Assembly (NCBI GenBank): GCA_007674295.1
Contig: CM017463.1
Location: 1 to 64,000 of the forward strand
DNA from: Antonospora locustae
Lineage: Eukaryota; Microsporidia
DNA: 64,000 nt
Direction: 5' to 3'
The notes beneath the pieces were generated by a model. The model was not told where the DNA came from, did no database searches, and saw only the letters and a program-made list of their open reading frames with translations. The number at the start of each line of letters is the position of its first letter. The stretch's first letter is position 1. Below, piece after piece: positions 1-64,000 of the stretch. Made by a program: the position numbers and the translations under genes.

Positions 1-125
1 CCTAGCAGTTGTGCTGTGGTGCTCAGATGCAGCACATGCTCAAAAGGTTTTATCGTTGTAAGCAATGCACAGTTTTCCATTTTGGCCACAGAAAAGAAAA
101 CTTCTTATGATGCACCCCAATTTTA

Positions 126-1306
126 ATGACAAAAAAACCCAGCATGGTTGCTGCTAGGGCAATGCTTCTTGTACGCACAATGGCGAGCATTGTGTCCTTG
201 GTGACTGCTTCAGAATACACTGCTTGGCTCAACAGCAGGCAACCCTACACGGTGCCTAACTATCCGCAGCCTCCTGCATTTAGAAGCAAGGATAAAGCGG
301 AGGTTCTTCGAAGAGTCGAGGGCTCGATGCTGGGGCTTGCATGCGGTGATGCAATGGGTGCGTTCTTTGAGTTCAAGTCGCCCGATGCCATACGCGACAT
401 GGAGGAAAGGCTTGGAAGCCGCATGCGAGAAATGAAGGGCGGATGGGATTTTCTGAGAGCCATGGAATCATGGGAACATTTAAAACTCTGAAGAAGGGTG
501 CATGGACAGATGACACGTCGATGGCGCTGTGTCTCGCAAGCAGCCTGTTGGTAGTTGGACGGCACGACCGGTACGACCAGCTTGCGAGGTACAGCAGGTG
601 GATGTGTGATGGGTACCTGTCGTGCACAGGCAGCTGCTTCGATGTTGGTGCGGGCACTCGAATCTCGATAGCCGCTTTCAAGGAGAAGGTGCAGCACGCG
701 AGGGCCAGCGGAGTGACAGATGACAAGATGCGGACAGCTGTTGACTGGAGGTGTGGGCAGGAGAACAATGAGGGAAATGGATGTCTGGTGCGCCTTGCAC
801 CTGCAGCGATATTGTTTTTCCGAGACATCGAGGAAGCAATACAGCACTCTGGAGAGAGTGCTGAGACGACGCACGACACCGTGCACACAAGTGTGGTGCT
901 GGATGCGTGCAGATACTTTGGAGCGCTGGTTGCATGTGCTGTGCGGGGATACACGAAGGAGAGGCTGCTGAGCGACAGCTTCTGCGATGAGTTTCGCGGG
1001 CTGCAAGGCCTCTGTGACGAGGTCCAGGAAATCGCGCGAAATCCGCACAAAGGAATGACAATATCTTGGAAGTGCAGGAGCAGCAAAAACGGATACGTGC
1101 TTACATCGTTGGAGGCGGCGCTCTGGGCATTTGCAAACGACTGCGGCTCGTTTGAAAAGGGCGTGATGGACATTATCAGGCTCGGGTACGACACAGACAC
1201 GATTGCAGCGATATACGGACAGCTTGCGGGGGCATGCTACGGCGTGGACGGAATACCAGCCGACTGGCTGGGCGATCTTGAGCATGCAGACTTCATAAGA
1301 TGCTAG
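126..1306 (+). CDS. ADP-ribosylglycohydrolase (ARH/DraG family), frameshifted
   Basis: This family removes ADP-ribose from proteins or other acceptors using a two-metal site. The reading frame opens at 126, with a CCCC tract 9 bases upstream, and carries the first family motif (GLACGDAMGAFFEF). It stops at 491. The rest continues in another frame from about 443, with the metal-binding TDDTSMAL motif, a CLVRLAP stretch and the C-terminal GYDTDTIAAIYGQLAGA motif, and stops at 1306. The two parts together give about 390 residues with all the expected motifs in order, so they are one gene. The shift is -1 (one base missing) and falls between roughly 440 and 485. No GT-AG pair suitable for a short intron is visible there. 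A sequencing error, a recent pseudogene or programmed frameshifting are all possible. The N terminus before residue 50 is not conserved and may hold a weak signal or targeting segment. Confidence 0.8.
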
Positions 1307-1470
1307 GCGCGCATCTCCACTATGCAGGCGAGAAAAGACTTGGAAAATAGGCGAGTTTACCACATACCATGGTTTTACTGGTACCAAAATGCACTTTCTC
1401 TATTATGAACATACTGCACCTTCTTTAATTTGACGTGCTTCCAAGCGTAACTTTCAATTTGGTGGCGTTT

Positions 1471-1926
1471 TTAAATGGCTTGTTTCTTCGCAGCTGCCTT
1501 TCGTTTGGACATGCGTAACATGGCGCGCTTTTCAATGGAGTGCAGAGCATGTGTACGAAGTTCGTTACACTTTCTGCAGAGTACTTTCAGCCGGCTAAGA
1601 GATGCATCAAGGATATTTTCTCTGTGAAAGAGCATCTCAACGATGCCTGGTTCAGCGCATGTCGAGGAGAGGCTTGCTGTATAGAACAGGTCCTTCTGTC
1701 TCGTTGTGCATGCAAAACATGCGCTTCTGCACCTGGACAACGACACTCTCCGGTAAGCCTCGCCAATGCACAAAATGAATAAACGAGCGTCTCTGTGCCT
1801 GAACTTTTTCAGGCTGCTGCTGCTCTTGCATACGTGACCAGATTTGCGTTCATTCTGTTGCCGGCTCCAAGAAGCCTCTGTTCCCATCATCTCGTGCCTT
1901 AGGCACCTCTCAGTGCTGCCTGTCAT
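1471..1926 (-). CDS. hypothetical protein with CxxC...CxxC pair
   Basis: Unrecognised ORF of about 151 residues if started at the ATG at 1926. The visible features are a CFAC pair, a second pair in LCRKCNELR about 55 residues later, and a strongly basic C terminus (KRKAAAKKQA). The spacing is loosely reminiscent of zinc-binding knuckles such as those of HNH-type or RNase P Rpr2-type proteins, but neither signature is complete. No C-tract lies near any candidate start. It follows the next ORF (1923-2573) on the same strand with the stop and start regions overlapping in different frames, so the two could be halves of one frameshifted gene. Confidence 0.3.
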   Translation of the reverse strand: MTGSTERCLRHEMMGTEASWSRQQNERKSGHVCKSSSSLKKFRHRDARLFILCIGEAYRRVSLSRCRSACFACTTRQKDLFYTASLSSTCAEPGIVEMLFHRENILDASLSRLKVLCRKCNELRTHALHSIEKRAMLRMSKRKAAAKKQAI

Positions 1927-2573
1927 TTGTCCTGCACACCGCTGAGAATGCACGAGACCAGCAATCTGTCAACACTGTGTGCGGCGAGGAGGCCTGCAGG
2001 CTCACTCGCAAGCGTGTTGATGCTCTTAGTCGTGTTTGCGTCAAAGGCGCATAGAAGACGCGGGAGAAGGCCGCAGGCCTCCCTCTCGCCCAGCAGGGCC
2101 TTTCCGCACACAGCGTCGTCGCCATCAGGGCTTTCAGAGAAGCCTATTTGTGCAGTGCGTGAAGACACGCAGTCGGTTTGAATTCCGTCAGCAACCTTGA
2201 ATTCACGCGAAAATGCTGCCGTTTCAAAATGCTGGCTTTTCTGCTCTCCAGAGATGCTGTTGATGCACTGCTCGATGATCGGCTCGGTGCCCTTTTTTAC
2301 CCAGTCGTCTCTGTCCTCGAGCCTGTCTCCAAGCACCAGTGCTGTGTCTGGTGTCAGCAGGCGATGCCTCATCGCAAAGTGAACATGGTTCCTGTACCTG
2401 TCCCAGAAGACGATCTCAAGCCCGTACGTCTCTTGCATTACCACCAGGACCGTGTGATTCTGAATTCTCCTGTCGTACTCCACGTAGAGCTCAAGGCGAA
2501 ACTCCTGGTCGACGCTGCGTGCAAACACGCGGGTACCTTTGGCCAAACCAGCTGAAATGCTGCTAGAAAGCAC
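1923..2573 (-). CDS. hypothetical protein, no good ATG
   Basis: Open frame of up to 216 codons with a plausible protein-like N-terminal half (alternating hydrophobic strands, e.g. FRLELYVEYDRR and YGLEIVFWDRYRNHVHF) and a less convincing C-terminal half. The first 45 codons contain no ATG; the ORF opens on a GTG-type codon, so the true start is unclear (an internal ATG at codon 46, a short intron or an error upstream). I recognise no family. It may be joined to the following minus-strand ORF (1471-1926) by a frameshift. Low certainty. Confidence 0.35.
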   Translation of the reverse strand: MLSSSISAGLAKGTRVFARSVDQEFRLELYVEYDRRIQNHTVLVVMQETYGLEIVFWDRYRNHVHFAMRHRLLTPDTALVLGDRLEDRDDWVKKGTEPIIEQCINSISGEQKSQHFETAAFSREFKVADGIQTDCVSSRTAQIGFSESPDGDDAVCGKALLGEREACGLLPRLLCAFDANTTKSINTLASEPAGLLAAHSVDRLLVSCILSGVQDK

Positions 2574-2760
2574 GCATTACAAGCAAAAAAGGCTGTGAAG
2601 AGAAAATGCCCTGGCCAAAGCAGATGTTTTGCACAACGAAGCGGCGTTCAATGATGAAAAGAACAGAAAAGTAAAGACACAGTCCCGAAAGAGCTTGGAT
2701 GCATGTCTAATTCTCCTCTGCGGCCTCTACCGAGAATAAGAAGCGGACAGCAGTCGACAT

Positions 2761-3741
2761 TTATTTGTCGTGTATATACAGCGCCATGTCAACCACTCTG
2801 CACGAGTAGCCGTACTCGTTGTCGTACCAGCACACAAGCTTGAAGAACTTGTCGTTCAGCGCAATGCTCGCCTTGTAGTCGAAGATGCAGCTCAGGCTGC
2901 ACCCGTTATAGTCGCCTGAGACGACTTCGTCCTCGGTGTAGCAGAGCACACCCTTCATCTCGCCCTTTGCAGCGTTCTTCACCTTCTCAAGAATCGCCTC
3001 GAGAGAGGCTTTCCGCTCAAGACGCACAGTGAGATCCACGACGCTCACATTCGGCACGGGAACACGAAACGCCATTCCTGTCATCTTGCCCTCAAGAGTA
3101 GGAATCACCTTCGAAAGTGCCTTTGCAGCACCTGTGCTCGCTGGAATGATATTGAAGCAGGAGCGCTTGGTGCGCTTTGCGGCACACGTGTCAACAGCAC
3201 GTTGCGAGTTTGTTATTGCGTGCACGGTCGTCATCAGGCCCTCCTCGATGCCAAAGCTCTCGTGCACAACCTTGGCGATCGCTGCCAGGCAGTTTGTTGT
3301 GCACGATGCATTTGAGATGATTCTCTCGCCCTTGTATTCGCAGTGGTTCACGCCGTACACGTACATCGATGCATTGGGCGACGGCGCCGTGATGATCACG
3401 CGCCTTGCTGTATTCAGGTGCCCCTCGCAATCTGAGAGCGTAAGAAAGACGCCCGAGGCCTCGATGACCACGTCTGCATTTTCCCAGTTTATGTTGGCCG
3501 GGGATCTTTCAGACAGAATCTTCGTCTCGATGTCGCCTACAGTGACTCTGTTTCCACTGCGGTGAACCTTCGCCCCGGACCTTCCAAATGTCGTGTCGTA
3601 CTTCAGCGCATACTCGATGTCCTCAGGCTTCGCAAACGGGTCATTGATCACAGAAACACGAATGTTGCGTTTAACAAACACCTGGTATACTATCTTTCCG
3701 ATGCGGCCAAAGCCATTGATGCCTACTCGAAGGTTTTCCAT
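2761..3741 (-). CDS. glyceraldehyde-3-phosphate dehydrogenase
   Basis: Glycolytic enzyme that oxidises glyceraldehyde-3-phosphate to 1,3-bisphosphoglycerate with NAD+. The start is set at 3741 (MENLRVGINGFGRIGK): it gives a standard N terminus and is preceded directly by five C on the coding strand (3742-3746 as G). The 326-residue product is close to family length. It shows the NAD-binding GINGFGRIG motif at the N terminus, the catalytic cysteine motif SNASCTTNCLA in the middle, and the C-terminal WYDNEYGYS motif. The frame continues upstream to 3927, but that extension has no family similarity. It is divergent from the lectin-like gene at 4001. Glycolysis is the core energy pathway in microsporidia, which lack oxidative phosphorylation. 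Confidence 0.97.
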   Translation of the reverse strand: MENLRVGINGFGRIGKIVYQVFVKRNIRVSVINDPFAKPEDIEYALKYDTTFGRSGAKVHRSGNRVTVGDIETKILSERSPANINWENADVVIEASGVFLTLSDCEGHLNTARRVIITAPSPNASMYVYGVNHCEYKGERIISNASCTTNCLAAIAKVVHESFGIEEGLMTTVHAITNSQRAVDTCAAKRTKRSCFNIIPASTGAAKALSKVIPTLEGKMTGMAFRVPVPNVSVVDLTVRLERKASLEAILEKVKNAAKGEMKGVLCYTEDEVVSGDYNGCSLSCIFDYKASIALNDKFFKLVCWYDNEYGYSCRVVDMALYIHDK

Positions 3742-3746
3742 GGGGG
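3742..3746 (-). promoter_or_regulatory. C-tract start signal of GAPDH
   Basis: Five consecutive C on the coding strand directly abut the ATG at 3741. Microsporidian genes are known to carry a CCC or GGG-like motif just upstream of the start codon. The tract supports 3741 over the longer frame. Confidence 0.6.
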
Positions 3747-4000
3747 CTGCTCTTTTGTCGTATTTGTTTACATTTGGACGACATGCAAGTGCACAAGATG
3801 CGTTCTGCGCAGACGCATCTTTTTCTGCCGTGCTGCATTCTATTAGACTGCGCTGAGACGTTCGCAAGGACGGCTCGCGATCGCAGGGTGATTGGACGGC
3901 AGGAAAAAGGTTAGTTGCAGAATGCACAGAACCTATGGCGGCGCAAGAACTTGAAACATAGAGGCGCTAAAATGGACTTAAGCAGCGGTAACCGCACGCT

Positions 4001-4624
4001 ATGATTCTTTTCTTTGGAATGCTCCAAGGCTACGAAGTCTCCAAGAAGCTACTTGACGTGCCCGTTCGCATAACGCCTGTAGATAAAAAGGGGACGTACC
4101 TTGCGCTTGGAAGCGACGGGGTACAGCTTGCCTCGAGCCCGGACGAGATAGCCCGAATAAACAAAAGGGGCAAGGATAAGTACCGACTCTTCATAAGAGA
4201 GACGCCAGTGTGTCACAAGAAAGGAAAAAGAGCCGACAGCTGCGAGAAGGGAAGAAACAAAACGAAGAACTGGAACATCAAAAAGGGGTCGAATGGGTAC
4301 TTGATAAAGAGTACGAAGGAGAAGAATATGGGCTTCAGGCAGTACTGCTTGACGTACGACAAGGGACCCTCTGGAAAGGTTGAAATAAAGAAGTGCCGCC
4401 TCGACAGAAGAAACCAGCTGTTTGACATTGAACTCGTTGAACCTGAAAAGGAGACGCCTAAGCAAGACGGAAACAGTAACGGAAAACCTGAAAGGGAGGA
4501 AATTAGCGACGAGGAGAGCCTCACGGACGACTCGTTCTCGAGCTCGGAGGAGGTGGATATCTTTGATCCAAAAGTCGGGCCCGGAAAGGAGACTTCGGAG
4601 CAGCCGCGTGCGCCTTCTTCGTAA
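4001..4624 (+). CDS. ricin-B-lectin-like (RBL) protein 1
   Basis: A 207-residue protein of the microsporidian lectin-like family, first of three related genes in tandem on this strand. The shared signature, here at about residues 70-145, is CHKK...C, then W-x-I, then GYLI, then YCLT, then a final C and QLFDIE. This is the alternating pattern of one beta-trefoil (ricin-B-type) module, and the three genes align over it with the same order and spacing. The N terminus (MILFFGMLQG) is only a short hydrophobic stretch, so secretion is less clear than for its two neighbours. The last 60 residues are highly acidic and Ser-rich (EEISDEES...SSSEEVDIF), a tail the paralogues lack. The family is implicated in spore or host-surface carbohydrate binding; the ligand here is unknown. 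Confidence 0.65.
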   Translation: MILFFGMLQGYEVSKKLLDVPVRITPVDKKGTYLALGSDGVQLASSPDEIARINKRGKDKYRLFIRETPVCHKKGKRADSCEKGRNKTKNWNIKKGSNGYLIKSTKEKNMGFRQYCLTYDKGPSGKVEIKKCRLDRRNQLFDIELVEPEKETPKQDGNSNGKPEREEISDEESLTDDSFSSSEEVDIFDPKVGPGKETSEQPRAPSS

Positions 4625-5400
4625 CACTTCGCTGTATTCGTCTGACCGTCTCGCTACGTGTTTTACGATCTCCCCTGCGTGTGCCCCGATGGCACGACGC
4701 ACAGCAAATTGCCTGAAAGTAAACAATATTTATTGAACCGATGTGTTTGAAGTTTCTAGTCTCGACACTCTCTGCGCTGCCTTTTCTCTGAGAATTTCTA
4801 GAAGCATCCTCACAGGGCCAGCGTGCGCGAATCAAAGCCGGTCTCCGAGTTCTGAATCCCGTTTCCCAACATGCGTGTTTCTCTCTATGTCAAGCATTGT
4901 GCTCTGCCGTCCACCCATGCACGTACCATGCATTCCGTGCAGACGCTGTCATCCGCACGAAGGAGTACGACCTCACTCTTTCAGACCTGCAGCTTCGCCG
5001 AGCTGGTGCTGCGACAAAGTTCACGACGTGATATATTCAGGTTGTACACAAAGATCGTGCGAGTCTCCTCTTGCTCGCCTCCTGCATCGCGTATTCGATG
5101 CTCACATCGGAGTTCGCTTCGCGAATGGCTGCAACCACGCCGTTTTTCGTTCTAACGTACTTTCCAGGTCGACTGCGGGCGAATCTAAAAGTAGCGAGGA
5201 GCCAAGCCCGGCTTTGCGAGGGTGCTAGCGCTATGTACAGAAGCATGCAGTGCGTTCAGTGCTTCCAGGTTCTCTGCCTGAAACGGAGTATGTGCTATTC
5301 GAGGGAGAAGTTGCCGTGTTGCGCATGCAAGCAGTCTTTCTGCTGCACCTGAAGCACGTTCAGACGTTTCAAAACTTAGAAACATTTAAGCGCACATGAG
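4625..5400. other. intergenic, no supported gene
   Basis: About 780 bases between two lectin-like genes. Open frames exist on both strands, but none has a recognisable motif or convincing composition. The only structure seen is the inverted-repeat arm at 5226-5254, which suggests part of this stretch is a decayed inverted copy of a lectin-like gene. Confidence 0.5.
5226..5254 (+). repeat. 29-bp inverted repeat, arm 1
   Basis: Perfect reverse complement of 5401-5429. The second arm covers the first codons of the lectin-like gene at 5409. Read on the minus strand, this arm therefore reproduces the same N-terminal codons (MLLYIAL) and opens a minus-strand frame down to 5037 that soon diverges. 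It looks like the remnant of an inverted duplication of the lectin gene's 5' end. Confidence 0.85.
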
Positions 5401-5429
5401 CGCACTGCATGCTTCTGTACATAGCGCTA
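5401..5429 (+). repeat. 29-bp inverted repeat, arm 2
   Basis: Second arm, overlapping the start codon of the lectin-like gene at 5409. The spacer between arms is 146 bp. Confidence 0.85.
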
Positions 5430-5918
5430 TGCCTCTGTGCAGTGGATTGGGGCTCTTCGAACATGGCTCCGTACACGCTGATAGGCAACAAGCCGGTGCA
5501 AATCCGCTCAGTTGCAGACCCCCTCTTTTCGCTGCAGTTACAGGGCGATGTAGTCCACGGAAGCTACATGCCGAGTGTCTCGACGCTCCTTGTTGCAGAC
5601 GAAAACGACTGGACGATGTCGGACTGGGTGATCTTCATGAAGGGCTTTATGCTGTGCCACAAGAAGAGAAACATAGTGGGCGTTTGCGGAAAAGACGACC
5701 TGGCAACAACCTGGAAGATACGCATGCGGTACGGCGGGGCCTTCGTGTTCAAGACACGGACGCCTACCGGATGGTACTGCATGACGCTTGATCCTCCCAC
5801 CAGAGTCGTCTCCATGAACCCGTGCCTGGTCTCCGATCCGCACCAAATGTTCTTTCTCAGGAACTCGCTGTTCAGCGACTTTCTTCTTCCGCCACTCGTT
5901 CACTATCTAGCCCAGTAG
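5409..5918 (+). CDS. ricin-B-lectin-like (RBL) protein 2, secreted
   Basis: A 169-residue protein with a clear N-terminal signal peptide (MLLYIALCLCAVDWGSS) followed by a lectin-like module. The family pattern is present at about residues 80-150: LCHKK...C, TWKIR, GAFVFKT, YCMTLD, a Cys in NPC and QMFFL. It matches the genes at 4001 and 6306 in order and spacing. The start lies inside an arm of a 29-bp inverted repeat. The C terminus ends soon after the module. A secreted carbohydrate-binding role is inferred from the family fold and the signal peptide; no ligand residue can be assigned. Confidence 0.65.
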   Translation: MLLYIALCLCAVDWGSSNMAPYTLIGNKPVQIRSVADPLFSLQLQGDVVHGSYMPSVSTLLVADENDWTMSDWVIFMKGFMLCHKKRNIVGVCGKDDLATTWKIRMRYGGAFVFKTRTPTGWYCMTLDPPTRVVSMNPCLVSDPHQMFFLRNSLFSDFLLPPLVHYLAQ

Positions 5919-5935
5919 TACAAAGAAGCCCTGTT

Positions 5936-6286
5936 ATGATCTGCTGCGTGTACACTGCAGACAAGAACAAGAAGAACAAAGTCTGGAAGGAGGGCTTTGC
6001 AAGCACAAAAGGTAACAAGATGACTGTGTATAGCTGCGACAGGAAGTTTCTGTGCAGCTTCTGCTACGGCCCGGGCAAGCAGGAGTACGAAACATCGCGG
6101 TACCTCGTCTACATCGAGGAGCAGGACGGGCCTCCGTGTAGTGACGGAGACACGGCCAGCGCACATCCCGGAATCCAGGGACGTTCCGCCGAGGAGATTC
6201 TTGCAATTCTTGGCGAAATCGAAGAGCCGCAACACCGGCTTGAGAGTAGAAGCTGTTTCAACGGGAACCAACCGACAAGCACCTGA
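5936..6286 (+). CDS. small hypothetical protein in lectin cluster
   Basis: An ORF of 116 codons from the ATG at 5936, just 17 bases after the stop of the preceding lectin-like gene and in a different frame. It is Lys and Cys rich (CDRKFLCSFCYGPG) and has no signal peptide or lectin signature. It could be a separate small gene or a decayed fragment of a fourth lectin-like copy. It ends just before the next lectin-like gene. Confidence 0.3.
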   Translation: MICCVYTADKNKKNKVWKEGFASTKGNKMTVYSCDRKFLCSFCYGPGKQEYETSRYLVYIEEQDGPPCSDGDTASAHPGIQGRSAEEILAILGEIEEPQHRLESRSCFNGNQPTST

Positions 6287-6305
6287 AAAAAATAAATGCA
6301 GCAGA

Positions 6306-6956
6306 ATGCGAATGTCGATGTTTTTTTTATTTCTGTTTGCGACATGCAAGCTAGTAGGCGGCGTCGAGCTTCACACGGGAGTCGTAGACAGCGTGATGCA
6401 GCTCAACAAGCACTGGTTCCATGGCCACCTAGAGCACGAGGTGGAGGAATGGCAATGGATGCTTGACAACGACCTTCTAAACCAGAACGTCTACGTGCGC
6501 GCTGCATACGAGCCGGAGGCCTTTGTTGGCGAGGACGTGGACGGGAACATTGCGCTTGTTCCAGGAAAGCCGTTCAAGGGAAACGTGAAAATATCGCGGA
6601 CAACGGGCGGTTACTTCTTCTATGTCGACAACCACCAAATCTGCCACAAGATGGACGGGACGATTCAGCGCTGCGCGACTGGGGACAACATGACTTCCCT
6701 GTGGACGGTACAGCGTGTGAGCCGTGGATACCTGATTAGGTCGTCCAGTGCAAAGCCCCATACGAGCCATTCGGAATGCGTTACAGCAACACCGGGCCAT
6801 CTTCACGAGAATCTTGATCTCCGCACTTGCACAGGATGTCCAGCACAGATCTTTCAAATTGTAAGGTACATTGACTTGAGAGAACCGCAATTCATAAAGA
6901 TGCCTCCCGCGTTTATTTCGATGAAGCGCGGTGTGCAGGGTTTTGGCGATGATTAG
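6306..6956 (+). CDS. ricin-B-lectin-like (RBL) protein 3, secreted
   Basis: A 216-residue protein with a strong signal peptide (MRMSMFFLFLFATCKLVGG). After about 75 residues comes the lectin-like module: ICHKMDG...RCA, LWTVQ, RGYLIRS, a Cys with CVTAT, RTCTG and QIFQIV. The order and spacing of the Cys, Trp and Gly positions are the same as in the genes at 4001 and 5409, so the three are paralogues made by tandem duplication. The start at 6306 is chosen because it begins the signal peptide; the frame is open further upstream without meaningful sequence. Confidence 0.65.
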   Translation: MRMSMFFLFLFATCKLVGGVELHTGVVDSVMQLNKHWFHGHLEHEVEEWQWMLDNDLLNQNVYVRAAYEPEAFVGEDVDGNIALVPGKPFKGNVKISRTTGGYFFYVDNHQICHKMDGTIQRCATGDNMTSLWTVQRVSRGYLIRSSSAKPHTSHSECVTATPGHLHENLDLRTCTGCPAQIFQIVRYIDLREPQFIKMPPAFISMKRGVQGFGDD

Positions 6957-7664
6957 TAGGCCACTAATAAGCGCCTTAAATGAAATTGCCGCCTTAACAG
7001 CCCAAGGCGAGAGGTATTCAAGTTGTCGTTAAGGCACTCAAGCCGCTTTTTACTTAAACGAGGTTCTCGGATGACGCAGTTGGCCAAATCATAGAGAGCA
7101 GCGCTTACCTAAAGAGTCCATCTGTCTTTCTGCTTAGGACCAGAAGATCTCCTGGTCCGCAAACGCAGATAGGCTCGGACAATGAAGTTGGCTTCATTGC
7201 ATTTGTGTTCAGAAACAAATCGTCATATCGCTGCCGTTCTTCCTGATGATTCCCAAATGCGTGATTGTGTCTGCAAACTCGTCAAGGCTCGAGCATTTGC
7301 ACTTGCCGTGCGTATTTTACACATCGTTCCGCCTTCTGCAACACCTTCTTCCATATGCTTCTGCTTAGCGTCAGCAAGCACACACGTTCTGAAGCTTCGC
7401 ATCGTCTTCTCTGGCATTGCGATGCATTCGTTTGTTTCCCTGTGATGAAGATTTTGCCCAAGTTGTTCTCTGCGAAGCTTCTGCAGTGGCGATAGGGTTT
7501 CGCCAGCGGATCGTCCGAATTCTTCAGCATTTGTGTTTTCTTGTTATTTTCCACGTGAACGTGTCACTGTTAGCCTCTACATCTTCTCATTTTCCCAGAA
7601 TGCTGGCGACCACTCAGCGTTCTTTCTGACACTGAGCAGGGCGTGCGTACAATGTAGCCCACTT
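6957..7664. other. intergenic with a strong hairpin
   Basis: No supported protein gene. A perfect 7-bp stem (GGACCAG at 7137-7143 with CTGGTCC at 7152-7158, 8-base loop) follows a weaker CCTAA/TTAGG stem just upstream. The local base composition is higher in G+C than the surrounding intergenic DNA. A structured RNA is possible but no known family is recognised. Confidence 0.3.
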
Positions 7665-7865
7665 ATGAAACCACTAAGAGTGTGGGCCATCTGCATCCTG
7701 TGGATGCCAGTGCATTCTTACTGCAGTAATCAGAAAGAATTGCAAGAAATAAGAAGCACCATACGTTCATTAGGAGTTTTGCACCGCTGCCTGTCTTCTG
7801 TCACAGAAAGAAAAGAGTCGCTAAGTGCATTCAGGCTGCAATGTATGAGACAAGACCACTTATAG
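7665..7865 (+). CDS. putative small secreted protein
   Basis: An ORF of 66 codons from the ATG at 7665. The N terminus is a plausible signal peptide (MKPLRVWAICILWMPVHSYC), followed by a short helical, Leu/Arg/Ser-rich segment. No family is recognised. It converges on the minus-strand secreted protein at 7911-8585 with a 45-base gap. It could be a genuine small secreted protein or a chance ORF. Confidence 0.35.
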   Translation: MKPLRVWAICILWMPVHSYCSNQKELQEIRSTIRSLGVLHRCLSSVTERKESLSAFRLQCMRQDHL

Positions 7866-7910
7866 AACTTTGTTCTGCGAATTGTGGAAAGTGCGCTATC
7901 CGAGATGCGT

Positions 7911-8585
7911 TCAGTAAGCGATGTTTTGCCACAGCGATTTGGTCCAGCAGTAGTTTTCACGTTGTTCGTTCTCAGAATCGGTGTCCCTGTAGAAGGTTGG
8001 AGAATGAAAAGGGTTGGAGGCTTTGGGACTCTGCTTGATGGCGGCATCTGCTGAAAGAATTGCCTGCTTCAGTATTTCAGGATCCAAAGACACCGTGCTG
8101 AGATCTTCGCTCCTTTCACCGATGGAGCTTTGCTTCATAATAAGCTGCAGACGATACCAACACCTCTTCGCACTGCGGAGTGCGCAGCTGATCGCATTCA
8201 ACGTATTTTTTGAGTTGGGATTCTTTAAGACAACGAACTTGCTTAGTTTTTTCAGGAAATTGGTGAGTGTATCAAGGCGCCTGGACTCAGCTTCAATTTC
8301 GTCTGGCTTTGCTATTCTGCAGCAATCCTTCTCGCTCCAGAACATCAGAGACTTATACACTACGCTCTTTGCATTCAACAAATAAAGAACGTGCAGATTG
8401 TGCAGTTTTTCCATGGAACGAAATGAAAAGCCATCTTCCCGTGCCTTCTCGCTTTCTAATGCAAGGAGAGTCGACTCTAGCTTTTCAAAGGGTTCCAACA
8501 CATTCTTTTCGTTGATTCTTGATGCCAGTGCTATGCAGCAGTGTACAATGAGAAACGCAAGAGAAACTAAATTTTGTACGCTCAT
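7911..8585 (-). CDS. hypothetical secreted protein
   Basis: A 224-residue protein from the ATG at 8585, chosen because it opens a good signal peptide (MSVQNLVSLAFLIVHCCIALAS). The mature part is predicted to be mostly helical, rich in Leu, Lys, Glu and Ser, with few cysteines (FWSEKDCCR), and has no other membrane segment. I recognise no family. It sits with the lectin-like cluster in a zone of likely secreted, lineage-specific genes next to the AT-rich block, a subtelomere-like setting. Confidence 0.55.
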   Translation of the reverse strand: MSVQNLVSLAFLIVHCCIALASRINEKNVLEPFEKLESTLLALESEKAREDGFSFRSMEKLHNLHVLYLLNAKSVVYKSLMFWSEKDCCRIAKPDEIEAESRRLDTLTNFLKKLSKFVVLKNPNSKNTLNAISCALRSAKRCWYRLQLIMKQSSIGERSEDLSTVSLDPEILKQAILSADAAIKQSPKASNPFHSPTFYRDTDSENEQRENYCWTKSLWQNIAY

Positions 8586-9508
8586 TTTGTGGGGAATATT
8601 TCGATTTTTTTTAAGGGCTGTGCAAAAATCGCCCAAACACACTGGTGTTTACATCCTTCCAAAGTTTTGAGGAGACAACTTTTTTCCAACAAAATCACGA
8701 CAGAAGTGATTCGAACGTTAAATTTTCTTTTGGAATTTTTCATGCCGAAGAGGCTTGTAACGAGACAGTGGCCCGCATTCTCAATTGAAACATTCTTTCG
8801 CTTCGTACCAAGAGAGGTGTTCAACAGAAAATTTTCTACGCGAACTCTGAATCTCAGCTGTTCATTTTCGCTTGAGCCTCAAGCTATTGTTGTACAACAA
8901 GATCCTACGCACAACTTTTCAGGTGTGCTTTCTCTCGCTTGAAGGGTGTGTTGGTTCGGATGAAGAAGACATTCAACCTTTTTGTGCGTTGAAACTCAAC
9001 GAGCTCACAACAAAAAGTCCTCTCTTCGCTTACAAAACCAATTCTTCGAATTAATTCTCTCTCCGATCGTCCTTTGTACCAATTCGTGTAGCGGATAAAA
9101 ACTTCTACAAAGGCGTAATTGTTTTTTGTGAAAATGAAGCTTTGCAACTGTCATTTTTTAATGCTTCTAAAACCCTATCAAGTCCTTTTTTACATTTGAA
9201 AGCCCAAAATACGCGTTTCTGCACTTCACATGTTTCTGAAACGGATTTTTGCTTGAGAGCGCTTGTACACATCCGCGAATGGGAACATAAAGTTTGAGTT
9301 TGCATTCTTCCAGCATAATTTTCCTTTTAATAAGCATTGCAGTTTCTATTTTTGAAATTCAGAGCCTTACCGTATTCGTAAAGTCGTCCCATCTGATAAT
9401 ATGGCTTACTTCATTCTCTTTCTGAAAAACATGTATATGCATTTCAGCAATGAATTGACAGATTTCATCCGTTCACAAAAGTATTTTTAATTAAGGCATT
9501 TGCTAACC
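8586..9508. other. intergenic, no supported gene
   Basis: About 920 bases of increasingly AT-rich sequence. Small open frames on both strands look like chance frames. Nothing recognised. Confidence 0.5.
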
Positions 9509-9877
9509 TCAGAGTTCAAATACGCTCTCTTCGAGCTGTGGCTCATCATCGTACAGAAACACTCCAATTTGTCTTGTTTTCATCTCGTTAACGTCCTGTG
9601 TCATTGAGATGCAAAAGCATAAGCTTTTCAGAACGGATACCTCGTGGTGCTCTGGATACCCCATCTTTGTTATGACGTACCGTCTGATGCCGTATGCACC
9701 AAAGGGCACTGCAACAAATGCAAAGAGAGAGAAATACGTATCCGTAAAGAGCCTTGAATACACGAGAGAAGATACGAAGCAGGGACAGAGAAAAGACGCG
9801 AGACAGTAGTGCGGTGCGAGACAGGGTGCAAAGAATGGGATGTCGTATTCCATATCTTTGAAAACCCTCGGCATCAT
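9509..9877 (-). CDS. PLAC8-family cysteine-rich protein
   Basis: A 122-residue protein from the ATG at 9877. It shows the layout of the PLAC8 (Cys-rich/FCR) family: a hydrophobic Cys-rich first half (FFAPCLAPHYCLASFLCPCFVSS), a central FGAYGIRRYVITKMGY segment and a second motif CFCISMTQDVNEMK. The last two match the family's 'R..IR..YGI.G' and 'C.C.....Q...E' elements. The acidic C terminus ends at 9509. PLAC8-type proteins act at membranes in metal tolerance and growth control elsewhere; the role here is unknown. The reading frame extends upstream to 9925 without an ATG. The gene is AT-rich, lying 1.4 kb from the AT block. Confidence 0.65.
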   Translation of the reverse strand: MMPRVFKDMEYDIPFFAPCLAPHYCLASFLCPCFVSSLVYSRLFTDTYFSLFAFVAVPFGAYGIRRYVITKMGYPEHHEVSVLKSLCFCISMTQDVNEMKTRQIGVFLYDDEPQLEESVFEL

Positions 9878-10248
9878 GCTAAATCTGAGTCTTTCTCCTT
9901 TAATAAAGGAGACACTGTATACCAAAGTAAACTAGAGACTTCTTTGTTTTTTTTTCTTCTGGCACAGAAGAATGTTTTCTTTTTTAAGGACCACTTTTTA
10001 TTCAAAGGAAAACTTGGTTGGTATATCAAGCCACTCTGGGCCGTACACTTGAGTTTGCGACCCTAACTTCATGCGTCGAAAGAGCTCTAAATAAGATAAC
10101 GTTTTGTAAGAAAGCATTTTATCGTATAGATACGTTGCCAACCACAGAGACTCATGATTTAAATTCGTTCCATGCAATTCTATCACTTTTTAAGTGCAAA
10201 CAAATCGCATAAAATACCAAAAAAAAAACAAAACCAAGAAATTCCAGA

Positions 10249-10253
10249 CCCCC
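10249..10253 (+). promoter_or_regulatory. C-tract start signal
   Basis: CCCCC two bases upstream of the ATG at 10256, in otherwise AT-rich sequence; it supports this start over the upstream ATG at 10172. Confidence 0.55.
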
Positions 10254-10255
10254 AA

Positions 10256-10795
10256 ATGAACTACTCAAAAGAAACGGCAAGCGAAAGACGAGAGACAACA
10301 CTTTTTCAATGCATTGGTAGGTCGCTTCTCTTTAAGAAAGTATCGCATTTGAAGATAACGCAATGGTCACTTCTTCTGAAGACATTCCTTGTGCATTACA
10401 CTGTCATTATTGCTTGTTCGCTCTTTGTGCTATTAAACGAGGAAAAAAGAACTCTCACAAGTTTTTTTGTCAGACTTTTTGTCATTCCCTGCGCGTATTT
10501 TCTGGTTCTCTTTGCTATAGCCTTCTGCTCCCGTATGTTGTTTCTTCAAGATCAAAAGCTCGTAAAGCTTTGGAACATTTTCGTGTTTTCTTTTATTTAT
10601 GTGTTTGCCGTTACTTGCTTTTCAATGACAACAAGTGACTTCTTTGTTAATGTACTCAAAGAGTACCGCAACAATATGACAGGCGTGGCGATGAAGTGGT
10701 GGAGCACTGTGATTAGTGGAGGAGTTGCTATTATAGCTGCAACTGCTCTTAGCTTGATGACCCTTATTAGAAATATAAGGGGACTTAAATATTAA
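10256..10795 (+). CDS. multi-pass membrane protein, paralogue of 45914-46453
   Basis: A 179-residue protein with about four hydrophobic segments. The start at 10256 is supported by five C at 10249-10253 and by alignment with the paralogue on the other side of the AT block. Shared features are a short polar N terminus, then C-x2-RSL-x-FK-x-(V/I)S-x-L at about residues 19-32, then four membrane helices, and the ending (L)LIRNIR(G/A)L plus basic residues. No known family is recognised. Position of the basic segments suggests both ends face the same side. Codon usage is AT-rich, unlike the housekeeping genes in the window. Confidence 0.65.
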   Translation: MNYSKETASERRETTLFQCIGRSLLFKKVSHLKITQWSLLLKTFLVHYTVIIACSLFVLLNEEKRTLTSFFVRLFVIPCAYFLVLFAIAFCSRMLFLQDQKLVKLWNIFVFSFIYVFAVTCFSMTTSDFFVNVLKEYRNNMTGVAMKWWSTVISGGVAIIAATALSLMTLIRNIRGLKY

Positions 10796-11315
10796 TTAAA
10801 GCTACTCGTTCTCTGTTCTAAAATTTCGCTTTCTTCTATTGCTTTTTTACTTCAAAAACCTAACTCCCATACATCCTAATAAGTTTGCACTGATTGTCTC
10901 CGTCTTCTTCACAAAGACAGAAAGATGAAATGGTTTTGAATTTGAAGATCTTAAACAGAAATTGAAAATAGTAACGAAACAGACATGCTTTGCATTGTTG
11001 TTGAAGATGGACACATGGAGGTCATACGGTTTCAAATTGTGTGGCACAGCTATTACGAGATTTTGAAGGTACTTTTATGTAAGAAGTGCTATTTCATCTC
11101 ATGAAATGTTATTAAAGAAAACTCCCTAGAAGAAGTGTCCGTAATGATGTTGACAGCCTGATCTGCAGCAGTGTTAAGAGAAAAGTTTTTAAAAACGACG
11201 GAATATGAATGCGTTCTCGACTATCACATCTTTGTTTTGTGCTACGTGAAAAGCAAACAAGATTTCTCTTCAGTATTCTTGACGTAATGGTTATCAATGA
11301 GAGCCAATCAATATA

Positions 11316-11328
11316 AGGGTTAGGGTTA
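11316..11328 (+). repeat. interstitial telomere-type tract (left)
   Basis: AGGGTTAGGGTTA, two units of TTAGGG reading rightwards on the plus strand, exactly where gene-bearing sequence gives way to the AT-rich block. This orientation is that of a right-hand chromosome end. It is far above chance in sequence with about 20% G+C. Confidence 0.7.
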
Positions 11329-11774
11329 ACTGAAGCTCGTTATTATGTTTCCTTCTACACTGATGATTTTTTGTGCCTATTGGAATATGCACAATTTATA
11401 TTATGTAATTCTGCGAATATCTAGTATGTTGATAGGGTTAAAGTGAATAGAGATTAGAATTATCAAGAAATAGTTATAAGATGCATTCGCTGACATTTAA
11501 GGACACTGATCCTGTTCATCAAGCTCTCTTTCTACATTTTCTTATTTTGGAACCTTATTCAAGAAAATGGCATTGGAATGAAAGCAATGGGATAGCTAAA
11601 TGCAACCTTTCTGCATATATTTGTGGTTTTAAAACTTTTATAATTTCCCTTTGTGAATAAAAACATGACAGACTGTATTTTTATTTCTTTATGAATGAGA
11701 AAATGAATGACAAGTCAGACATACCTTTCACTTAAACTCATTTTCTGTGGTTGTTCTGACAATCAGCCCTTTTT

Positions 11775-11864
11775 GTTCTTTTTAGGTAAAAACTTTATTC
11801 TCATTTCCACTTGTAAAACTTTCATAAAGCGTCTCATAGTTGTGTTCCACCATGTGCTTGTTGA
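11775..11864 (+). repeat. 90-bp direct repeat, left copy
   Basis: Identical over 90 bases to 36941-37030 in the same orientation, 25,166 bp apart. Flanks differ immediately on both sides. It contains no open frame of note. Confidence 0.95.
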
Positions 11865-14800
11865 GCTTTAATAACTATTTATGCATTATTTATTTTAATT
11901 TTGTTGTGTGTGATTTTTGTTTTATATAAAGTAAGTCTATGTTTTATATTATAGGTACGAGACGAATAAGAAATCTTTATAAAACTACTAAATTAACATC
12001 ATAATGAAAAAACTGCTAAAACTGCGTGTTAAACATGAAAATATAGTTGATTTTATTATCATCATTTTATGCATTTTTATAAAGCTCTAACAAATAAACT
12101 ATTATATTAGATTTTGATATCAATTTTAACAAGAAATTTTACATAGTTGATTTGAATTTTAGATAACTAGATGGAACTAAATGCAAATATTATAGAATCT
12201 CACATTTATAATATTGAAATAATTAAATTTTTAAATAGTTTTTTAGGGTTGCAATTTTAGATATTATAGACAGCATAAATCCCGACTTTTTTAAGAAATA
12301 TTTTGTTTTTTGAATCTCACTTTCTTTGAATTCTTCTTTATTAGTTCAAAAATTATTCCCACATAAAATAAATAAAAGAAAGTAAAGGAATGTTTCTGTT
12401 TTTTTATTCTACAATATTTATCTTATATAAATTTTTTTAAAAATTACTTATTAATGTATTGGATATTGTGGACAATACACCTGGTATAAATGTACACTTT
12501 ATATAAATGTTTAGCATCTTCTACATGGATGGACCATTTCATTATTTAAGGTCTTTTATATAATCTTCTGGAAACCCTTTAATGTTACCAGGAGCTCACA
12601 TTAGCTATAAAAATGTGCTGGTCCGCATCTTCCATTGCATATATTATTCTTCATATTTATAGAATTATTTAAATGTATTCTAAATTTTAATTATTTTTTA
12701 ATTATTAGCCTAGATAAGACTACGAGAATCAAATGTACAATATAAGTAGGGCATGATCAGGATATACTTTGATCAGAATTTACTAAGATAGAAACTTTAT
12801 TATTAAGTCGTTATATTAGAAAGTTAGATGAAAAATACGATTTTCTAACAAAAAATATTTAATGATATTTTAAAAATTATAGATAATAGCAAAAAACATC
12901 GTAAACTCAAAAAAACTTTGTTTGTAATAAATTAACTATGTAACTTAAGTAAAAGAAAAAAAATATTTTGCATTAAAAATAAAATATGCTTATTAATTAT
13001 ATTTAAAACATTGTCAAAATTGGTGTTATTTTATTGTAAATGAATATATTTCTCTTTATTTATACGATAGTATATAACCATATAATTATGAAAAATAGAT
13101 TAATTTAAAGTATATAGTGTAAACTGTATAAACTAGTAATGCATATTAATTGATTATTTATATTTAATTATATTTTACTTTATTGCATATAATAGTTACG
13201 AGCCTAGGAAGAAATCCCCAGTTGAATATTTTATAATAAGTATTTGAATGTAACAAGAATTTACTTTTTAAATAAAACAGGTTCACAAATAAAAAATTCA
13301 TTAACACCTAAATATGAATTCAAGATCTCGTTGTGCAATGTTGTTTTAATATATGTACAGTTGAATTTTAAGAACATTTAAATTTAAATAGCTGTGTTAT
13401 TCATGTTGTCAATTAAACTGATGATTTAACAACACATTATTTATTAAATCTCTAGCTATATACATCGCATCAAATGTTCTTATTAAATTGTTCAAGTAGT
13501 CCAGAATTAATTTGAATTGCAATTATTTGTTATAAATCAATTTAAATTTTGATATATTGTATTTTTCTATAGCTTAATTATATTTATAATTTAATACTTG
13601 ATTTTAATAATATAATTTTAATTTTTTGTTAATTTAAATTTTAATATTTTTAATTCCAATGATAATTTCGCTATTAAAATCTTGTTTTTAAAAACACCAT
13701 TAACGTTTATGTTTAACTATAGTTTTGCTTGTGTTTCGTTATTTATTATAAAAATTATTGATGTTTATGCTTATTAATCAATATATTTTTTTGAACTTCT
13801 ATTAAAGTTTTGTTTTAAAAATTGCACCAAATGTTCATGATAAACATTAAATACTTTTTGTTACATTGTTTTTAAATTTATTTTGTATTATTCTTATTAA
13901 CTTTAAATTTAAACCTATTAACATAATCATTTCAAACTAGATTGAATTTTTATTTAATTTCATAATACTTTACTTTAATAAAAATCTTTATTGTTATAGA
14001 ACAAAATATTCATAAAATAGCTAATTTATTTCATATTTTAAGTTACATAAAATCTATTTTATAAAATAATTTAAAACTACATTTATAAAAGTTTTTTTAT
14101 GTTTATAATATAAAGTTATTTTTAAATTAAATATAATTTACGTTTGCATCTTTTATTCAAACATCTTTAGTAGTTTATTTTAAAATAAACATACTTATAG
14201 GTTTTCTTATAAAAATATATTTTCATATAAACTTTAAATGTGTTTAAATATAGAGAGAGTTTTTATCTGTTAACTGAAATTAATACATATGTATTTTTTA
14301 CTTTATTTTGATATTTTTAATCTTTTAAATATATACTCTTGACAAATTATTTTTTAAATTAGTTTTTTTGTCTAAAGAACAATGATTCCATAAACGTATT
14401 TTTTAATTTAATATTATTCAGCATAAATGTTATCAGAATACTTACTACTTTGGTTGGATGAATTTCTTTCTTGTAACAACTTTATTAATAAAACCCAAAA
14501 CAAGAAGCAGAAAATAAAACGTACTAACCAATTGGTTTGACATCAGTGCTCCAATTAGTTTGAAGAGAAAAGCATTATAAAATAAGTTTTCTAATTAACT
14601 CTAAATAAAGATTCAAAATACATGATATAATAATCATAAATTTTGTTATAATATGAAGTAGCCTATAATTTTAACTTAAATTGACTATTTTATAGGCAGA
14701 AATGTTGAACTTTAAATATCAAAAAGAAAGTGTAATGATGACAAATTATTAGATATTGTATTTACTAATATTAATATAATGAAATGATTATTTGTGGAAT

Positions 14801-16253
14801 ATCTAAACCTTATACTTATAGTCAAAATAGAAAATAATAAATGCATACCAGCTAGAAATATTTCATTTTATACAGTTTTCAAATTTACTTCTTTGATCTA
14901 TAAGCAAAAAGTGTTTGTTAGTTAAAAATAATTCGAAATTTAGAAATATAATGTATTTTATACAATACTTTAGAGCACTATTTTATATTTAATATACTAT
15001 AGTAGAAAAAAGTGGTAAGGAGTTGGTATTCAATTGATATACAGATTTGACAGGTGAATGATCAAATAAATAGAATAACTGTAAAAACAATATTTTTGAA
15101 ATTGTTAAATGACAAATTTATAGATATTTTTCTCTAGTACTCATATAAAGATAACTTACAAATTAATATGATCAGCATATGATGGGTTTCATCCTGGCTG
15201 TATGTTTTTTTCTAAGCTTTTTATTAGAGATTTGGTTATTGTTACTTAAGAGATCATAATTATTTTGAGAATTTTATTATTCAAACTATTTATTTAAAAC
15301 ATCACTTTTAGTATCTAAATTAGAAAACTTTTCTAAAGTGTCCTGGTTAGTTAAGGTACATAGTGTGCTCGTTATACTTTGGTTCGTGGAGGATCTTATG
15401 CAGGGGTCATTCTTTCAAGAATCACTGCGTGTCGGAAGATTATCACAGACAGGAAGATTGCTATTTCCACCAAAGTGCTCAACGAATCAGTTGCATTTTA
15501 CTCCCTCTAAGAAGCATATTTCCACTTTATAGAATTTCTTACAAAAAGTTTCAACTAATTGTAGCCTACTTTTTGCTTTACAGTTACATTTAGTTGTGTT
15601 TAAGTTACTCATAAGAAATTTAAAAATGAATTAATTAACTTAAACATAATTATAAATTATGTAATTTACTAATTACATAAATTCTTAGTGATAACAGGTA
15701 CAGAGTTAATATAAAAAATAGATACAGTGTAGATTTATGAAATAACATGACTAAGGTTGTATTAAAACGTAAGCTCTAAACATTTTTATTGTACAAAATT
15801 ATAAACAATGTAATTTAAAATAATAGAACACAAGAAATAATATTGATAAAGATTAACATAACATATAAAACAAAGAATATGGAACTGTTGGAATAAAGTA
15901 AATGAAATATAGATAAATAAATGAGATATGTAGCATTTTAATATAAATTAAATACATGTGTTGACTGAAAGTGCTTTATTAGAATGTAAGGAAGAGAGAA
16001 ATATATAACATTAATCTCTGCAATAAACATAAGTAATAGTAAGTTATAAGTCAACATAAAATATTTGTCGAATAAAAATGAAATTTTTTTTTGATTCTCA
16101 TAATTTTAAACAAATAAAAGAAATGTGTTATTTGAATTATATCAAAAAAGAATGTTATGTTTTGAATGTTAGGAAACTAAAATATATGTGAAAGTGAATT
16201 ATATGTTACAACTAGATACTATTTTATTTACAAAGGTAGTTTTCTATATAATT

Positions 16254-16280
16254 AAATGGTTATTGTTAAACAGTCATCTA
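16254..16280 (+). repeat. dispersed degenerate repeat, copy A
   Basis: 27 bases matching 24095-24121 with two mismatches inside the AT-rich block. It shows that the block contains old dispersed repeats. Confidence 0.5.
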
Positions 16281-19200
16281 GTGACCACTCCCATCACCAG
16301 ACTCAATTAAGCGCTGTAATTTAGCATAATATTTTTAAATAAAGGTTATTTTAAAAAAATTTTATTAATAAAACTGTTGTCAAAAGATCACTATTTATAT
16401 ATTCATTAATAAATAAAGTGATTGTTGTATGTTTTGTAGTTATGACAATTTATATTAATTACAAATTTATATATATTATTTTTTTTTGCAACTGTTATCC
16501 TATGCATAGTTTTGGCTAGTTAGAGGCTATTGTATAAATTGTAACTTTAATATAGAGCAGTTATACGTTGTAGTTTAACTCAGATAATTATTTTTCTAGA
16601 TGTGTGTTTATACTAAAGAGCATTTTCTCTTCAAAATTGTTACTAGAAGATGATCTAGATGATCTTTGAGGATGTTCTGTATCTATTTTTGTAATGTACA
16701 TTATTTATTTTTTTTATTATGTAAAAGATCACTGTCTTGATCTTGTAGGGTTTATTAAGTCACAACACTACAAATATTTATTTCATTAAGATATAGTTAT
16801 GTATAATTTCTTATTATTTCTGTCAAATAAGTACTAAAATTAAACATAGGATTTGTATATAATATTTATAATTATGTGATCATAGCAACATCTTTTTAGT
16901 TGATTTATTAATAACATATAATATGCTTTTATTTTTAACTACTTATAGAATTCTTTTACACTTCTATATTTTAGTAAAAAAATAGAATATTTACTATTAT
17001 TGTTTTTCTATTAGTTAATTACTTAGTATTCTAATTTATTTTTATTTTTACAATTATATTTAAACATAAATGTTGAATCATGACTTGATTATATAGACTT
17101 TTATGTTATTATAACTCAAATTAACCTTATTTTTTTAGTTTATCTAACATGATTTGCAAAAAATTTACAATTTTCAAATTAAATATCAGATCTTACCTTA
17201 AACTTTAAATACAAAGTGAGATTGTACTATACATTATAATAAAAAAATAAGTCAATGTTATTTATTTCTCATAAGTTTCACTTTAAATGAAGAAGATTCC
17301 CTTAGAAAATAAATTAACAATATTAATAAATTTTTTAAATATAATTATATATAGTTGAATTTAAAATTTGATAACAAGAAAACGAACTGTGCAAACATGT
17401 GGTTTAGTTAATATAAAAATAAATTAGTATCATATGTATATTAGTTAGAAATTGTTGTAATAATGGCTTATTTAAAAGTATATATGTCTCTAATAAATAC
17501 TATGCTTATTACCAAAATTTATTTGAAAATATATGCATAAGAAATATTATTCTGTAAAGTATTTAAAAAAATTAAAGCTTAAACGTTATGTTATTAACAT
17601 TTACATTATGTAACAAAAACAGTCAATCATTTTTATAAGTAAATGGTTAATAATGCATACAATTTTGGCTATCTCAATTTACTTTATTTTTTGAGCTTTG
17701 TCACCAATTTATTTAACAAATATTGTATAATATGATGTATTTGATGCTAAATAATACGATCTATAAATAAATTCTGAGTAAATTAGAATATGAAATGATT
17801 CTTCCATTCATCTTATTCAATTATAATTGTTTACAAAACAATAATTATTTTACAAAGTTATGCAAGTTTATTAAAGATTGTTTTAATACATATTAAATTA
17901 ACTAAAATTAAAATTTTAGGAACATTGTATATAAAAATCTGAACTAGTTTTTTAGATATTTTCTTTATTAAAATTTCCATATTGAGGGGAGTCTTCCTAA
18001 AGAGTACCTGCTGGTTGCAACACATAATCTGCCCACTGGGCTTTAGTTCGCGGCTTTTTATGTGAAAGTTTTATTAAATTTTTCAGATATATTGAAAAAG
18101 TTTGTTTTCAATTATTTAAAATCGAAAATTATCTTATTTTTACCTGTAAGATATTTTTTTAGGTTAGGCATTTTTACAGTAAGGAACTTCTGTGCTTGCA
18201 GCTAAAAACATATTAGCCCTCATTAGCACATATACATGCTGGATCATCTTCTTAATTAACCTACTATGTCAATGTCTTCTATTCTACGAAATACTCAAAT
18301 AAGATGGTCTTGTGTATCCTCTTCAGGACTAGTGTCTACATGTACGCCTCAGCATTAATGAAAATGTAAAAGTATAATGTATATTTAAAAAGTATTCTTT
18401 TATATTTTAAAATTTTTAAGGATAAACTTAAATTCTTGTGATGTATAAATATAATAAATACCACAAATATACATTTTAAGTATTCAACAATAATAATTTG
18501 TTTTTAAATTAATAATCTTTCATTCATTAAACAGGTACAAACAAACAAGATAGGTATAATCTCATAGATGATGAACTAAGAAGGCATTGTGATAAAACAT
18601 TATAAAAAGTATAGAAAACTCTTGTAATCACAAAATATATGATTATATTGTTAATACTATCACAGTTTCTCTAAATAATATATGATAGGGCCATAGCATG
18701 CCTACGATAAGAGTTATAGTATATAAACAAACTATTATTAACACAATAAAGTGTATGCAACATAAATATAGACCAAATAAATGGCACAATGTGTTCCATT
18801 AGTACATAAAGAAGGGGACAATGATGAAATTCTATACTTTATATTAATAAATTACCCTTACATTTCATTTGTAATACTTTTAGATCATAACCATAATTAG
18901 TCTTAAAGCAAAGTTATTTTATAATACTTACATGTATTTGTAAGATTCCGCAACATAAAGAATACAAGAAGGAGACTCTGGAATTACAAGGAACCTGAAG
19001 GTATACATCCAGACTTTCCATTAAGCATAATAGTTGCAAACCAAGTAAAGGCTATTGCGAGGATGAGTTAAATACAAGCGAGGTAATATTTGTTGAATAT
19101 GTTGCTGGAAACAATCACCAGGAGATTGTTTAATAATAACTACGGGTGTAACGAAATTAGCATTTCTAAATAAATCTTGTCATGTATTTATTTTTTATGT

Positions 19201-22189
19201 ATTTATTTTGACTAATTTTCTAATAAATTAATATATATTGACGCTTAATACTAAAAAATATTTTAATATAGTTATATACAAATATATTAGTATAAAACAT
19301 AATAGAAAATATATTACTTATACTTAAATATAGAATATTATCATATACTCCTAGAAAGGAGAAACGTAAGATAATTATTGATTTGCTGAGCATTTTTCTA
19401 ATAACACTAACGTTTATGTTTATGAGTATTACAAGCAATCAGGATTATTTTAGGATTGTCTTCTTGTAAAGTTCTCTGCAAACTAAATATAAAACAATAG
19501 GATATGACTTGCATGAATATTGTATGCAATCACATATATTAATAAGAATTCATTAATTTATTTAAAAATGTTTGCTATAAACCATGTAATTGTATAAGTG
19601 TTATAAAATAATAAATGTAATATCAATAAATTTCTTCTGTATTTTGACGTGTATTTTTATTTGATTATTAAATATCTTCATTTATTTGACTATATACAAA
19701 CAATATTATTAAATTTTTTGGTTTTGTTGGATACTAACAGCATTTATTCTAGTATATAAAATTTAGTTGTGTATCTAATATATTTTAATTTATACAAAAT
19801 TATAATTTTGTGTTGAAAATTATAACAATATATAGTAATAAATTTAGAAGCAAACAAAAACATAATAAGTTTTAAAAAAAAAATATTTATTATCACATTT
19901 ATAACATATACAAAAATAATTTGATAAAAAGCATAAATACTTATGATTTAAGTATAATCCATTAGATATAAGCATAAGGTGATTTAATTCGGTTGTCTAA
20001 ATATAAGTTGTTATTTATTAAATGAGTTATGACTAATATAACTACATTAAATAAAAAAACAGAGATAAAAATTATATCATACAAAATACTTAAAACATAT
20101 CGACTAAAAGTATGTTATAGTAACTATATTATTAATAAAAGGATTTTACGTGAACTTAATCTACAAATAAATTAATTAACAAAGAATTAGGTGTTTTAAA
20201 ATTAAAATTAAATAATGTTGTATTTAGACGTTATAAACTAAAATTATATGATTAAAAAATTGCTCGAAATTTTTGATACCAATTTTTATTCATAAAATTT
20301 GTCTATAGATCATTATAGTAAAATTAGGAACTTTGATTTTACTCTATTTTTTACTTTCTTAATAAAATTTAAGAGAAAAAAGTATTTAACAATAAAAATT
20401 ATTTTAAGAAAATAACTTTTTTTATACCAATTTGCTTTTTTATATTTGTATGTACTAGAACATAATATCTTTTTATCATATAAGTGATGTTATGTTTACA
20501 TAGAAAGAGCATTCCATAGATTCAAATAATTTATTATGAAACAGCCTGTTGGAGACAGTTTTTAACACAAAACTCAATAGACATTGCTACCATTGTGTTC
20601 AGCTCCTTCTCACAACAGCATAATATCATCAAATTATCTCTTGTCTTGCAACGATGTTAATAATGTTATGTATTATTATATTGGTTTCTTAAAATTTAAT
20701 AAAAATTACAGATAAACATGTTGTATTAAATGTATTGTTATACATTAGATATAAACGCAATGCAACCTAAAGAGAATATTTAATATTATATCAGGTACTA
20801 CACTGCTTCGATAACACTACCAAAGCAGATGTAATGTAGAAGGTGTCCAGCGTATATCTGTAGTTTATAAAGGTATATTTCTATATATGAGAGTAGATAT
20901 TCTACAAGAAGAGAATGATTGGATTAAATGAATGAACTATTAATAATAAAAAATATAAAACACCTTACTTTTTATTAATTTATTTAACCGGAATAGATTA
21001 CAAATAAGTTATGAAGTTCATATATTTGTTAATTCTGTATTAATGTATTAAAATTAGTATTAAAAAGATATTTCAGTTATATGAAAAAGTAATAAAGCCA
21101 TAAAATCAATTAAATGGAAATGTAGTATATATAATAAGCATAAAAATTATTTAGTACATAAAAACATAATGTTCGATCTCATTTTTATATTGCAAATATT
21201 CATAATATAATATTGTATGTACTCTATTATAAATTTAGTAATTGTTATGTAATCAATAAATTTATAAATAGTTTTATAGTAGAACATAAATGATAATAAT
21301 ACATGTTTTAGTTTATAAAAGCATTCTGTTTGAAACTTAAATTTTATGTTATAAATATACTTTTTGATTTATAAATCATTTTTGTAAGATAAATCTAAGC
21401 TAGTATGAGAAGAACTATAATTTACCAAACACTATTTTAAACGTTATTTAATGAGTGTTTTGATGAAAATGTTAAAGCTAAAGCTCGAATAGAAAATTTT
21501 AGATTAAACTTCCAGTTTATCTATGGCTTATTTTATTAATATTTTATTACTTTAAAAAAGAATAACAAATAAAGGACTTTAAGGTATGTCTTTACTATAG
21601 AACTTTTTTAACATATTTTACAATTCTATGTTAATATGGTGACATTTCATTTTGGTTTACGATGAATTTAATTTGTAGTCTAACGAAGCATCTATACTCG
21701 CCTTAAAATAACTATATTCATAAAGAGATTTTTGCCATTAGTGTAACTGCAAAATAGGTTTGTTGTTGCGCCATATTCATATTTAGAAATATATTTTGCT
21801 TAACTTATTATTTATGTTAAATTATAATTATATAAGTTTCAAAATCATCACTCCTATAAGACTTTATGAAAGATGGCTACAAAATTATGTTTATGAGCGG
21901 TCTAGCTAATTATGAACCAAAGCATCTTTATAAACTTATTTTACAATAAATATAGTATTAAAGAACCCTAATTTGGAAATTTCAATAAATGTTACCTTAA
22001 AAATTAAGATGCTCCTAATTAATAAATTTTTAAGTTAGAAATTGCTTATATTTAATTACTAGATATAATCTATGGTAAATTATGAATGGTATTTAATAAG
22101 TTATAAACAATTATTTTATACAAATAATATGTTCGACAAATATTATTTATTATGTAAATTGTTATAACAATTTTTGTAAATTAATCATC

Positions 22190-22480
22190 GAATCCCCAAT
22201 TATTCATGAAAGATGACAAGAAGCTCTTTGTATAAAAAAGATAAGATGCTATAAAAACAGAGCCAGCTAGCAGAAAGAAACAACCTTAGCAGGGACAGAA
22301 GGATCAGATCCAGACTCTGATAGGCTTTCGCCCGAGACTTAACATATATTCATCGCTGTGACTGAAAGCATATAGTCTAGCGACACTGCATATTGGTGCA
22401 AGTAGGCTGATATGGGGAAAAGCTGTGTATGAAGATGGGGAGTGTTCTAATCTTAGAGAGAACTCTAGCAGGTTATTTTA
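22190..22480. other. higher-G+C island within the AT block
   Basis: About 290 bases with clearly more G+C than the surroundings (for example the stretch around 22260-22380). No open frame, tRNA or rRNA signature is recognised. Probably the remnant of a gene or other older sequence. Confidence 0.4.
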
Positions 22481-24094
22481 CATTGGGTGTACGTTATGCC
22501 ATTTTTAAATAAAAGAACAATAGCTTCTTCTATGCTATTTTATACCACATTCTAATCAAATTTAATATTTTACAACATTTAAATTTTTGATGAGAAAACA
22601 CGCTATTAATGTATTATACAATAACATGTTTATAATTTGGTGTTATTTTGAAATTTAAATCCAAAAATTATTTTAACAGTCAACTATCACACTACGTTGA
22701 GAAACAAAATATGAAAGATGGATGTTATTGGAGTAAGTCATCATGGAACGTTTTAACCATATCTATTTAGAAATCTTTATTTTAATAAAACCATTTAAAT
22801 AAAAATATTGCATTATTTACTTTATTTAAAAATGTACAAGATATGAGTTACATATATACAACAACTATTTAACTATCACAAAGTCTGTTTATGCTTAAAA
22901 ATAGTTGTAATTTAAATTTTAGGCTTTAAAAGTAAATATAGTTTTATTTTAACTTTACTTTTGTGCATTTAACAAGTTAATAAACTTTTGACTATAAGTT
23001 GCGATGTGCCCATAAAAGCTAGAAAGCGACAAAGATCACTTCATTAAAATGATGATGGTTGCAAAATATTACTCTAAAGATAACAAAAATATCTAGCAGA
23101 ATTACAAACTAAATACTTCTGAGAAACAAAAAATAGAACACAAGTTAAGGCAGACAGGAAATCTTGTTAAAAACTTTATAAGGTGAAGGTTTGTCAATAA
23201 AATTGTTACTGAAAACAAAATCTTAAAGGACCAAGTATTTATTACATAAACAAAAATTTATAAATAAGAATTTAATATAAAATAATAAAAATTATAAACA
23301 GCAAGTAAAAATATATTTTGACTAAAATGTAACAATAATTTCTAAGAAAATAATTATAAAACGGTATATAAATGAAAAACGTAATAAACAATATAATTTT
23401 ATAATAATTTATCTATTATAATATGTTTATAAAATATTTGAGAAAAATATACGAGCAATTTTTATATTAATAATTAATAAAAAATTTACTAGAATTTGAT
23501 ATAACATGTTCTTTCTTAAAAAACACATCTAATACATAGATTTGTTTAAAGATTTATTTATTCAAATAATGCTTATATTTAAATATTATAGCATATTATT
23601 AAATGAAAGATACATATATTTTGTATTAATGCTCTAAACAGTGATTAAAAAACTAAATAAAGTTAATATAAATAAATATGAAACTTTTGTCATACTTATT
23701 AGTTAATATGACATAGAATTTTACATACATTCTACTTAATTTTTCCTAATAATTTTACTAATATAACATAGTATATTTTTATTTTTCATTTTTTGGAAAG
23801 TTCCTTTTTTTAAAGTTTCTTTCATTTTTCGTATTTTGCATAATATTAATTCAAAGTCAAGATATTACTGATGTAATACTTACAATGTAGTTCAACATAA
23901 AGTATACACAAGAATTAATAAAGAATATCCCTGTCTTAATAATGTTATTTTCGGAATATTATGATTAAAGAGAAGCTTATGCACTTTGTTTTTTGTAATG
24001 AATGGTTTAATGAATAAATTGCTAATAACATTAGAGAAACAAATTGTTATAATAAAATATTACTGAATTAAAAAGAAAGAATTTTACATCTGCC

Positions 24095-24121
24095 AAATGG
24101 TTATTGTGAAACAGCCATCTA
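24095..24121 (+). repeat. dispersed degenerate repeat, copy B
   Basis: Second copy of the 27-base element at 16254-16280, 25 of 27 bases identical. Confidence 0.5.
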
Positions 24122-27100
24122 AAGATAAAACATTATTTTATTATATAGTAGTTCTTATTAAAAATTTTAAAAGTTGAATAAATTTATTCACTTAATAGAA
24201 AAATATTAACGTAAATAAGATTGATGATATTAAATTTTATATTGTTAATAAAAATTAGTTACAAAAACATGAATAGTAATTAAATTAAAAAAATACGAAA
24301 TATTTAAATTAATTATACAAGCATATATTTGTATATTTCAAATTTCTTTAAAAATTGATTTAATAATAAAAAATACTAGTATCTATTTTTTATTAAAATT
24401 GAAACTATGTTTTCTTAAATGCAATTTATTATTTACGCTTGTATTTTATAGTTTATATGACCCACGTGGAAATAAAAGCATAATGTACACTATGAATTTT
24501 AATGTATTTAGACTTATTTATTTACTAATACTTTTTCTTTAAATAAAAACACTAAAATGATAAAAACTTTACTAACCAACCTATTTTAATTACACATCAA
24601 AGACTTTTATATTAAATGAGATGATTATCATCACATAGTTAGTTACTTATGACTGTTTTGTAATGTATGTATTAGTAACTTAATAGTATTTCAGGAATAT
24701 TTATTGATAAGCAACAAAGATTTTTAATTCATTGTGTTTACTTGAACATGTGTTTTAAACTTTCTTTATGTAAATATCTTTATTGTAATTATTTATTGCA
24801 ATATTAATTGATAACATTATGTTTTTTAAACATATATCTATCTATTATTTACTATTAATTTTGTAAAAGTTGTTACGTTTATAACAAAATAAAGTAAGGT
24901 CTTTTTACGTTAATATATAAAATAATAGAAAACAATTTTTTGTGAAAAAAATTTAAATTAAGAAATACTAACATTATACTAAGCAGTTATACTTATTTTT
25001 TATAAAGTAATATTTAGATATCTTTGTATCATAACTATTATAAAATTTTATAGTTTACAAAAGTCAAACTATGATAAATAATTTTTTATAAAAATATGTT
25101 TATCGCATAATATAAATATGGTGAATTATCACAAAATCATAAAAATTATCAATCGACAATTGTGATCATTAAATCTATATGTTTTATTGCATTTAAATCT
25201 ATATTCTAAAAATGTTAATTAAATACTGCATAATATAATACGTATTTAACTATAAGTGTATTTGTGTGACAAAAGTTTCATAATAATGTACTAAGGATAT
25301 CATCATAAATTAATTATATATTAAATGAATATTAAAATATGGGCTTTTAATTAAAAACTATATTTTAAATGCTAAGTAAATTTAATAAATTGTTTATAAT
25401 ATAATTTAGTTATACATTTGAAATAGAAATAAAATGAACACGAATAAAACAAATTAAACAGCTTTCTGAATATGAGAACGTTGTTATTATTCAAATTAAA
25501 ACATTATACTTAAAACTTTTACATATTATATTCATATAAAATTTTTAAGAACATTATAAACTATAAACATTTTATTATATATGTAAATTTAAGAATAAAC
25601 CTATAATTTATATATATACATGATTTTAAAACTAAGTATTAAACATAATTTTATTCAATTGGTATACTATATTTGCTAATTAAAATTATCTATTACTTTT
25701 TAAATGCAAATGTATTGGAGTTTATTGGATGTAGTGTTGAAAGTGTCTCTAGAAGGCTATTTCATAAGAGCCATTTAGTTGTATGAAAAATCACTTTCTA
25801 ATTCTAACTAAATAAATTTTATTTTTTAGTACAATTATTGATTTTTTAATCTGTTTTTATTTTGCAGATCTATATATTTATTGCGTAATAATGAAAGAAT
25901 ATATATTTCTAATTATATAATAAACACTACAACATATAATAGATTAAGTTGTTTCTAAATATATAATATTTCCTTACTATTTATTATATTTAACTAATCA
26001 ATAATATAAAATATTTTATGTTAAAAACGTTTTAATGTATGATGTAATTATCATTATTAACTCATATTAAAGCAAAATACACATGATAAATATATGTACA
26101 AACACTGAGAGTGCTATGTTTTTGTACAAAGTTTTTTAAATGTGTACAATATTTTGCTGCAGAAATAGACAATTATCTACGAATAAAAGTGTGAATACAC
26201 ACTGGTCTGTAACATACAGTGTTTATCTATTAACACATTTCCTTCTAATAAAGAGGAATATTATTTACAAAATATTATCATTGATACACTAAAATTCAGT
26301 TTTTAATAAGTAAACACCAGTCTTAGAAGCTAAATAAAAAATTTGATAGTTTTTATTTAAAAAAATTATCGTAATTATTCTTATAGGCATACAAAAAAGA
26401 TGCGCTATGATTTTTATTTATCAATTATTTTGTAAACTAGTATTAACTATTTGTTTAGTATCGCTTACATATATCAAAACATTTTTATAAATATGCTATA
26501 CTCGAAAGTAGATTAAATAGATTCAATAAATATAATGTAAATTTAAAAATCTTTAGATACGACTTTGTGTTTGAAGATTAAATAATGAATAGTTGTTTAT
26601 GTAAAAATAAAAGATATATCAATGTTTTAATAATATAAGATAGACTTTATATACATACTAAGCATTAATTTGATAAATATTTTTTCATAATACAAAAATA
26701 TAAAGATTTTTCAGCCATTAAACAAAATTATTGTTACTATTTAAACAAAATATGTTTATATTAATTAGCCTAGGTCAAATATCTTGTATAAACATTAATA
26801 TGTAATAAGTACATTGAAATACTTGATATTTTGTTAATAAAATGTTATCCTTAAAAATTATAAAAATATTAAATATGTTCCATAAAAGATAAAAATCTAA
26901 TATATAATAAGTGTTTATTATTTATTTTTTCCTCAATTACAAATGACATTTGAATTGAAAAACATAAATTATAACATTAAAACCATAATGATAATATTTA
27001 TGTATAATAAATAATTAATTTTACTAAAAACATTTTTTATAAATTCAAAAATGTTATGTTAAAAAGTATATTGCATATTATTCAAAAACTTATCAATCAA

Positions 27101-30100
27101 TATTCTTCTTTATTTATAATAAATATAAAAAATAGAATATTCTTTCATTTTAATTAAAATAGTAAAAGTGAAAAATAAACATTAATAATTGTAGTGACTT
27201 TATTTTAGAATAAAAATATTAATTATATTTAATAACAGCATATTATAATATTATTTTAAATAAAAACTTTATAAAAAAAAGCTATTATATATTATATTTT
27301 TATGGTAGTATATACAGACAATGAACAATTTAATTTAACAAGAAATAACACTATGTTTTTACAACGGTCAAGAGACAAAATTGAATAATACATAGAGATA
27401 ATTATTATTACATAAGAAATAAAATATTTTGTAAAACGAATAGATTGATATGTTTAATAAGTTAGGAACAAGCAGTATGAAATGAAAAATTTCTCTAAAT
27501 ACATTCTGTATATTTTTGAGTAAATAAATTATATAACTTAAATCCACTTTAAACAAAAAATTTTTATAGAAATGGTTATTTTAACATATTATAAAATTAA
27601 ATATATAATAAAATCACAAAATTAAAATTATGTGCTATAAAATAATGTTTAAGACAATAACTTTTAATTTTACATATAAATTAAAAACAGATCAATAATA
27701 ATTATAATGATATATTTATATACAAATTTAGTTAAATTTACCCTTAGGAGGAACGGAATGCAGTTGATTGAATCAATGTATTGGTGACAATAGCCATCCT
27801 CTTCTATGTGAATACTCTCTAATGAGAAATATTCGCCAAAAAATAGCAACTGTATAATAATCTTTGTTAACAGAATCTAACAGAAACAAAGTGTGCAATA
27901 ATTATGAGATGTTTTAGGGAAACATCCTAATATAGGAACGCTAATAAAGTTACTATTGCCTAAAAAACGAATTAAATTTATAAATTAACTTTAATTTATC
28001 AAAGATTTATCTATTAATTAAATAAATTATGGTAAACGTTATCAAGAATTAATAATTATTTATTGTTTAAATATAATAATTTAATTTAAAAGAAATTGGT
28101 TTTTTTAATGTATTACTGTAAAAATAACAAAATGCACTTACAAGTTTATTAAGGTAAATATTTTTTTGTATTTGTATTATTATAATTAACATACCTCAAA
28201 CTTATTTTATAAAGATTTTACCGAAATAAATATGTTTATATCATTTCATATATCAAATAATTTTTTATATTGAAATATGCATAAGATGCATTATAAAAAT
28301 ACTGCAAATAAGCTTTGGCCAACTAAGATTAAATAATTAATAAAAAACAATTTATTGTATTTAAATATTCCTGTTATTAATTTTGTTTAACAAGCATTTC
28401 ACTCCTTTAATTATAAGTTTTGCTGTTAAGTATTTAGAAATGATATATCTTTAATTTAAAAGTATTATTTCCTAGTTAATTTAATTATATCTATATATAA
28501 CTGTAGTTTAAATGTTAAGAGATTGCGAGTACGTGTAGTATAATAGAAAAGTTGTTAATAATATCTACCTACTCTGATACAGCAGGTTTGATTCGTGAAC
28601 TGCACACAAGATCGAAATTGTATTATAACTATTGCATTTATATTAAGTCTTAAATGCAAACCATAATGGACTTGATGTTTAGCCAGAATAAGCCTAATAT
28701 TGTGATCCATGATAAAAACAAGAATGAAATATTAGCGTGAAAATGACATAACCTCTTTGAATAAGTTGGAAGATGTTGAAATTCTGAATGTTTGCAAATA
28801 CTGGTCTTATATGCTGCAAAGTTGAAAAGAATCCATATGTACAGACATGTTTGATACCCTATATAATGACTTGGGATGATTTCGTGGCTTTGTACCGTAA
28901 GAAGTACTATAAGATTTCTAGGAAATGGTAGGACCACATACAAGTTTTGATAAGCATTTCTATAAACTAGTAGATTCTGATGCTGGAAATGGTCTCTAAA
29001 AGGCTTTTTCACATCAGAATAACTATTTTAAATATGTGGTAAATGCACTTTCTAAATAAATAATTATAATCCTAATTTATACAGTTATTCATTAAATTTT
29101 AATATTTTCTATAAATAAATTATATATACTAATTTTTCTATTTTTTACACACAAAACATATAACTATACCATAAGATATATTAAAAAAATACATTAGTAT
29201 ACATTTATTCACATATTTGTGCTTAATGGACTCTAAGTAATGTTACAGTATGTATAATATTCATACTTCAAGATAATAATTGTAAAATCGCGATACTGGA
29301 AGTAAGAATAATTTCTTTAGAAATGATATAAAGTAAAAATGTAAAAGAAATTAAGAATCAAATTATAGAATATTTATAATACAATTTCATCATTTAATTT
29401 TTTCTGTAATTAAATAATATAAATGGTTCCTAGTATAATTGAAATTATGAGAAATGCACATCTTATCTTTTTGCGAAAATGTTTTCATCAAAAAAAATTC
29501 ACAAATAAGGAACTATGTGTAAAAACATTTTGTCTAGTTCTAGTCTACTACGTTCTTTGCACATTGGTTATCGGATAAATTTAATTTATTATATTTATGT
29601 GAATCAATATATTTATCTTAGTACTATGAATACAGAAAAGTAGATTACTTCCCGCATGTGATTGATTTATTGAAGCAATCTCCTCACTCTTAATAGTACC
29701 CTTACTCTTTTTATACACAAATTTAGATTTATTTGAGTTAGATGCTATTGTAATCATCCTCTGTTGAATATATGTGAATATTCTGCATATAAAATCGACT
29801 TACAACCAGATGTTTATATAGAATGTAATTAAGAAAGAGTTTCCAAGTTTGATTGATTACAGAATACCATCTGCAGAAGTAATGACTAATAATGATGAAT
29901 TGTAATCTAAAGAGTAATATTATTATTTAGTTCTTAAAATAAATCTATGTATATATTTTTTAAGAAATTGTTTGTTTAATTTTGTTTTATGTAAAACTTA
30001 GTTTTTATTTATCTGTATATTTTTAAAATAATTATAGTAATGTAAATTCAAAACTTTTTAATAATTTAGCAATTAAAGATGAAAAAAGTCTGTGCACTAT

Positions 30101-30739
30101 ACAATATTAAATAGATTTACCAGAAAGATAAAACATAAAAAGATCTCATCAAATAAAACGTTTTGGTGATTTAACATATTTTACGCATATATTACTATTT
30201 TAAATAAGATACTTTACCTTTTTATTTCAAATTTAAATACTTTTATTATTCATGTAATTATAAATTACCTATAATTTAATTTTTAATAATCAGTATTTTA
30301 TTTAGTCCCTTTATATCTAAAATTTACATATAATCTTCAATTTTTTATATTTAAAGTGTTGTGATATTTCATAACAAACCAAATAAGAGTTTCCAGTATT
30401 TTACTACTTTTTAAATTTTAATGAAATCTAAACAACTTTTTTAATAATAGTATGTTGCTCTTAATGATTAAATTTCATATAAATATATAAAACAGTGTGT
30501 GTTCATTCCTTAATACAAAAGTATTAAACCAAAGCGGATTATGTGTAAGGAACTACAATTATATTATTCGTATTATCATTACTAGTAATGTTGTTTTGGT
30601 TTAATTAGATCTATAATATACCATATAGAATTGTACATTTATTAGTTAAACTTTATATTATTCTTAAGTAAATTATATCAACTTTGTTTATTAAATAAAG
30701 TATTCTGACTATAATTTACAAAATATTATATAAATCAAG

Positions 30740-31700
30740 GAATATTGGCTATGTAGCAAGAGTTGATAAGAGGCTGTCGAGTAGAATACACAATGGTCTT
30801 AGTGGCCTCTAAGGAAAGTCTTGTGGCATACCCTAGCACCGTCAACACGTAGTATGCTAAGTGGAGAATGCATGCAAACCACATAAAGTATAAAGTCCTG
30901 TGGGTTATGTGTGTAAAAAGTAATTAGAATACCTTTGCAGGAATCCCAGTTGTGTTGTAGTACACGTACCTGTGCATGGTAGTCGACGAGAATTTGTGCT
31001 TATTTATAATAATGAGAAGGTGCATATATGCTGCAGATGCAAGTGGTGCTAATGATTGCGAAAATGTTTTGCAAAAAGAGATAAACTATTAGAAATCAAC
31101 ATTTTAGTAAAGCTTTTGAACACAATGATCTATAAGGACTAAAAACGGTATTGAACTGCGCGAACAATTATTGCAGAAAGACATAAATGCAGTATGCATT
31201 TAAGCCTTGGCTCCTCCATGCCACGAAAGAGAAGGGCAGATGAGCTACGTCGGTTTGGCAATGGGTGCGACGCCTCATAAGCAATCCAGTGGCCCAAGAG
31301 ACAGTCTGTAACAAGATTCTAGTTGTGAGTATGCAGGTGTGCAAAGTATGTTTCTAGGGCATTGCTTGCAGCACATTACAGTGAGCTTGAACCGAGTGAC
31401 ACAGAATGGTGGGAATTCAACGGAGACGTTTCCGCTTGCACGCATTTTCCAGTCATATATGCTGGTACATCGAGGTGGAGAATGCAGAGCTCTTCTGCTG
31501 CTTGCAGACAGGCATAGAGGGATAGAGCGCAACAATGGTTTCTTCGGAAACACAAACAATAAACCGCACAAGGACAGGGTGAGACACTGCATAAAGATCG
31601 CCGCTGCAGGCGACAACAATTACAACGTACAGTATCTTCAAGTTGTCATTCGCAGACAGACAAGAATGTTACGAGGGACAACAAACTAAATACCACCGCT
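30740..31700. other. largest higher-G+C island in the AT block
   Basis: Nearly 1 kb of more balanced composition. Overlapping frames of 114-116 codons exist on both strands at 31275-31689, but neither has a motif, signal peptide or C-tract start. Read as a decayed relic of coding or spacer DNA that predates AT drift. Confidence 0.4.
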
Positions 31701-34700
31701 AATGCGAGTACGAAGAACACGTGAAACGATTTGTACAAATTCTATAAAGTATGTTTTTGTAAATAAAATTGTTATCTGAAAAATAAAATGCTTGTTTTTA
31801 ATGTTTTATTAAGAAAAATTTGGATAAAATAAGGATGTTCTGACTAAATAAAATGAAACAAAGAATATATAAAAGTCTTTCAGTTTCAGAGTAATAGCTT
31901 TATTTAAATTTATAGACTATTAAACTCTTCTAAAGCATTTCCTGGTTGCAGCTCACTGCATGATTCTTGCACTTTGATTCACTTAAAAATATAAGTTATA
32001 TTAACTATTTTGTTAACGCCTATTAAATTAAAATATATCAGATAAATAGGCGAATATCATAACTTATTAAACGAAATAATTTGTTTTTTAAATTAGTATA
32101 AATTTCGCCATATTTTTAAATATAATTCATAATAGGCATTTTGTAAATTAAATATTAGCATTAAAAATTAATCTTTGGTAAATTTTTAAAAATATAATTA
32201 TTGATCTAATCTACATTATACTTAATTAAAAACAATCTCTTATTAATCAATATTCAATTTTAGTATAACTCAGTAAGTCTTTAACTATAAGTCTGATAAT
32301 ATATTATAAAAAAGTAAACACAAAATAGATTATAACAATGTTATATTTTCTTATTACTAATAATAACATAAATTAAAAATAAAAATTAAATTATAATAAT
32401 TAAACATATTTTCATATTTATGTTATCTCGTAATTTATAAAACCTAGAAAGAAAAAAAAAGACATAGCAAATTAAAGTTAAAAAATACTATATATATTAC
32501 AGAGAAATCCTTATATTTTCTAGAAATATTTTATAAAGAAATGTTACCATAAAACTCAATCAAAAAATTAAGCTAAGCTAAAAATGGAAAAACAATCTAG
32601 AATTAAAAAATAACATAAACAAAAGGTAATTATTCTTAAAAACATAGTAAATTATTATAATACGAATTAAATGATGTTTTGTTAGATTAGGTTATTAATA
32701 AAAAATATTATGTAAACTAGCTAAATATTAAAATAATGGCTAATGTTAAATTATATTATAAGAATATGTTTGTTTTATCTATAATAAAACTAAAAAAGTT
32801 GTTATATGGTGACATTATTTGTAATTGTTCTACATAATAAAATTTTTTATAATTAATAAAATAATTATTTTATATTGTGTTAAAGTAAAGACATATATAC
32901 ACTTATATTTTTACTTTACAAATATAACTAAAAAAACTTGAATTGTTTTGTTTTTATTTAATAATTGTTGAAAAGCTAACTAGTGTACCTTGCTAATTAC
33001 AAAATAAGTTTATATTTCTTAAATTTATGTATAAAATTGATTAGTTTTATGTTAGAAATATAAATGATACATTTACAATATATGTTAAATAAAATACTAC
33101 TTTAATATAAACAGAAGTTAACTATTTAATGATTTTTATATTAACTATTATGTATATTTATTAGCACAAATATAAATTCTAATAATAAATATTTATCATT
33201 AAAATACAGTTTTTATGTTTATGCATATTCTTCCATTTATAACAAATACGCAAAATGTAACTGCATAACGTATGCCCACAAAAATATTACAATAAACTTA
33301 TCAAATTTGGTATTTATTGTAGATAAACGTAAAATATTGAATACTTTAAAAATAAAGATAACAGTGTAATACTTCTTAAATAAGCAAAATTATACATATG
33401 TTATTGCATTATATTTAAATCATAATGTCAGAAAGAATAAATAAATATAATTATAATCTTTTTCATAAGATTAGTTCGAAACAAAGCGAATATCACACAA
33501 CAGACAACAATCTTTCAAAACTTTTTGTTCTGAATTCTCTAGTTTGAAAGTTTGTTGTTTCTAAAAAAATAATTATAATAAGAAATTAAATACATAAAAA
33601 ATTAGATGATTGTGCAACATTCATAAGATTTTCATTTAAAAAAACATTATCTATAGGTTTCACTGCAGAATATGCATTATTTACTTAAATTATTGAGGAT
33701 AATTTGACAACCACTTCAAAGAGTGTTGTTACCGTTGATAATATATACATTGGTAAATGTTACAATCAATGTTATAGCTGGTTAGGTGCATTTATCTCCC
33801 TCATAAGTAGATAAATAAATATGTTGATGACAATGCTATTATTATTAATAATAATTTAAGTCAATGAAAGTATATAATAGTTAAATATCAAAAATATTAC
33901 ATTTGAGTTATATGCAAATTAAAATCGTAAATAATTTTTATTAAATAAATATAAATCTTTTAATATAAGAGCCTTTATTCGCATTTACATTTTAGGATAG
34001 GCTCCTAAAACAATTCACGATTACAGTTCACTATATATAATGTGCTAATTACATTTTGGTTTGTAATTTTGTCATAAAACTATTTTCTAAAAAGTATAAA
34101 ATAAACTACAAATATATAACAGTGCTGTTAGCAGGTTTGTTAATCCTAGAAGTTATTTATAAACAAAATTCATAAAATTATTTTCACAAAAAATATTGTA
34201 TATAATAAAAATTATTAGAAAATGTTTTTATAGAGAATATGGATTAATTAAATACTTAGAGAGTATTAAATACTCCTTGAAAACACATCACATATGGCAT
34301 AAAATTATAATTTTGAATGAATTTGTAGCATATTTAAGTTTAAAATTCAATTCAAACTGTTGTAATATTAAAAGTACAAATACAAGAATTATTAAAGATC
34401 ATATTTTCGTATTAATACGAGAAACATTTGTATAAAATGTTTGTTATATTGATCTATTCTATTTTATTGATAAAAGATCTTTATCTTTTATAAATAATTT
34501 GCTTTATAAATTAAGTTTTATTAATCAACACAAATAATAATAATTAAGTTTTATTATACATAAAAGCTCTTGTTGAAAATAATTATCAATAATTTGTTTG
34601 CTATAATTTATACTTAATTTAGTATTTTTCATCATAAATTTATAATACTTTCAATTATTTAAAAACTAAGATTATATGTGATGGGGTTAATAGCTTAATA

Positions 34701-36428
34701 AACAATGTTTAGTAACAACTTTATTATTTTGTTTTAATTTTTACGTGTTATTATATAAACCAGATTGAAATAATTTTTATTCAATAGTACATAACACCAC
34801 TATTATATTTTACGATATAATCTTAATTCAAAATAGTAAGTAATGTTTTTAATAAAAACTGTTCTACTTTTTAGTTTGTAATTAATTTTATTTTTTAAAA
34901 ATTAACATATTAAATAAGTAACGATTATTTCCATAGATGTAAGTAATATGTTTTACAGTTTAATTTTTATTTTTCACATAACTAATGAGTTTTCCATTTA
35001 GTTTATATAAAACTTCCAGTTAAGTCTAATTATTGTCATTGTTCCATGTATAAAATAGTTTTTTTGTACTCAGTACACAGAAGATATAATATATATCATG
35101 CTTTCTTTGTTATATAATATATATTACCTCAAGCCCTATATACTATATTTTTTTTATTGAAATCAAAGTTATAAAAAAATAAATGCATACTTAAAAGTTA
35201 AATAAATCAAAGTTACATGGTTATGTGAAAAAATAATTTATAAAATATAAACTTAATTTTTATTAAAATGTTATCACATCTTCATATGTTTATAAAAACT
35301 GAAATCTTTTCGTAATTTTTTTATAAAATTTACTCAAAATAAATAAGATAAGATATATCAATAATGTCTTTATAACAACTTTTTATTGTTTAATCTAAAA
35401 ACATATCGAAATTAATTTAAATTATAAATAGAATAATAAATTATGAAGAATATATTTAATTAGACAAAATAATATAATTTTTATTTATAAATAGTTTTCA
35501 TTGTATTACTAAAATCGGTAAAAAGTCTTATTATTTGGAAATAAGTAAGTTTTTCAATTTAAAAAATAAAGTAGCTTATAAATTTTATATAAAATTTCTT
35601 TTTTATAGGAAGATGTAATAAAATCTTAGTATACAAAAATACAAAAAATTCACAAACTGTTGTGCACATACAAGATAGGCCATTACCTCAGTAATCTTTT
35701 AAAATATTCCCAACTACTTAATTTCAATAAATGTGTTAGGTGAAAAAATAAACGAAACGAAATGAACTGTGAAGCATAATTTTATAATAATAAACTTTAT
35801 ATTTCAATAAACTAGTTATAATAATATGCTGTTATTAATAAATCAAACTTAGTAGAGTATTTTTCTAACGATATAAAGTTTTAATTTTATCTGATGTGAA
35901 ATTTAGTCTATACTTTAATATCAAAATATTTTATGTCACTGTTTGTCTTGACAGTTGAAATTTATAAAGTGACTGTTTTTATTACTATTAACAATTCATA
36001 AAAAGAAAAAGAAAATTGATGTAAATATTAAAATGTCAATCCCGAATTGACATGCAAAATGCATGATTAACTCACAGACTGGAACTATTTAAATTAAAAC
36101 TTAATTATTCATAGACTAATTATTGCGGAGAGAAGCTGAACAAGATGGTGTAGAGGTTTTTTGAATGCGAATTTAGAAATAGCTTTTCGTGGGGTTGGTT
36201 TTTCTGAATAAATCTCATAACACAATATTTCTTTTTAATGAAAAAATAATGATATTTTAAAAAATTCCTTCCTAGTTAGGGTTTATTTTTTAATGTTTTC
36301 ATCCATCCACTTTGACCTGTGTATTTGATTCAAAGACATTTTAAATTTTATAACGTAAATTAATAAATTTTTATGTCAACTTAATAAATCACAATTGTAT
36401 GTAATAAAATTTTTCGTATAAAAGCTAA

Positions 36429-36452
36429 ACAAATAGTAACAATATGTATAAT
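36429..36452 (+). repeat. 24-bp perfect inverted repeat, arm 1
   Basis: Exact reverse complement of 36497-36520, with a 44-base spacer. It could extrude as a cruciform. It lies about 335 bp left of the right telomere-type tract. Confidence 0.9.
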
Positions 36453-36496
36453 CTAATAAATAATGAAATAAAATAAAGTGACTTGATAATTTATAT

Positions 36497-36520
36497 ATTA
36501 TACATATTGTTACTATTTGT
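36497..36520 (+). repeat. 24-bp perfect inverted repeat, arm 2
   Basis: Second arm of the inverted repeat at 36429-36452. Confidence 0.9.
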
Positions 36521-36853
36521 TCTGTATGTGAATAATAAAATGAAATGTGTAAATAGTTTGTTTTTATTTAAAACAGATTAACTTTCATGTTATTTTTTAT
36601 GACATGGTTATAGATATTATTCATGAATACAATAAGATTATACTTAACACAATAATGATTTCCTAAAGATTTCCTTGGTAAAGAGTGTTATAAAATATGT
36701 CATGATCAACACATATATGATATATATGTTGTATACAAGGGAATGAGTACAGAAGAAATATTTACTCAAATATGCCACTATAAAAATGATACTAGCAACA
36801 AAAAGATATATAAAAAAAGTAATAAATAAGTACAATATATATGCAAATTTTAA

Positions 36854-36866
36854 AACCCTAACCCTA
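36854..36866 (-). repeat. interstitial telomere-type tract (right)
   Basis: AACCCTAACCCTA on the plus strand, i.e. two TTAGGG-type units on the minus strand, pointing into the AT block. This is the orientation of a left-hand chromosome end and mirrors the tract at 11316. Confidence 0.7.
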
Positions 36867-36940
36867 TTTTGTTATATAATTAAAAAAGAACAGTAATGTT
36901 AATAATAAAATGTATTTTCATAAAAGTATATCTGTATGTA

Positions 36941-37030
36941 GTTCTTTTTAGGTAAAAACTTTATTCTCATTTCCACTTGTAAAACTTTCATAAAGCGTCT
37001 CATAGTTGTGTTCCACCATGTGCTTGTTGA
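36941..37030 (+). repeat. 90-bp direct repeat, right copy
   Basis: Identical to 11775-11864. It begins 75 bp right of the right telomere-type tract. Confidence 0.95.
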
Positions 37031-38689
37031 ACTCATTCTTAATTTGATTTCCGTAATTAAAATATTACTAAAGAATTATTTATATTTTATCAGTTTTTAT
37101 TCCTTAATAGAAAAAATAAAAATATTCATGATTTTCTTCATGCGTTGTATTTTTAACCTACGTATGTCTCTAATACCAGGATGAATATAAAAAGAACAGT
37201 ACTAACCCCTATTTATGTTCATTATATGAAAATTATATATAAGATTATTTTTAAAGAAACGTTTACTATTTTATTTATGAAAGAAACAAAAATGTTTTAG
37301 AAAATAGTTTGTGAATTCTAAAACAGCATAAGACTTTCTTCTATTTCTTAAAGTGATAAAAGATTTTATTTTTAGAAGTAAAAATAAAATAAATGCAGTT
37401 ATACATTATTATAAACAACATCGAGCGTTGAATTGTATTCGCTGATAAAAGCTTTTACACTTACTAAAGTAAAATACCCTTATCATTGTTTAATATGTAT
37501 ATAATAAAACTCATACCATATGAGATTTTACTACGATCGCCATTTTCTTGTCTAAAAATTTTCTTTTATTTCAAAAATAAGGAGAGGGATGCTACTTTTT
37601 ATCTTTAAATTATTATTTATTTTTTTACCCATTTATGAAATGGGAACTAACCCCCATAAGCAGGTTTTATTATGAACCATTATTATTACAGTATGAATGA
37701 ATTATTTTTATTCCTCTCAATTCTATATGTTGTTTTAAAGCGACGAGGAATAAAAATATTCATTTTAAAATAAAAGATACTTTATGATTTTATGCATCAA
37801 ACTTTATTTTAACTGATGATGTTTGTTAAGAAGGAAACATTCATAACCCTCACAACTCTCAGACAGTATTATCAATGATTTAATTGATTATTCAATTGCT
37901 TTCATATTTTGTCACATGATTATTTAATCTTTTACGTACGGATACTCTCAAAGTGACATGATAAAATAATAAAATAAGTTACAGGACAAGATTATTATGA
38001 ACTGAATATTTAAAATACGGGCTCACTATGAATATCAGGGTTATAAAATGGAGAAGGTCATAATCAAAAGTAGCTTGTGTGAGACGTTAGTGGTGCTACT
38101 TGTTTAAGTTTTGAGGGTTTGCTAAATAAATTCTTATATATAAAGCATACCACCCTATTTAATGGACTAATATAACATTCCATAGAAGAGAAACACGTTT
38201 ACGTATTAAAGATATCATATTTCAAGGAGATGGCAGTGGGCTATCTCTTAGTAAGACTTCTTCTGATCATCCATCCTCTTCACCCTAATTCTGATCATCG
38301 GTATTTTCTTCTTATTCATCAAACAATGAAAAATACGTTAATGAAGTTCAGCTTTCTTACAGTGCGTTCATCTAACAAGTGCAATGTAGCTGCAGCAGTC
38401 TGCGTTTTATTCATCATTTGGCAATATTCATGGAACATTCAATCCATCTCACATCTTCACTGTCCAATAAGGAATCTTGGAGTAACACCATTTGGTTTCT
38501 TCTCCTAACGAATTTGATGTATCATCTCAGAAAATAGTGTCTCCATCAAATAAAAAGTTTCTCTACTGTGGAATCCACAGATTGTCTTTTTTAGCACGCA
38601 TTTTCTTTCAAAGTATTTTGATAAACGGTGAAACCCATTTTCAGTCTACAAAATTAATTCAATATATCGATGTCGCACAAACTCTTCAG
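37031..38689. other. right edge of AT block and transition
   Basis: AT-rich to about 38.2 kb, then more balanced. Frames at 38230-38508 and 38492-38773 have no motif and are not supported as genes. Confidence 0.45.
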
Positions 38690-39754
38690 CTAATCTGGAG
38701 TATCCACATCGGATCTCATTGTTCTACAGACGGTAGGTTCGTTCAAGTTCTCTTCACAATTTCTCGTTTGTGAAAAAATGCGAAGGAAGTCCCCAATGTA
38801 AGCACGTACTAGTGGACTCAGCCGTCCTTCGAGGCATTGTTTTTCCATTGCTTTGAAAAGCTGCTGGTCAGTCATTACATAGTCCAGCGATCGGTTGTTG
38901 CTTCTCGCCACAAAGTGTCTCAAGTCAAGAAGCTCCTGTTGGCCGTGCGGAGGATTGGGAATGTCAAGCAGAATCAGCCGAGATTCGAATGGACGAAGAC
39001 CGAAAGTTCGCCTTGCAACACCTGCGCGAATGTTGACCACGCTTCCTTTTACTTCACAGAAAGCCCCCTCAGTACCGGATTCGTATGCGCTGCTGTGTGT
39101 GCAAGGTACGATAGAGTGGATACCTTCGCAAAAAAGGGCCGCGCTTTCCACCGAGTAGGTTCCCCGGAAGTTGACGAGGCATTTCCAGCAATGGAAGACA
39201 GGGAACTCCACGTGGACGAAGAACTCCTGCGAGGTGTTCACAATGAAGAACCGGGAGTCAGTTCGCAGAGTAATGCATACCACAACACCTGAAAACGAGC
39301 GATACTCATCTAGAACAAGCTCTACAAAAGCGAAGGGAATAGTAACACTCTGCTCGTAGAAAATGTGAGGGTTTGATTCGAACACCAGGTCTTCTCCGCC
39401 ATTCACTGCCGCACGTTGAATTCTGCAAGTTGCCTCGGCAATTCGTGCATAGACTTCCTCCAGAGATTGGCGCCCAGAACGGTACTCGTTTGCTACGTCC
39501 ACCATCGCATATCCCGACGACACACCAATACGCAGTTCGAGATCGCCTTGCACTATACGAAGAATCTGCGGAGTCGTTCGTCGTTTTTCAAGCGCACAGA
39601 TAACGTAATCAAGATTGTTGTTGTCAAGGGAAACGATGAGACACTCAAGAGTTGCAAGAGATTGCTTGATAGCGGTGGAGTCTTCCTGTACAACAGCAGA
39701 TATATCGCAAACATTCTCGTTTATGAACTTTATTAGATCTCTGCATTCTTCCAT
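38690..39754 (-). CDS. hypothetical protein, 354 aa
   Basis: Good coding composition throughout. The start is the ATG at 39754 (MEECRDLIKF), with CCC about 10 bases upstream; the frame extends to 39772 only through a TTG codon. There is no signal peptide or membrane segment. The N-terminal third is helical (LIKFINENVCDISAVVQED), the centre mixed with several Cys (FHCWKCLVNF), and the C terminus is polar. I recognise no family. It is the first gene right of the AT block and is divergent from OLA1, with 85 bp between starts, so the two share a promoter region. Confidence 0.7.
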   Translation of the reverse strand: MEECRDLIKFINENVCDISAVVQEDSTAIKQSLATLECLIVSLDNNNLDYVICALEKRRTTPQILRIVQGDLELRIGVSSGYAMVDVANEYRSGRQSLEEVYARIAEATCRIQRAAVNGGEDLVFESNPHIFYEQSVTIPFAFVELVLDEYRSFSGVVVCITLRTDSRFFIVNTSQEFFVHVEFPVFHCWKCLVNFRGTYSVESAALFCEGIHSIVPCTHSSAYESGTEGAFCEVKGSVVNIRAGVARRTFGLRPFESRLILLDIPNPPHGQQELLDLRHFVARSNNRSLDYVMTDQQLFKAMEKQCLEGRLSPLVRAYIGDFLRIFSQTRNCEENLNEPTVCRTMRSDVDTPD

Positions 39755-39836
39755 TCTGCAGGGCGTCTTCAAATTCTCCGTATTGATGCTGTCGTAGAAG
39801 GGTAGAAAGAACGGGCAGCAGCATGCGCATTTTTAG

Positions 39837-39839
39837 CCC
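39837..39839 (+). promoter_or_regulatory. CCC start signal of OLA1
   Basis: CCC directly before the ATG at 39840, the microsporidian-type signal. Confidence 0.5.
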
Positions 39840-40922
39840 ATGGAAGAAAACATCTTCGTGCGTTCGAAGTCGAACAATCTTGCGATGGGAGTCGTTGGAA
39901 TCCCAAACGTTGGAAAAAGCACGCTTTTCAACCATGTGACGGGGCTTGGTGTAGCAGCCTCGAACTATCCTTTCTGTACGATCAACCCGTCCGAAGGAGT
40001 TGTCCCCATTCCGGACACTCGCCTGGACTTCCTCAAATCAATTTACAACCCAAAATCACTTGTCCCTGCGTATTTGCGTATCGTCGACATCGCGGGGCTT
40101 GTGAAGGGCGCAAGTGAGGGCGAAGGCCTTGGAAATGCGTTTCTCGACCACATACGGTCCGTAGACGGAATCTTTCACGTAGTGCGCTGCTTTCCAGAAA
40201 ACGAGGTTGTCCGCGCGGACGAAATCGACCCTCTCAGAGATATCCACGTTGTTAACGAGGAGCTGCGCCTGAAGGACCTGCAGATGGTGAACAAGGCGCT
40301 CGCAAACAGGAAGACAAAGGACGAGCACGGCCTCTACAGGAGAGTCGTTGAAGTTCTGGAAAGCAAGTGGGTGAAGGATGCACAATGGTCGCCTGAGGAC
40401 GCCAAGACGATAGTGAAGCTTAACTTGCTCACAACAAAGAACGTCGTCTACCTCGCAAACATTGGCGAGCGTGAGTACGAATTTATGACTCTTCGACAGA
40501 GCGCGGAGGAGGCAGCTGCAAAGGGCTTTGACAGAAAAAAGCTCTGCTTTCGGTACCTCAAACAAATTGAACACCTGAAGCCGCTTGTGTTCACAAAGAA
40601 TCGAATTGATGTGTCGGCGCTTGTGCGGAGAGGATACAAAGCGCTTGGCCTCATCAACTTCTTCACAGCAGGAAAGGATGAGGTTAGGGCTTGGACGATA
40701 CGTGCAGAAACGCCCATTAATAAAGCAGGAGGCGTGATACACTCGGACTTTGTCACGTACTTCATCGCAGCGGATGTCATCGAGATGGAGACACTCATTC
40801 AGCTCGGAAGTGAAGCAGAGGCAAAGAAAGCCGGAAAGTGCCTCTCAAAGGGAAAGGGCTACAACGTAAAGGACGGTGACGTCATCGTTTTTAAGGCAAA
40901 TCCAACAAAGAAAAAAAAGTAG
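39840..40922 (+). CDS. OLA1: Obg-like ATPase 1 (YchF/OLA1 family)
   Basis: Translation-associated P-loop ATPase that binds ribosomes. The 360-residue length is close to the family norm. Visible motifs: P-loop GIPNVGKST at residues 20-28, switch region with [35 protein letters not shown] (DxxG), and a NIGE element at the G4 position, where GTPases have NKxD. That replacement is what gives YchF/OLA1 proteins ATP preference. The C-terminal TGS-type domain is present ([17 protein letters not shown]). CCC directly abuts the ATG at 39840. Confidence 0.96.
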
Positions 40923-41198
40923 CTTGCAGGCGCATTTTTAAACCGCAAGGTGAGCTTCGTCATAAATTCTCGTTTATTTTCAAGTTTTCAGCGTTTCCAG
41001 TTGTCTTGTACACTAAGAAGCTTTCCACACATGCGTGCCAGAAAACGGAACCTCTACGGAGAAATTCCGAGAGAGCTGCTGCATCAGAAAAGCGGGTGCA
41101 GTGCCTGGAATTTGTGACTTTCAGAATCTGACTTCCAAAGGGCTTCTGGAGAAAAACACGAGAGATAACACATCTGAAAGGAGATTTTCACGTGTTTG

Positions 41199-42695
41199 TT
41201 ATGCACGCCTTCTGACAATGGAAGAAGTCCCGCTGTCCTCGATGATGTAGTCCATTCGCTTGAGCTCCTCCCGCACATTATCGCACAATTGGTAGAGTTC
41301 GGGGTAAGGACGACGTTCTCTCGCAAACTTACGAACCTCTTTGCGAAAATTGCACAGTAGATGGGCGATCTCAAATTCCATTCCCTTCTCGGTGCGTTCT
41401 TCTCCGAGAAGACCGAAAATCCTGCACATCTTTGCAACGTAGCTTCCAATCATTGCGAGCACTGCGCCGTCAACATTCACTGCCCTTTTATGCACAGACG
41501 AGACAAGGTCGCTTAGCAGAAGAACGGCCTTCCGCGTGTCAACATTGTTACACAGCGCTTTGTGAACCTCGTACTTCGTCTTTTCTAGAAGTGAAACCAC
41601 TTCCCCAGTCTCAGCGGTGCTTTCCACTACGCATCCTACCTTCTCCCGTGCCTCGCAAAACGATAGGAAGTTTACGATCTTCTGCTCCACACTTTTCGCA
41701 TATTCGAGCGACTGCGCACCGAATTCCATGTCGTTTCCCCAGTGGTGCAGAAGAAAAAGCATTCGCAGCGTCCGTGGTTCTGTGCTTTTGAGAATCTCGC
41801 GTATCGTCACGAAGTTCTTGAGAGACTTCGACATCTTGCAGCCTTCCACGTGCAAGTGTCCCGTGTGAATAAAAAACTTCGTCCACTGACTTTCACCAAG
41901 ACGCTCCTTTCCAAGAAACGCCTGACTCTGCGCTATCTCGTTCTCGTGATGGGGAAAGGCGAGGTCGATCCCTCCGGAGTGGACATCAAGTACACCAAGA
42001 GTGTCAATCGCCATCGTACTGCACTCAATGTGCCACCCAGGCCTTCCGTCTCCCCATTTCGATGCATATCGTGGTTCATGCTCCTTTGCCTTTTTCCAGA
42101 GCACAAAGTCTGTCTTGTGCTTCTTCTCTGTCGCAACCTCCGTCTCGTCAATCGCTTCAGGACCTACGAAAATGGGAGTTTTCCAGTGCTTCTTGTACTT
42201 CTGCAAGTCAAAGTAGACGCTTCCATTTGCTTCGTAAGCGAAGCCCTGCTGCTCGAGCTTCTCTACGAAGTTCCGTATTTTCTCGATGTAATTCGTGACA
42301 CGCACAACAACCGTTGGCATTAACACGCCAAGCGCCGTCATGTCTTCAAAAAACTCCGCTTCAAAATGCATTGCAATCTCTTCGCAAGCCTTTTCAAGAT
42401 TCTCGGTATTAAGCTCGTACGCCCGTTTAATTATCTTGTCGTCAATGTTTGTGATGTTCATCACGTAAACGACGTGGTAGCCAAAGTACTCGCTGAGTAC
42501 CCGCCGAATGATGTCAAACGACACGTACGTCCTTGCATGGCCTAAATGCGCCGAGTCGTAGACGGTGGGGCCACATACGTACCACTTCACAACGTTTTCC
42601 AGTCGCGTATCAAACTCCTCGCAAGTCTTCGTGATGCTGTTGTAAAATCGGAGCTTTGGCACCGCTTCTGTTTGTTTCTCACCCTCTTCTGTCAT
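41199..42695 (-). CDS. cysteinyl-tRNA synthetase
   Basis: Class I synthetase charging tRNA-Cys. The 498-residue protein has the expected order: YVCGPTVYDSAHLGHARTY near residue 40 (zinc-binding Cys and the HIGH-type motif as HLGH), NITNIDDKII, WHIECS and HHENEIAQSQA (further zinc ligands), and the KMSKSLKNF loop. The C-terminal helical domain has EKGMEFEIAHLLCNFRKEVRKFARER. CCC lies about 8 bases upstream of the ATG at 42695. It converges on OLA1 with about 275 bp between stops. Confidence 0.97.
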   Translation of the reverse strand: MTEEGEKQTEAVPKLRFYNSITKTCEEFDTRLENVVKWYVCGPTVYDSAHLGHARTYVSFDIIRRVLSEYFGYHVVYVMNITNIDDKIIKRAYELNTENLEKACEEIAMHFEAEFFEDMTALGVLMPTVVVRVTNYIEKIRNFVEKLEQQGFAYEANGSVYFDLQKYKKHWKTPIFVGPEAIDETEVATEKKHKTDFVLWKKAKEHEPRYASKWGDGRPGWHIECSTMAIDTLGVLDVHSGGIDLAFPHHENEIAQSQAFLGKERLGESQWTKFFIHTGHLHVEGCKMSKSLKNFVTIREILKSTEPRTLRMLFLLHHWGNDMEFGAQSLEYAKSVEQKIVNFLSFCEAREKVGCVVESTAETGEVVSLLEKTKYEVHKALCNNVDTRKAVLLLSDLVSSVHKRAVNVDGAVLAMIGSYVAKMCRIFGLLGEERTEKGMEFEIAHLLCNFRKEVRKFARERRPYPELYQLCDNVREELKRMDYIIEDSGTSSIVRRRA

Positions 42696-42961
42696 TGCTA
42701 TGGGTTTCGTGCAAAAGGTTTATTTGTGCAGGTGCGGGCCACGTCGCATTCTCTGCATTTCTTTCGTTTCTCAACGCGCACACCTTCGCCGTGCAAGAAA
42801 TTCTCTTTTGCTTGTCCTGGCATCGCATTTGCAATTTCCAAACCCCGAAATTAAAAGACGCCCAAGCAGAAAGCCTCACACATAGCGAAGACGCGTGTTA
42901 TTCTTCGCTCGTTTTTTTGGTGAAGTGCGTGACATTTGCAAGTTTAATTAAGAAATAGTTG

Positions 42962-45121
42962 TCAGAAATACATAAAGGTTGCATCGTCTGTGACATCGTC
43001 CATGCCTACGCTTTTTTCCTCATTGAGATTGCTTGTTTCTGGTTGATGGCGGCTCTCTGTACTCTGCACATTCTTCTTGTTGTTCATCTTCAGTTCTATT
43101 TTTTCTACTGTTGCCTTGACGCGTTCTATAAGCTCTGTTTTCTTTCCGTTATGGCAGAGACCAAATTCCTTCATCAGGTTCTTCAGTTGCATGACCGTTA
43201 CATTGTCGTAGTTGATGCCGCGTGTCCTCTCGAGAAAAATGCTTCCAATCTTCATAAACTCAGGTGTGTTAGAGGTGGAGTTCAGAAATAAAGGCAGAAT
43301 CTGATGGTTATTTTTCTCAACGGGTATCTGTGTGATCGTTCCCAAGTACATCTTCTTATGTACGTAGTCCAGGTTCGAATATTTCGAAGGGTGCACAAAG
43401 CTGTGACCTTGATTGATGTACTGCCAGAGAAGTGGATTGTTTTTTCGCTTCTTTCTGTTTACCCACATCGAGTAGTTCTGAAACAGTGGGTTGTTCGGAT
43501 TTGGCTCAAAGCTTGACACGTTTGAAGAGTGCGAAAGTGTCTGCCCAAGCGACGTTCCTGCGCTGTACTTCGAATTGATGTACTGTGCTATGCTCTGGTC
43601 GCTTGCAGAAAGCTTGTCGCCCTCGACGTCTTGCTGCCGGTAGAGGTGCGGCACATGCTCAAAGCCAGAATGCACATCCTGAATCACATCCGAAGAGCGC
43701 CTACCGCTTTGATATCGCAATCCATCGATGTTCATCGTGTATTGAACGTTGTTCTGGTATCCTACAGATCCATCTCGCCAGTATGCAGCCTGTTGTGCCA
43801 GGTCGAGTTCACTGACTCCCTTCAGCTCCGCGAAGCCACTCTCTGCATACTGCTGCGAAAACCCTTCTTGGTCTTCCCGTTTGTAGGCAGCATAATTCTC
43901 TCCCCTGTGCATAGCGTCTTGGTAGCGTCCCTGTCTGCACATCGAAAAACTGTTTGTACCGGTCTGATCGCCCATCGACATCGCAAAATTGCAGCCTGCA
44001 ACCGTAAACATGTTTCCAGGCGCATCACTCTGTATATGGTCGCAGTAGTCTTGCATTTCGTATTGGTACATAGCCTCTCTGCGATGCCGGCCATAACCCT
44101 CCACGCCATGCTTTCCAGACACACTGGTCATATTTTGCTCCCTTGTGTAAAACCTTCTTTGTGAGTAGTCCACTGTAACATCCGCTTGTCCAGCGCTGTA
44201 CAGGTTGCAATGAGTGTTCTGTCGCGGCTCAAGGCCATAGAAATCAACCTCATGTCTTGTTCCAAACCTCGGGCTGAACTCGCTGCTTTTATTTATATTG
44301 CCTTCCTGGCTTCCGTACCTTTCTCTGCAATAATCTGCAGCTAGCACATCACCCCGATGGCTTAGGGTCTCTCCTGCACAGGTTCTCTGTGAACATGCTT
44401 CGCTTTGCCTTGTGTTGTTACTAAATGCAGTGTCACAACTGACTTTGAGATCTTCAGTAACATGTGCAGGATCATGCGTAGCTGATGAGTCGTCATTGCT
44501 GCATTCTTTGTGCATATTTCTGGAATCTGCAGTCCAATCTGCTTTTACTTCGTTTGGATTATTCTCTGTCCAACCGGAGACACTCCCGGTACTGCACTCG
44601 CTATCCTTAAACTGGCCGATCACAAAATCATCAAGTGTCGATATGTTCCTTGGTGTAAGGCCCAACTTTCTTTCTATATGTGAATCACCTCTCTTTATCC
44701 TTTCATCTCTCAACTGTGACATTGAGTAGTTGTCCGACATGTTCTTGTCAGGAAATATACTTGATATGTGCGATAATATCTGCCCCTGGCTCTGAAATAT
44801 CTCCTTTTCTGTGTCTCCATCTCGCTTTTCAAAATCAAATCTAGGTCTTTCACTACATATTCCCCATCTTCTATTTAAATCTTTTGGTTTCAGGTAATTT
44901 TCGAGGTTGTTTTGATTTATGTCTAATTTGTTTCTATCAACATACTTTATGTATTCCCGTTGTAGCAGATCATTTACACTTTCCTCCGTACTCACATCGA
45001 GCGTTCCTTCAAAATCAATGTCTTTTCTCTCGTGTTGTACTGGAGATGTCGGCTGAAAGCCCATTTCGCGAGACTTTCTCGGTCTACCCCTCTGTGGTAT
45101 GTTAATTTCATCTTTATCCAT
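42962..45121 (-). CDS. AT-hook and SAP-domain protein
   Basis: A 719-residue, largely disordered protein rich in Asn, Ser, Gln, Tyr and Asp. The extreme N terminus holds a canonical AT-hook (RGRPRK, residues 11-16), which binds the minor groove of AT-rich DNA. Near the C terminus, at about residues 638-675, is a SAP-type helix-turn-helix (MQLKNLMKEFGLCHNGKKTELIERV), a motif of scaffold-attachment and chromatin proteins. The long middle has no recognised domain; a conserved-looking stretch precedes the SAP motif. A GGGCC tract lies upstream of the ATG at 45121. Both motifs point to a chromatin or DNA-scaffold role. It is encoded about 5 kb from the edge of the AT block, and such a protein would be a natural ligand for it, which is inference. 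Confidence 0.75.
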   Translation of the reverse strand: MDKDEINIPQRGRPRKSREMGFQPTSPVQHERKDIDFEGTLDVSTEESVNDLLQREYIKYVDRNKLDINQNNLENYLKPKDLNRRWGICSERPRFDFEKRDGDTEKEIFQSQGQILSHISSIFPDKNMSDNYSMSQLRDERIKRGDSHIERKLGLTPRNISTLDDFVIGQFKDSECSTGSVSGWTENNPNEVKADWTADSRNMHKECSNDDSSATHDPAHVTEDLKVSCDTAFSNNTRQSEACSQRTCAGETLSHRGDVLAADYCRERYGSQEGNINKSSEFSPRFGTRHEVDFYGLEPRQNTHCNLYSAGQADVTVDYSQRRFYTREQNMTSVSGKHGVEGYGRHRREAMYQYEMQDYCDHIQSDAPGNMFTVAGCNFAMSMGDQTGTNSFSMCRQGRYQDAMHRGENYAAYKREDQEGFSQQYAESGFAELKGVSELDLAQQAAYWRDGSVGYQNNVQYTMNIDGLRYQSGRRSSDVIQDVHSGFEHVPHLYRQQDVEGDKLSASDQSIAQYINSKYSAGTSLGQTLSHSSNVSSFEPNPNNPLFQNYSMWVNRKKRKNNPLLWQYINQGHSFVHPSKYSNLDYVHKKMYLGTITQIPVEKNNHQILPLFLNSTSNTPEFMKIGSIFLERTRGINYDNVTVMQLKNLMKEFGLCHNGKKTELIERVKATVEKIELKMNNKKNVQSTESRHQPETSNLNEEKSVGMDDVTDDATFMYF

Positions 45122-45909
45122 GTGGCCCTGTTGTTTAGTTTTAGTTTATATTCTTCGTCTGTTTCATGACCTACCAATTACCAGTTTCTCTTTGGAACCA
45201 GGTAGCAATCCCTTGGCAGTGCATTCTGGCATGCAGTCGCTATTTCTAGGCATAATACCAAGCAACTAACTTAACTTTGAAACCGCGCTAAAATATGTTG
45301 GCACTACAATTCTCTAAAAACGCTTCTGTGGACAACATTACTGTACATGGTTCTACTATTTTATTTGGAGAAAAGTCAACTTTGTGCACCGGCTTGTGTC
45401 ACGAACAGCTAGCTTATATTATGTAAAAACTACTTTTCAAAGATACACAGAACATATGACATCTACCGTCTTTTATGGACATTTTGTAAATTTAAGCCAC
45501 AGCACACGGTTGTTCGCAGTCGACTAGATGTTTTTGTCTCCCAGTTTGAATTCAAGTAATATCTCCGATAGTTTACTCAAAAAGGACTTTTTTTTTCATT
45601 CAATGCTTATTATCAAAAGCCAGCAGTGACTAAACTGCCTTATATTTTTAGAGAGAAAGAACGTGTATATATCTGAAGTAAGCAAGAGGTTCATAATTAG
45701 TAGAAAGTCAAGATAGGTCATACAAAAACAAAACACAGGATTTGTACGTAATTAAAGACGTTGGTGCACAGTGTGCTCTTATTTTAAGCGCAAAAATTTA
45801 AACTGAAAATATTCTAAAACGACATTTAACAAATATGAAATAGGTTCCTAAAATGGAATTTGATTGATGCTGACTTCATTTTTAATCACATAAATGAAGA
45901 AAAACATCA
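45122..45909. other. intergenic, AT-rich, nothing recognised
   Basis: About 790 bases between divergently arranged genes. No open frame, tRNA or snRNA signature is recognised. Confidence 0.5.
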
Positions 45910-45913
45910 CCCC
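45910..45913 (+). promoter_or_regulatory. CCCC start signal
   Basis: Directly abuts the ATG at 45914 in AT-rich surroundings; supports that start and the pairing with the paralogue at 10256. Confidence 0.55.
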
Positions 45914-46453
45914 ATGAATACTTTGAATAGCGAAAGTAATAACGACGCTACATTTCTGAATTGCTTCTGGCGGTCATTAATGTTCAAGAGAATCTCATAT
46001 CTCAATAAGTCTGATAGTGTTGCATTGTTTTTCAAAACATGTAGTATTTACAGTCTCATTTATATACTGGATTCTGTGTTACCATTGTTTTTAGCAAGAA
46101 ATTTCCAATTTAATGATATATATGCTACAACGGTTTCTATAATATCTAAGATCTTTCGCAATGTTGTGTCTATGTTTTTAATTTGTTTCATTCTCAATAT
46201 ATTTCTTGCCAATAGTTTCATAAGAATCGTAAATCTTTTCATGTTTTCCGGAGTTCACATACTGGTTTTTAGAATTTTTGTTTCAATTTATTTTCAATGC
46301 AGTAATACTGCCCTAATAAACCGTTCAGAAGGTAGCAAGAAATATAACTTGTTAACACAAGAAGGATATGTCATTATAGCCCTATATATGTTTACACCTA
46401 TAATATCTATCTTTCTTCTCATCAGAAACATACGAGCGCTCAGAAAAAAATAA
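45914..46453 (+). CDS. multi-pass membrane protein, paralogue of 10256-10795
   Basis: A 179-residue protein with about four hydrophobic segments. It starts at the ATG at 45914, directly preceded by CCCC; the frame continues upstream only to a TTG. It shares with the gene at 10256 the N-terminal C-x2-RSL-x-FK-x-IS-x-L motif, the layout of membrane segments and the C-terminal LLIRNIRALRKK. Identity between helices is low, so the duplication is old. The gene is much more AT-rich than its neighbours (many AAT, TTT and ATA codons). It ends 27 bases before a tRNA gene. No family is recognised. Confidence 0.65.
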   Translation: MNTLNSESNNDATFLNCFWRSLMFKRISYLNKSDSVALFFKTCSIYSLIYILDSVLPLFLARNFQFNDIYATTVSIISKIFRNVVSMFLICFILNIFLANSFIRIVNLFMFSGVHILVFRIFVSIYFQCSNTALINRSEGSKKYNLLTQEGYVIIALYMFTPIISIFLLIRNIRALRKK

Positions 46454-46480
46454 ATTCGCTTTCACACGTCTCCGCAAAAC

Positions 46481-46552
46481 AGGTCCCACCGAGATTCGAA
46501 CTCGGGTTTCGAGAATCAGAATCTCGAGTGATAACCACTACACTATGGAACC
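46481..46552 (-). tRNA. tRNA-Gln (anticodon CUG)
   Basis: 72 bases fold as a standard cloverleaf on the minus strand: acceptor GGTTCCA pairing with TGGGACC (one G-T pair), a D-arm TAGTGTAGTGGTTATCAC, anticodon stem CGAGA/TCTCG with the 7-base loop TTCTGAT (anticodon CTG), and T-arm CCGAG-TTCGAAT-CTCGG. The internal A and B boxes for RNA polymerase III are therefore present. CCA is not encoded and no intron is seen. Confidence 0.93.
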
Positions 46553-46916
46553 AGCGACACACTCTCTCGTGATATACGTCAAGCTCGCTCGCTTACTTCT
46601 CAAAGCGACTCTCGAGGTCGCCTCGCCCGCCCCTGCAGAACTCCGGCAGCATCCATGCCATTCGCCCTCGCTCGCTGCTTCTCCCCGCGCCGTCTTTTGT
46701 GAGATACGTAGCCATTTTTGTCTCAAGACTCGCATGCTCCTTCTCTGCTGCCTCCACTCTCACACGCGTTTCGTGTCTGCTTGGATGCCACTTCTTCTTG
46801 CAGTTTATGTTTCTGCCTCCCATGGGCTCGCTTGCTCTTTCTTTGTCTCGTTCTGCGTCCGGTGCTGCTGGGCCCTGCGGACTGCGAAGCGAAATCAGTG
46901 GCCCCTTCACCAGAGG
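46553..46916. other. intergenic, no supported gene
   Basis: C-rich stretch between the tRNA and the L7Ae-like gene. The frame at 46917 stays open through it, but it begins inside the tRNA and the sequence is not protein-like. Confidence 0.45.
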
Positions 46917-47327
46917 ATGAAGCAGGTGGTCTTCTCAGAGCTACACGACATCGAGATGCTCGACAGCGGAAAAACTCGTGAGCTGTGCCGCCATCTGAAG
47001 GGCGCAGGGGCTGTTCTGAGGACCTACAACAGAATCATGGAATCTGCAGTCGGCGACGGACGCTGGTGCAGGCTTGGTGCGCTTCTTGTCTGTCCGGAGG
47101 ACACGCGCCACCGTGTTGTGTTTCAGCATCTTCCGCTGTTCTGCAGGCATTTTGGTGTCAGGCTGCTTCGCCTTGCGAAAGGCTCGCGTGCTGCAGTGGA
47201 ACATGCTGCAGGAAAAAGCCCGGCAGCGATGTTTGGAATACTGAAGACAGATCCCGTCTTTGAGGACATCTGCAGACTGGCAGTGTGGCCCGCGGAGGGA
47301 GAGGCGAGTGGCAGTGTGGCCTGCTGA
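46917..47327 (+). CDS. L7Ae-like protein (possible RNase P/MRP Pop3-type subunit)
   Basis: A 136-residue protein from the ATG at 46917, with CCCC 14 bases upstream. The middle resembles the L7Ae/L30e fold: a helix with YNRIMESAVGDGR, then the strand GALLVCPED, HLPLFCRHFGVRLLRLAKGSRAAVEHAAGK (the usual 'lp.lC....vp......LG.a.G' region), and a closing strand AAMFGIL. Family members bind kink-turn RNA in snoRNPs, the ribosome or RNase P/MRP. The long N-terminal helix and overall divergence recall Pop3/Rpp38 more than the ribosomal proteins, but this is a guess. A tRNA gene lies just upstream. Confidence 0.5.
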   Translation: MKQVVFSELHDIEMLDSGKTRELCRHLKGAGAVLRTYNRIMESAVGDGRWCRLGALLVCPEDTRHRVVFQHLPLFCRHFGVRLLRLAKGSRAAVEHAAGKSPAAMFGILKTDPVFEDICRLAVWPAEGEASGSVAC

Positions 47328-47346
47328 TGGTGCTACACGGAACCAG

Positions 47347-48078
47347 CTACTCGTGCCTTGCCTTTGTTCTGTAGTATTCCAGCTCAATCTGAACCAGGTC
47401 TTGAATCAGATGCGTGGAGTCTCCACTTTCGGCAAACTTGGACATGTATTCGCTGAGACGGTAAGTGACATCTCCAAGGTGTCTCAGTGGAGACTCGCAC
47501 TTCTGGGGCTCCACCTCGCAAAAGACGTCACTGTCCCCGCATCGTCTGTGAATCGTCTCTGCAATTATCGCTAGACAGGCACTTCTGAGCGCTGCAAGGC
47601 ACTTGTTGTCTCTTGCGCGGGTGTTGAAGTAGCTGCTGTGGGGTGTCTTGTACACAGAGACATAGCCGCTGTGAAAGACGCCGGTGCCGCAGGGCTGCAG
47701 CTTTTCGATCTCGCTGACAAGCTCTTTCGACTCCACAAGCACCTGCCTTATCTTTCTCTCAAGTGCAGGCAGCTGTATCAGGTGCTGAATGCCATGCACC
47801 CAGCACGCAAAGCCCTCTGTGCACCGTCTTTCGTAGTGGCTGGCGGGCTTCTTCTGGAGCCTGGCAATCTCGCGCAGGAGCACTTTTGGGTCTGCATTGG
47901 CTGTCTCCATGATCTTTGCCAGAATGACAGCCTCGATGCAACGCAGCTCTGTCTGGACAAACACACTCTGTGCACTGCCGTCAGTGTCCATACACAAAAT
48001 GGGCGCCAACGAGAAAGAAGCAAGCAGCAATGCACACTGCCGTGTGCAGAAAAACGAAACGCTTTTTTCAGCATACAT
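47347..48078 (-). CDS. hypothetical secreted protein
   Basis: A 243-residue protein from the ATG at 48078, chosen because it opens a hydrophobic leader (residues 7-28, FFCTRQCALLLASFSLAPILC) and has GGG at -6. The mature part is helical with scattered Cys (CIEAVILAKIMETA, CLAALRSACLAIIAETIHRRC) and no second membrane segment. The frame runs upstream to 48387 without plausible protein sequence. No family is recognised. Its stop converges on the L7Ae-like gene with under 20 bases between them. Confidence 0.55.
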   Translation of the reverse strand: MYAEKSVSFFCTRQCALLLASFSLAPILCMDTDGSAQSVFVQTELRCIEAVILAKIMETANADPKVLLREIARLQKKPASHYERRCTEGFACWVHGIQHLIQLPALERKIRQVLVESKELVSEIEKLQPCGTGVFHSGYVSVYKTPHSSYFNTRARDNKCLAALRSACLAIIAETIHRRCGDSDVFCEVEPQKCESPLRHLGDVTYRLSEYMSKFAESGDSTHLIQDLVQIELEYYRTKARHE

Positions 48079-48236
48079 CAGCCCTGCATCGCGGCTGAAT
48101 TTATTATGAAGGGCCAACACTCTCAGCCCGCAGAACGCATGCTGGCATGTGCCTGGCCACAGAGTATTTCGGTCGTAAACGCAGCTGCGTCTGTGCACAC
48201 GGAGAGAAGTTGCTTTATTGAATGCAAGGCAGCTCA

Positions 48237-48488
48237 TCACCTTTCGCTGCCACACACAGAGCCCTTGCGTCTTCTCAGAGCCTTTCTCTTGAAGTCGTCT
48301 CTTGAGAACGGGCTTTCTGTGTTGCTCTCTCTGTTCTGGACTTTCGGACACAGAGCTCTGATAAATCTTCTTCGGGCATCTCGCCACTTAGACGCTGCAG
48401 TCTTTTCTTTCGAGTCGCGGAGCGTGACTCCGCAAATGCATGCAAACAGACACCATGCAGTGACCGCAACTCCAAAGACAGTTTTCAT
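48237..48488 (-). CDS. small basic protein with N-terminal leader
   Basis: An 83-residue ORF from the ATG at 48488, with CCCC about 14 bases upstream. The N terminus is a signal peptide or anchor (MKTVFGVAVTAWCLFACICG). The remainder is short and strongly basic (RDARRRFIRALC, KRKALRRRKG). No family is recognised. It lies 158 bases upstream of another minus-strand gene with a leader peptide. Confidence 0.45.
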   Translation of the reverse strand: MKTVFGVAVTAWCLFACICGVTLRDSKEKTAASKWRDARRRFIRALCPKVQNRESNTESPFSRDDFKRKALRRRKGSVCGSER

Positions 48489-48552
48489 GGAATAGTGAGG
48501 GGATTTATTGACATTAGGACATCCGTAAGTCCAGAAGCAAGGTGACGGGTGC

Positions 48553-48771
48553 TTACTTGCACCGGATAAAGCCTTTCCGTCTGCCAAAGCGATACGTGCA
48601 AGAAGACAGAAGAAATGGCGGTCTCTGATGAGAAAAGAAGCACAATACTTGCGAACATATGAGACAAAGGAACATTAAAAAAACGGCCAAGACAGAGAAC
48701 AGATTGCCCATGAGCCAAGCGTACTGCAGCACTTGTTTCTGCTGAGAATGTTTTGATGAGACGGCATGCAT
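48553..48771 (-). CDS. putative small membrane protein
   Basis: A 72-codon ORF with one or two hydrophobic segments (MGNLFSVLAVFLMFLCLIC) and a basic C terminus (YRFGRRKGFIRCK). There is no C-tract start. It may be the end of a longer, frame-broken membrane protein whose other pieces lie at 48775-49307 on the same strand. Confidence 0.25.
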   Translation of the reverse strand: MHAVSSKHSQQKQVLQYAWLMGNLFSVLAVFLMFLCLICSQVLCFFSHQRPPFLLSSCTYRFGRRKGFIRCK

Positions 48772-49461
48772 TGCTCAAACGCCTTTCGCCTGCTTGAGAA
48801 TTATTTGAGTTGATATGAAAGCGGGTCTGCAAGCGTATGCAAAGGGTTTCTTGTAGAGATACACGCAGACTGTCTCTTGAGCAATGAAGCTCTTGTATAA
48901 ACACGACGAAGCATGGCGGGGGTTCAGGCGCAGAGCCCCATTCAAGTTGCAGAGGCCTTTCGTACTTTTCTCTTCGTTGCTACAGTAGCGTGCAAGGCCA
49001 CGAAACTGCCAACTGGGATAAAGAAGACGTGTGGTGTGCCACGCACTCGCGAGGCGGTGGCTTCTTTCAAGCACCCAGTAGAAGGCGGCCTGGCGAAACC
49101 ACCAAACTGGGCAGCCATGGTGCAAATGGCTACCAAGGTCAAAAGCAGCACATGTAAAGCAGAATGGCCTAGGTCAGCAACTGAGGCTGCAATGAATAGA
49201 TGAAGAAGTAACGGAGAAAACGAGATAACAGGTACTGGCTTGAAGCGGCAGTGACATATCTCCTGTGAGTCAGCAACTGTGTGAAGCTCGAGAGGTTTTG
49301 AGAGCACCTGTATGTGTTGCGCTGCTTTGTCTCTCAGCGCCGGAGCTTGTGATGTGGCATTCTCTTCCTATTTGATAAACACAAGTTACCTCCAAGTTGA
49401 TTTGCTGCTCTAGGGACATTGCATTGTAGGCTAGCTGTAGGACGAGGCGCCTGCATGTCTC
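48772..49461. other. intergenic or decayed membrane-protein gene
   Basis: Two overlapping minus-strand frames (48942-49307 and 48775-49125) contain hydrophobic stretches such as LLLHLFIAAS and LLLTLVAICTM, then switch frame. No single intact gene can be supported. A frameshifted or spliced gene is possible. Confidence 0.3.
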
Positions 49462-50664
49462 TCAGGTCCTCTTGTCCCCTCTCCAGAGCCTCGCGGCACA
49501 TCTCCCCGCAACCAGAAGACACAGAGATATCAGCGGACCGAGCAGACACAGAAAAAAGAACGGCACAAGAGAGTCTGCAGCGTTTGTCGAGTAGAAGGGC
49601 ACTCTGACGTTCATTCCCCACAGCCCCGCAATTGTCTGGCACGGAAGAAACACGAACGCCACAAAGCTGAAGCGGTTCACAGCGCGGCTCATCTCGTTTG
49701 CCTCCTTCGTCTGCTTCATGTCCACAAGCGCAAGAATCAGGTCCTGCGACCGCTCAACTGTCCTGATGTACTCCTTTGTCTGCTCCTCGGCAAGCACAAA
49801 GTCGTCAAGTGCAACCTCAAACACGCGCACAATCTTTCTCTTGAACCGCCCGCTCTCCACAACAACCCGCAGAATCTGCCGCTTTGGCTTGATGAAGCTC
49901 CACAGGTCAAAGAGCGCACACGCAGTGCCGAAGTTCAAGTGGAGGAGATGCTCCAGGTTGCTGTCCTGTGCAACGCTGCGCTCCACGTCGGGGCATATCG
50001 TCCTGACGATGTGCTTGATGTCCTGCAGAAACTCGATCACAATTGAGTACAGGACCCAGTCGGGCGAGAAGGTGGTGTGCTCGCATATCAGCGACAGGAA
50101 GTTGACGATGTCGTTGATGCCGGTCCACGTTCTGTCGTGCGTGGTGACAACGAAGTTCTTGAAGATCAGAATGTTGAAGTCGATGTCCTCTGTGGGGCTG
50201 AGGCGCCGAAGCCTGCAGAGGCGCAGGGAGATGAACGTGTAGTGCCGAAACATCTCGACCTTCTCCTCTGTGTCTCTGTCTCGAATATCGTTGAGACTTA
50301 TGTCGTGGACGTCGTAGAGCTCGCGAAGCATTCTCAGGTCGTGCTCGAGCGGATTGAATATGTTCAGCCAGAACTGGCTGCGTGTCTGTGCAAAGCGTGT
50401 GTCTCTGAAGATGTCGTTTGACTGCACAAGCACAGGGTCTGCATCGCCCGGTATGAAGAGGTAGTACTTGGTGTTCAGCAGGTTTCGAAATCGTGCGAAG
50501 TTGTATACTGCAGGTCCTGTGTTGGCCTCCTCGTCAATGTCGCTGCATGTTTCGATGGGGTCCACACGCGCCCGTGTCCTGTACACGTCCTGGTTCTCTC
50601 TGCCCTTTCGCATTTTCCTGTATATTGTGATGATCTCCGTTATTGTGCTGGAGTACTTGCCCAT
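49462..50664 (-). CDS. CorA-family Mg2+ transporter
   Basis: A 400-residue protein from the ATG at 50664, directly preceded by CCCC. The large N-terminal cytosolic domain includes HDISLNDIRDRDTEEKVEMF, the usual CorA region, and long helices follow. The C terminus has the hallmark first membrane helix ending in GLWGMN (the GMN selectivity motif), a short loop and a second helix (LVPFFFLCLLGPLISLCLLVAG). The family forms pentameric Mg2+ channels in the plasma or organelle membrane; the cellular location here is not deducible. The start is divergent from the Hrd3-like gene with only 74 bases between ATGs. Confidence 0.92.
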   Translation of the reverse strand: MGKYSSTITEIITIYRKMRKGRENQDVYRTRARVDPIETCSDIDEEANTGPAVYNFARFRNLLNTKYYLFIPGDADPVLVQSNDIFRDTRFAQTRSQFWLNIFNPLEHDLRMLRELYDVHDISLNDIRDRDTEEKVEMFRHYTFISLRLCRLRRLSPTEDIDFNILIFKNFVVTTHDRTWTGINDIVNFLSLICEHTTFSPDWVLYSIVIEFLQDIKHIVRTICPDVERSVAQDSNLEHLLHLNFGTACALFDLWSFIKPKRQILRVVVESGRFKRKIVRVFEVALDDFVLAEEQTKEYIRTVERSQDLILALVDMKQTKEANEMSRAVNRFSFVAFVFLPCQTIAGLWGMNVRVPFYSTNAADSLVPFFFLCLLGPLISLCLLVAGRCAARLWRGDKRT

Positions 50665-50668
50665 GGGG
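50665..50668 (-). promoter_or_regulatory. CCCC start signal of the CorA-type gene
   Basis: Directly upstream of the ATG at 50664 on the minus strand. Together with the CCCC at 50733-50736 for the plus-strand neighbour it delimits a 74-base divergent promoter. Confidence 0.55.
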
Positions 50669-50738
50669 TGCTCCCTGCACAGGCTTGCGAGTGTACCTGT
50701 CGCCGGGCAGTGTTGCCGGCTGCATTTTCTATCCCCAG

Positions 50739-52250
50739 ATGAATGTGCTTGTGCTTGTCCTGCTTGTGCTCTGCAGAGGCGCCGTGGCTTCATCGGCAAG
50801 AGGCGTGGGCCAGGTGCTCGACACGCTGTTTGAGAGCCCGTACGTCACTGCAGAGGCTGTTTCGTATCTGAAGTACAGGTACCTCGGCGGCACAAGGGCG
50901 ACATTGCTCATGGGGCTTGTGTCTCGGCGGGGCCATGACGTGTACCACGACCTGCTGTATGCGCACAACTCGTACATCACGGCGGACCTGGTGCGCAACG
51001 CGCCCGAGATCTGCGAGATTGTCTATGGAGTTGCCGAGCAGGTCTACAGAGAGTTTCTGGAGAACAAGTTTCTCTTCTTTCCCAAGCTGGAGTTTGCGCA
51101 GGTTGCAGAGTACGCCAGACTGCTCGAAAACGTGGACCACATTGTGGACTCTGCGCTCTACGACGACAGGCGGTCTGCAGAAAGCTTCTATGACATGCTT
51201 GACAAGGGCTTCATTGACATTCGAGAGTACGTCGGCGTCCTTGACAAGCTCGTCCAAAAGGGCGTGCCGAAGGCTGCGTCTGTGATGGGCGAGCTGTACA
51301 TGTACGGCCACGGTGTAGAGCGCAACTGGCAGAGGGCGGAGGAGTACTTTGTGAAGGGTGCTGTGAGGGGCGAGGCTGTGTCCTACAACGGGCTCGGACG
51401 GATTCTGATGGACAGAGACGGCGAGAGCATGGGCAGGTGCAGGCAGCACCTGGTGAAGGCTGTTCTCAAGGGTCTTCCTGCGGCGTGCTTCAACATGTTT
51501 CTGTGGTACGAGAAGTCGCACAGGGGCGCAGGCGTGCAGCTAGGCACTGTGTACCTCATGAAGGCTGCGGAGAAGGGGTACCTTCCTGCGCTGTTTCGCT
51601 ACGGCGAGATTCTCTACGAGCAGGGGCGCTTTGACGCGGCGATTCCCTACTTGATGTCTGTGTCCGAATACAGCAGCCCAGTTACACGGGTCCAGCGCGA
51701 CGCAGAAGTGCTGTTTCTGGGCGGAAGCCACGAGAAGGCACTTGCACTGTGTCTGCTGGGCGCCGAGATGGGCTCCGACGTGTCGATCAAGAATGCGCTG
51801 CATCTGCTGAAACGCCACAGGCGCTTTGTGCAGGACTCGGCGTCGGTCGTGTTCAGACTACTTGCGAAGTACGTGGACATGGGCGTGCACACGCATCTTG
51901 TGGACCTTGGCGACTGCTACTTCTACGGCGCAGGTGTCGAAAAGTCGTACAAGAGCGCTTTTGCATATTACACGTCGGCATCGCTCTACGACTCGGGACG
52001 GGGGCTCTACTCTCTGAGCTACATGTACCAGCACGGCCTCGGGTGCAAACGAAACCCGCTCCAGGCGCTGCACTACGTGCTGCAGGTGCTGAAGAAGGAC
52101 GCGGATGCATATCTTGTGGGGTTCTACGTCATTCCGTGGTACATCGTGCAGGATGTCTTTCTCTACTTTCCGTACCGGTGCGTGACTACAGCCACAGGGA
52201 TCTTCATGGCCATTCTGGTGTCCAGAATCGCACGGAGAATTGGAAAGTAA
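50739..52250 (+). CDS. Hrd3/SEL1L-like Sel1-repeat protein
   Basis: A 503-residue protein from the ATG at 50739 (CCCC at 50733-50736). It has a signal peptide (MNVLVLVLLVLCRGAVAS), a long lumenal part with several Sel1-type repeats and one C-terminal membrane helix (TGIFMAILVSRI) followed by a short basic tail. Repeats include ASVMGELYMYGHGVERNWQR, SYNGLGRILM, ALFRYGEILYEQGR, LGDCYFYGAGVEKSYK and LYSLSYMYQHGLGCKRNP. This architecture matches Hrd3/SEL1L, the lumenal substrate receptor of the Hrd1 ER-associated degradation ligase. It is shorter than the yeast protein, as expected for a microsporidian. No Hrd1 gene is present in the window. Confidence 0.85.
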   Translation: MNVLVLVLLVLCRGAVASSARGVGQVLDTLFESPYVTAEAVSYLKYRYLGGTRATLLMGLVSRRGHDVYHDLLYAHNSYITADLVRNAPEICEIVYGVAEQVYREFLENKFLFFPKLEFAQVAEYARLLENVDHIVDSALYDDRRSAESFYDMLDKGFIDIREYVGVLDKLVQKGVPKAASVMGELYMYGHGVERNWQRAEEYFVKGAVRGEAVSYNGLGRILMDRDGESMGRCRQHLVKAVLKGLPAACFNMFLWYEKSHRGAGVQLGTVYLMKAAEKGYLPALFRYGEILYEQGRFDAAIPYLMSVSEYSSPVTRVQRDAEVLFLGGSHEKALALCLLGAEMGSDVSIKNALHLLKRHRRFVQDSASVVFRLLAKYVDMGVHTHLVDLGDCYFYGAGVEKSYKSAFAYYTSASLYDSGRGLYSLSYMYQHGLGCKRNPLQALHYVLQVLKKDADAYLVGFYVIPWYIVQDVFLYFPYRCVTTATGIFMAILVSRIARRIGK

Positions 52251-52308
52251 AACTGCAGCAGGAAGCATCTAACATGTTCTGTAGAAAACCTAACTCAAAA
52301 TTGCACCC

Positions 52309-52857
52309 ATGTATTTTCTCGGCTTGCTACCGCATGTTGAATCGTTGAATATAAATAATGAGAATTTGGCTCGCGTTTGTAACGTGACAAAGAACCTACA
52401 CAAGAGGACCAAGTTTCGGACATTGTACGAGTTGTTCAGCGTGGCAGAAAAGACAAGCATTCCGGAGATACAGAAAAAATACCGAAGAATGATGCGGGAG
52501 GAGAAATTTGCAGACGGGACACCAATAGGCAGCTCAGTGATAGGGATTGTAAACGAGTCCTACGATGTTCTCAGAAGATGTAAAGACACATATGATTACT
52601 TGCTAGACCACCCGTACCTCATGAGGGAACCTGTTTCCTTGTCCAAGATAAACATCATAGTCGGTGTGCTTATTGCAATAGCTACTCTTCTTGTGGCAGA
52701 CTTCCTTGTTGCTGCTGTGAGGATTTTGCTCTACAACAGGAAGAAGACGCAAAAGAAGAGCACAAAGAAGGAGCGGCGAGAATGTACAAGAACACCCAGT
52801 CTAAACGACATGAATATGTTGAAGCTATATCGCATTCTGGTAAGAAAAAAACATTGA
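52309..52857 (+). CDS. membrane-anchored J-like protein, HPD missing
   Basis: A 182-residue protein. CCC directly before the ATG at 52309 supports the start. Residues about 40-105 form a J-type domain: TLYELFSVAEKTSIPEIQKKYRRMM, then after the loop NESYDVLRRCKDTYDYLLDHP. The loop reads KFADG in place of the usual HPD, so Hsp70 stimulation in the normal way is doubtful. A hydrophobic segment (VGVLIAIATLLVADFLVAAV) and a basic tail follow, giving a single membrane anchor. ER location is plausible, with the ERAD gene 58 bases upstream on the same strand. It may be a regulatory J-like protein rather than an active co-chaperone. Confidence 0.65.
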   Translation: MYFLGLLPHVESLNINNENLARVCNVTKNLHKRTKFRTLYELFSVAEKTSIPEIQKKYRRMMREEKFADGTPIGSSVIGIVNESYDVLRRCKDTYDYLLDHPYLMREPVSLSKINIIVGVLIAIATLLVADFLVAAVRILLYNRKKTQKKSTKKERRECTRTPSLNDMNMLKLYRILVRKKH

Positions 52858-52981
52858 TATCTCTCTGCCAGGTGCTGCAGTCAATTTTCGAGTGTGAAAT
52901 ACATGAACTTCGATTCCAAGCCCGCGCTCTGCATCTGTGTCATCTTCGTAAACGACATTAAAAAAACCTACTTTTTATGCA

Positions 52982-53818
52982 ATGAGCAGAGAGAAGATAA
53001 AGCGCTGGATAGAAGAAGACACACGTGCAATGCTAAAGTGCTTAAAGTCCCTAGCTCAGATACAGAAGCTTAAGTTCTACAGCATTCTGTACGACATGCT
53101 CACCGAGGACATATGCCGGACTAAACGTGAGATATTTTACATGGCGGTTCCTGTTTTCAAATCCCAAAAGGTTGTGGACTATCTTGTCAAGTCTACGTCA
53201 ATAAAGCTTGGAATTTCGCTTGATCGGTACATAACGGCATCGCTCAAAGGACTCTACTTTGGACCGGTGAGGTTTTATGTGCAAGACGGCATTATACAGA
53301 ACTCAACGCTAATTCCTGACATGCAGAAAGTGCATCGTGTGGAGTGCGATGCATCTTCTGTTGTGGTTATAGAAAAGGATGCGCTGTTCTCGTTCATAGT
53401 CGAGAGGACAGCGCGAGACGATATTCTATTTGTCTGCGGAAAAGGGTATCCGTGCCGAAACACGATTCGTCTGCTGCAGGCTATCAAGGCTAAGAAGTAC
53501 GGAATCTTTGACTTTGATCCGTATGGCATGCATATCTTCGTTGTATACAAAGGCAGCCTGGAAGATGATTCCTTTGAGAGGCTGGGCATTACGTCGCAAG
53601 ACCTGTTCAAGTACAAGGTGTCAGAAAGGGATCTTATAGATCTGGTGCCCAGAGACATGAAGTACATCGAAAACATGATGAAAAGAGACGACTGCCTCGC
53701 CCTTTCGCCAGACCTTCTTTTTCTCAAGGGCCTGGGAAAGAAGCTCGAGATGGAGGCGTTTATAGCTCACGACCCGTACTTCTTTGAGAAGTTCATCAAC
53801 CAGAAGGTTCCCCGCTAA
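52982..53818 (+). CDS. SPO11: Spo11 (meiotic topoisomerase VI A-like protein)
   Basis: Makes the programmed double-strand breaks that start meiotic recombination, by a covalent tyrosine-DNA link. The 278-residue protein keeps the core: winged-helix motif KREIFYM with the catalytic Tyr at residue 53, the conserved FKSQKVVDYLV, the SLKGLYFGP region, and the Toprim domain with Glu 131 in VVIEKDALF, GKGYPC at 153-158 and the metal-binding DFDPYG at 177-182. It lacks much of the N-terminal extension seen in yeast and animals. All catalytic residues are intact, which argues that this lineage retains meiosis or a related process. The convergent neighbour is FAM72. Confidence 0.93.
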   Translation: MSREKIKRWIEEDTRAMLKCLKSLAQIQKLKFYSILYDMLTEDICRTKREIFYMAVPVFKSQKVVDYLVKSTSIKLGISLDRYITASLKGLYFGPVRFYVQDGIIQNSTLIPDMQKVHRVECDASSVVVIEKDALFSFIVERTARDDILFVCGKGYPCRNTIRLLQAIKAKKYGIFDFDPYGMHIFVVYKGSLEDDSFERLGITSQDLFKYKVSERDLIDLVPRDMKYIENMMKRDDCLALSPDLLFLKGLGKKLEMEAFIAHDPYFFEKFINQKVPR

Positions 53819-53962
53819 AAAGGGTGCCTTTCGCTTGAAATGCTTTACGTGTAGGATGACGTTCAAAATGGCGCAACTTTCTCAAAAGAATATAAAAGCA
53901 GTCGCCCAAAAGCCTGTTTGGCGCAGAAACGAAGAAACTTGGACGAGGCCATGAAATCTTAT

Positions 53963-54376
53963 TTATCTTTCGCACTCATAGAGAACGCACTTCTTTCGCT
54001 GTCTGTTTTTTTTGGAATGACCTTCTGGTATGCTATCATTCAGAATTGTGATCACATTCAAGCTGTGAAACATCCAGAGATGCCCGTTATTTTTCGACTT
54101 CAGACAAACTACACAAGGCTGGATGATGTGGTATCCAACAATCTTTCCGCACTGCAGACATCCCACGTCTCTTACTGCACAGCGGCAGCTCCTTGCCATA
54201 TACGGGTCGTATACGGGGCTTATTGCTGTTGATATTATATTTGTGGAGATCAGGTGCACTCTTGGATCCGAGAGAAGAGACGACTCAAGGCCGTATCTTG
54301 TCAGCAGAGAGCTGCATTCGCCACAGTAAACGGAGTATTTTTGTTCCTTGGTGCACACATCCCGTTCCACGATCAT
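53963..54376 (-). CDS. FAM72-family protein
   Basis: A 137-residue protein with the full FAM72 layout: VYCGECSSLLTRYGLESSLLSD at the N terminus, then RSCRCAVRDVGCLQCGKIVGYHII, then PCVVCL followed by NNGHLWMFHS. The Cys-pair spacing and the GNxVGYH and NNGHxWMFH motifs are those of the family, which includes the human UNG2-binding FAM72A. The Cys pairs probably bind zinc. The family is not one I associate with microsporidia. It is convergent with Spo11 with 144 bases between stops. The 5' part lies inside a segment duplicated in the assembly, so a second partial copy of the first exon-like region appears at about 54453-54613 and should not be counted as another gene. Confidence 0.85.
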   Translation of the reverse strand: MIVERDVCTKEQKYSVYCGECSSLLTRYGLESSLLSDPRVHLISTNIISTAISPVYDPYMARSCRCAVRDVGCLQCGKIVGYHIIQPCVVCLKSKNNGHLWMFHSLNVITILNDSIPEGHSKKNRQRKKCVLYECER

Positions 54377-54451
54377 GATGTGTTTTGTTATTGTTTTCCA
54401 ATCGTTTTTAAATTGTTCGCAATGTTTGTGACGAACTGTGTTTTATTTGTT
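54216..54451 (+). repeat. assembly duplication, copy 1
   Basis: Identical to 54453-54689 within one base of the junction, offset 237 bp, with a single N at 54452 between. This pattern is typical of two contigs with overlapping ends placed side by side. Confidence 0.9.
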
Positions 54452-54452
54452 N
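54452..54452. other. assembly gap (single N)
   Basis: One undetermined base exactly at the junction of the two duplicated segments. Confidence 0.98.
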
Positions 54453-54689
54453 GGGCTTATTGCTGTTGATATTATATTTGTGGAGATCAGGTGCACTCTT
54501 GGATCCGAGAGAAGAGACGACTCAAGGCCGTATCTTGTCAGCAGAGAGCTGCATTCGCCACAGTAAACGGAGTATTTTTGTTCCTTGGTGCACACATCCC
54601 GTTCCACGATCATGATGTGTTTTGTTATTGTTTTCCAATCGTTTTTAAATTGTTCGCAATGTTTGTGACGAACTGTGTTTTATTTGTTT
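54453..54689 (+). repeat. assembly duplication, copy 2
   Basis: Second copy of the 237-bp segment; the start of FAM72 is duplicated here. Confidence 0.9.
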
Positions 54690-54999
54690 GGGGTTTATTT
54701 TATTGATTACCGGTGGCATTGGTTGCTTACATGCAGGTCTGCAGATGGTGCGCTGGGCGCATGATAGTGCTGTCTATCTTCTGAACTTCCATGCAGAGCC
54801 TCAGGCATCTCTGCGAGGAAATCTCCGACACTTTGGCTTCAAACGTGACAAGTTGAGGAACAACGGTGGCACCGTAAAACATAAGTATCAAATGCATTGA
54901 ATGCTGTATGTAACGCTGATGCGTAGCAGTAGCACAAGGCGCGTAGGAGAAGAGAACGTGCATTTAACTACGGGAATGAGAGACACCATGCAAGCTCCG
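54690..54999. other. intergenic, no supported gene
   Basis: A 78-codon minus-strand frame (54727-54963) has no C-tract or recognised motif. Nothing else is seen. Confidence 0.4.
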
Positions 55000-55191
55000 C
55001 TAGTTCAGCATGTCTCTGATAAATGGCGACTTTGTGTCCTTAGATATCTCGTTTTTGATGTTCTCCTCAAGAATCTGGTTTACCTTCTGGGTGTCTTCGA
55101 TCAGCACACGCAGCTCGGTGTTGATCTTTCTTGTCTCGTCATTCTCATGCTCAATCGCACAAATAACAGCTTCAAAGTCCTTTGTGTCCAT
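55000..55191 (-). CDS. small coiled-coil protein
   Basis: A 63-residue protein from the ATG at 55191, which is directly preceded by CCC on its strand. It is almost entirely amphipathic helix with heptad-like spacing (IEHENDETRKINTELRVLIED, QKVNQILEENI). Small helical subunits of this size occur in kinetochore, mediator and vesicle-tethering complexes, but no specific family can be assigned. It is divergent from Elp4 with 125 bases between ATGs. Confidence 0.55.
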   Translation of the reverse strand: MDTKDFEAVICAIEHENDETRKINTELRVLIEDTQKVNQILEENIKNEISKDTKSPFIRDMLN

Positions 55192-55316
55192 GGGCCAGTG
55201 CAAATTCTGCGTGCTATCTCCATGTTGTAAGTTGCTTGACTGCACAGATAGCTGGAAGTGCACGCAGAAACTGTTGGCAAAGTGCACTGGATTTATCTTC
55301 GGAAAAAAGACATCCC

Positions 55317-55964
55317 ATGCGCCCACCTTTTTTGCACCAGTGTCCCCAGCTCACAAGCACTGAAATATACGGGCTTCCGCATCTTGATATCGACATCTCG
55401 CCGGGAACGCTAACGCTCATAGACCCCGACCCGTATTCGATGGACCACATCGCTCTGCTTCGTGTGATTGCGTCTACCAACAAGTCACGGCTTGTTATGG
55501 TGGCCGATGCGCCTGTTGACCTGTTTGAGTCGAGCAGCACGGATATGGCCATCGCATGGCGATACAAGAACCTGAGCCAGAAACCTGTTCTGAACATAAA
55601 CAAGTGCATAAGCTTCAAGAACGACACGTTTGAGACGGTCACCACAAAGACCAACAGTCTCGTCACTATATTCTCTCCTGTGGATGCTTACGAACTCCGG
55701 AAGATATGCAGGCGTAACAACAACACTGCCTTTGTGGCTGCACCAAACATGCCGTATCTGCATTTTGACATTGTGCTTAAGATCAGAAGCCTGGTATTTG
55801 CCAATCTGGACTATCATGGACTTATCGAAGTCAAAAAAGCAAGAAACGTCAGAACGTTGCGTGTTGAGCGGATGAAGTCCCTTGTGTACGGATACAAAAT
55901 CAAAAAACACGGTGTGCTGATAGAAGATGTCATTATACCACCCGAAGTCAATTCATGGAGATGA
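55317..55964 (+). CDS. ELP4: Elongator subunit Elp4 (PAXNEB)
   Basis: Elp4 forms the Elp456 RecA-like ring of Elongator, which modifies wobble uridine in tRNAs. The 215-residue protein starts at 55317, directly preceded by CCC. It keeps the family's core start (GLPHLDIDISPGTLTLIDPDPYS, an open version of the RecA-type strand with no Walker A) and the hallmark IAWRYKNL. It is about half the length of yeast Elp4, as usual in microsporidia. No other Elongator gene is in the window. Confidence 0.75.
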   Translation: MRPPFLHQCPQLTSTEIYGLPHLDIDISPGTLTLIDPDPYSMDHIALLRVIASTNKSRLVMVADAPVDLFESSSTDMAIAWRYKNLSQKPVLNINKCISFKNDTFETVTTKTNSLVTIFSPVDAYELRKICRRNNNTAFVAAPNMPYLHFDIVLKIRSLVFANLDYHGLIEVKKARNVRTLRVERMKSLVYGYKIKKHGVLIEDVIIPPEVNSWR

Positions 55965-56076
55965 GGCAGTAGTGAGTACATGCGGCTTTTCTGTTTAGTA
56001 GCGTTGTGAAGCATTGCGCACAAACTAAAGAGAAGTTGCAGGGCTTCCATAAATACGCTCGAAAACAACAACCTCG

Positions 56077-56676
56077 ATGCCCATACGAAAAGTTGCAAAA
56101 AAGAAAAAAGAGTCGCGTGAGAAGGAGCACGAGAAGATGGAGTCCAGGGCAGAGTGCTCACACTCTGTAATAGTTTTTGACACCACAGGTCTCCCCACAA
56201 ACCAGATAAAGCTGCTTCGAGAGCAGCTGAAGGACCATGGTACAGTTATAAAGTCGAAGAAGAGCATCATGTCGATGGTGCTGAAAAATTGCGGATACAC
56301 ACCGCCTGATCTCACTGAGAATGCGCATCTATTTTTTGTGATGGGGGATCTGGACGCTGCAACAGTGACTATAGAGAGGTTCGCTAGCGCAGTATACATA
56401 AGACAGGGAGACATGGCTCCTGAAGATGTGATAGTGAACAGAGGCGTTCTGAAAGCAGACGGAATGCTGGTACCAACGGCAAACGAAAAAAAGCTTGTTG
56501 AGCACGGAATGCCTGTTGTATTGAGAGAAGACACATTGTTTCTTGAAGAAGACTTCTGTGTATGCAGCAAGGGAGAAATTGCCAATGCCAACACGGTGTC
56601 AATTCTAAAGATACTGAAGATTCCTCTTCTCACTTGTCAGGCAAAGATTTTGGCCACTCTCAAAAGACAGCAATGA
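56077..56676 (+). CDS. MRT4: MRT4-like ribosome assembly factor (uL10 family)
   Basis: MRT4 occupies the P0 site on pre-60S particles in the nucleolus before the stalk protein binds. The 199-residue protein has the uL10-like first domain (SVIVFDTTGLPTNQIKLLREQLKDHGTVIKSKKSIM), a VIERFASAVYIRQGDMAPEDVIV segment matching the MRT4 'ARAG..APE.V..P.G' region, and a closing VCSKGEIANANTVSILKILKI. It lacks the acidic stalk tail of P0, which separates it from the ribosomal protein. A Lys-rich N terminus (IRKVAKKKKESREK) fits nucleolar import or RNA binding. Confidence 0.75.
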   Translation: MPIRKVAKKKKESREKEHEKMESRAECSHSVIVFDTTGLPTNQIKLLREQLKDHGTVIKSKKSIMSMVLKNCGYTPPDLTENAHLFFVMGDLDAATVTIERFASAVYIRQGDMAPEDVIVNRGVLKADGMLVPTANEKKLVEHGMPVVLREDTLFLEEDFCVCSKGEIANANTVSILKILKIPLLTCQAKILATLKRQQ

Positions 56677-56766
56677 CATGCACAGCATGTATATGGCCCG
56701 AGGAAAATTTTTGCGTATTCCTTTGCATGGTGCACAAGGCCTATACATATGGCCCAACACACCCTT

Positions 56767-57273
56767 ATGACGCCATTTCTAAAGTTCCTTTCTCAGAACT
56801 TCAGAGCACAAGCTGGGCGATATGTCCCCATTGATCAGTCACACAACGAGTATCGCCATTACGGCACGCAGTGTCTGGGAGAGCTTGTTCTCAATGCAGA
56901 GGAGGTTCTCTATATGTTTAAACCCGGATTTTCCACAAATGACAAGGGCGTCGCAATGTATGTTGAGCTGAAGAATAGCGGATTTAACTTGTTTAGATTC
57001 AGAGACAGAACAGACAAGTACTTTGTGTATGCAAAAACAGCCGACTTCAACAGAAAGAAGGCCCTTCCCATGGCAACCGCAGAGGTCGTTGGAAAAAATG
57101 ACATTCTTGTGGACCGACTGGACTTTTTTCATCAAAAACCCGTGCTATTTTGTGTTAGCAGCCGTAGCCAGATGAGCTTTCTTAAGGTAAGTGAGCTTGG
57201 GCGTCTGAGCCTTGCTGCTGACAAGAATATGTACAAAAGCACTTCGTGCACGAAAATAAGGTCGCCTTGCTGA
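56767..57273 (+). CDS. tRNA-splicing endonuclease Sen54-like subunit
   Basis: A 168-residue protein from the ATG at 56767, with CCC two bases upstream; the ATG at 56749 is an alternative. A Sen54-like stretch is visible: ELVLNAEEVLYMFKPG ('LspEEalYL') and AMYVELKNSGFNLFRF ('VY.yLKrlGY.v.R'). A short beta-rich end follows (VLFCVSSRSQMSFLKV), like the C-terminal fold of the endonuclease subunits. The catalytic Tyr-His-Lys set of Sen2/Sen34 is not seen, which fits a structural subunit. Assignment rests on these two motifs only. Confidence 0.5.
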   Translation: MTPFLKFLSQNFRAQAGRYVPIDQSHNEYRHYGTQCLGELVLNAEEVLYMFKPGFSTNDKGVAMYVELKNSGFNLFRFRDRTDKYFVYAKTADFNRKKALPMATAEVVGKNDILVDRLDFFHQKPVLFCVSSRSQMSFLKVSELGRLSLAADKNMYKSTSCTKIRSPC

Positions 57274-57521
57274 ACCACAACACACATCTTCGGCAGAATT
57301 TTTCTTATTGAGCCTACAGATGTTGCATGTGAAAAGATGCCCGCTCAATAAACGATAGAGATCACAAATATGCCCAACGGTGTTCAGATGCCCTCTGCAG
57401 CATGTAAAACGATTCTTCGCAAGGTGCACAAGACATATTATATATTGCGGCTAGAACCTAAATGGGGAACTGAGAACCATTTATATGCACATGCATGTAC
57501 AGAAAAAACACTCTTTAATCT

Positions 57522-57743
57522 CTACTTGTTTTTCTTATTGTGTCTTCTCTTGAAGACCTTGTCGACGCTTTTTTTTATGTCATTCTTTTTGCTACTTTCC
57601 CTTTCTCTCTTTGAACATAATCTGAAGACATACGAGCGCGTCATCACAAATGAAAAGGCAGTGCACACAATTAAGGAGGAAACTATGATGACTGTGTATA
57701 TGTTGTCAAAGAAAAAGTCACGCACAATGTTTGATTGCAGCAT
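57522..57743 (-). CDS. small single-pass membrane protein
   Basis: A 73-residue protein from the ATG at 57743, directly preceded by CCCC, which supports it as a real gene. One membrane helix (YTVIIVSSLIVCTAFSFVM) sits at about residues 16-36, followed by a long, very basic tail (KRERESSKKNDIKKSVDKVFKRRHNKKNK). The layout recalls small ER membrane proteins of the secretory apparatus, but no family is recognised. Confidence 0.55.
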   Translation of the reverse strand: MLQSNIVRDFFFDNIYTVIIVSSLIVCTAFSFVMTRSYVFRLCSKRERESSKKNDIKKSVDKVFKRRHNKKNK

Positions 57744-57916
57744 GGGGTGTTTTTTCAGCGACACTTGTTTGTTTGCTTTACCAAAGTCAGCAGCCTGCTT
57801 TCTGCGCAGATGGAGAATCTTCATTCAGCTCACTGTCTTGCAGTTGTGCTACGCTAACATATCGTAGTCTCTGCATCGTAGCACAGTGCGCACTAGATTT
57901 GTGGCGCATGCAACCC

Positions 57917-58216
57917 ATGTTTGTTCTGAAGCAGCAGCTGCCTCAATGGGTCGGCAAGCAAGTAAAAATTGTTGGCAGGCTTGTCAAGATAGAGACGCCA
58001 GAATTGATTATATCAACACACGACGGCGATGTGCGTGTAGTGTACAAAGAGCTTCACAAATATACAGACCGGATTGTTATCGTGACAGGTATTGTTACAG
58101 AGAACTTGAGGGTCGAAGAAGAATACGTAGATGAGATTCCCGATGGCTTCTGTATGGAAACATATGCCAGAATGGCTAAGCTGGGCAGTGTTTTTGAGGA
58201 TATTTTTACATGCTAA
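57917..58216 (+). CDS. RFA3: replication protein A subunit 3 (RPA14)
   Basis: Smallest subunit of the single-strand DNA-binding complex used in replication, repair and recombination. The 99-residue protein begins at 57917, directly preceded by CCC; the ATG at 57908 is in frame. It shows the RPA3 OB-fold sequence: LPQWVGKQVKIVGRLVKIE at the N terminus, the strand IVIVTGIVTENLRVEEEYV in the middle, and MAKLGSVFEDIF near the end. Length agrees with the family (about 110-120). Confidence 0.8.
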   Translation: MFVLKQQLPQWVGKQVKIVGRLVKIETPELIISTHDGDVRVVYKELHKYTDRIVIVTGIVTENLRVEEEYVDEIPDGFCMETYARMAKLGSVFEDIFTC

Positions 58217-58395
58217 GCGTGGTGCTCTTCTGCCGGCTACGGAATTACTTTTCTAGAGTACAATAGTATTGCTGCCTATCGTCTCTGCAGCACACATGCA
58301 CTGCATTTCTGTGCGTTAGTAGTCGAGTTAAAAGCCACCAACAGACATTCAGCTTCAATCGTTAAAGTGCACTGACTCAAAATGCAATAAATTAT

Positions 58396-59529
58396 TTATT
58401 GAATGAGACCGTGTCGTGCAAGATCTTCATATGTCCTCTTTTCATACAAATTTCCTTCTGCATCCTCCTCCTCCTCCACATTCTCTATGAGTTTAGTGAC
58501 AATAGCCATTCTTGCAACGCCAAAGCAGCGCTGCACATCCACAGCCCCAAGCGCCTCCAGAGACTGCACGTGCTTATCTTCAAGAAAGTGCGCATAGAAG
58601 TCCGATGTTCCGGTGATGTAAAAACCACATACTTCGCAATAGAAGGAAGGCTCCTTTCTCACATGCGCAGCAGCGCTCTTTCTTGTACGCGAGCTCTCTG
58701 GTCGTGCTTTTGCAGACAGTTCTTTCAGCAAGCATGTCAAATCAATCAGAATATCTGCATTCAGCTCATGTAGTCCCCTGTATCTTACATTAGAAAGGCT
58801 TTTCACAAACGTCTTCAGATTACGTGCCGTGCATAACAACTCGTTCTCGTCAACAGTAAAAAGACCATTCTCTGTAGACATGTTCTGCACATCAATACTC
58901 ATTTCCTTAAATACAGATCCCGAATTCATTTTTCTGATATGATCCTTGCCTTTCAGGTGATATGGAAGTACATTGAGACTTATTGCCCTGTTACAGTAAA
59001 GACAGTGGGCTCGCATCAGGAGGTCGTCAGCACCACGTATTTCTGTGCGCTCTACATTTTCTCTTGTTGCCCTCTTCATCAATGTGCGGCGCAGAAAGCC
59101 CTGCATGTACTTCACAAGCTTTTTTGTGAGAAAGTACCTTCTGAAAGGACCTCTGACCACAGTGTTTATGCTGGTCAAATCAAGAGATTCGCCCAGATTC
59201 TCCTCCTTGCTGAAGAGGCACTTTAGTCTTCTTCGTGTGCGTCTTTTTAGTTTGCTTATTTTTCGCTCGATATGCATGTATATCTTGTCGAGTGCTGCTC
59301 TCTGACAACCGCTGTAGGGAAGATGCTCCCAGTATTGTGATACAACAAGCTCTTCACTTTGTATGTCGGTGCTCTTGAGGCGCAATGTATTCTGCAGCTT
59401 CTTGCGATACTTTACAATTTTTTTCTTAAGTCTGTGCTTATAATGTGCTGCAAATGTTGTTGACGGCTGTTCTAGTATCTGTGTCAGATATGCCTGCATA
59501 TTGAGAAGAATTGCAAACTCTTCTCTCAT
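58396..59529 (-). CDS. PRP9: splicing factor SF3a60 (SF3A3/Prp9)
   Basis: Subunit of SF3a, which binds the U2 snRNP and helps place it on the branch site. The start at 59529 is chosen because CCCC lies about 9-12 bases upstream; the frame opens 7 codons earlier. The 377-residue protein has a basic helical N terminus, a first zinc finger (CLYCNRAISLNVLPYHLKGKDHIRK), the C-terminal matrin-type finger (YCEVCGFYITGTSDFYAHFLEDKH) and the hallmark ending EDAEGNLYEKRTYEDLARHGL. The U2 snRNA gene lies about 2.8 kb to the right. Confidence 0.92.
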   Translation of the reverse strand: MREEFAILLNMQAYLTQILEQPSTTFAAHYKHRLKKKIVKYRKKLQNTLRLKSTDIQSEELVVSQYWEHLPYSGCQRAALDKIYMHIERKISKLKRRTRRRLKCLFSKEENLGESLDLTSINTVVRGPFRRYFLTKKLVKYMQGFLRRTLMKRATRENVERTEIRGADDLLMRAHCLYCNRAISLNVLPYHLKGKDHIRKMNSGSVFKEMSIDVQNMSTENGLFTVDENELLCTARNLKTFVKSLSNVRYRGLHELNADILIDLTCLLKELSAKARPESSRTRKSAAAHVRKEPSFYCEVCGFYITGTSDFYAHFLEDKHVQSLEALGAVDVQRCFGVARMAIVTKLIENVEEEEDAEGNLYEKRTYEDLARHGLIQ

Positions 59530-59763
59530 GTACTGTGGGGTTCTACACATGAGATCGCCTTAAGATCCTGCAGTATGTCCGAACTTGTTCGTCAGAACTT
59601 GTGCCGTACACCACAAAGCGAATGCAATATGCACACAGTGGCATTGGGCAGGCGCTGCTGCTTTTAAACAGATCTTTTCCGTATGCAACTTTATTTTCTA
59701 AATAAATCACCCTTCTTTCAAAACATGATGCTACTTTTAGGACTTTTACTCCCAACCCTTCAA

Positions 59764-62175
59764 ATGACACTCTCACAGCTTTCGCAGACCGTGTATCCAA
59801 TACATTACGACCTGGCTCTGGTTACAGATTTCTTCAACGACTCGTTTCATGGAACAGTCAAGATCGATGTAGAGGCTTCGGAGGACATCAGGCATGTCGC
59901 AATTAATTCACAAGTGGAAGTTCTTAAGGCACAGATTAATGGAAAGACAGTGGCTTTCTCCAAAAACGAGGACATTTTGGTTCTTGATAAGAATCTGACC
60001 AAAGGAAAGCACGAAGTTGTAGTGGAGTTTGAAAGTGCAATTGGAAAATGCATGGCTGGTTTCTACAAGTCTAGAAACGGAATATGGTCGACACATTTTG
60101 AGCCCGCCGATGCACGAAAGGCCTTTCCCTGCTTTGACCAGCCAGACATGAAGGCCACGTTCAAAACCACGATCACTGCGCCGAAGGAGCTTGTGGTTCT
60201 CTCCAACACGATAATTGAAAGGGAATTTGACATTGGTAGCGAGACAGACACTAGCATGGAGGCAAGTGCGGATGCACGCACAACGCAGAACGAGCTGGGT
60301 CTTAGTGGAAGGATGAAGACGGTTGTGTTTGAGACTACTCCAAAAATGTCCACGTACCTCCTTGCGTTCGTTATTGGGCCACTGGACTGCATTGGAGACG
60401 ATAAGCTCAAGGTGTATGCGCTGAAAGGGCATGCTAAGCATGGAAGGTTTGCTCTTGACATAGCTAGAGAGTGTCTGAGCACCTTTGAAAAGTACTTTGG
60501 CATTCCGTATCCGCTTAAAAAGCTAGACATGGTAGGGATTCCCGAGTTCTCCATGGGTGCGATGGAAAACTGGGGGCTTGTCACGTTTCGAGAGTCTGCA
60601 CTGCTCTTTACGGACAGCTCGAGTCTGAATGTAAAGAAGATTATCGCCGAGACTGTGTGCCATGAGCTTGCACATCAGTGGTTTGGAAACCTTGTGACAA
60701 TGAGGTGGTGGAATGACCTCTGGCTCAACGAGGGATTTGCGACATGGGCAGCGGTTCTGGCAATACAAAAGCAGAAATCATTTGAGTGGGATGTTGTTCC
60801 TAGCTTTGTAAATGACTGCCAAGGTGGCCTTACACACGACTCGTTGGTGTCTACACACCCAATCGAAACAAACGACGACCCCACTCAGATATTCGACCCG
60901 ATCTCGTACTTGAAGGGTGCAGCCTTAATAAGAATGGTTGAGGACTACAAACAAGATAAGTTCAGGAAGGGTCTTTCGCAATACCTGAAAGACTACGCAT
61001 ATAAAAATGCTACAAGTAAGGACCTGTGCAGTTACATAGAAATGGACATAGACAAATGGATTAAGAGAAAGGGGTGTCCGCTTGTGACGCTGTGTAGGGA
61101 CAATAGGCTTACGCAGAAGCGCTTTACTTTTGTAAAGGAAACTGCAGAAGCCGATGACACTATGTGGAATATTCCCTTGAAGATTGACTGGCTTGATGGG
61201 GAAACAGAGTACATTTGCTTTGACAAAAAAGAAATGACCCTGAAGCCAAAGACAGAGCTATTTAAACTTAACTCAAACCAAGTTGGATTCTACAGGGTGA
61301 TGTATGAGGACAAGGATATACCGATGAAGCTCCTGGAAAAAGGATTAGATACCAGCGACCGACTGGGAATATACGGTGACATCCATGCACTTACGATGAG
61401 CTGCGACTACACGATACCTCAATACATGGAGATAGCGAAGTTTGTGAAGGGAGAGAAGAACTTTGATGTGTTTGGCGAGATTATGCATGGAATCGGGGTG
61501 CTGAAGTCCGTTTTCTACGATCGAAGAGAATGCTTTGAAAAATTCATCATGGACGTTGTTACGATTGACTTCTCTTTGGAGAAAGTCGACGATGTAAACG
61601 AAATGGCCATTCGTAGTTTAAAGGTGAAGGAGGCCGTACTCAACGGAAACAAGAGTATCGCGGAGAGACTTCAGAAAGAGGAGGTAGACCCTGCGTACCG
61701 ATCTTCGAAGTTTCTAGCAATGATAAAGACAGACGACAATGCGTTTGAGAAGCTTCTGGAGGTATACAAGTCGTCGCACGTGCCAGACGAGAAGAGCAGC
61801 GCACTCATTGCATGCGGGCAGTGCACAGGCAAGGCGCTTAGTCTTATTCAGATGTTGGGGACGACAATTATGCTGCAGGATGCACACTACCTGTTCTCTG
61901 GACTTGCTGCAAACTATTCTCTAAGAGAGGCTCTTGTAGACAACGTCATAGAAGGATGGGCCATGTTGAAGAAGCTTTTCAAAGACTCTAGCTCAATAAT
62001 GTCGTTCATAGTTGAGCGGGTGTTTAGTGTTACGCCTTATAACAGGTACGAGAAGGTGATGGACTTTTTGAAGCAGGCAGATACATCTGGTGTTGAAATG
62101 TCTGTAGAGAATGCAAAGGAAATGATGCGTGTCCACAAGAAGGTAAGAAAATTTAACGAAGAGCTAATCAAGTAA
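59764..62175 (+). CDS. M1-family metallo-aminopeptidase
   Basis: Zinc aminopeptidase of the puromycin-sensitive type, which trims N-terminal residues. The start at 59764 is preferred because it begins the standard N terminus (QTVYPIHYDLAL) and has CCC about 8 bases upstream; the frame opens at 59683 with a hydrophobic stretch (MMLLLGLLLP) that would make it a secreted or membrane form. The catalytic core is intact: exopeptidase motif GAMEN at 265-269, HELAH at 300-304 and the third zinc ligand Glu 323 in WLNEGFATW, with the standard 18-residue spacing. At 803 residues it is slightly short. The C-terminal helical domain is present. Confidence 0.95.
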   Translation: MTLSQLSQTVYPIHYDLALVTDFFNDSFHGTVKIDVEASEDIRHVAINSQVEVLKAQINGKTVAFSKNEDILVLDKNLTKGKHEVVVEFESAIGKCMAGFYKSRNGIWSTHFEPADARKAFPCFDQPDMKATFKTTITAPKELVVLSNTIIEREFDIGSETDTSMEASADARTTQNELGLSGRMKTVVFETTPKMSTYLLAFVIGPLDCIGDDKLKVYALKGHAKHGRFALDIARECLSTFEKYFGIPYPLKKLDMVGIPEFSMGAMENWGLVTFRESALLFTDSSSLNVKKIIAETVCHELAHQWFGNLVTMRWWNDLWLNEGFATWAAVLAIQKQKSFEWDVVPSFVNDCQGGLTHDSLVSTHPIETNDDPTQIFDPISYLKGAALIRMVEDYKQDKFRKGLSQYLKDYAYKNATSKDLCSYIEMDIDKWIKRKGCPLVTLCRDNRLTQKRFTFVKETAEADDTMWNIPLKIDWLDGETEYICFDKKEMTLKPKTELFKLNSNQVGFYRVMYEDKDIPMKLLEKGLDTSDRLGIYGDIHALTMSCDYTIPQYMEIAKFVKGEKNFDVFGEIMHGIGVLKSVFYDRRECFEKFIMDVVTIDFSLEKVDDVNEMAIRSLKVKEAVLNGNKSIAERLQKEEVDPAYRSSKFLAMIKTDDNAFEKLLEVYKSSHVPDEKSSALIACGQCTGKALSLIQMLGTTIMLQDAHYLFSGLAANYSLREALVDNVIEGWAMLKKLFKDSSSIMSFIVERVFSVTPYNRYEKVMDFLKQADTSGVEMSVENAKEMMRVHKKVRKFNEELIK

Positions 62176-62270
62176 GTAAACAGCGTTTGTTGCTCAACTA
62201 CATATTTTATCTTTGGAAGGACACCAGATTTGCTGGAAGTAGCACTCTATGATTGTCTTAAATAAAAAGT

Positions 62271-62456
62271 GCAGCTCCGGACGGAACAACTTCCGGGAGT
62301 CTGCCTGGTGTGTGCATGGCCCCTACAAGCAAGCCTGTCAAAGCATCCACACACACACCAGCATATTCTAGCTCCAAGGAGCTAGTTTGTCAGCTGTCAC
62401 ACTGACAAGAACAGATACTACACTTGATCAAAGCTATGAGCTTTGAGAGGTGGAGG
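62271..62456 (-). ncRNA. U2 spliceosomal snRNA
   Basis: Read on the minus strand, the sequence contains GATCAAGTGTAGTATCTGTT, the near-universal U2 core with the branch-site-pairing GTAGTA. All flanking structure fits U2: stem I (TCAAAGCT/AGCTTTGA, 62428-62446), stem IIa (TTGTCAG/CTGACAA, 62387-62408), stem IIb (CTAGCTCC/GGAGCTAG, 62368-62385), a stem III-like helix (10 bp, 62305-62314 with 62352-62361) and a terminal hairpin (62271-62304). The length of about 186 is that of human U2. The 5' end is estimated by alignment from stem I and the 3' end from the last hairpin. No canonical U-rich Sm site is visible between stems IIb and III. SF3a60, a U2 protein, is encoded nearby. Confidence 0.92.
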
Positions 62457-62641
62457 GCTTGAATTTGGGATTATATCACTCCTTTTGATGTAAATATTGC
62501 GGTTTATTTCGGGATTCAGTAGCTGTGTAGAATATGTGCATGGAGAGTAGCATACAGAATGCTAGGACGGCATGCTACACGTTTCAGAACTGTACAAAAC
62601 AATGATTCTATTTTTCTCAAGTTATACTTGGAAAACACAGA

Positions 62642-63604
62642 ATGAAACGGCTAAAAATTGCAGCATATACACTTACGTACTATGCTACAAGCCTCATGCT
62701 TGGGTTCTTCAGCTCGTATTTTCTCAACGAAAAGGCCTACAATTTCAGATATCCACTCTTCACATCTGGGTGTCAGAACATGATACACTTTATTCTGGCC
62801 ACTCTTGTGCTTGCTGTTAGAAAAAGAAACGTTCTGTACAGACCAAACTTACACTCGCTTCCGTGTGCAGTGATAGCTGCGATTGACATAGGTGTGTCTT
62901 CATATGCGCTGCGGAACATATCACTTGCATTCTATACGATGGTGAAGAGCTCTGCGCCTGTTTTTATTCTGTTGTGTGGATTTGCATTGGGAATCGAAAA
63001 GCTATCGTTTTTTCTTTTTTTTCTCATGTTTACAATCGGAGGTGGTGTCTTCTTGACATCGATGGTCGACACCTGCTTTGACATGTATGGGTTTGGACTT
63101 GTGAGCATTGCCTCTTTTATGGCAGGCCTCAGGTGGGCGCTTGTACAGTACCTGATTCACAAAAAATGCGTGCGAAGTGCAGGCGTCACAGTAACAATCC
63201 AGGAGCTTTGTCTCCCAATATCCATTCTGCTTCTACTTTGCTCATGTGGCATGGAGGGGATTCCTACAATTGTGCGGAGCGAATTTCTCGTGAATGCACA
63301 AAAGAGCATGTTCAACGCTGTGTTCATAATTCTTAGCGGATGCCTCAGTTTCTCTCTCATTCTTGCGGAATTTGCGCTCGTTGACCAGGCCTCTGTAATA
63401 TACCTGAGCATGAGCGGCATAGTGAAGGAGCTTATAATTATCATCTACTCTGTGATGAGAAACACAATCAGCCTAAGCAGAGTAAATGTGGCAGGTCTTT
63501 TCATAAGCATAGCCGGAATTATTATATTTAACCTCACCATCACAAAGAGAATTGTGAATGAGGGCGATAAGGACCTAGAGGCTGCAGAGCAGCAGATGAT
63601 ATAG
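62642..63604 (+). CDS. SLC35-family (triose-phosphate/nucleotide-sugar type) transporter
   Basis: A 320-residue protein with about ten membrane helices, consistent with the drug/metabolite (DMT) fold. It carries the TPT/SLC35 signatures NISLAFYTMVKSSAPVFILL in helix four and five and SFMAGLRWALVQYLI later, and a short, basic first loop (RKRN). Members carry GDP-fucose or other nucleotide sugars into the Golgi/ER or sugar phosphates across membranes; this resembles SLC35C2-type proteins. It probably acts in the secretory pathway. The tail (EAAEQQMI) is acidic. U2 snRNA lies upstream on the other strand. Confidence 0.8.
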   Translation: MKRLKIAAYTLTYYATSLMLGFFSSYFLNEKAYNFRYPLFTSGCQNMIHFILATLVLAVRKRNVLYRPNLHSLPCAVIAAIDIGVSSYALRNISLAFYTMVKSSAPVFILLCGFALGIEKLSFFLFFLMFTIGGGVFLTSMVDTCFDMYGFGLVSIASFMAGLRWALVQYLIHKKCVRSAGVTVTIQELCLPISILLLLCSCGMEGIPTIVRSEFLVNAQKSMFNAVFIILSGCLSFSLILAEFALVDQASVIYLSMSGIVKELIIIIYSVMRNTISLSRVNVAGLFISIAGIIIFNLTITKRIVNEGDKDLEAAEQQMI

Positions 63605-63824
63605 ATGCATTGCTATGTACACAGCACTGCATGATACAGGTCTGTATGTAGAAAGATATGTAGAGGCTTAATGCAGAAAACAGCAGGATTGCACCACCTC
63701 GTAGTGTGTTGAACATTCCATGTATGCACTTCAGGAAACGCAGCATTGAACGTAGAGACTGTACAGAGGTAAAACCCCATATCCATGTTTTGGAGAATGC
63801 AGAAAATGCACTGCAGGACCCTTG

Positions 63825-64000
63825 ATGTTTGAGAACACAGATCAGGAGATAGAGACAATTATTCAAAAAGCAAAGCGGTGTAGCGAACGATGTGGATGGC
63901 TTTCAGGCTTTTTCAGAAGGCCTGACCACCAGCGATCTGCAGAGCTATACAGTGAGGCAGGACACAGGCTGAAGTACCTCGGGCGCAACAAGGAGGCTGC
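63825..64000 (+). CDS. SEC17: alpha-SNAP (Sec17), 5' part
   Basis: Partial gene cut by the window end. From the ATG at 63825 (CCC at 63819-63821) it encodes at least 58 residues with the SNAP N-terminal layout: an initial amphipathic helix, then CGWLSGFFRRP corresponding to the loop before helix 2, then SAELYSEAGHRLKYLGRNKEA, the 'A..lY..A.n.fK....w..A' TPR-like motif. Alpha-SNAP recruits NSF to SNARE complexes for recycling after vesicle fusion. Confidence 0.75.
   Translation, partial: MFENTDQEIETIIQKAKRCSERCGWLSGFFRRPDHQRSAELYSEAGHRLKYLGRNKEA

Follow-up and report, generated by a model that had tools for sequence, protein, structure and literature searches.

What is a long stretch of very A+T-rich DNA without genes doing inside a chromosome of the microsporidian Antonospora locustae? 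The window analysed here is the first 64,000 nucleotides of contig CM017463.1 (C17). A sequence-only reading had placed a gene-free, AT-rich block at 11316..38200 and had favoured a regional AT-rich centromere, with a decayed, fused subtelomere as the alternative. It also suggested a G+C profile across 9-40 kb. The left flank, at 1-9 kb of the window, has a G+C of 0.43-0.53 per kb. This falls through a shoulder (0.39, 0.37 and 0.32 at 9-12 kb) to a low plateau of 0.16-0.27 at 12-38 kb, interrupted by one island at 31-32 kb (0.38). At 38-40 kb the value is back up to 0.38 and then 0.49. The block thus exists, with adjusted limits: its AT-rich part spans about 11.9-38.0 kb, and position 11316 belongs to the left telomere-like motif (Table 1). 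Intergenic spacers between hand-listed genes of the two flanks have a G+C of 0.438 and 0.442, compared with 0.216 in the block. Therefore, the block differs from ordinary non-coding DNA.

The absence of genes is borne out as well. Only two open reading frames (ORFs) of at least 60 aa occur in 11.9-37.95 kb, compared with a mean of 2.8 (range 0-6) across 40 dinucleotide shuffles, and none occurs in 11.9-30.65 kb. The longest, of 113 and 105 aa, both lie within the G+C island and have no Pfam match at E 0.001. Neither an Rfam family at gathering score nor an ARAGORN tRNA was found in the block. Hidden genes or RNAs were therefore rejected, and the C17 block is confirmed as real, gene-free and compositionally distinct. 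Repeat-induced point mutation (RIP) was rejected as the source of the AT bias (TpA/ApT 1.01; (CA+TG)/(AC+GT) 1.08), as was a tandem satellite, since the block holds just a single weak array of 2 copies. A 93-nt direct repeat near the two borders was considered as a genome-wide border element and discarded, because a genome search scored the two C17 copies only.

Table 1. Features in and around the AT-rich block of C17 (positions in the window).
Feature	Position	Strand	Basis or remark
Left-side final ORF of at least 100 aa before the block	10172..10795	+	207 aa; no Pfam family
Left telomere-like motif	11316..11328	+	AGGGTTAGGGTTA; G-strand toward block
Second left unit	11433..11440	+	TAGGGTTA; oriented like left motif
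93-nt direct repeat, left copy	11775..11867	+	99% identical to right copy
Proposed regional centromere core	11900..37950	.	AT-rich, gene-free, G+C 0.216; composition, ORF counts
G+C-richer island within block	30701..31750	.	ORFs without Pfam match
Hairpin, 0.33 kb inside right motif	36428..36521	.	two perfect 25-bp inverted arms; loop 44 nt
Right telomere-like motif	36854..36866	-	TAGGGTTAGGGTT; G-strand toward block
93-nt direct repeat, right copy	36941..37033	+
TAACCC hexamers, right border	37203 and 37648
Lone AGGGTTA unit, right border	37844..37850	-
Lone AGGGTTA unit, right border	38037..38043	+	opposite orientation
Right-side initial ORF of at least 100 aa after the block	38690..39754	-	354 aa; no Pfam family
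YchF-type GTPase gene, right flank	39840..40922	+	PF06071, PF01926

If the block is a centromere, how do the other chromosomes compare? The genome (3,170,203 bp in 17 contigs here; 18 scaffolds according to an extract of a 2026 paper) was sampled with gaps of up to 31 kb. C17 was covered completely; sampling was sparser on C2, C10, C13 and C15, so that second zones could be missed. An internal AT-rich zone is seen on 16 of the 17 contigs, one on each. The exception is C9, which has an odd composition and lacks a discrete block. The sequence-only reading had named several blocks per chromosome as evidence against a centromere; no second block was seen on 12 block-bearing contigs (C17 complete, the others probed at intervals no wider than about 31 kb). 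The four best bounded blocks measure about 26 kb (C17), 23-27 kb (C10), 20-25 kb (C15) and 23-33 kb (C3), on contigs 89-261 kb long. Gene content was tested on C17, and the other blocks are defined by composition.

The blocks do not appear to be copies of one another. The comparison covered pieces from every block but that of C16, 15 in all; most were 0.5-1 kb long, and only C17 was whole. No sequence is common to these pieces, the best cross-block match being 52 nt (49 bits), and a single repeat family common to the blocks was rejected on this basis. Likewise, no short conserved core of the Saccharomyces point-centromere type is common to the pieces, only C17 being whole, and the border 9-mers described below are absent on C2 and C8. 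A gene-free region (on C17), one seen on 16 of 17 contigs, with unshared sequence, therefore matches how regional centromeres are usually described. The best explanation, which we consider likely, is that the block is its chromosome's regional centromere, with TTAGGG-type border sites as proposed boundaries.

One rival is that the blocks are ultra-low-G+C domains of another kind, such as silenced heterochromatin or a regulatory region, a reading of the sort that Chen et al. (2020) reportedly put forward for this species. One region per chromosome need not imply a centromere, and the block is delimited by its base composition, G+C-rich DNA often lying nearby. This reading is unlikely given the same three features of gene content, number and unshared sequence, and given that sampling turned up no rival candidate region.

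Another rival is an assembly artefact, in which AT-rich contaminant reads were joined into chromosomes. The assembly is imperfect, since telomere repeats are absent from the three contig ends examined (both of C17 and the start of C16), and the composition of C9 also lends this idea some support. However, G+C at the left border declines gradually over a 5-kb shoulder, one kind of motif marks block borders on 14 contigs, and a single contaminant would not give unrelated sequence in each block piece. An artefact is thus highly improbable. C9 itself was rejected as a contaminant. Its RPC19-like gene has one weak match elsewhere in the genome (33% over 55 residues) and its CPSF-like gene has two (23% and 22%). 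Because the two genes tested match elsewhere only as paralogues would, C9 seems to be part of this genome. An NF-Y-like histone-fold protein points the other way, as C2 encodes a relative with 50% identity.

The borders of the blocks carry short TTAGGG-type motifs, in exact runs of 7-13 nt that are sharply bounded. When sites of the 9-mers GGGTTAGGG and TAGGGTTAG are merged, 32 of the 37 in the genome fall in block zones, which make up 18.5% of it. These 32 sites are spread over 14 of the 16 block contigs; 26 are oriented into the block and six are opposite. The exact sequence AGGGTTAGGGTT occurs eight times, always within block zones. The motifs are not universal: 14 of the 32 borders have neither 9-mer, including all four of C2 and C8, and the left border of C2 has one 8-nt unit. 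Other borders have several units, with 3-7 of them over about 0.2-3 kb, and both orientations occur on C10 and C11.

Word counts agree with this picture. In 26.4 kb of hand-chosen border DNA, compared with 33 kb of core and 192 kb elsewhere, overlapping words of (TTAGGG)n account for all of the top six 7-mers and the top six 8-mers. The word TAGGGTTA was counted 11 times in the borders and not once in the core or elsewhere. In whole-block k-mer enrichment, telomere-like words ranked modestly; they came out on top when the borders were split from the core. On the outer side of a motif, at a distance of about 2 kb, three of 11 probes remained AT-rich (C4, C13 and the right border of C3), and one of nine block-side probes was not AT-rich (G+C 0.37). 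Because of these deviations, the motifs are best called peripheral, as they do not coincide exactly with the compositional edge. They are discrete short sites at the compositional borders of the blocks.

Could the motifs be relics of telomeres? In the fused-subtelomere model, each contig consists of two joined chromosome ends, its AT-rich DNA comes from former subtelomeres, and the inward TTAGGG motifs are what remains of the telomeres. Two facing telomeres would indeed leave the polarity observed. Fragments of the island at 31 kb are similar to DNA at C17:67.9 kb and near two contig ends (C1:4.2 kb and C11:142.5 kb), and extracts of a study on Encephalitozoon describe subtelomeres there as gene-poor, AT-rich and possible centromere sites (PMC10158259). 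However, a decayed telomere array should leave degenerate repeats beside the motifs, and 20 border units (19 distinct runs) show no average in-phase excess. The next 24 nt contain 6.25 and 5.9 in-phase matches, compared with 6.01 at random, with single values of 1-11. Likewise, the borders with multiple units, some in both orientations, do not fit this model, and some 16 fusions would be required. Finally, the three contig ends examined, out of 34, have a G+C of 0.47-0.58 and are not AT-rich. The alternative offered by the sequence-only reading is thus weakened, and we regard it as improbable. As part of the centromere reading, the motifs are instead proposed to be boundary sites, comparable to the STAR elements of yeast.

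Evidence for a centromere can also be provided by the proteins that would occupy it. A search for a CENP-A gene gave a candidate at C14:98 kb. Compared with two H3s that have canonical tails, the predicted histone has a divergent tail, a 5-residue insertion at loop 1 and a 2-residue deletion before VLKEI. Both Pfam and PDB place it in the histone family; among PDB chains, ordinary H3 matches best and CENP-A chimaeras follow further down the list. Another CENP-A candidate is the H3 at C1:323 kb, which lies apart from H4, by an argument made for Encephalitozoon in extracts of PMC10158259. A putative CENP-C C-terminal domain at C4:203 kb scores 33.5 bits (cut-off 29), and no control genome scores above the cut-off; at E up to 1, matches below the cut-off also occur in eight of 14 prokaryote controls.

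A candidate for binding the border motifs is found on C9. There, the telobox-like string VDLKDKF lies within a Myb match (30.2 bits) and is the sole match in the genome to the telobox pattern, with two mismatches allowed and used. Compared with PDB at E up to 1, this fragment has three matches, of which two are weak matches to human TRF1 (E 0.93) and the third is an unrelated protein. By these predictions, the genome encodes a CENP-A-like histone, a CENP-C-like domain and a telobox-like Myb sequence.

The candidate kinetochore genes bear on a further rival, namely that the organism is holocentric or has its centromeres elsewhere, the blocks being gene deserts of other origin. In extracts of a 2025 survey of other microsporidia, G+C and repeats gave no centromeric regions, and holocentricity or epigenetic definition is mentioned (PMC12449221). 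However, the CENP-A-like gene and CENP-C-like domain suggest otherwise, as holocentricity in insects is accompanied by loss of CenH3 (PMC4359364, in extract). This rival can hardly be credited. The proposal of a regional AT-rich centromere is supported by the blocks on 16 of 17 contigs, the predicted CENP-A-like gene and the weakened alternative.

In the mechanism proposed, the centromere would be set by chromatin rather than by a common sequence. CENP-A nucleosomes would sit on gene-free DNA, unique in sequence and very rich in A+T, that extends over a few tens of kb; many of its borders bear TTAGGG-type sites, from one to several. These sites would be bound by a telobox Myb protein of the TRF/Tbf1 type, which would act as a boundary and stop centromeric chromatin from spreading into genes, much as Tbf1 works at the subtelomeric STAR elements of yeast. 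We infer the CENP-A occupancy, the binding by the Myb protein and the boundary function. A bolder version, which we put forward tentatively, is that (TTAGGG)2 elements of the telomere type, favouring one polarity, specify the borders of microsporidian centromeres. The TRF/Tbf1-like protein that serves telomeres might bind both, marking chromosome ends as well as centromere limits.

According to extracts of two recent papers, the location of microsporidian centromeres is not yet certain (PMC12449221, PMC13174016). The 16 candidate intervals, the candidate CENP-A and CENP-C, and the border motif with a putative binding partner open the question to direct testing, and they yield a testable proposal for how centromeres are marked in microsporidia. 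Should the motif act in this way, telomere-binding proteins would be tied to centromere borders.

How does this proposal relate to known systems? The AT-rich blocks themselves have almost certainly been published already: Chen et al. in 2020 reportedly described ultra-low-G+C regions of about 25 kb and about 20% G+C on 16 of 17 chromosomes of A. locustae, which we take to be the same regions, and are said to have linked them to the regulation of host defence. Here, these regions are read as centromeres, and border motifs and kinetochore candidates are added. For the border motifs, no earlier description was found in print.

Regional, sequence-independent AT-rich centromeres are known from fungi and protists, including the Candida, Malassezia, Plasmodium and Neurospora types. 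The blocks resemble these in occurring once per chromosome, in being AT-rich, free of genes and mostly unique in sequence, and in belonging to a genome with a predicted CENP-A-like gene and CENP-C-like domain. They differ in that a RIP signature is absent from the C17, C10 and C15 pieces and a repeat array from the C17 block, and in that their borders bear TTAGGG-type motifs, to which a limited literature search pointed in none of those systems.

Within the microsporidia, extracts of PMC13174016 describe a candidate regional centromere on every chromosome of Microsporidia sp. MB, still in need of confirmation, and mention "similar regions in A. locustae" with reduced G+C. Unlike the blocks here, the MB regions are retroelement-rich and methylated and have a higher G+C, and those extracts describe no telomere-like border motif for them. 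The closest parallel for the borders is provided by the STAR elements of budding yeast, which are low-copy TTAGGG sites bound by the telobox Myb protein Tbf1, with anti-silencing and insulator activity (PMC6410037, in extract). A. locustae likewise has low-copy TTAGGG sites and a candidate telobox Myb protein. STAR elements, however, are subtelomeric, whereas the A. locustae sites, putative boundary elements, lie at the edges of internal AT-rich blocks.

The window covers bases 1-64000 of contig C17 (88,799 bases), in a genome of 17 contigs, C1-C17, and 3,170,203 bases. The sequence-only reading had described about 27 kb of it as AT-rich and free of genes. Composition and coding content bear this out. 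G+C is 0.43-0.53 per kb over 1-9 kb of the window; after a shoulder, it is 0.16-0.27 per kb from 12 to 38 kb, except in an island at 31-32 kb. From 38 kb on it is 0.38-0.58 per kb, with a single dip to 0.36 at 45-46 kb. Between 11.9 and 37.95 kb there are two ORFs of at least 60 aa, compared with a mean of 2.8 in shuffled sequence. The largest ORFs, of 113 and 105 aa, both lie in the island and have no Pfam match. The right flank contains 79 ORFs of at least 60 aa, compared with 40 in shuffled sequence, and the spacers between flank genes have a G+C of 0.44. No telomere repeats were found at the three contig ends examined (window 1-300, the end of stretch L029 and the start of stretch L030).

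One block per chromosome would be expected of a regional centromere, as had been proposed. C17 was examined whole, and the other 16 contigs were sampled through 18 stretches of 10 kb, 140 short stretches and loci from searches. Points with a G+C of at most about 0.29 were called AT-rich, and zones were assumed to be continuous between such points. An internal zone is seen on 16 of the 17 contigs, C17 included. A second one could fall between sampled points, which are up to about 31 kb apart on C1, and sampling beyond the block is thin on C2, C10, C13 and C15. Chen et al. in 2020 reportedly described such regions in A. locustae, of about 25 kb and 20% G+C, on 16 of 17 chromosomes. Pieces from every block but that of C16 (15 of 16), mostly 0.5-1 kb long, have no sequence in common beyond short AT-rich matches. 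G+C-rich stretches (about 0.5-0.65) often lie some 10-20 kb or less from AT blocks.

C9 (171,047 bp; stretches L020, L004 and L138-L146) differs, showing no discrete AT block as far as it was sampled. G+C is 0.23-0.36 at each of ten points within 10-38 kb and 61-140 kb; a G+C-rich stretch starts at about 38.5 kb and extends to 52 kb or further. C9 is probably not a contaminant, because its RPC19-like and CPSF-like genes have only weak matches elsewhere in the genome.

Coordinates of features on C17 and the other contigs
Feature	Location	Basis or remark
Left motif	window 11316-11328 (+)	TTAGGG-type
Right motif	window 36854-36866 (-)	TTAGGG-type
Island	window 30701-31750	fragments resemble C17:67.9 kb and DNA near C1 and C11 ends
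Tandem repeat	window 54216-54692	237-bp unit, 2 copies, 99% identical
U2 spliceosomal RNA gene	window 62264-62453 (-)	Rfam RF00004, 71.8 bits
Short tandem repeat in C1 block	L117 (C1:155001-155500)	~91 bp aligned, 92% identical, 47-bp part perfect
AT-rich zone	C1 155-167 kb	G+C sampling
AT-rich zone	C2 43-55 kb	G+C sampling
AT-rich zone	C3 61-84 kb	G+C sampling; one probe, at 79.5 kb, 0.37
AT-rich zone	C4 143-155 kb	G+C sampling
AT-rich zone	C5 86-95 kb	G+C sampling
AT-rich zone	C6 95-102 kb	G+C sampling
AT-rich zone	C7 115-130 kb	G+C sampling
AT-rich zone	C8 75 kb	G+C sampling
AT-rich zone	C10 37-60 kb	G+C sampling
AT-rich zone	C11 65-80 kb	G+C sampling
AT-rich zone	C12 60-80 kb	G+C sampling
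AT-rich zone	C13 43-63 kb	G+C sampling
AT-rich zone	C14 60-84 kb	G+C sampling
AT-rich zone	C15 22-42 kb	G+C sampling
AT-rich zone	C16 53-67 kb	G+C sampling
Merged motif sites outside zones	C2:242 kb; C3:93 kb; C5:50 kb; C5:156 kb; C9:58.6 kb	
G+C-rich stretches near blocks	window 1-7 kb, 47-52 kb; C2:35 kb; C3:54, 90-102 kb; C4:135 kb	

The borders of the blocks carry a motif. The TTAGGG-like string at 11316, with one mismatch allowed, has six matches in the window and stretches L001, L008, L009 and L012-L031, all on block borders (C17, C10, C13). Across the genome, AGGGTTAGGGTT has 27 matches with no more than one mismatch, 8 of them exact (reversed control, 10), GGGTTAGGG has 23 (control, 6) and TAGGGTTAG has 25 (control, 3). 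All 8 exact AGGGTTAGGGTT matches, 20/23 of GGGTTAGGG and 23/25 of TAGGGTTAG fall inside block zones, the 19 one-mismatch AGGGTTAGGGTT matches being left out of this test. The zones, 18.5% of the genome, were drawn by hand from probes once motif positions had been seen. Merging GGGTTAGGG and TAGGGTTAG gives 37 sites, with 32 inside zones (binomial p 6e-19, same-border sites, such as six on the C10 left border, being non-independent). Counted from the site list, 18 of the 32 borders, belonging to 14 of the 16 block-bearing contigs, have at least one such site. The G-strand points towards the block in 26 of the 32 (p 3e-4, with the same non-independence).

Word counts were also compared between seven border pieces chosen by hand (26.4 kb in total), 33 kb of block core and 192 kb elsewhere; L020 (on C9) and the outer portions of L013, L024 and L026 did not enter the comparison. 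Among border words seen at least six times, the top-ranked 6-, 7- and 8-mers are AGGGTT, GGGTTAG and GGGTTAGG; TAGGGTTA occurs 11 times in the border pieces and in neither other set. Among 20 G+C probes placed about 2 kb either side of motifs, 8/9 on the block side are at or below 0.27 and 8/11 on the outer side at or above 0.38. The C17 core contains TTAGGTTAGG once (window 18159-18168); it consists of two units of a shorter telomere repeat, the one found in Encephalitozoon.

Such motifs may be boundary sites for a protein, or relics of decayed subtelomeres that fused. Their polarity fits both. Border pieces contain 19 distinct exact runs, 11 of 10-13 nt and 8 of 7-8 nt (20 rows in the run table, one run being entered twice). 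If the runs were remnants of eroded telomere arrays, the sequence beside them would be expected to hold more in-phase repeat matches than chance. The 24 nt beyond the runs show no such excess on average (6.25 and 5.9 matches, compared with 6.01 at random), which favours putative protein-binding sites over telomere fusion.

Other features lie near the borders. On C17, the two copies of a 93-nt direct repeat, 99% identical to each other, are found 0.45 kb into the block from the left motif and 75 nt beyond the right motif on its outer side, and no further copies were found. In the seven pieces scanned, only two hairpins, different from each other, exceed the threshold: a perfect 25-bp hairpin on C17, 0.33 kb from the right motif on its block side, and one of 24 bp with one mismatch on C10, 0.2 kb inside the left motifs.

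Candidates for kinetochore proteins can be found in the genome. There are three H3-type histones. The two on C1, one adjoining H4 and one separate, have canonical tails; the canonical divergent H3-H4 pair sits at the right edge of the AT block on C1 (L001, C1:167-168 kb). The third, at C14:98 kb (L003:1387-1854), differs in three ways that are hallmarks of CENP-A: its tail is divergent, loop 1 carries a 5-residue insertion, and the stretch before VLKEI is shortened. It has 16 relatives, among them a Gurleya vavrai protein at 51%, and is a CENP-A candidate by sequence, although its top PDB matches are ordinary H3 chains. A match to the CENP-C C-terminal domain at C4:203 kb scores 33.5 bits (cut-off 29). 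In 14 control genomes, 8 have a match at E up to 1 and none above the cut-off.

The border motifs also have a candidate binding protein. One of 14 Myb matches in the genome (C9:7935-8075, 30.2 bits) coincides with the sole genomic match to a telobox pattern; this match reads VDLKDKF and uses both of the two mismatches allowed. A 100-base stretch of this locus gives KHGEGKWQLILSSSDVFHPCRSSVDLKDKFRL; of the three PDB matches to this sequence at E up to 1, two are to human TRF1 and weak (E 0.93). This telobox-like Myb, the only one found in the genome, is a candidate binder, judging from its sequence.

Literature searches found no paper on "ultra-low GC" with locustae and none on interstitial telomeric sequences in microsporidia. 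For A. locustae and centromere, PMC13174016 alone was found, whose centromere discussion mentions "similar regions in A. locustae" in passing. Within the literature searched, neither the motif at the borders and its orientation nor the candidate CENP-A and telobox proteins have been published for A. locustae.

The model for the border motif is borrowed from yeast, where Tbf1 binds low-copy subtelomeric TTAGGG arrays and has anti-silencing and insulator activity, according to PMC6410037. By analogy, a telobox protein might act at the block borders as Tbf1 does at these arrays.
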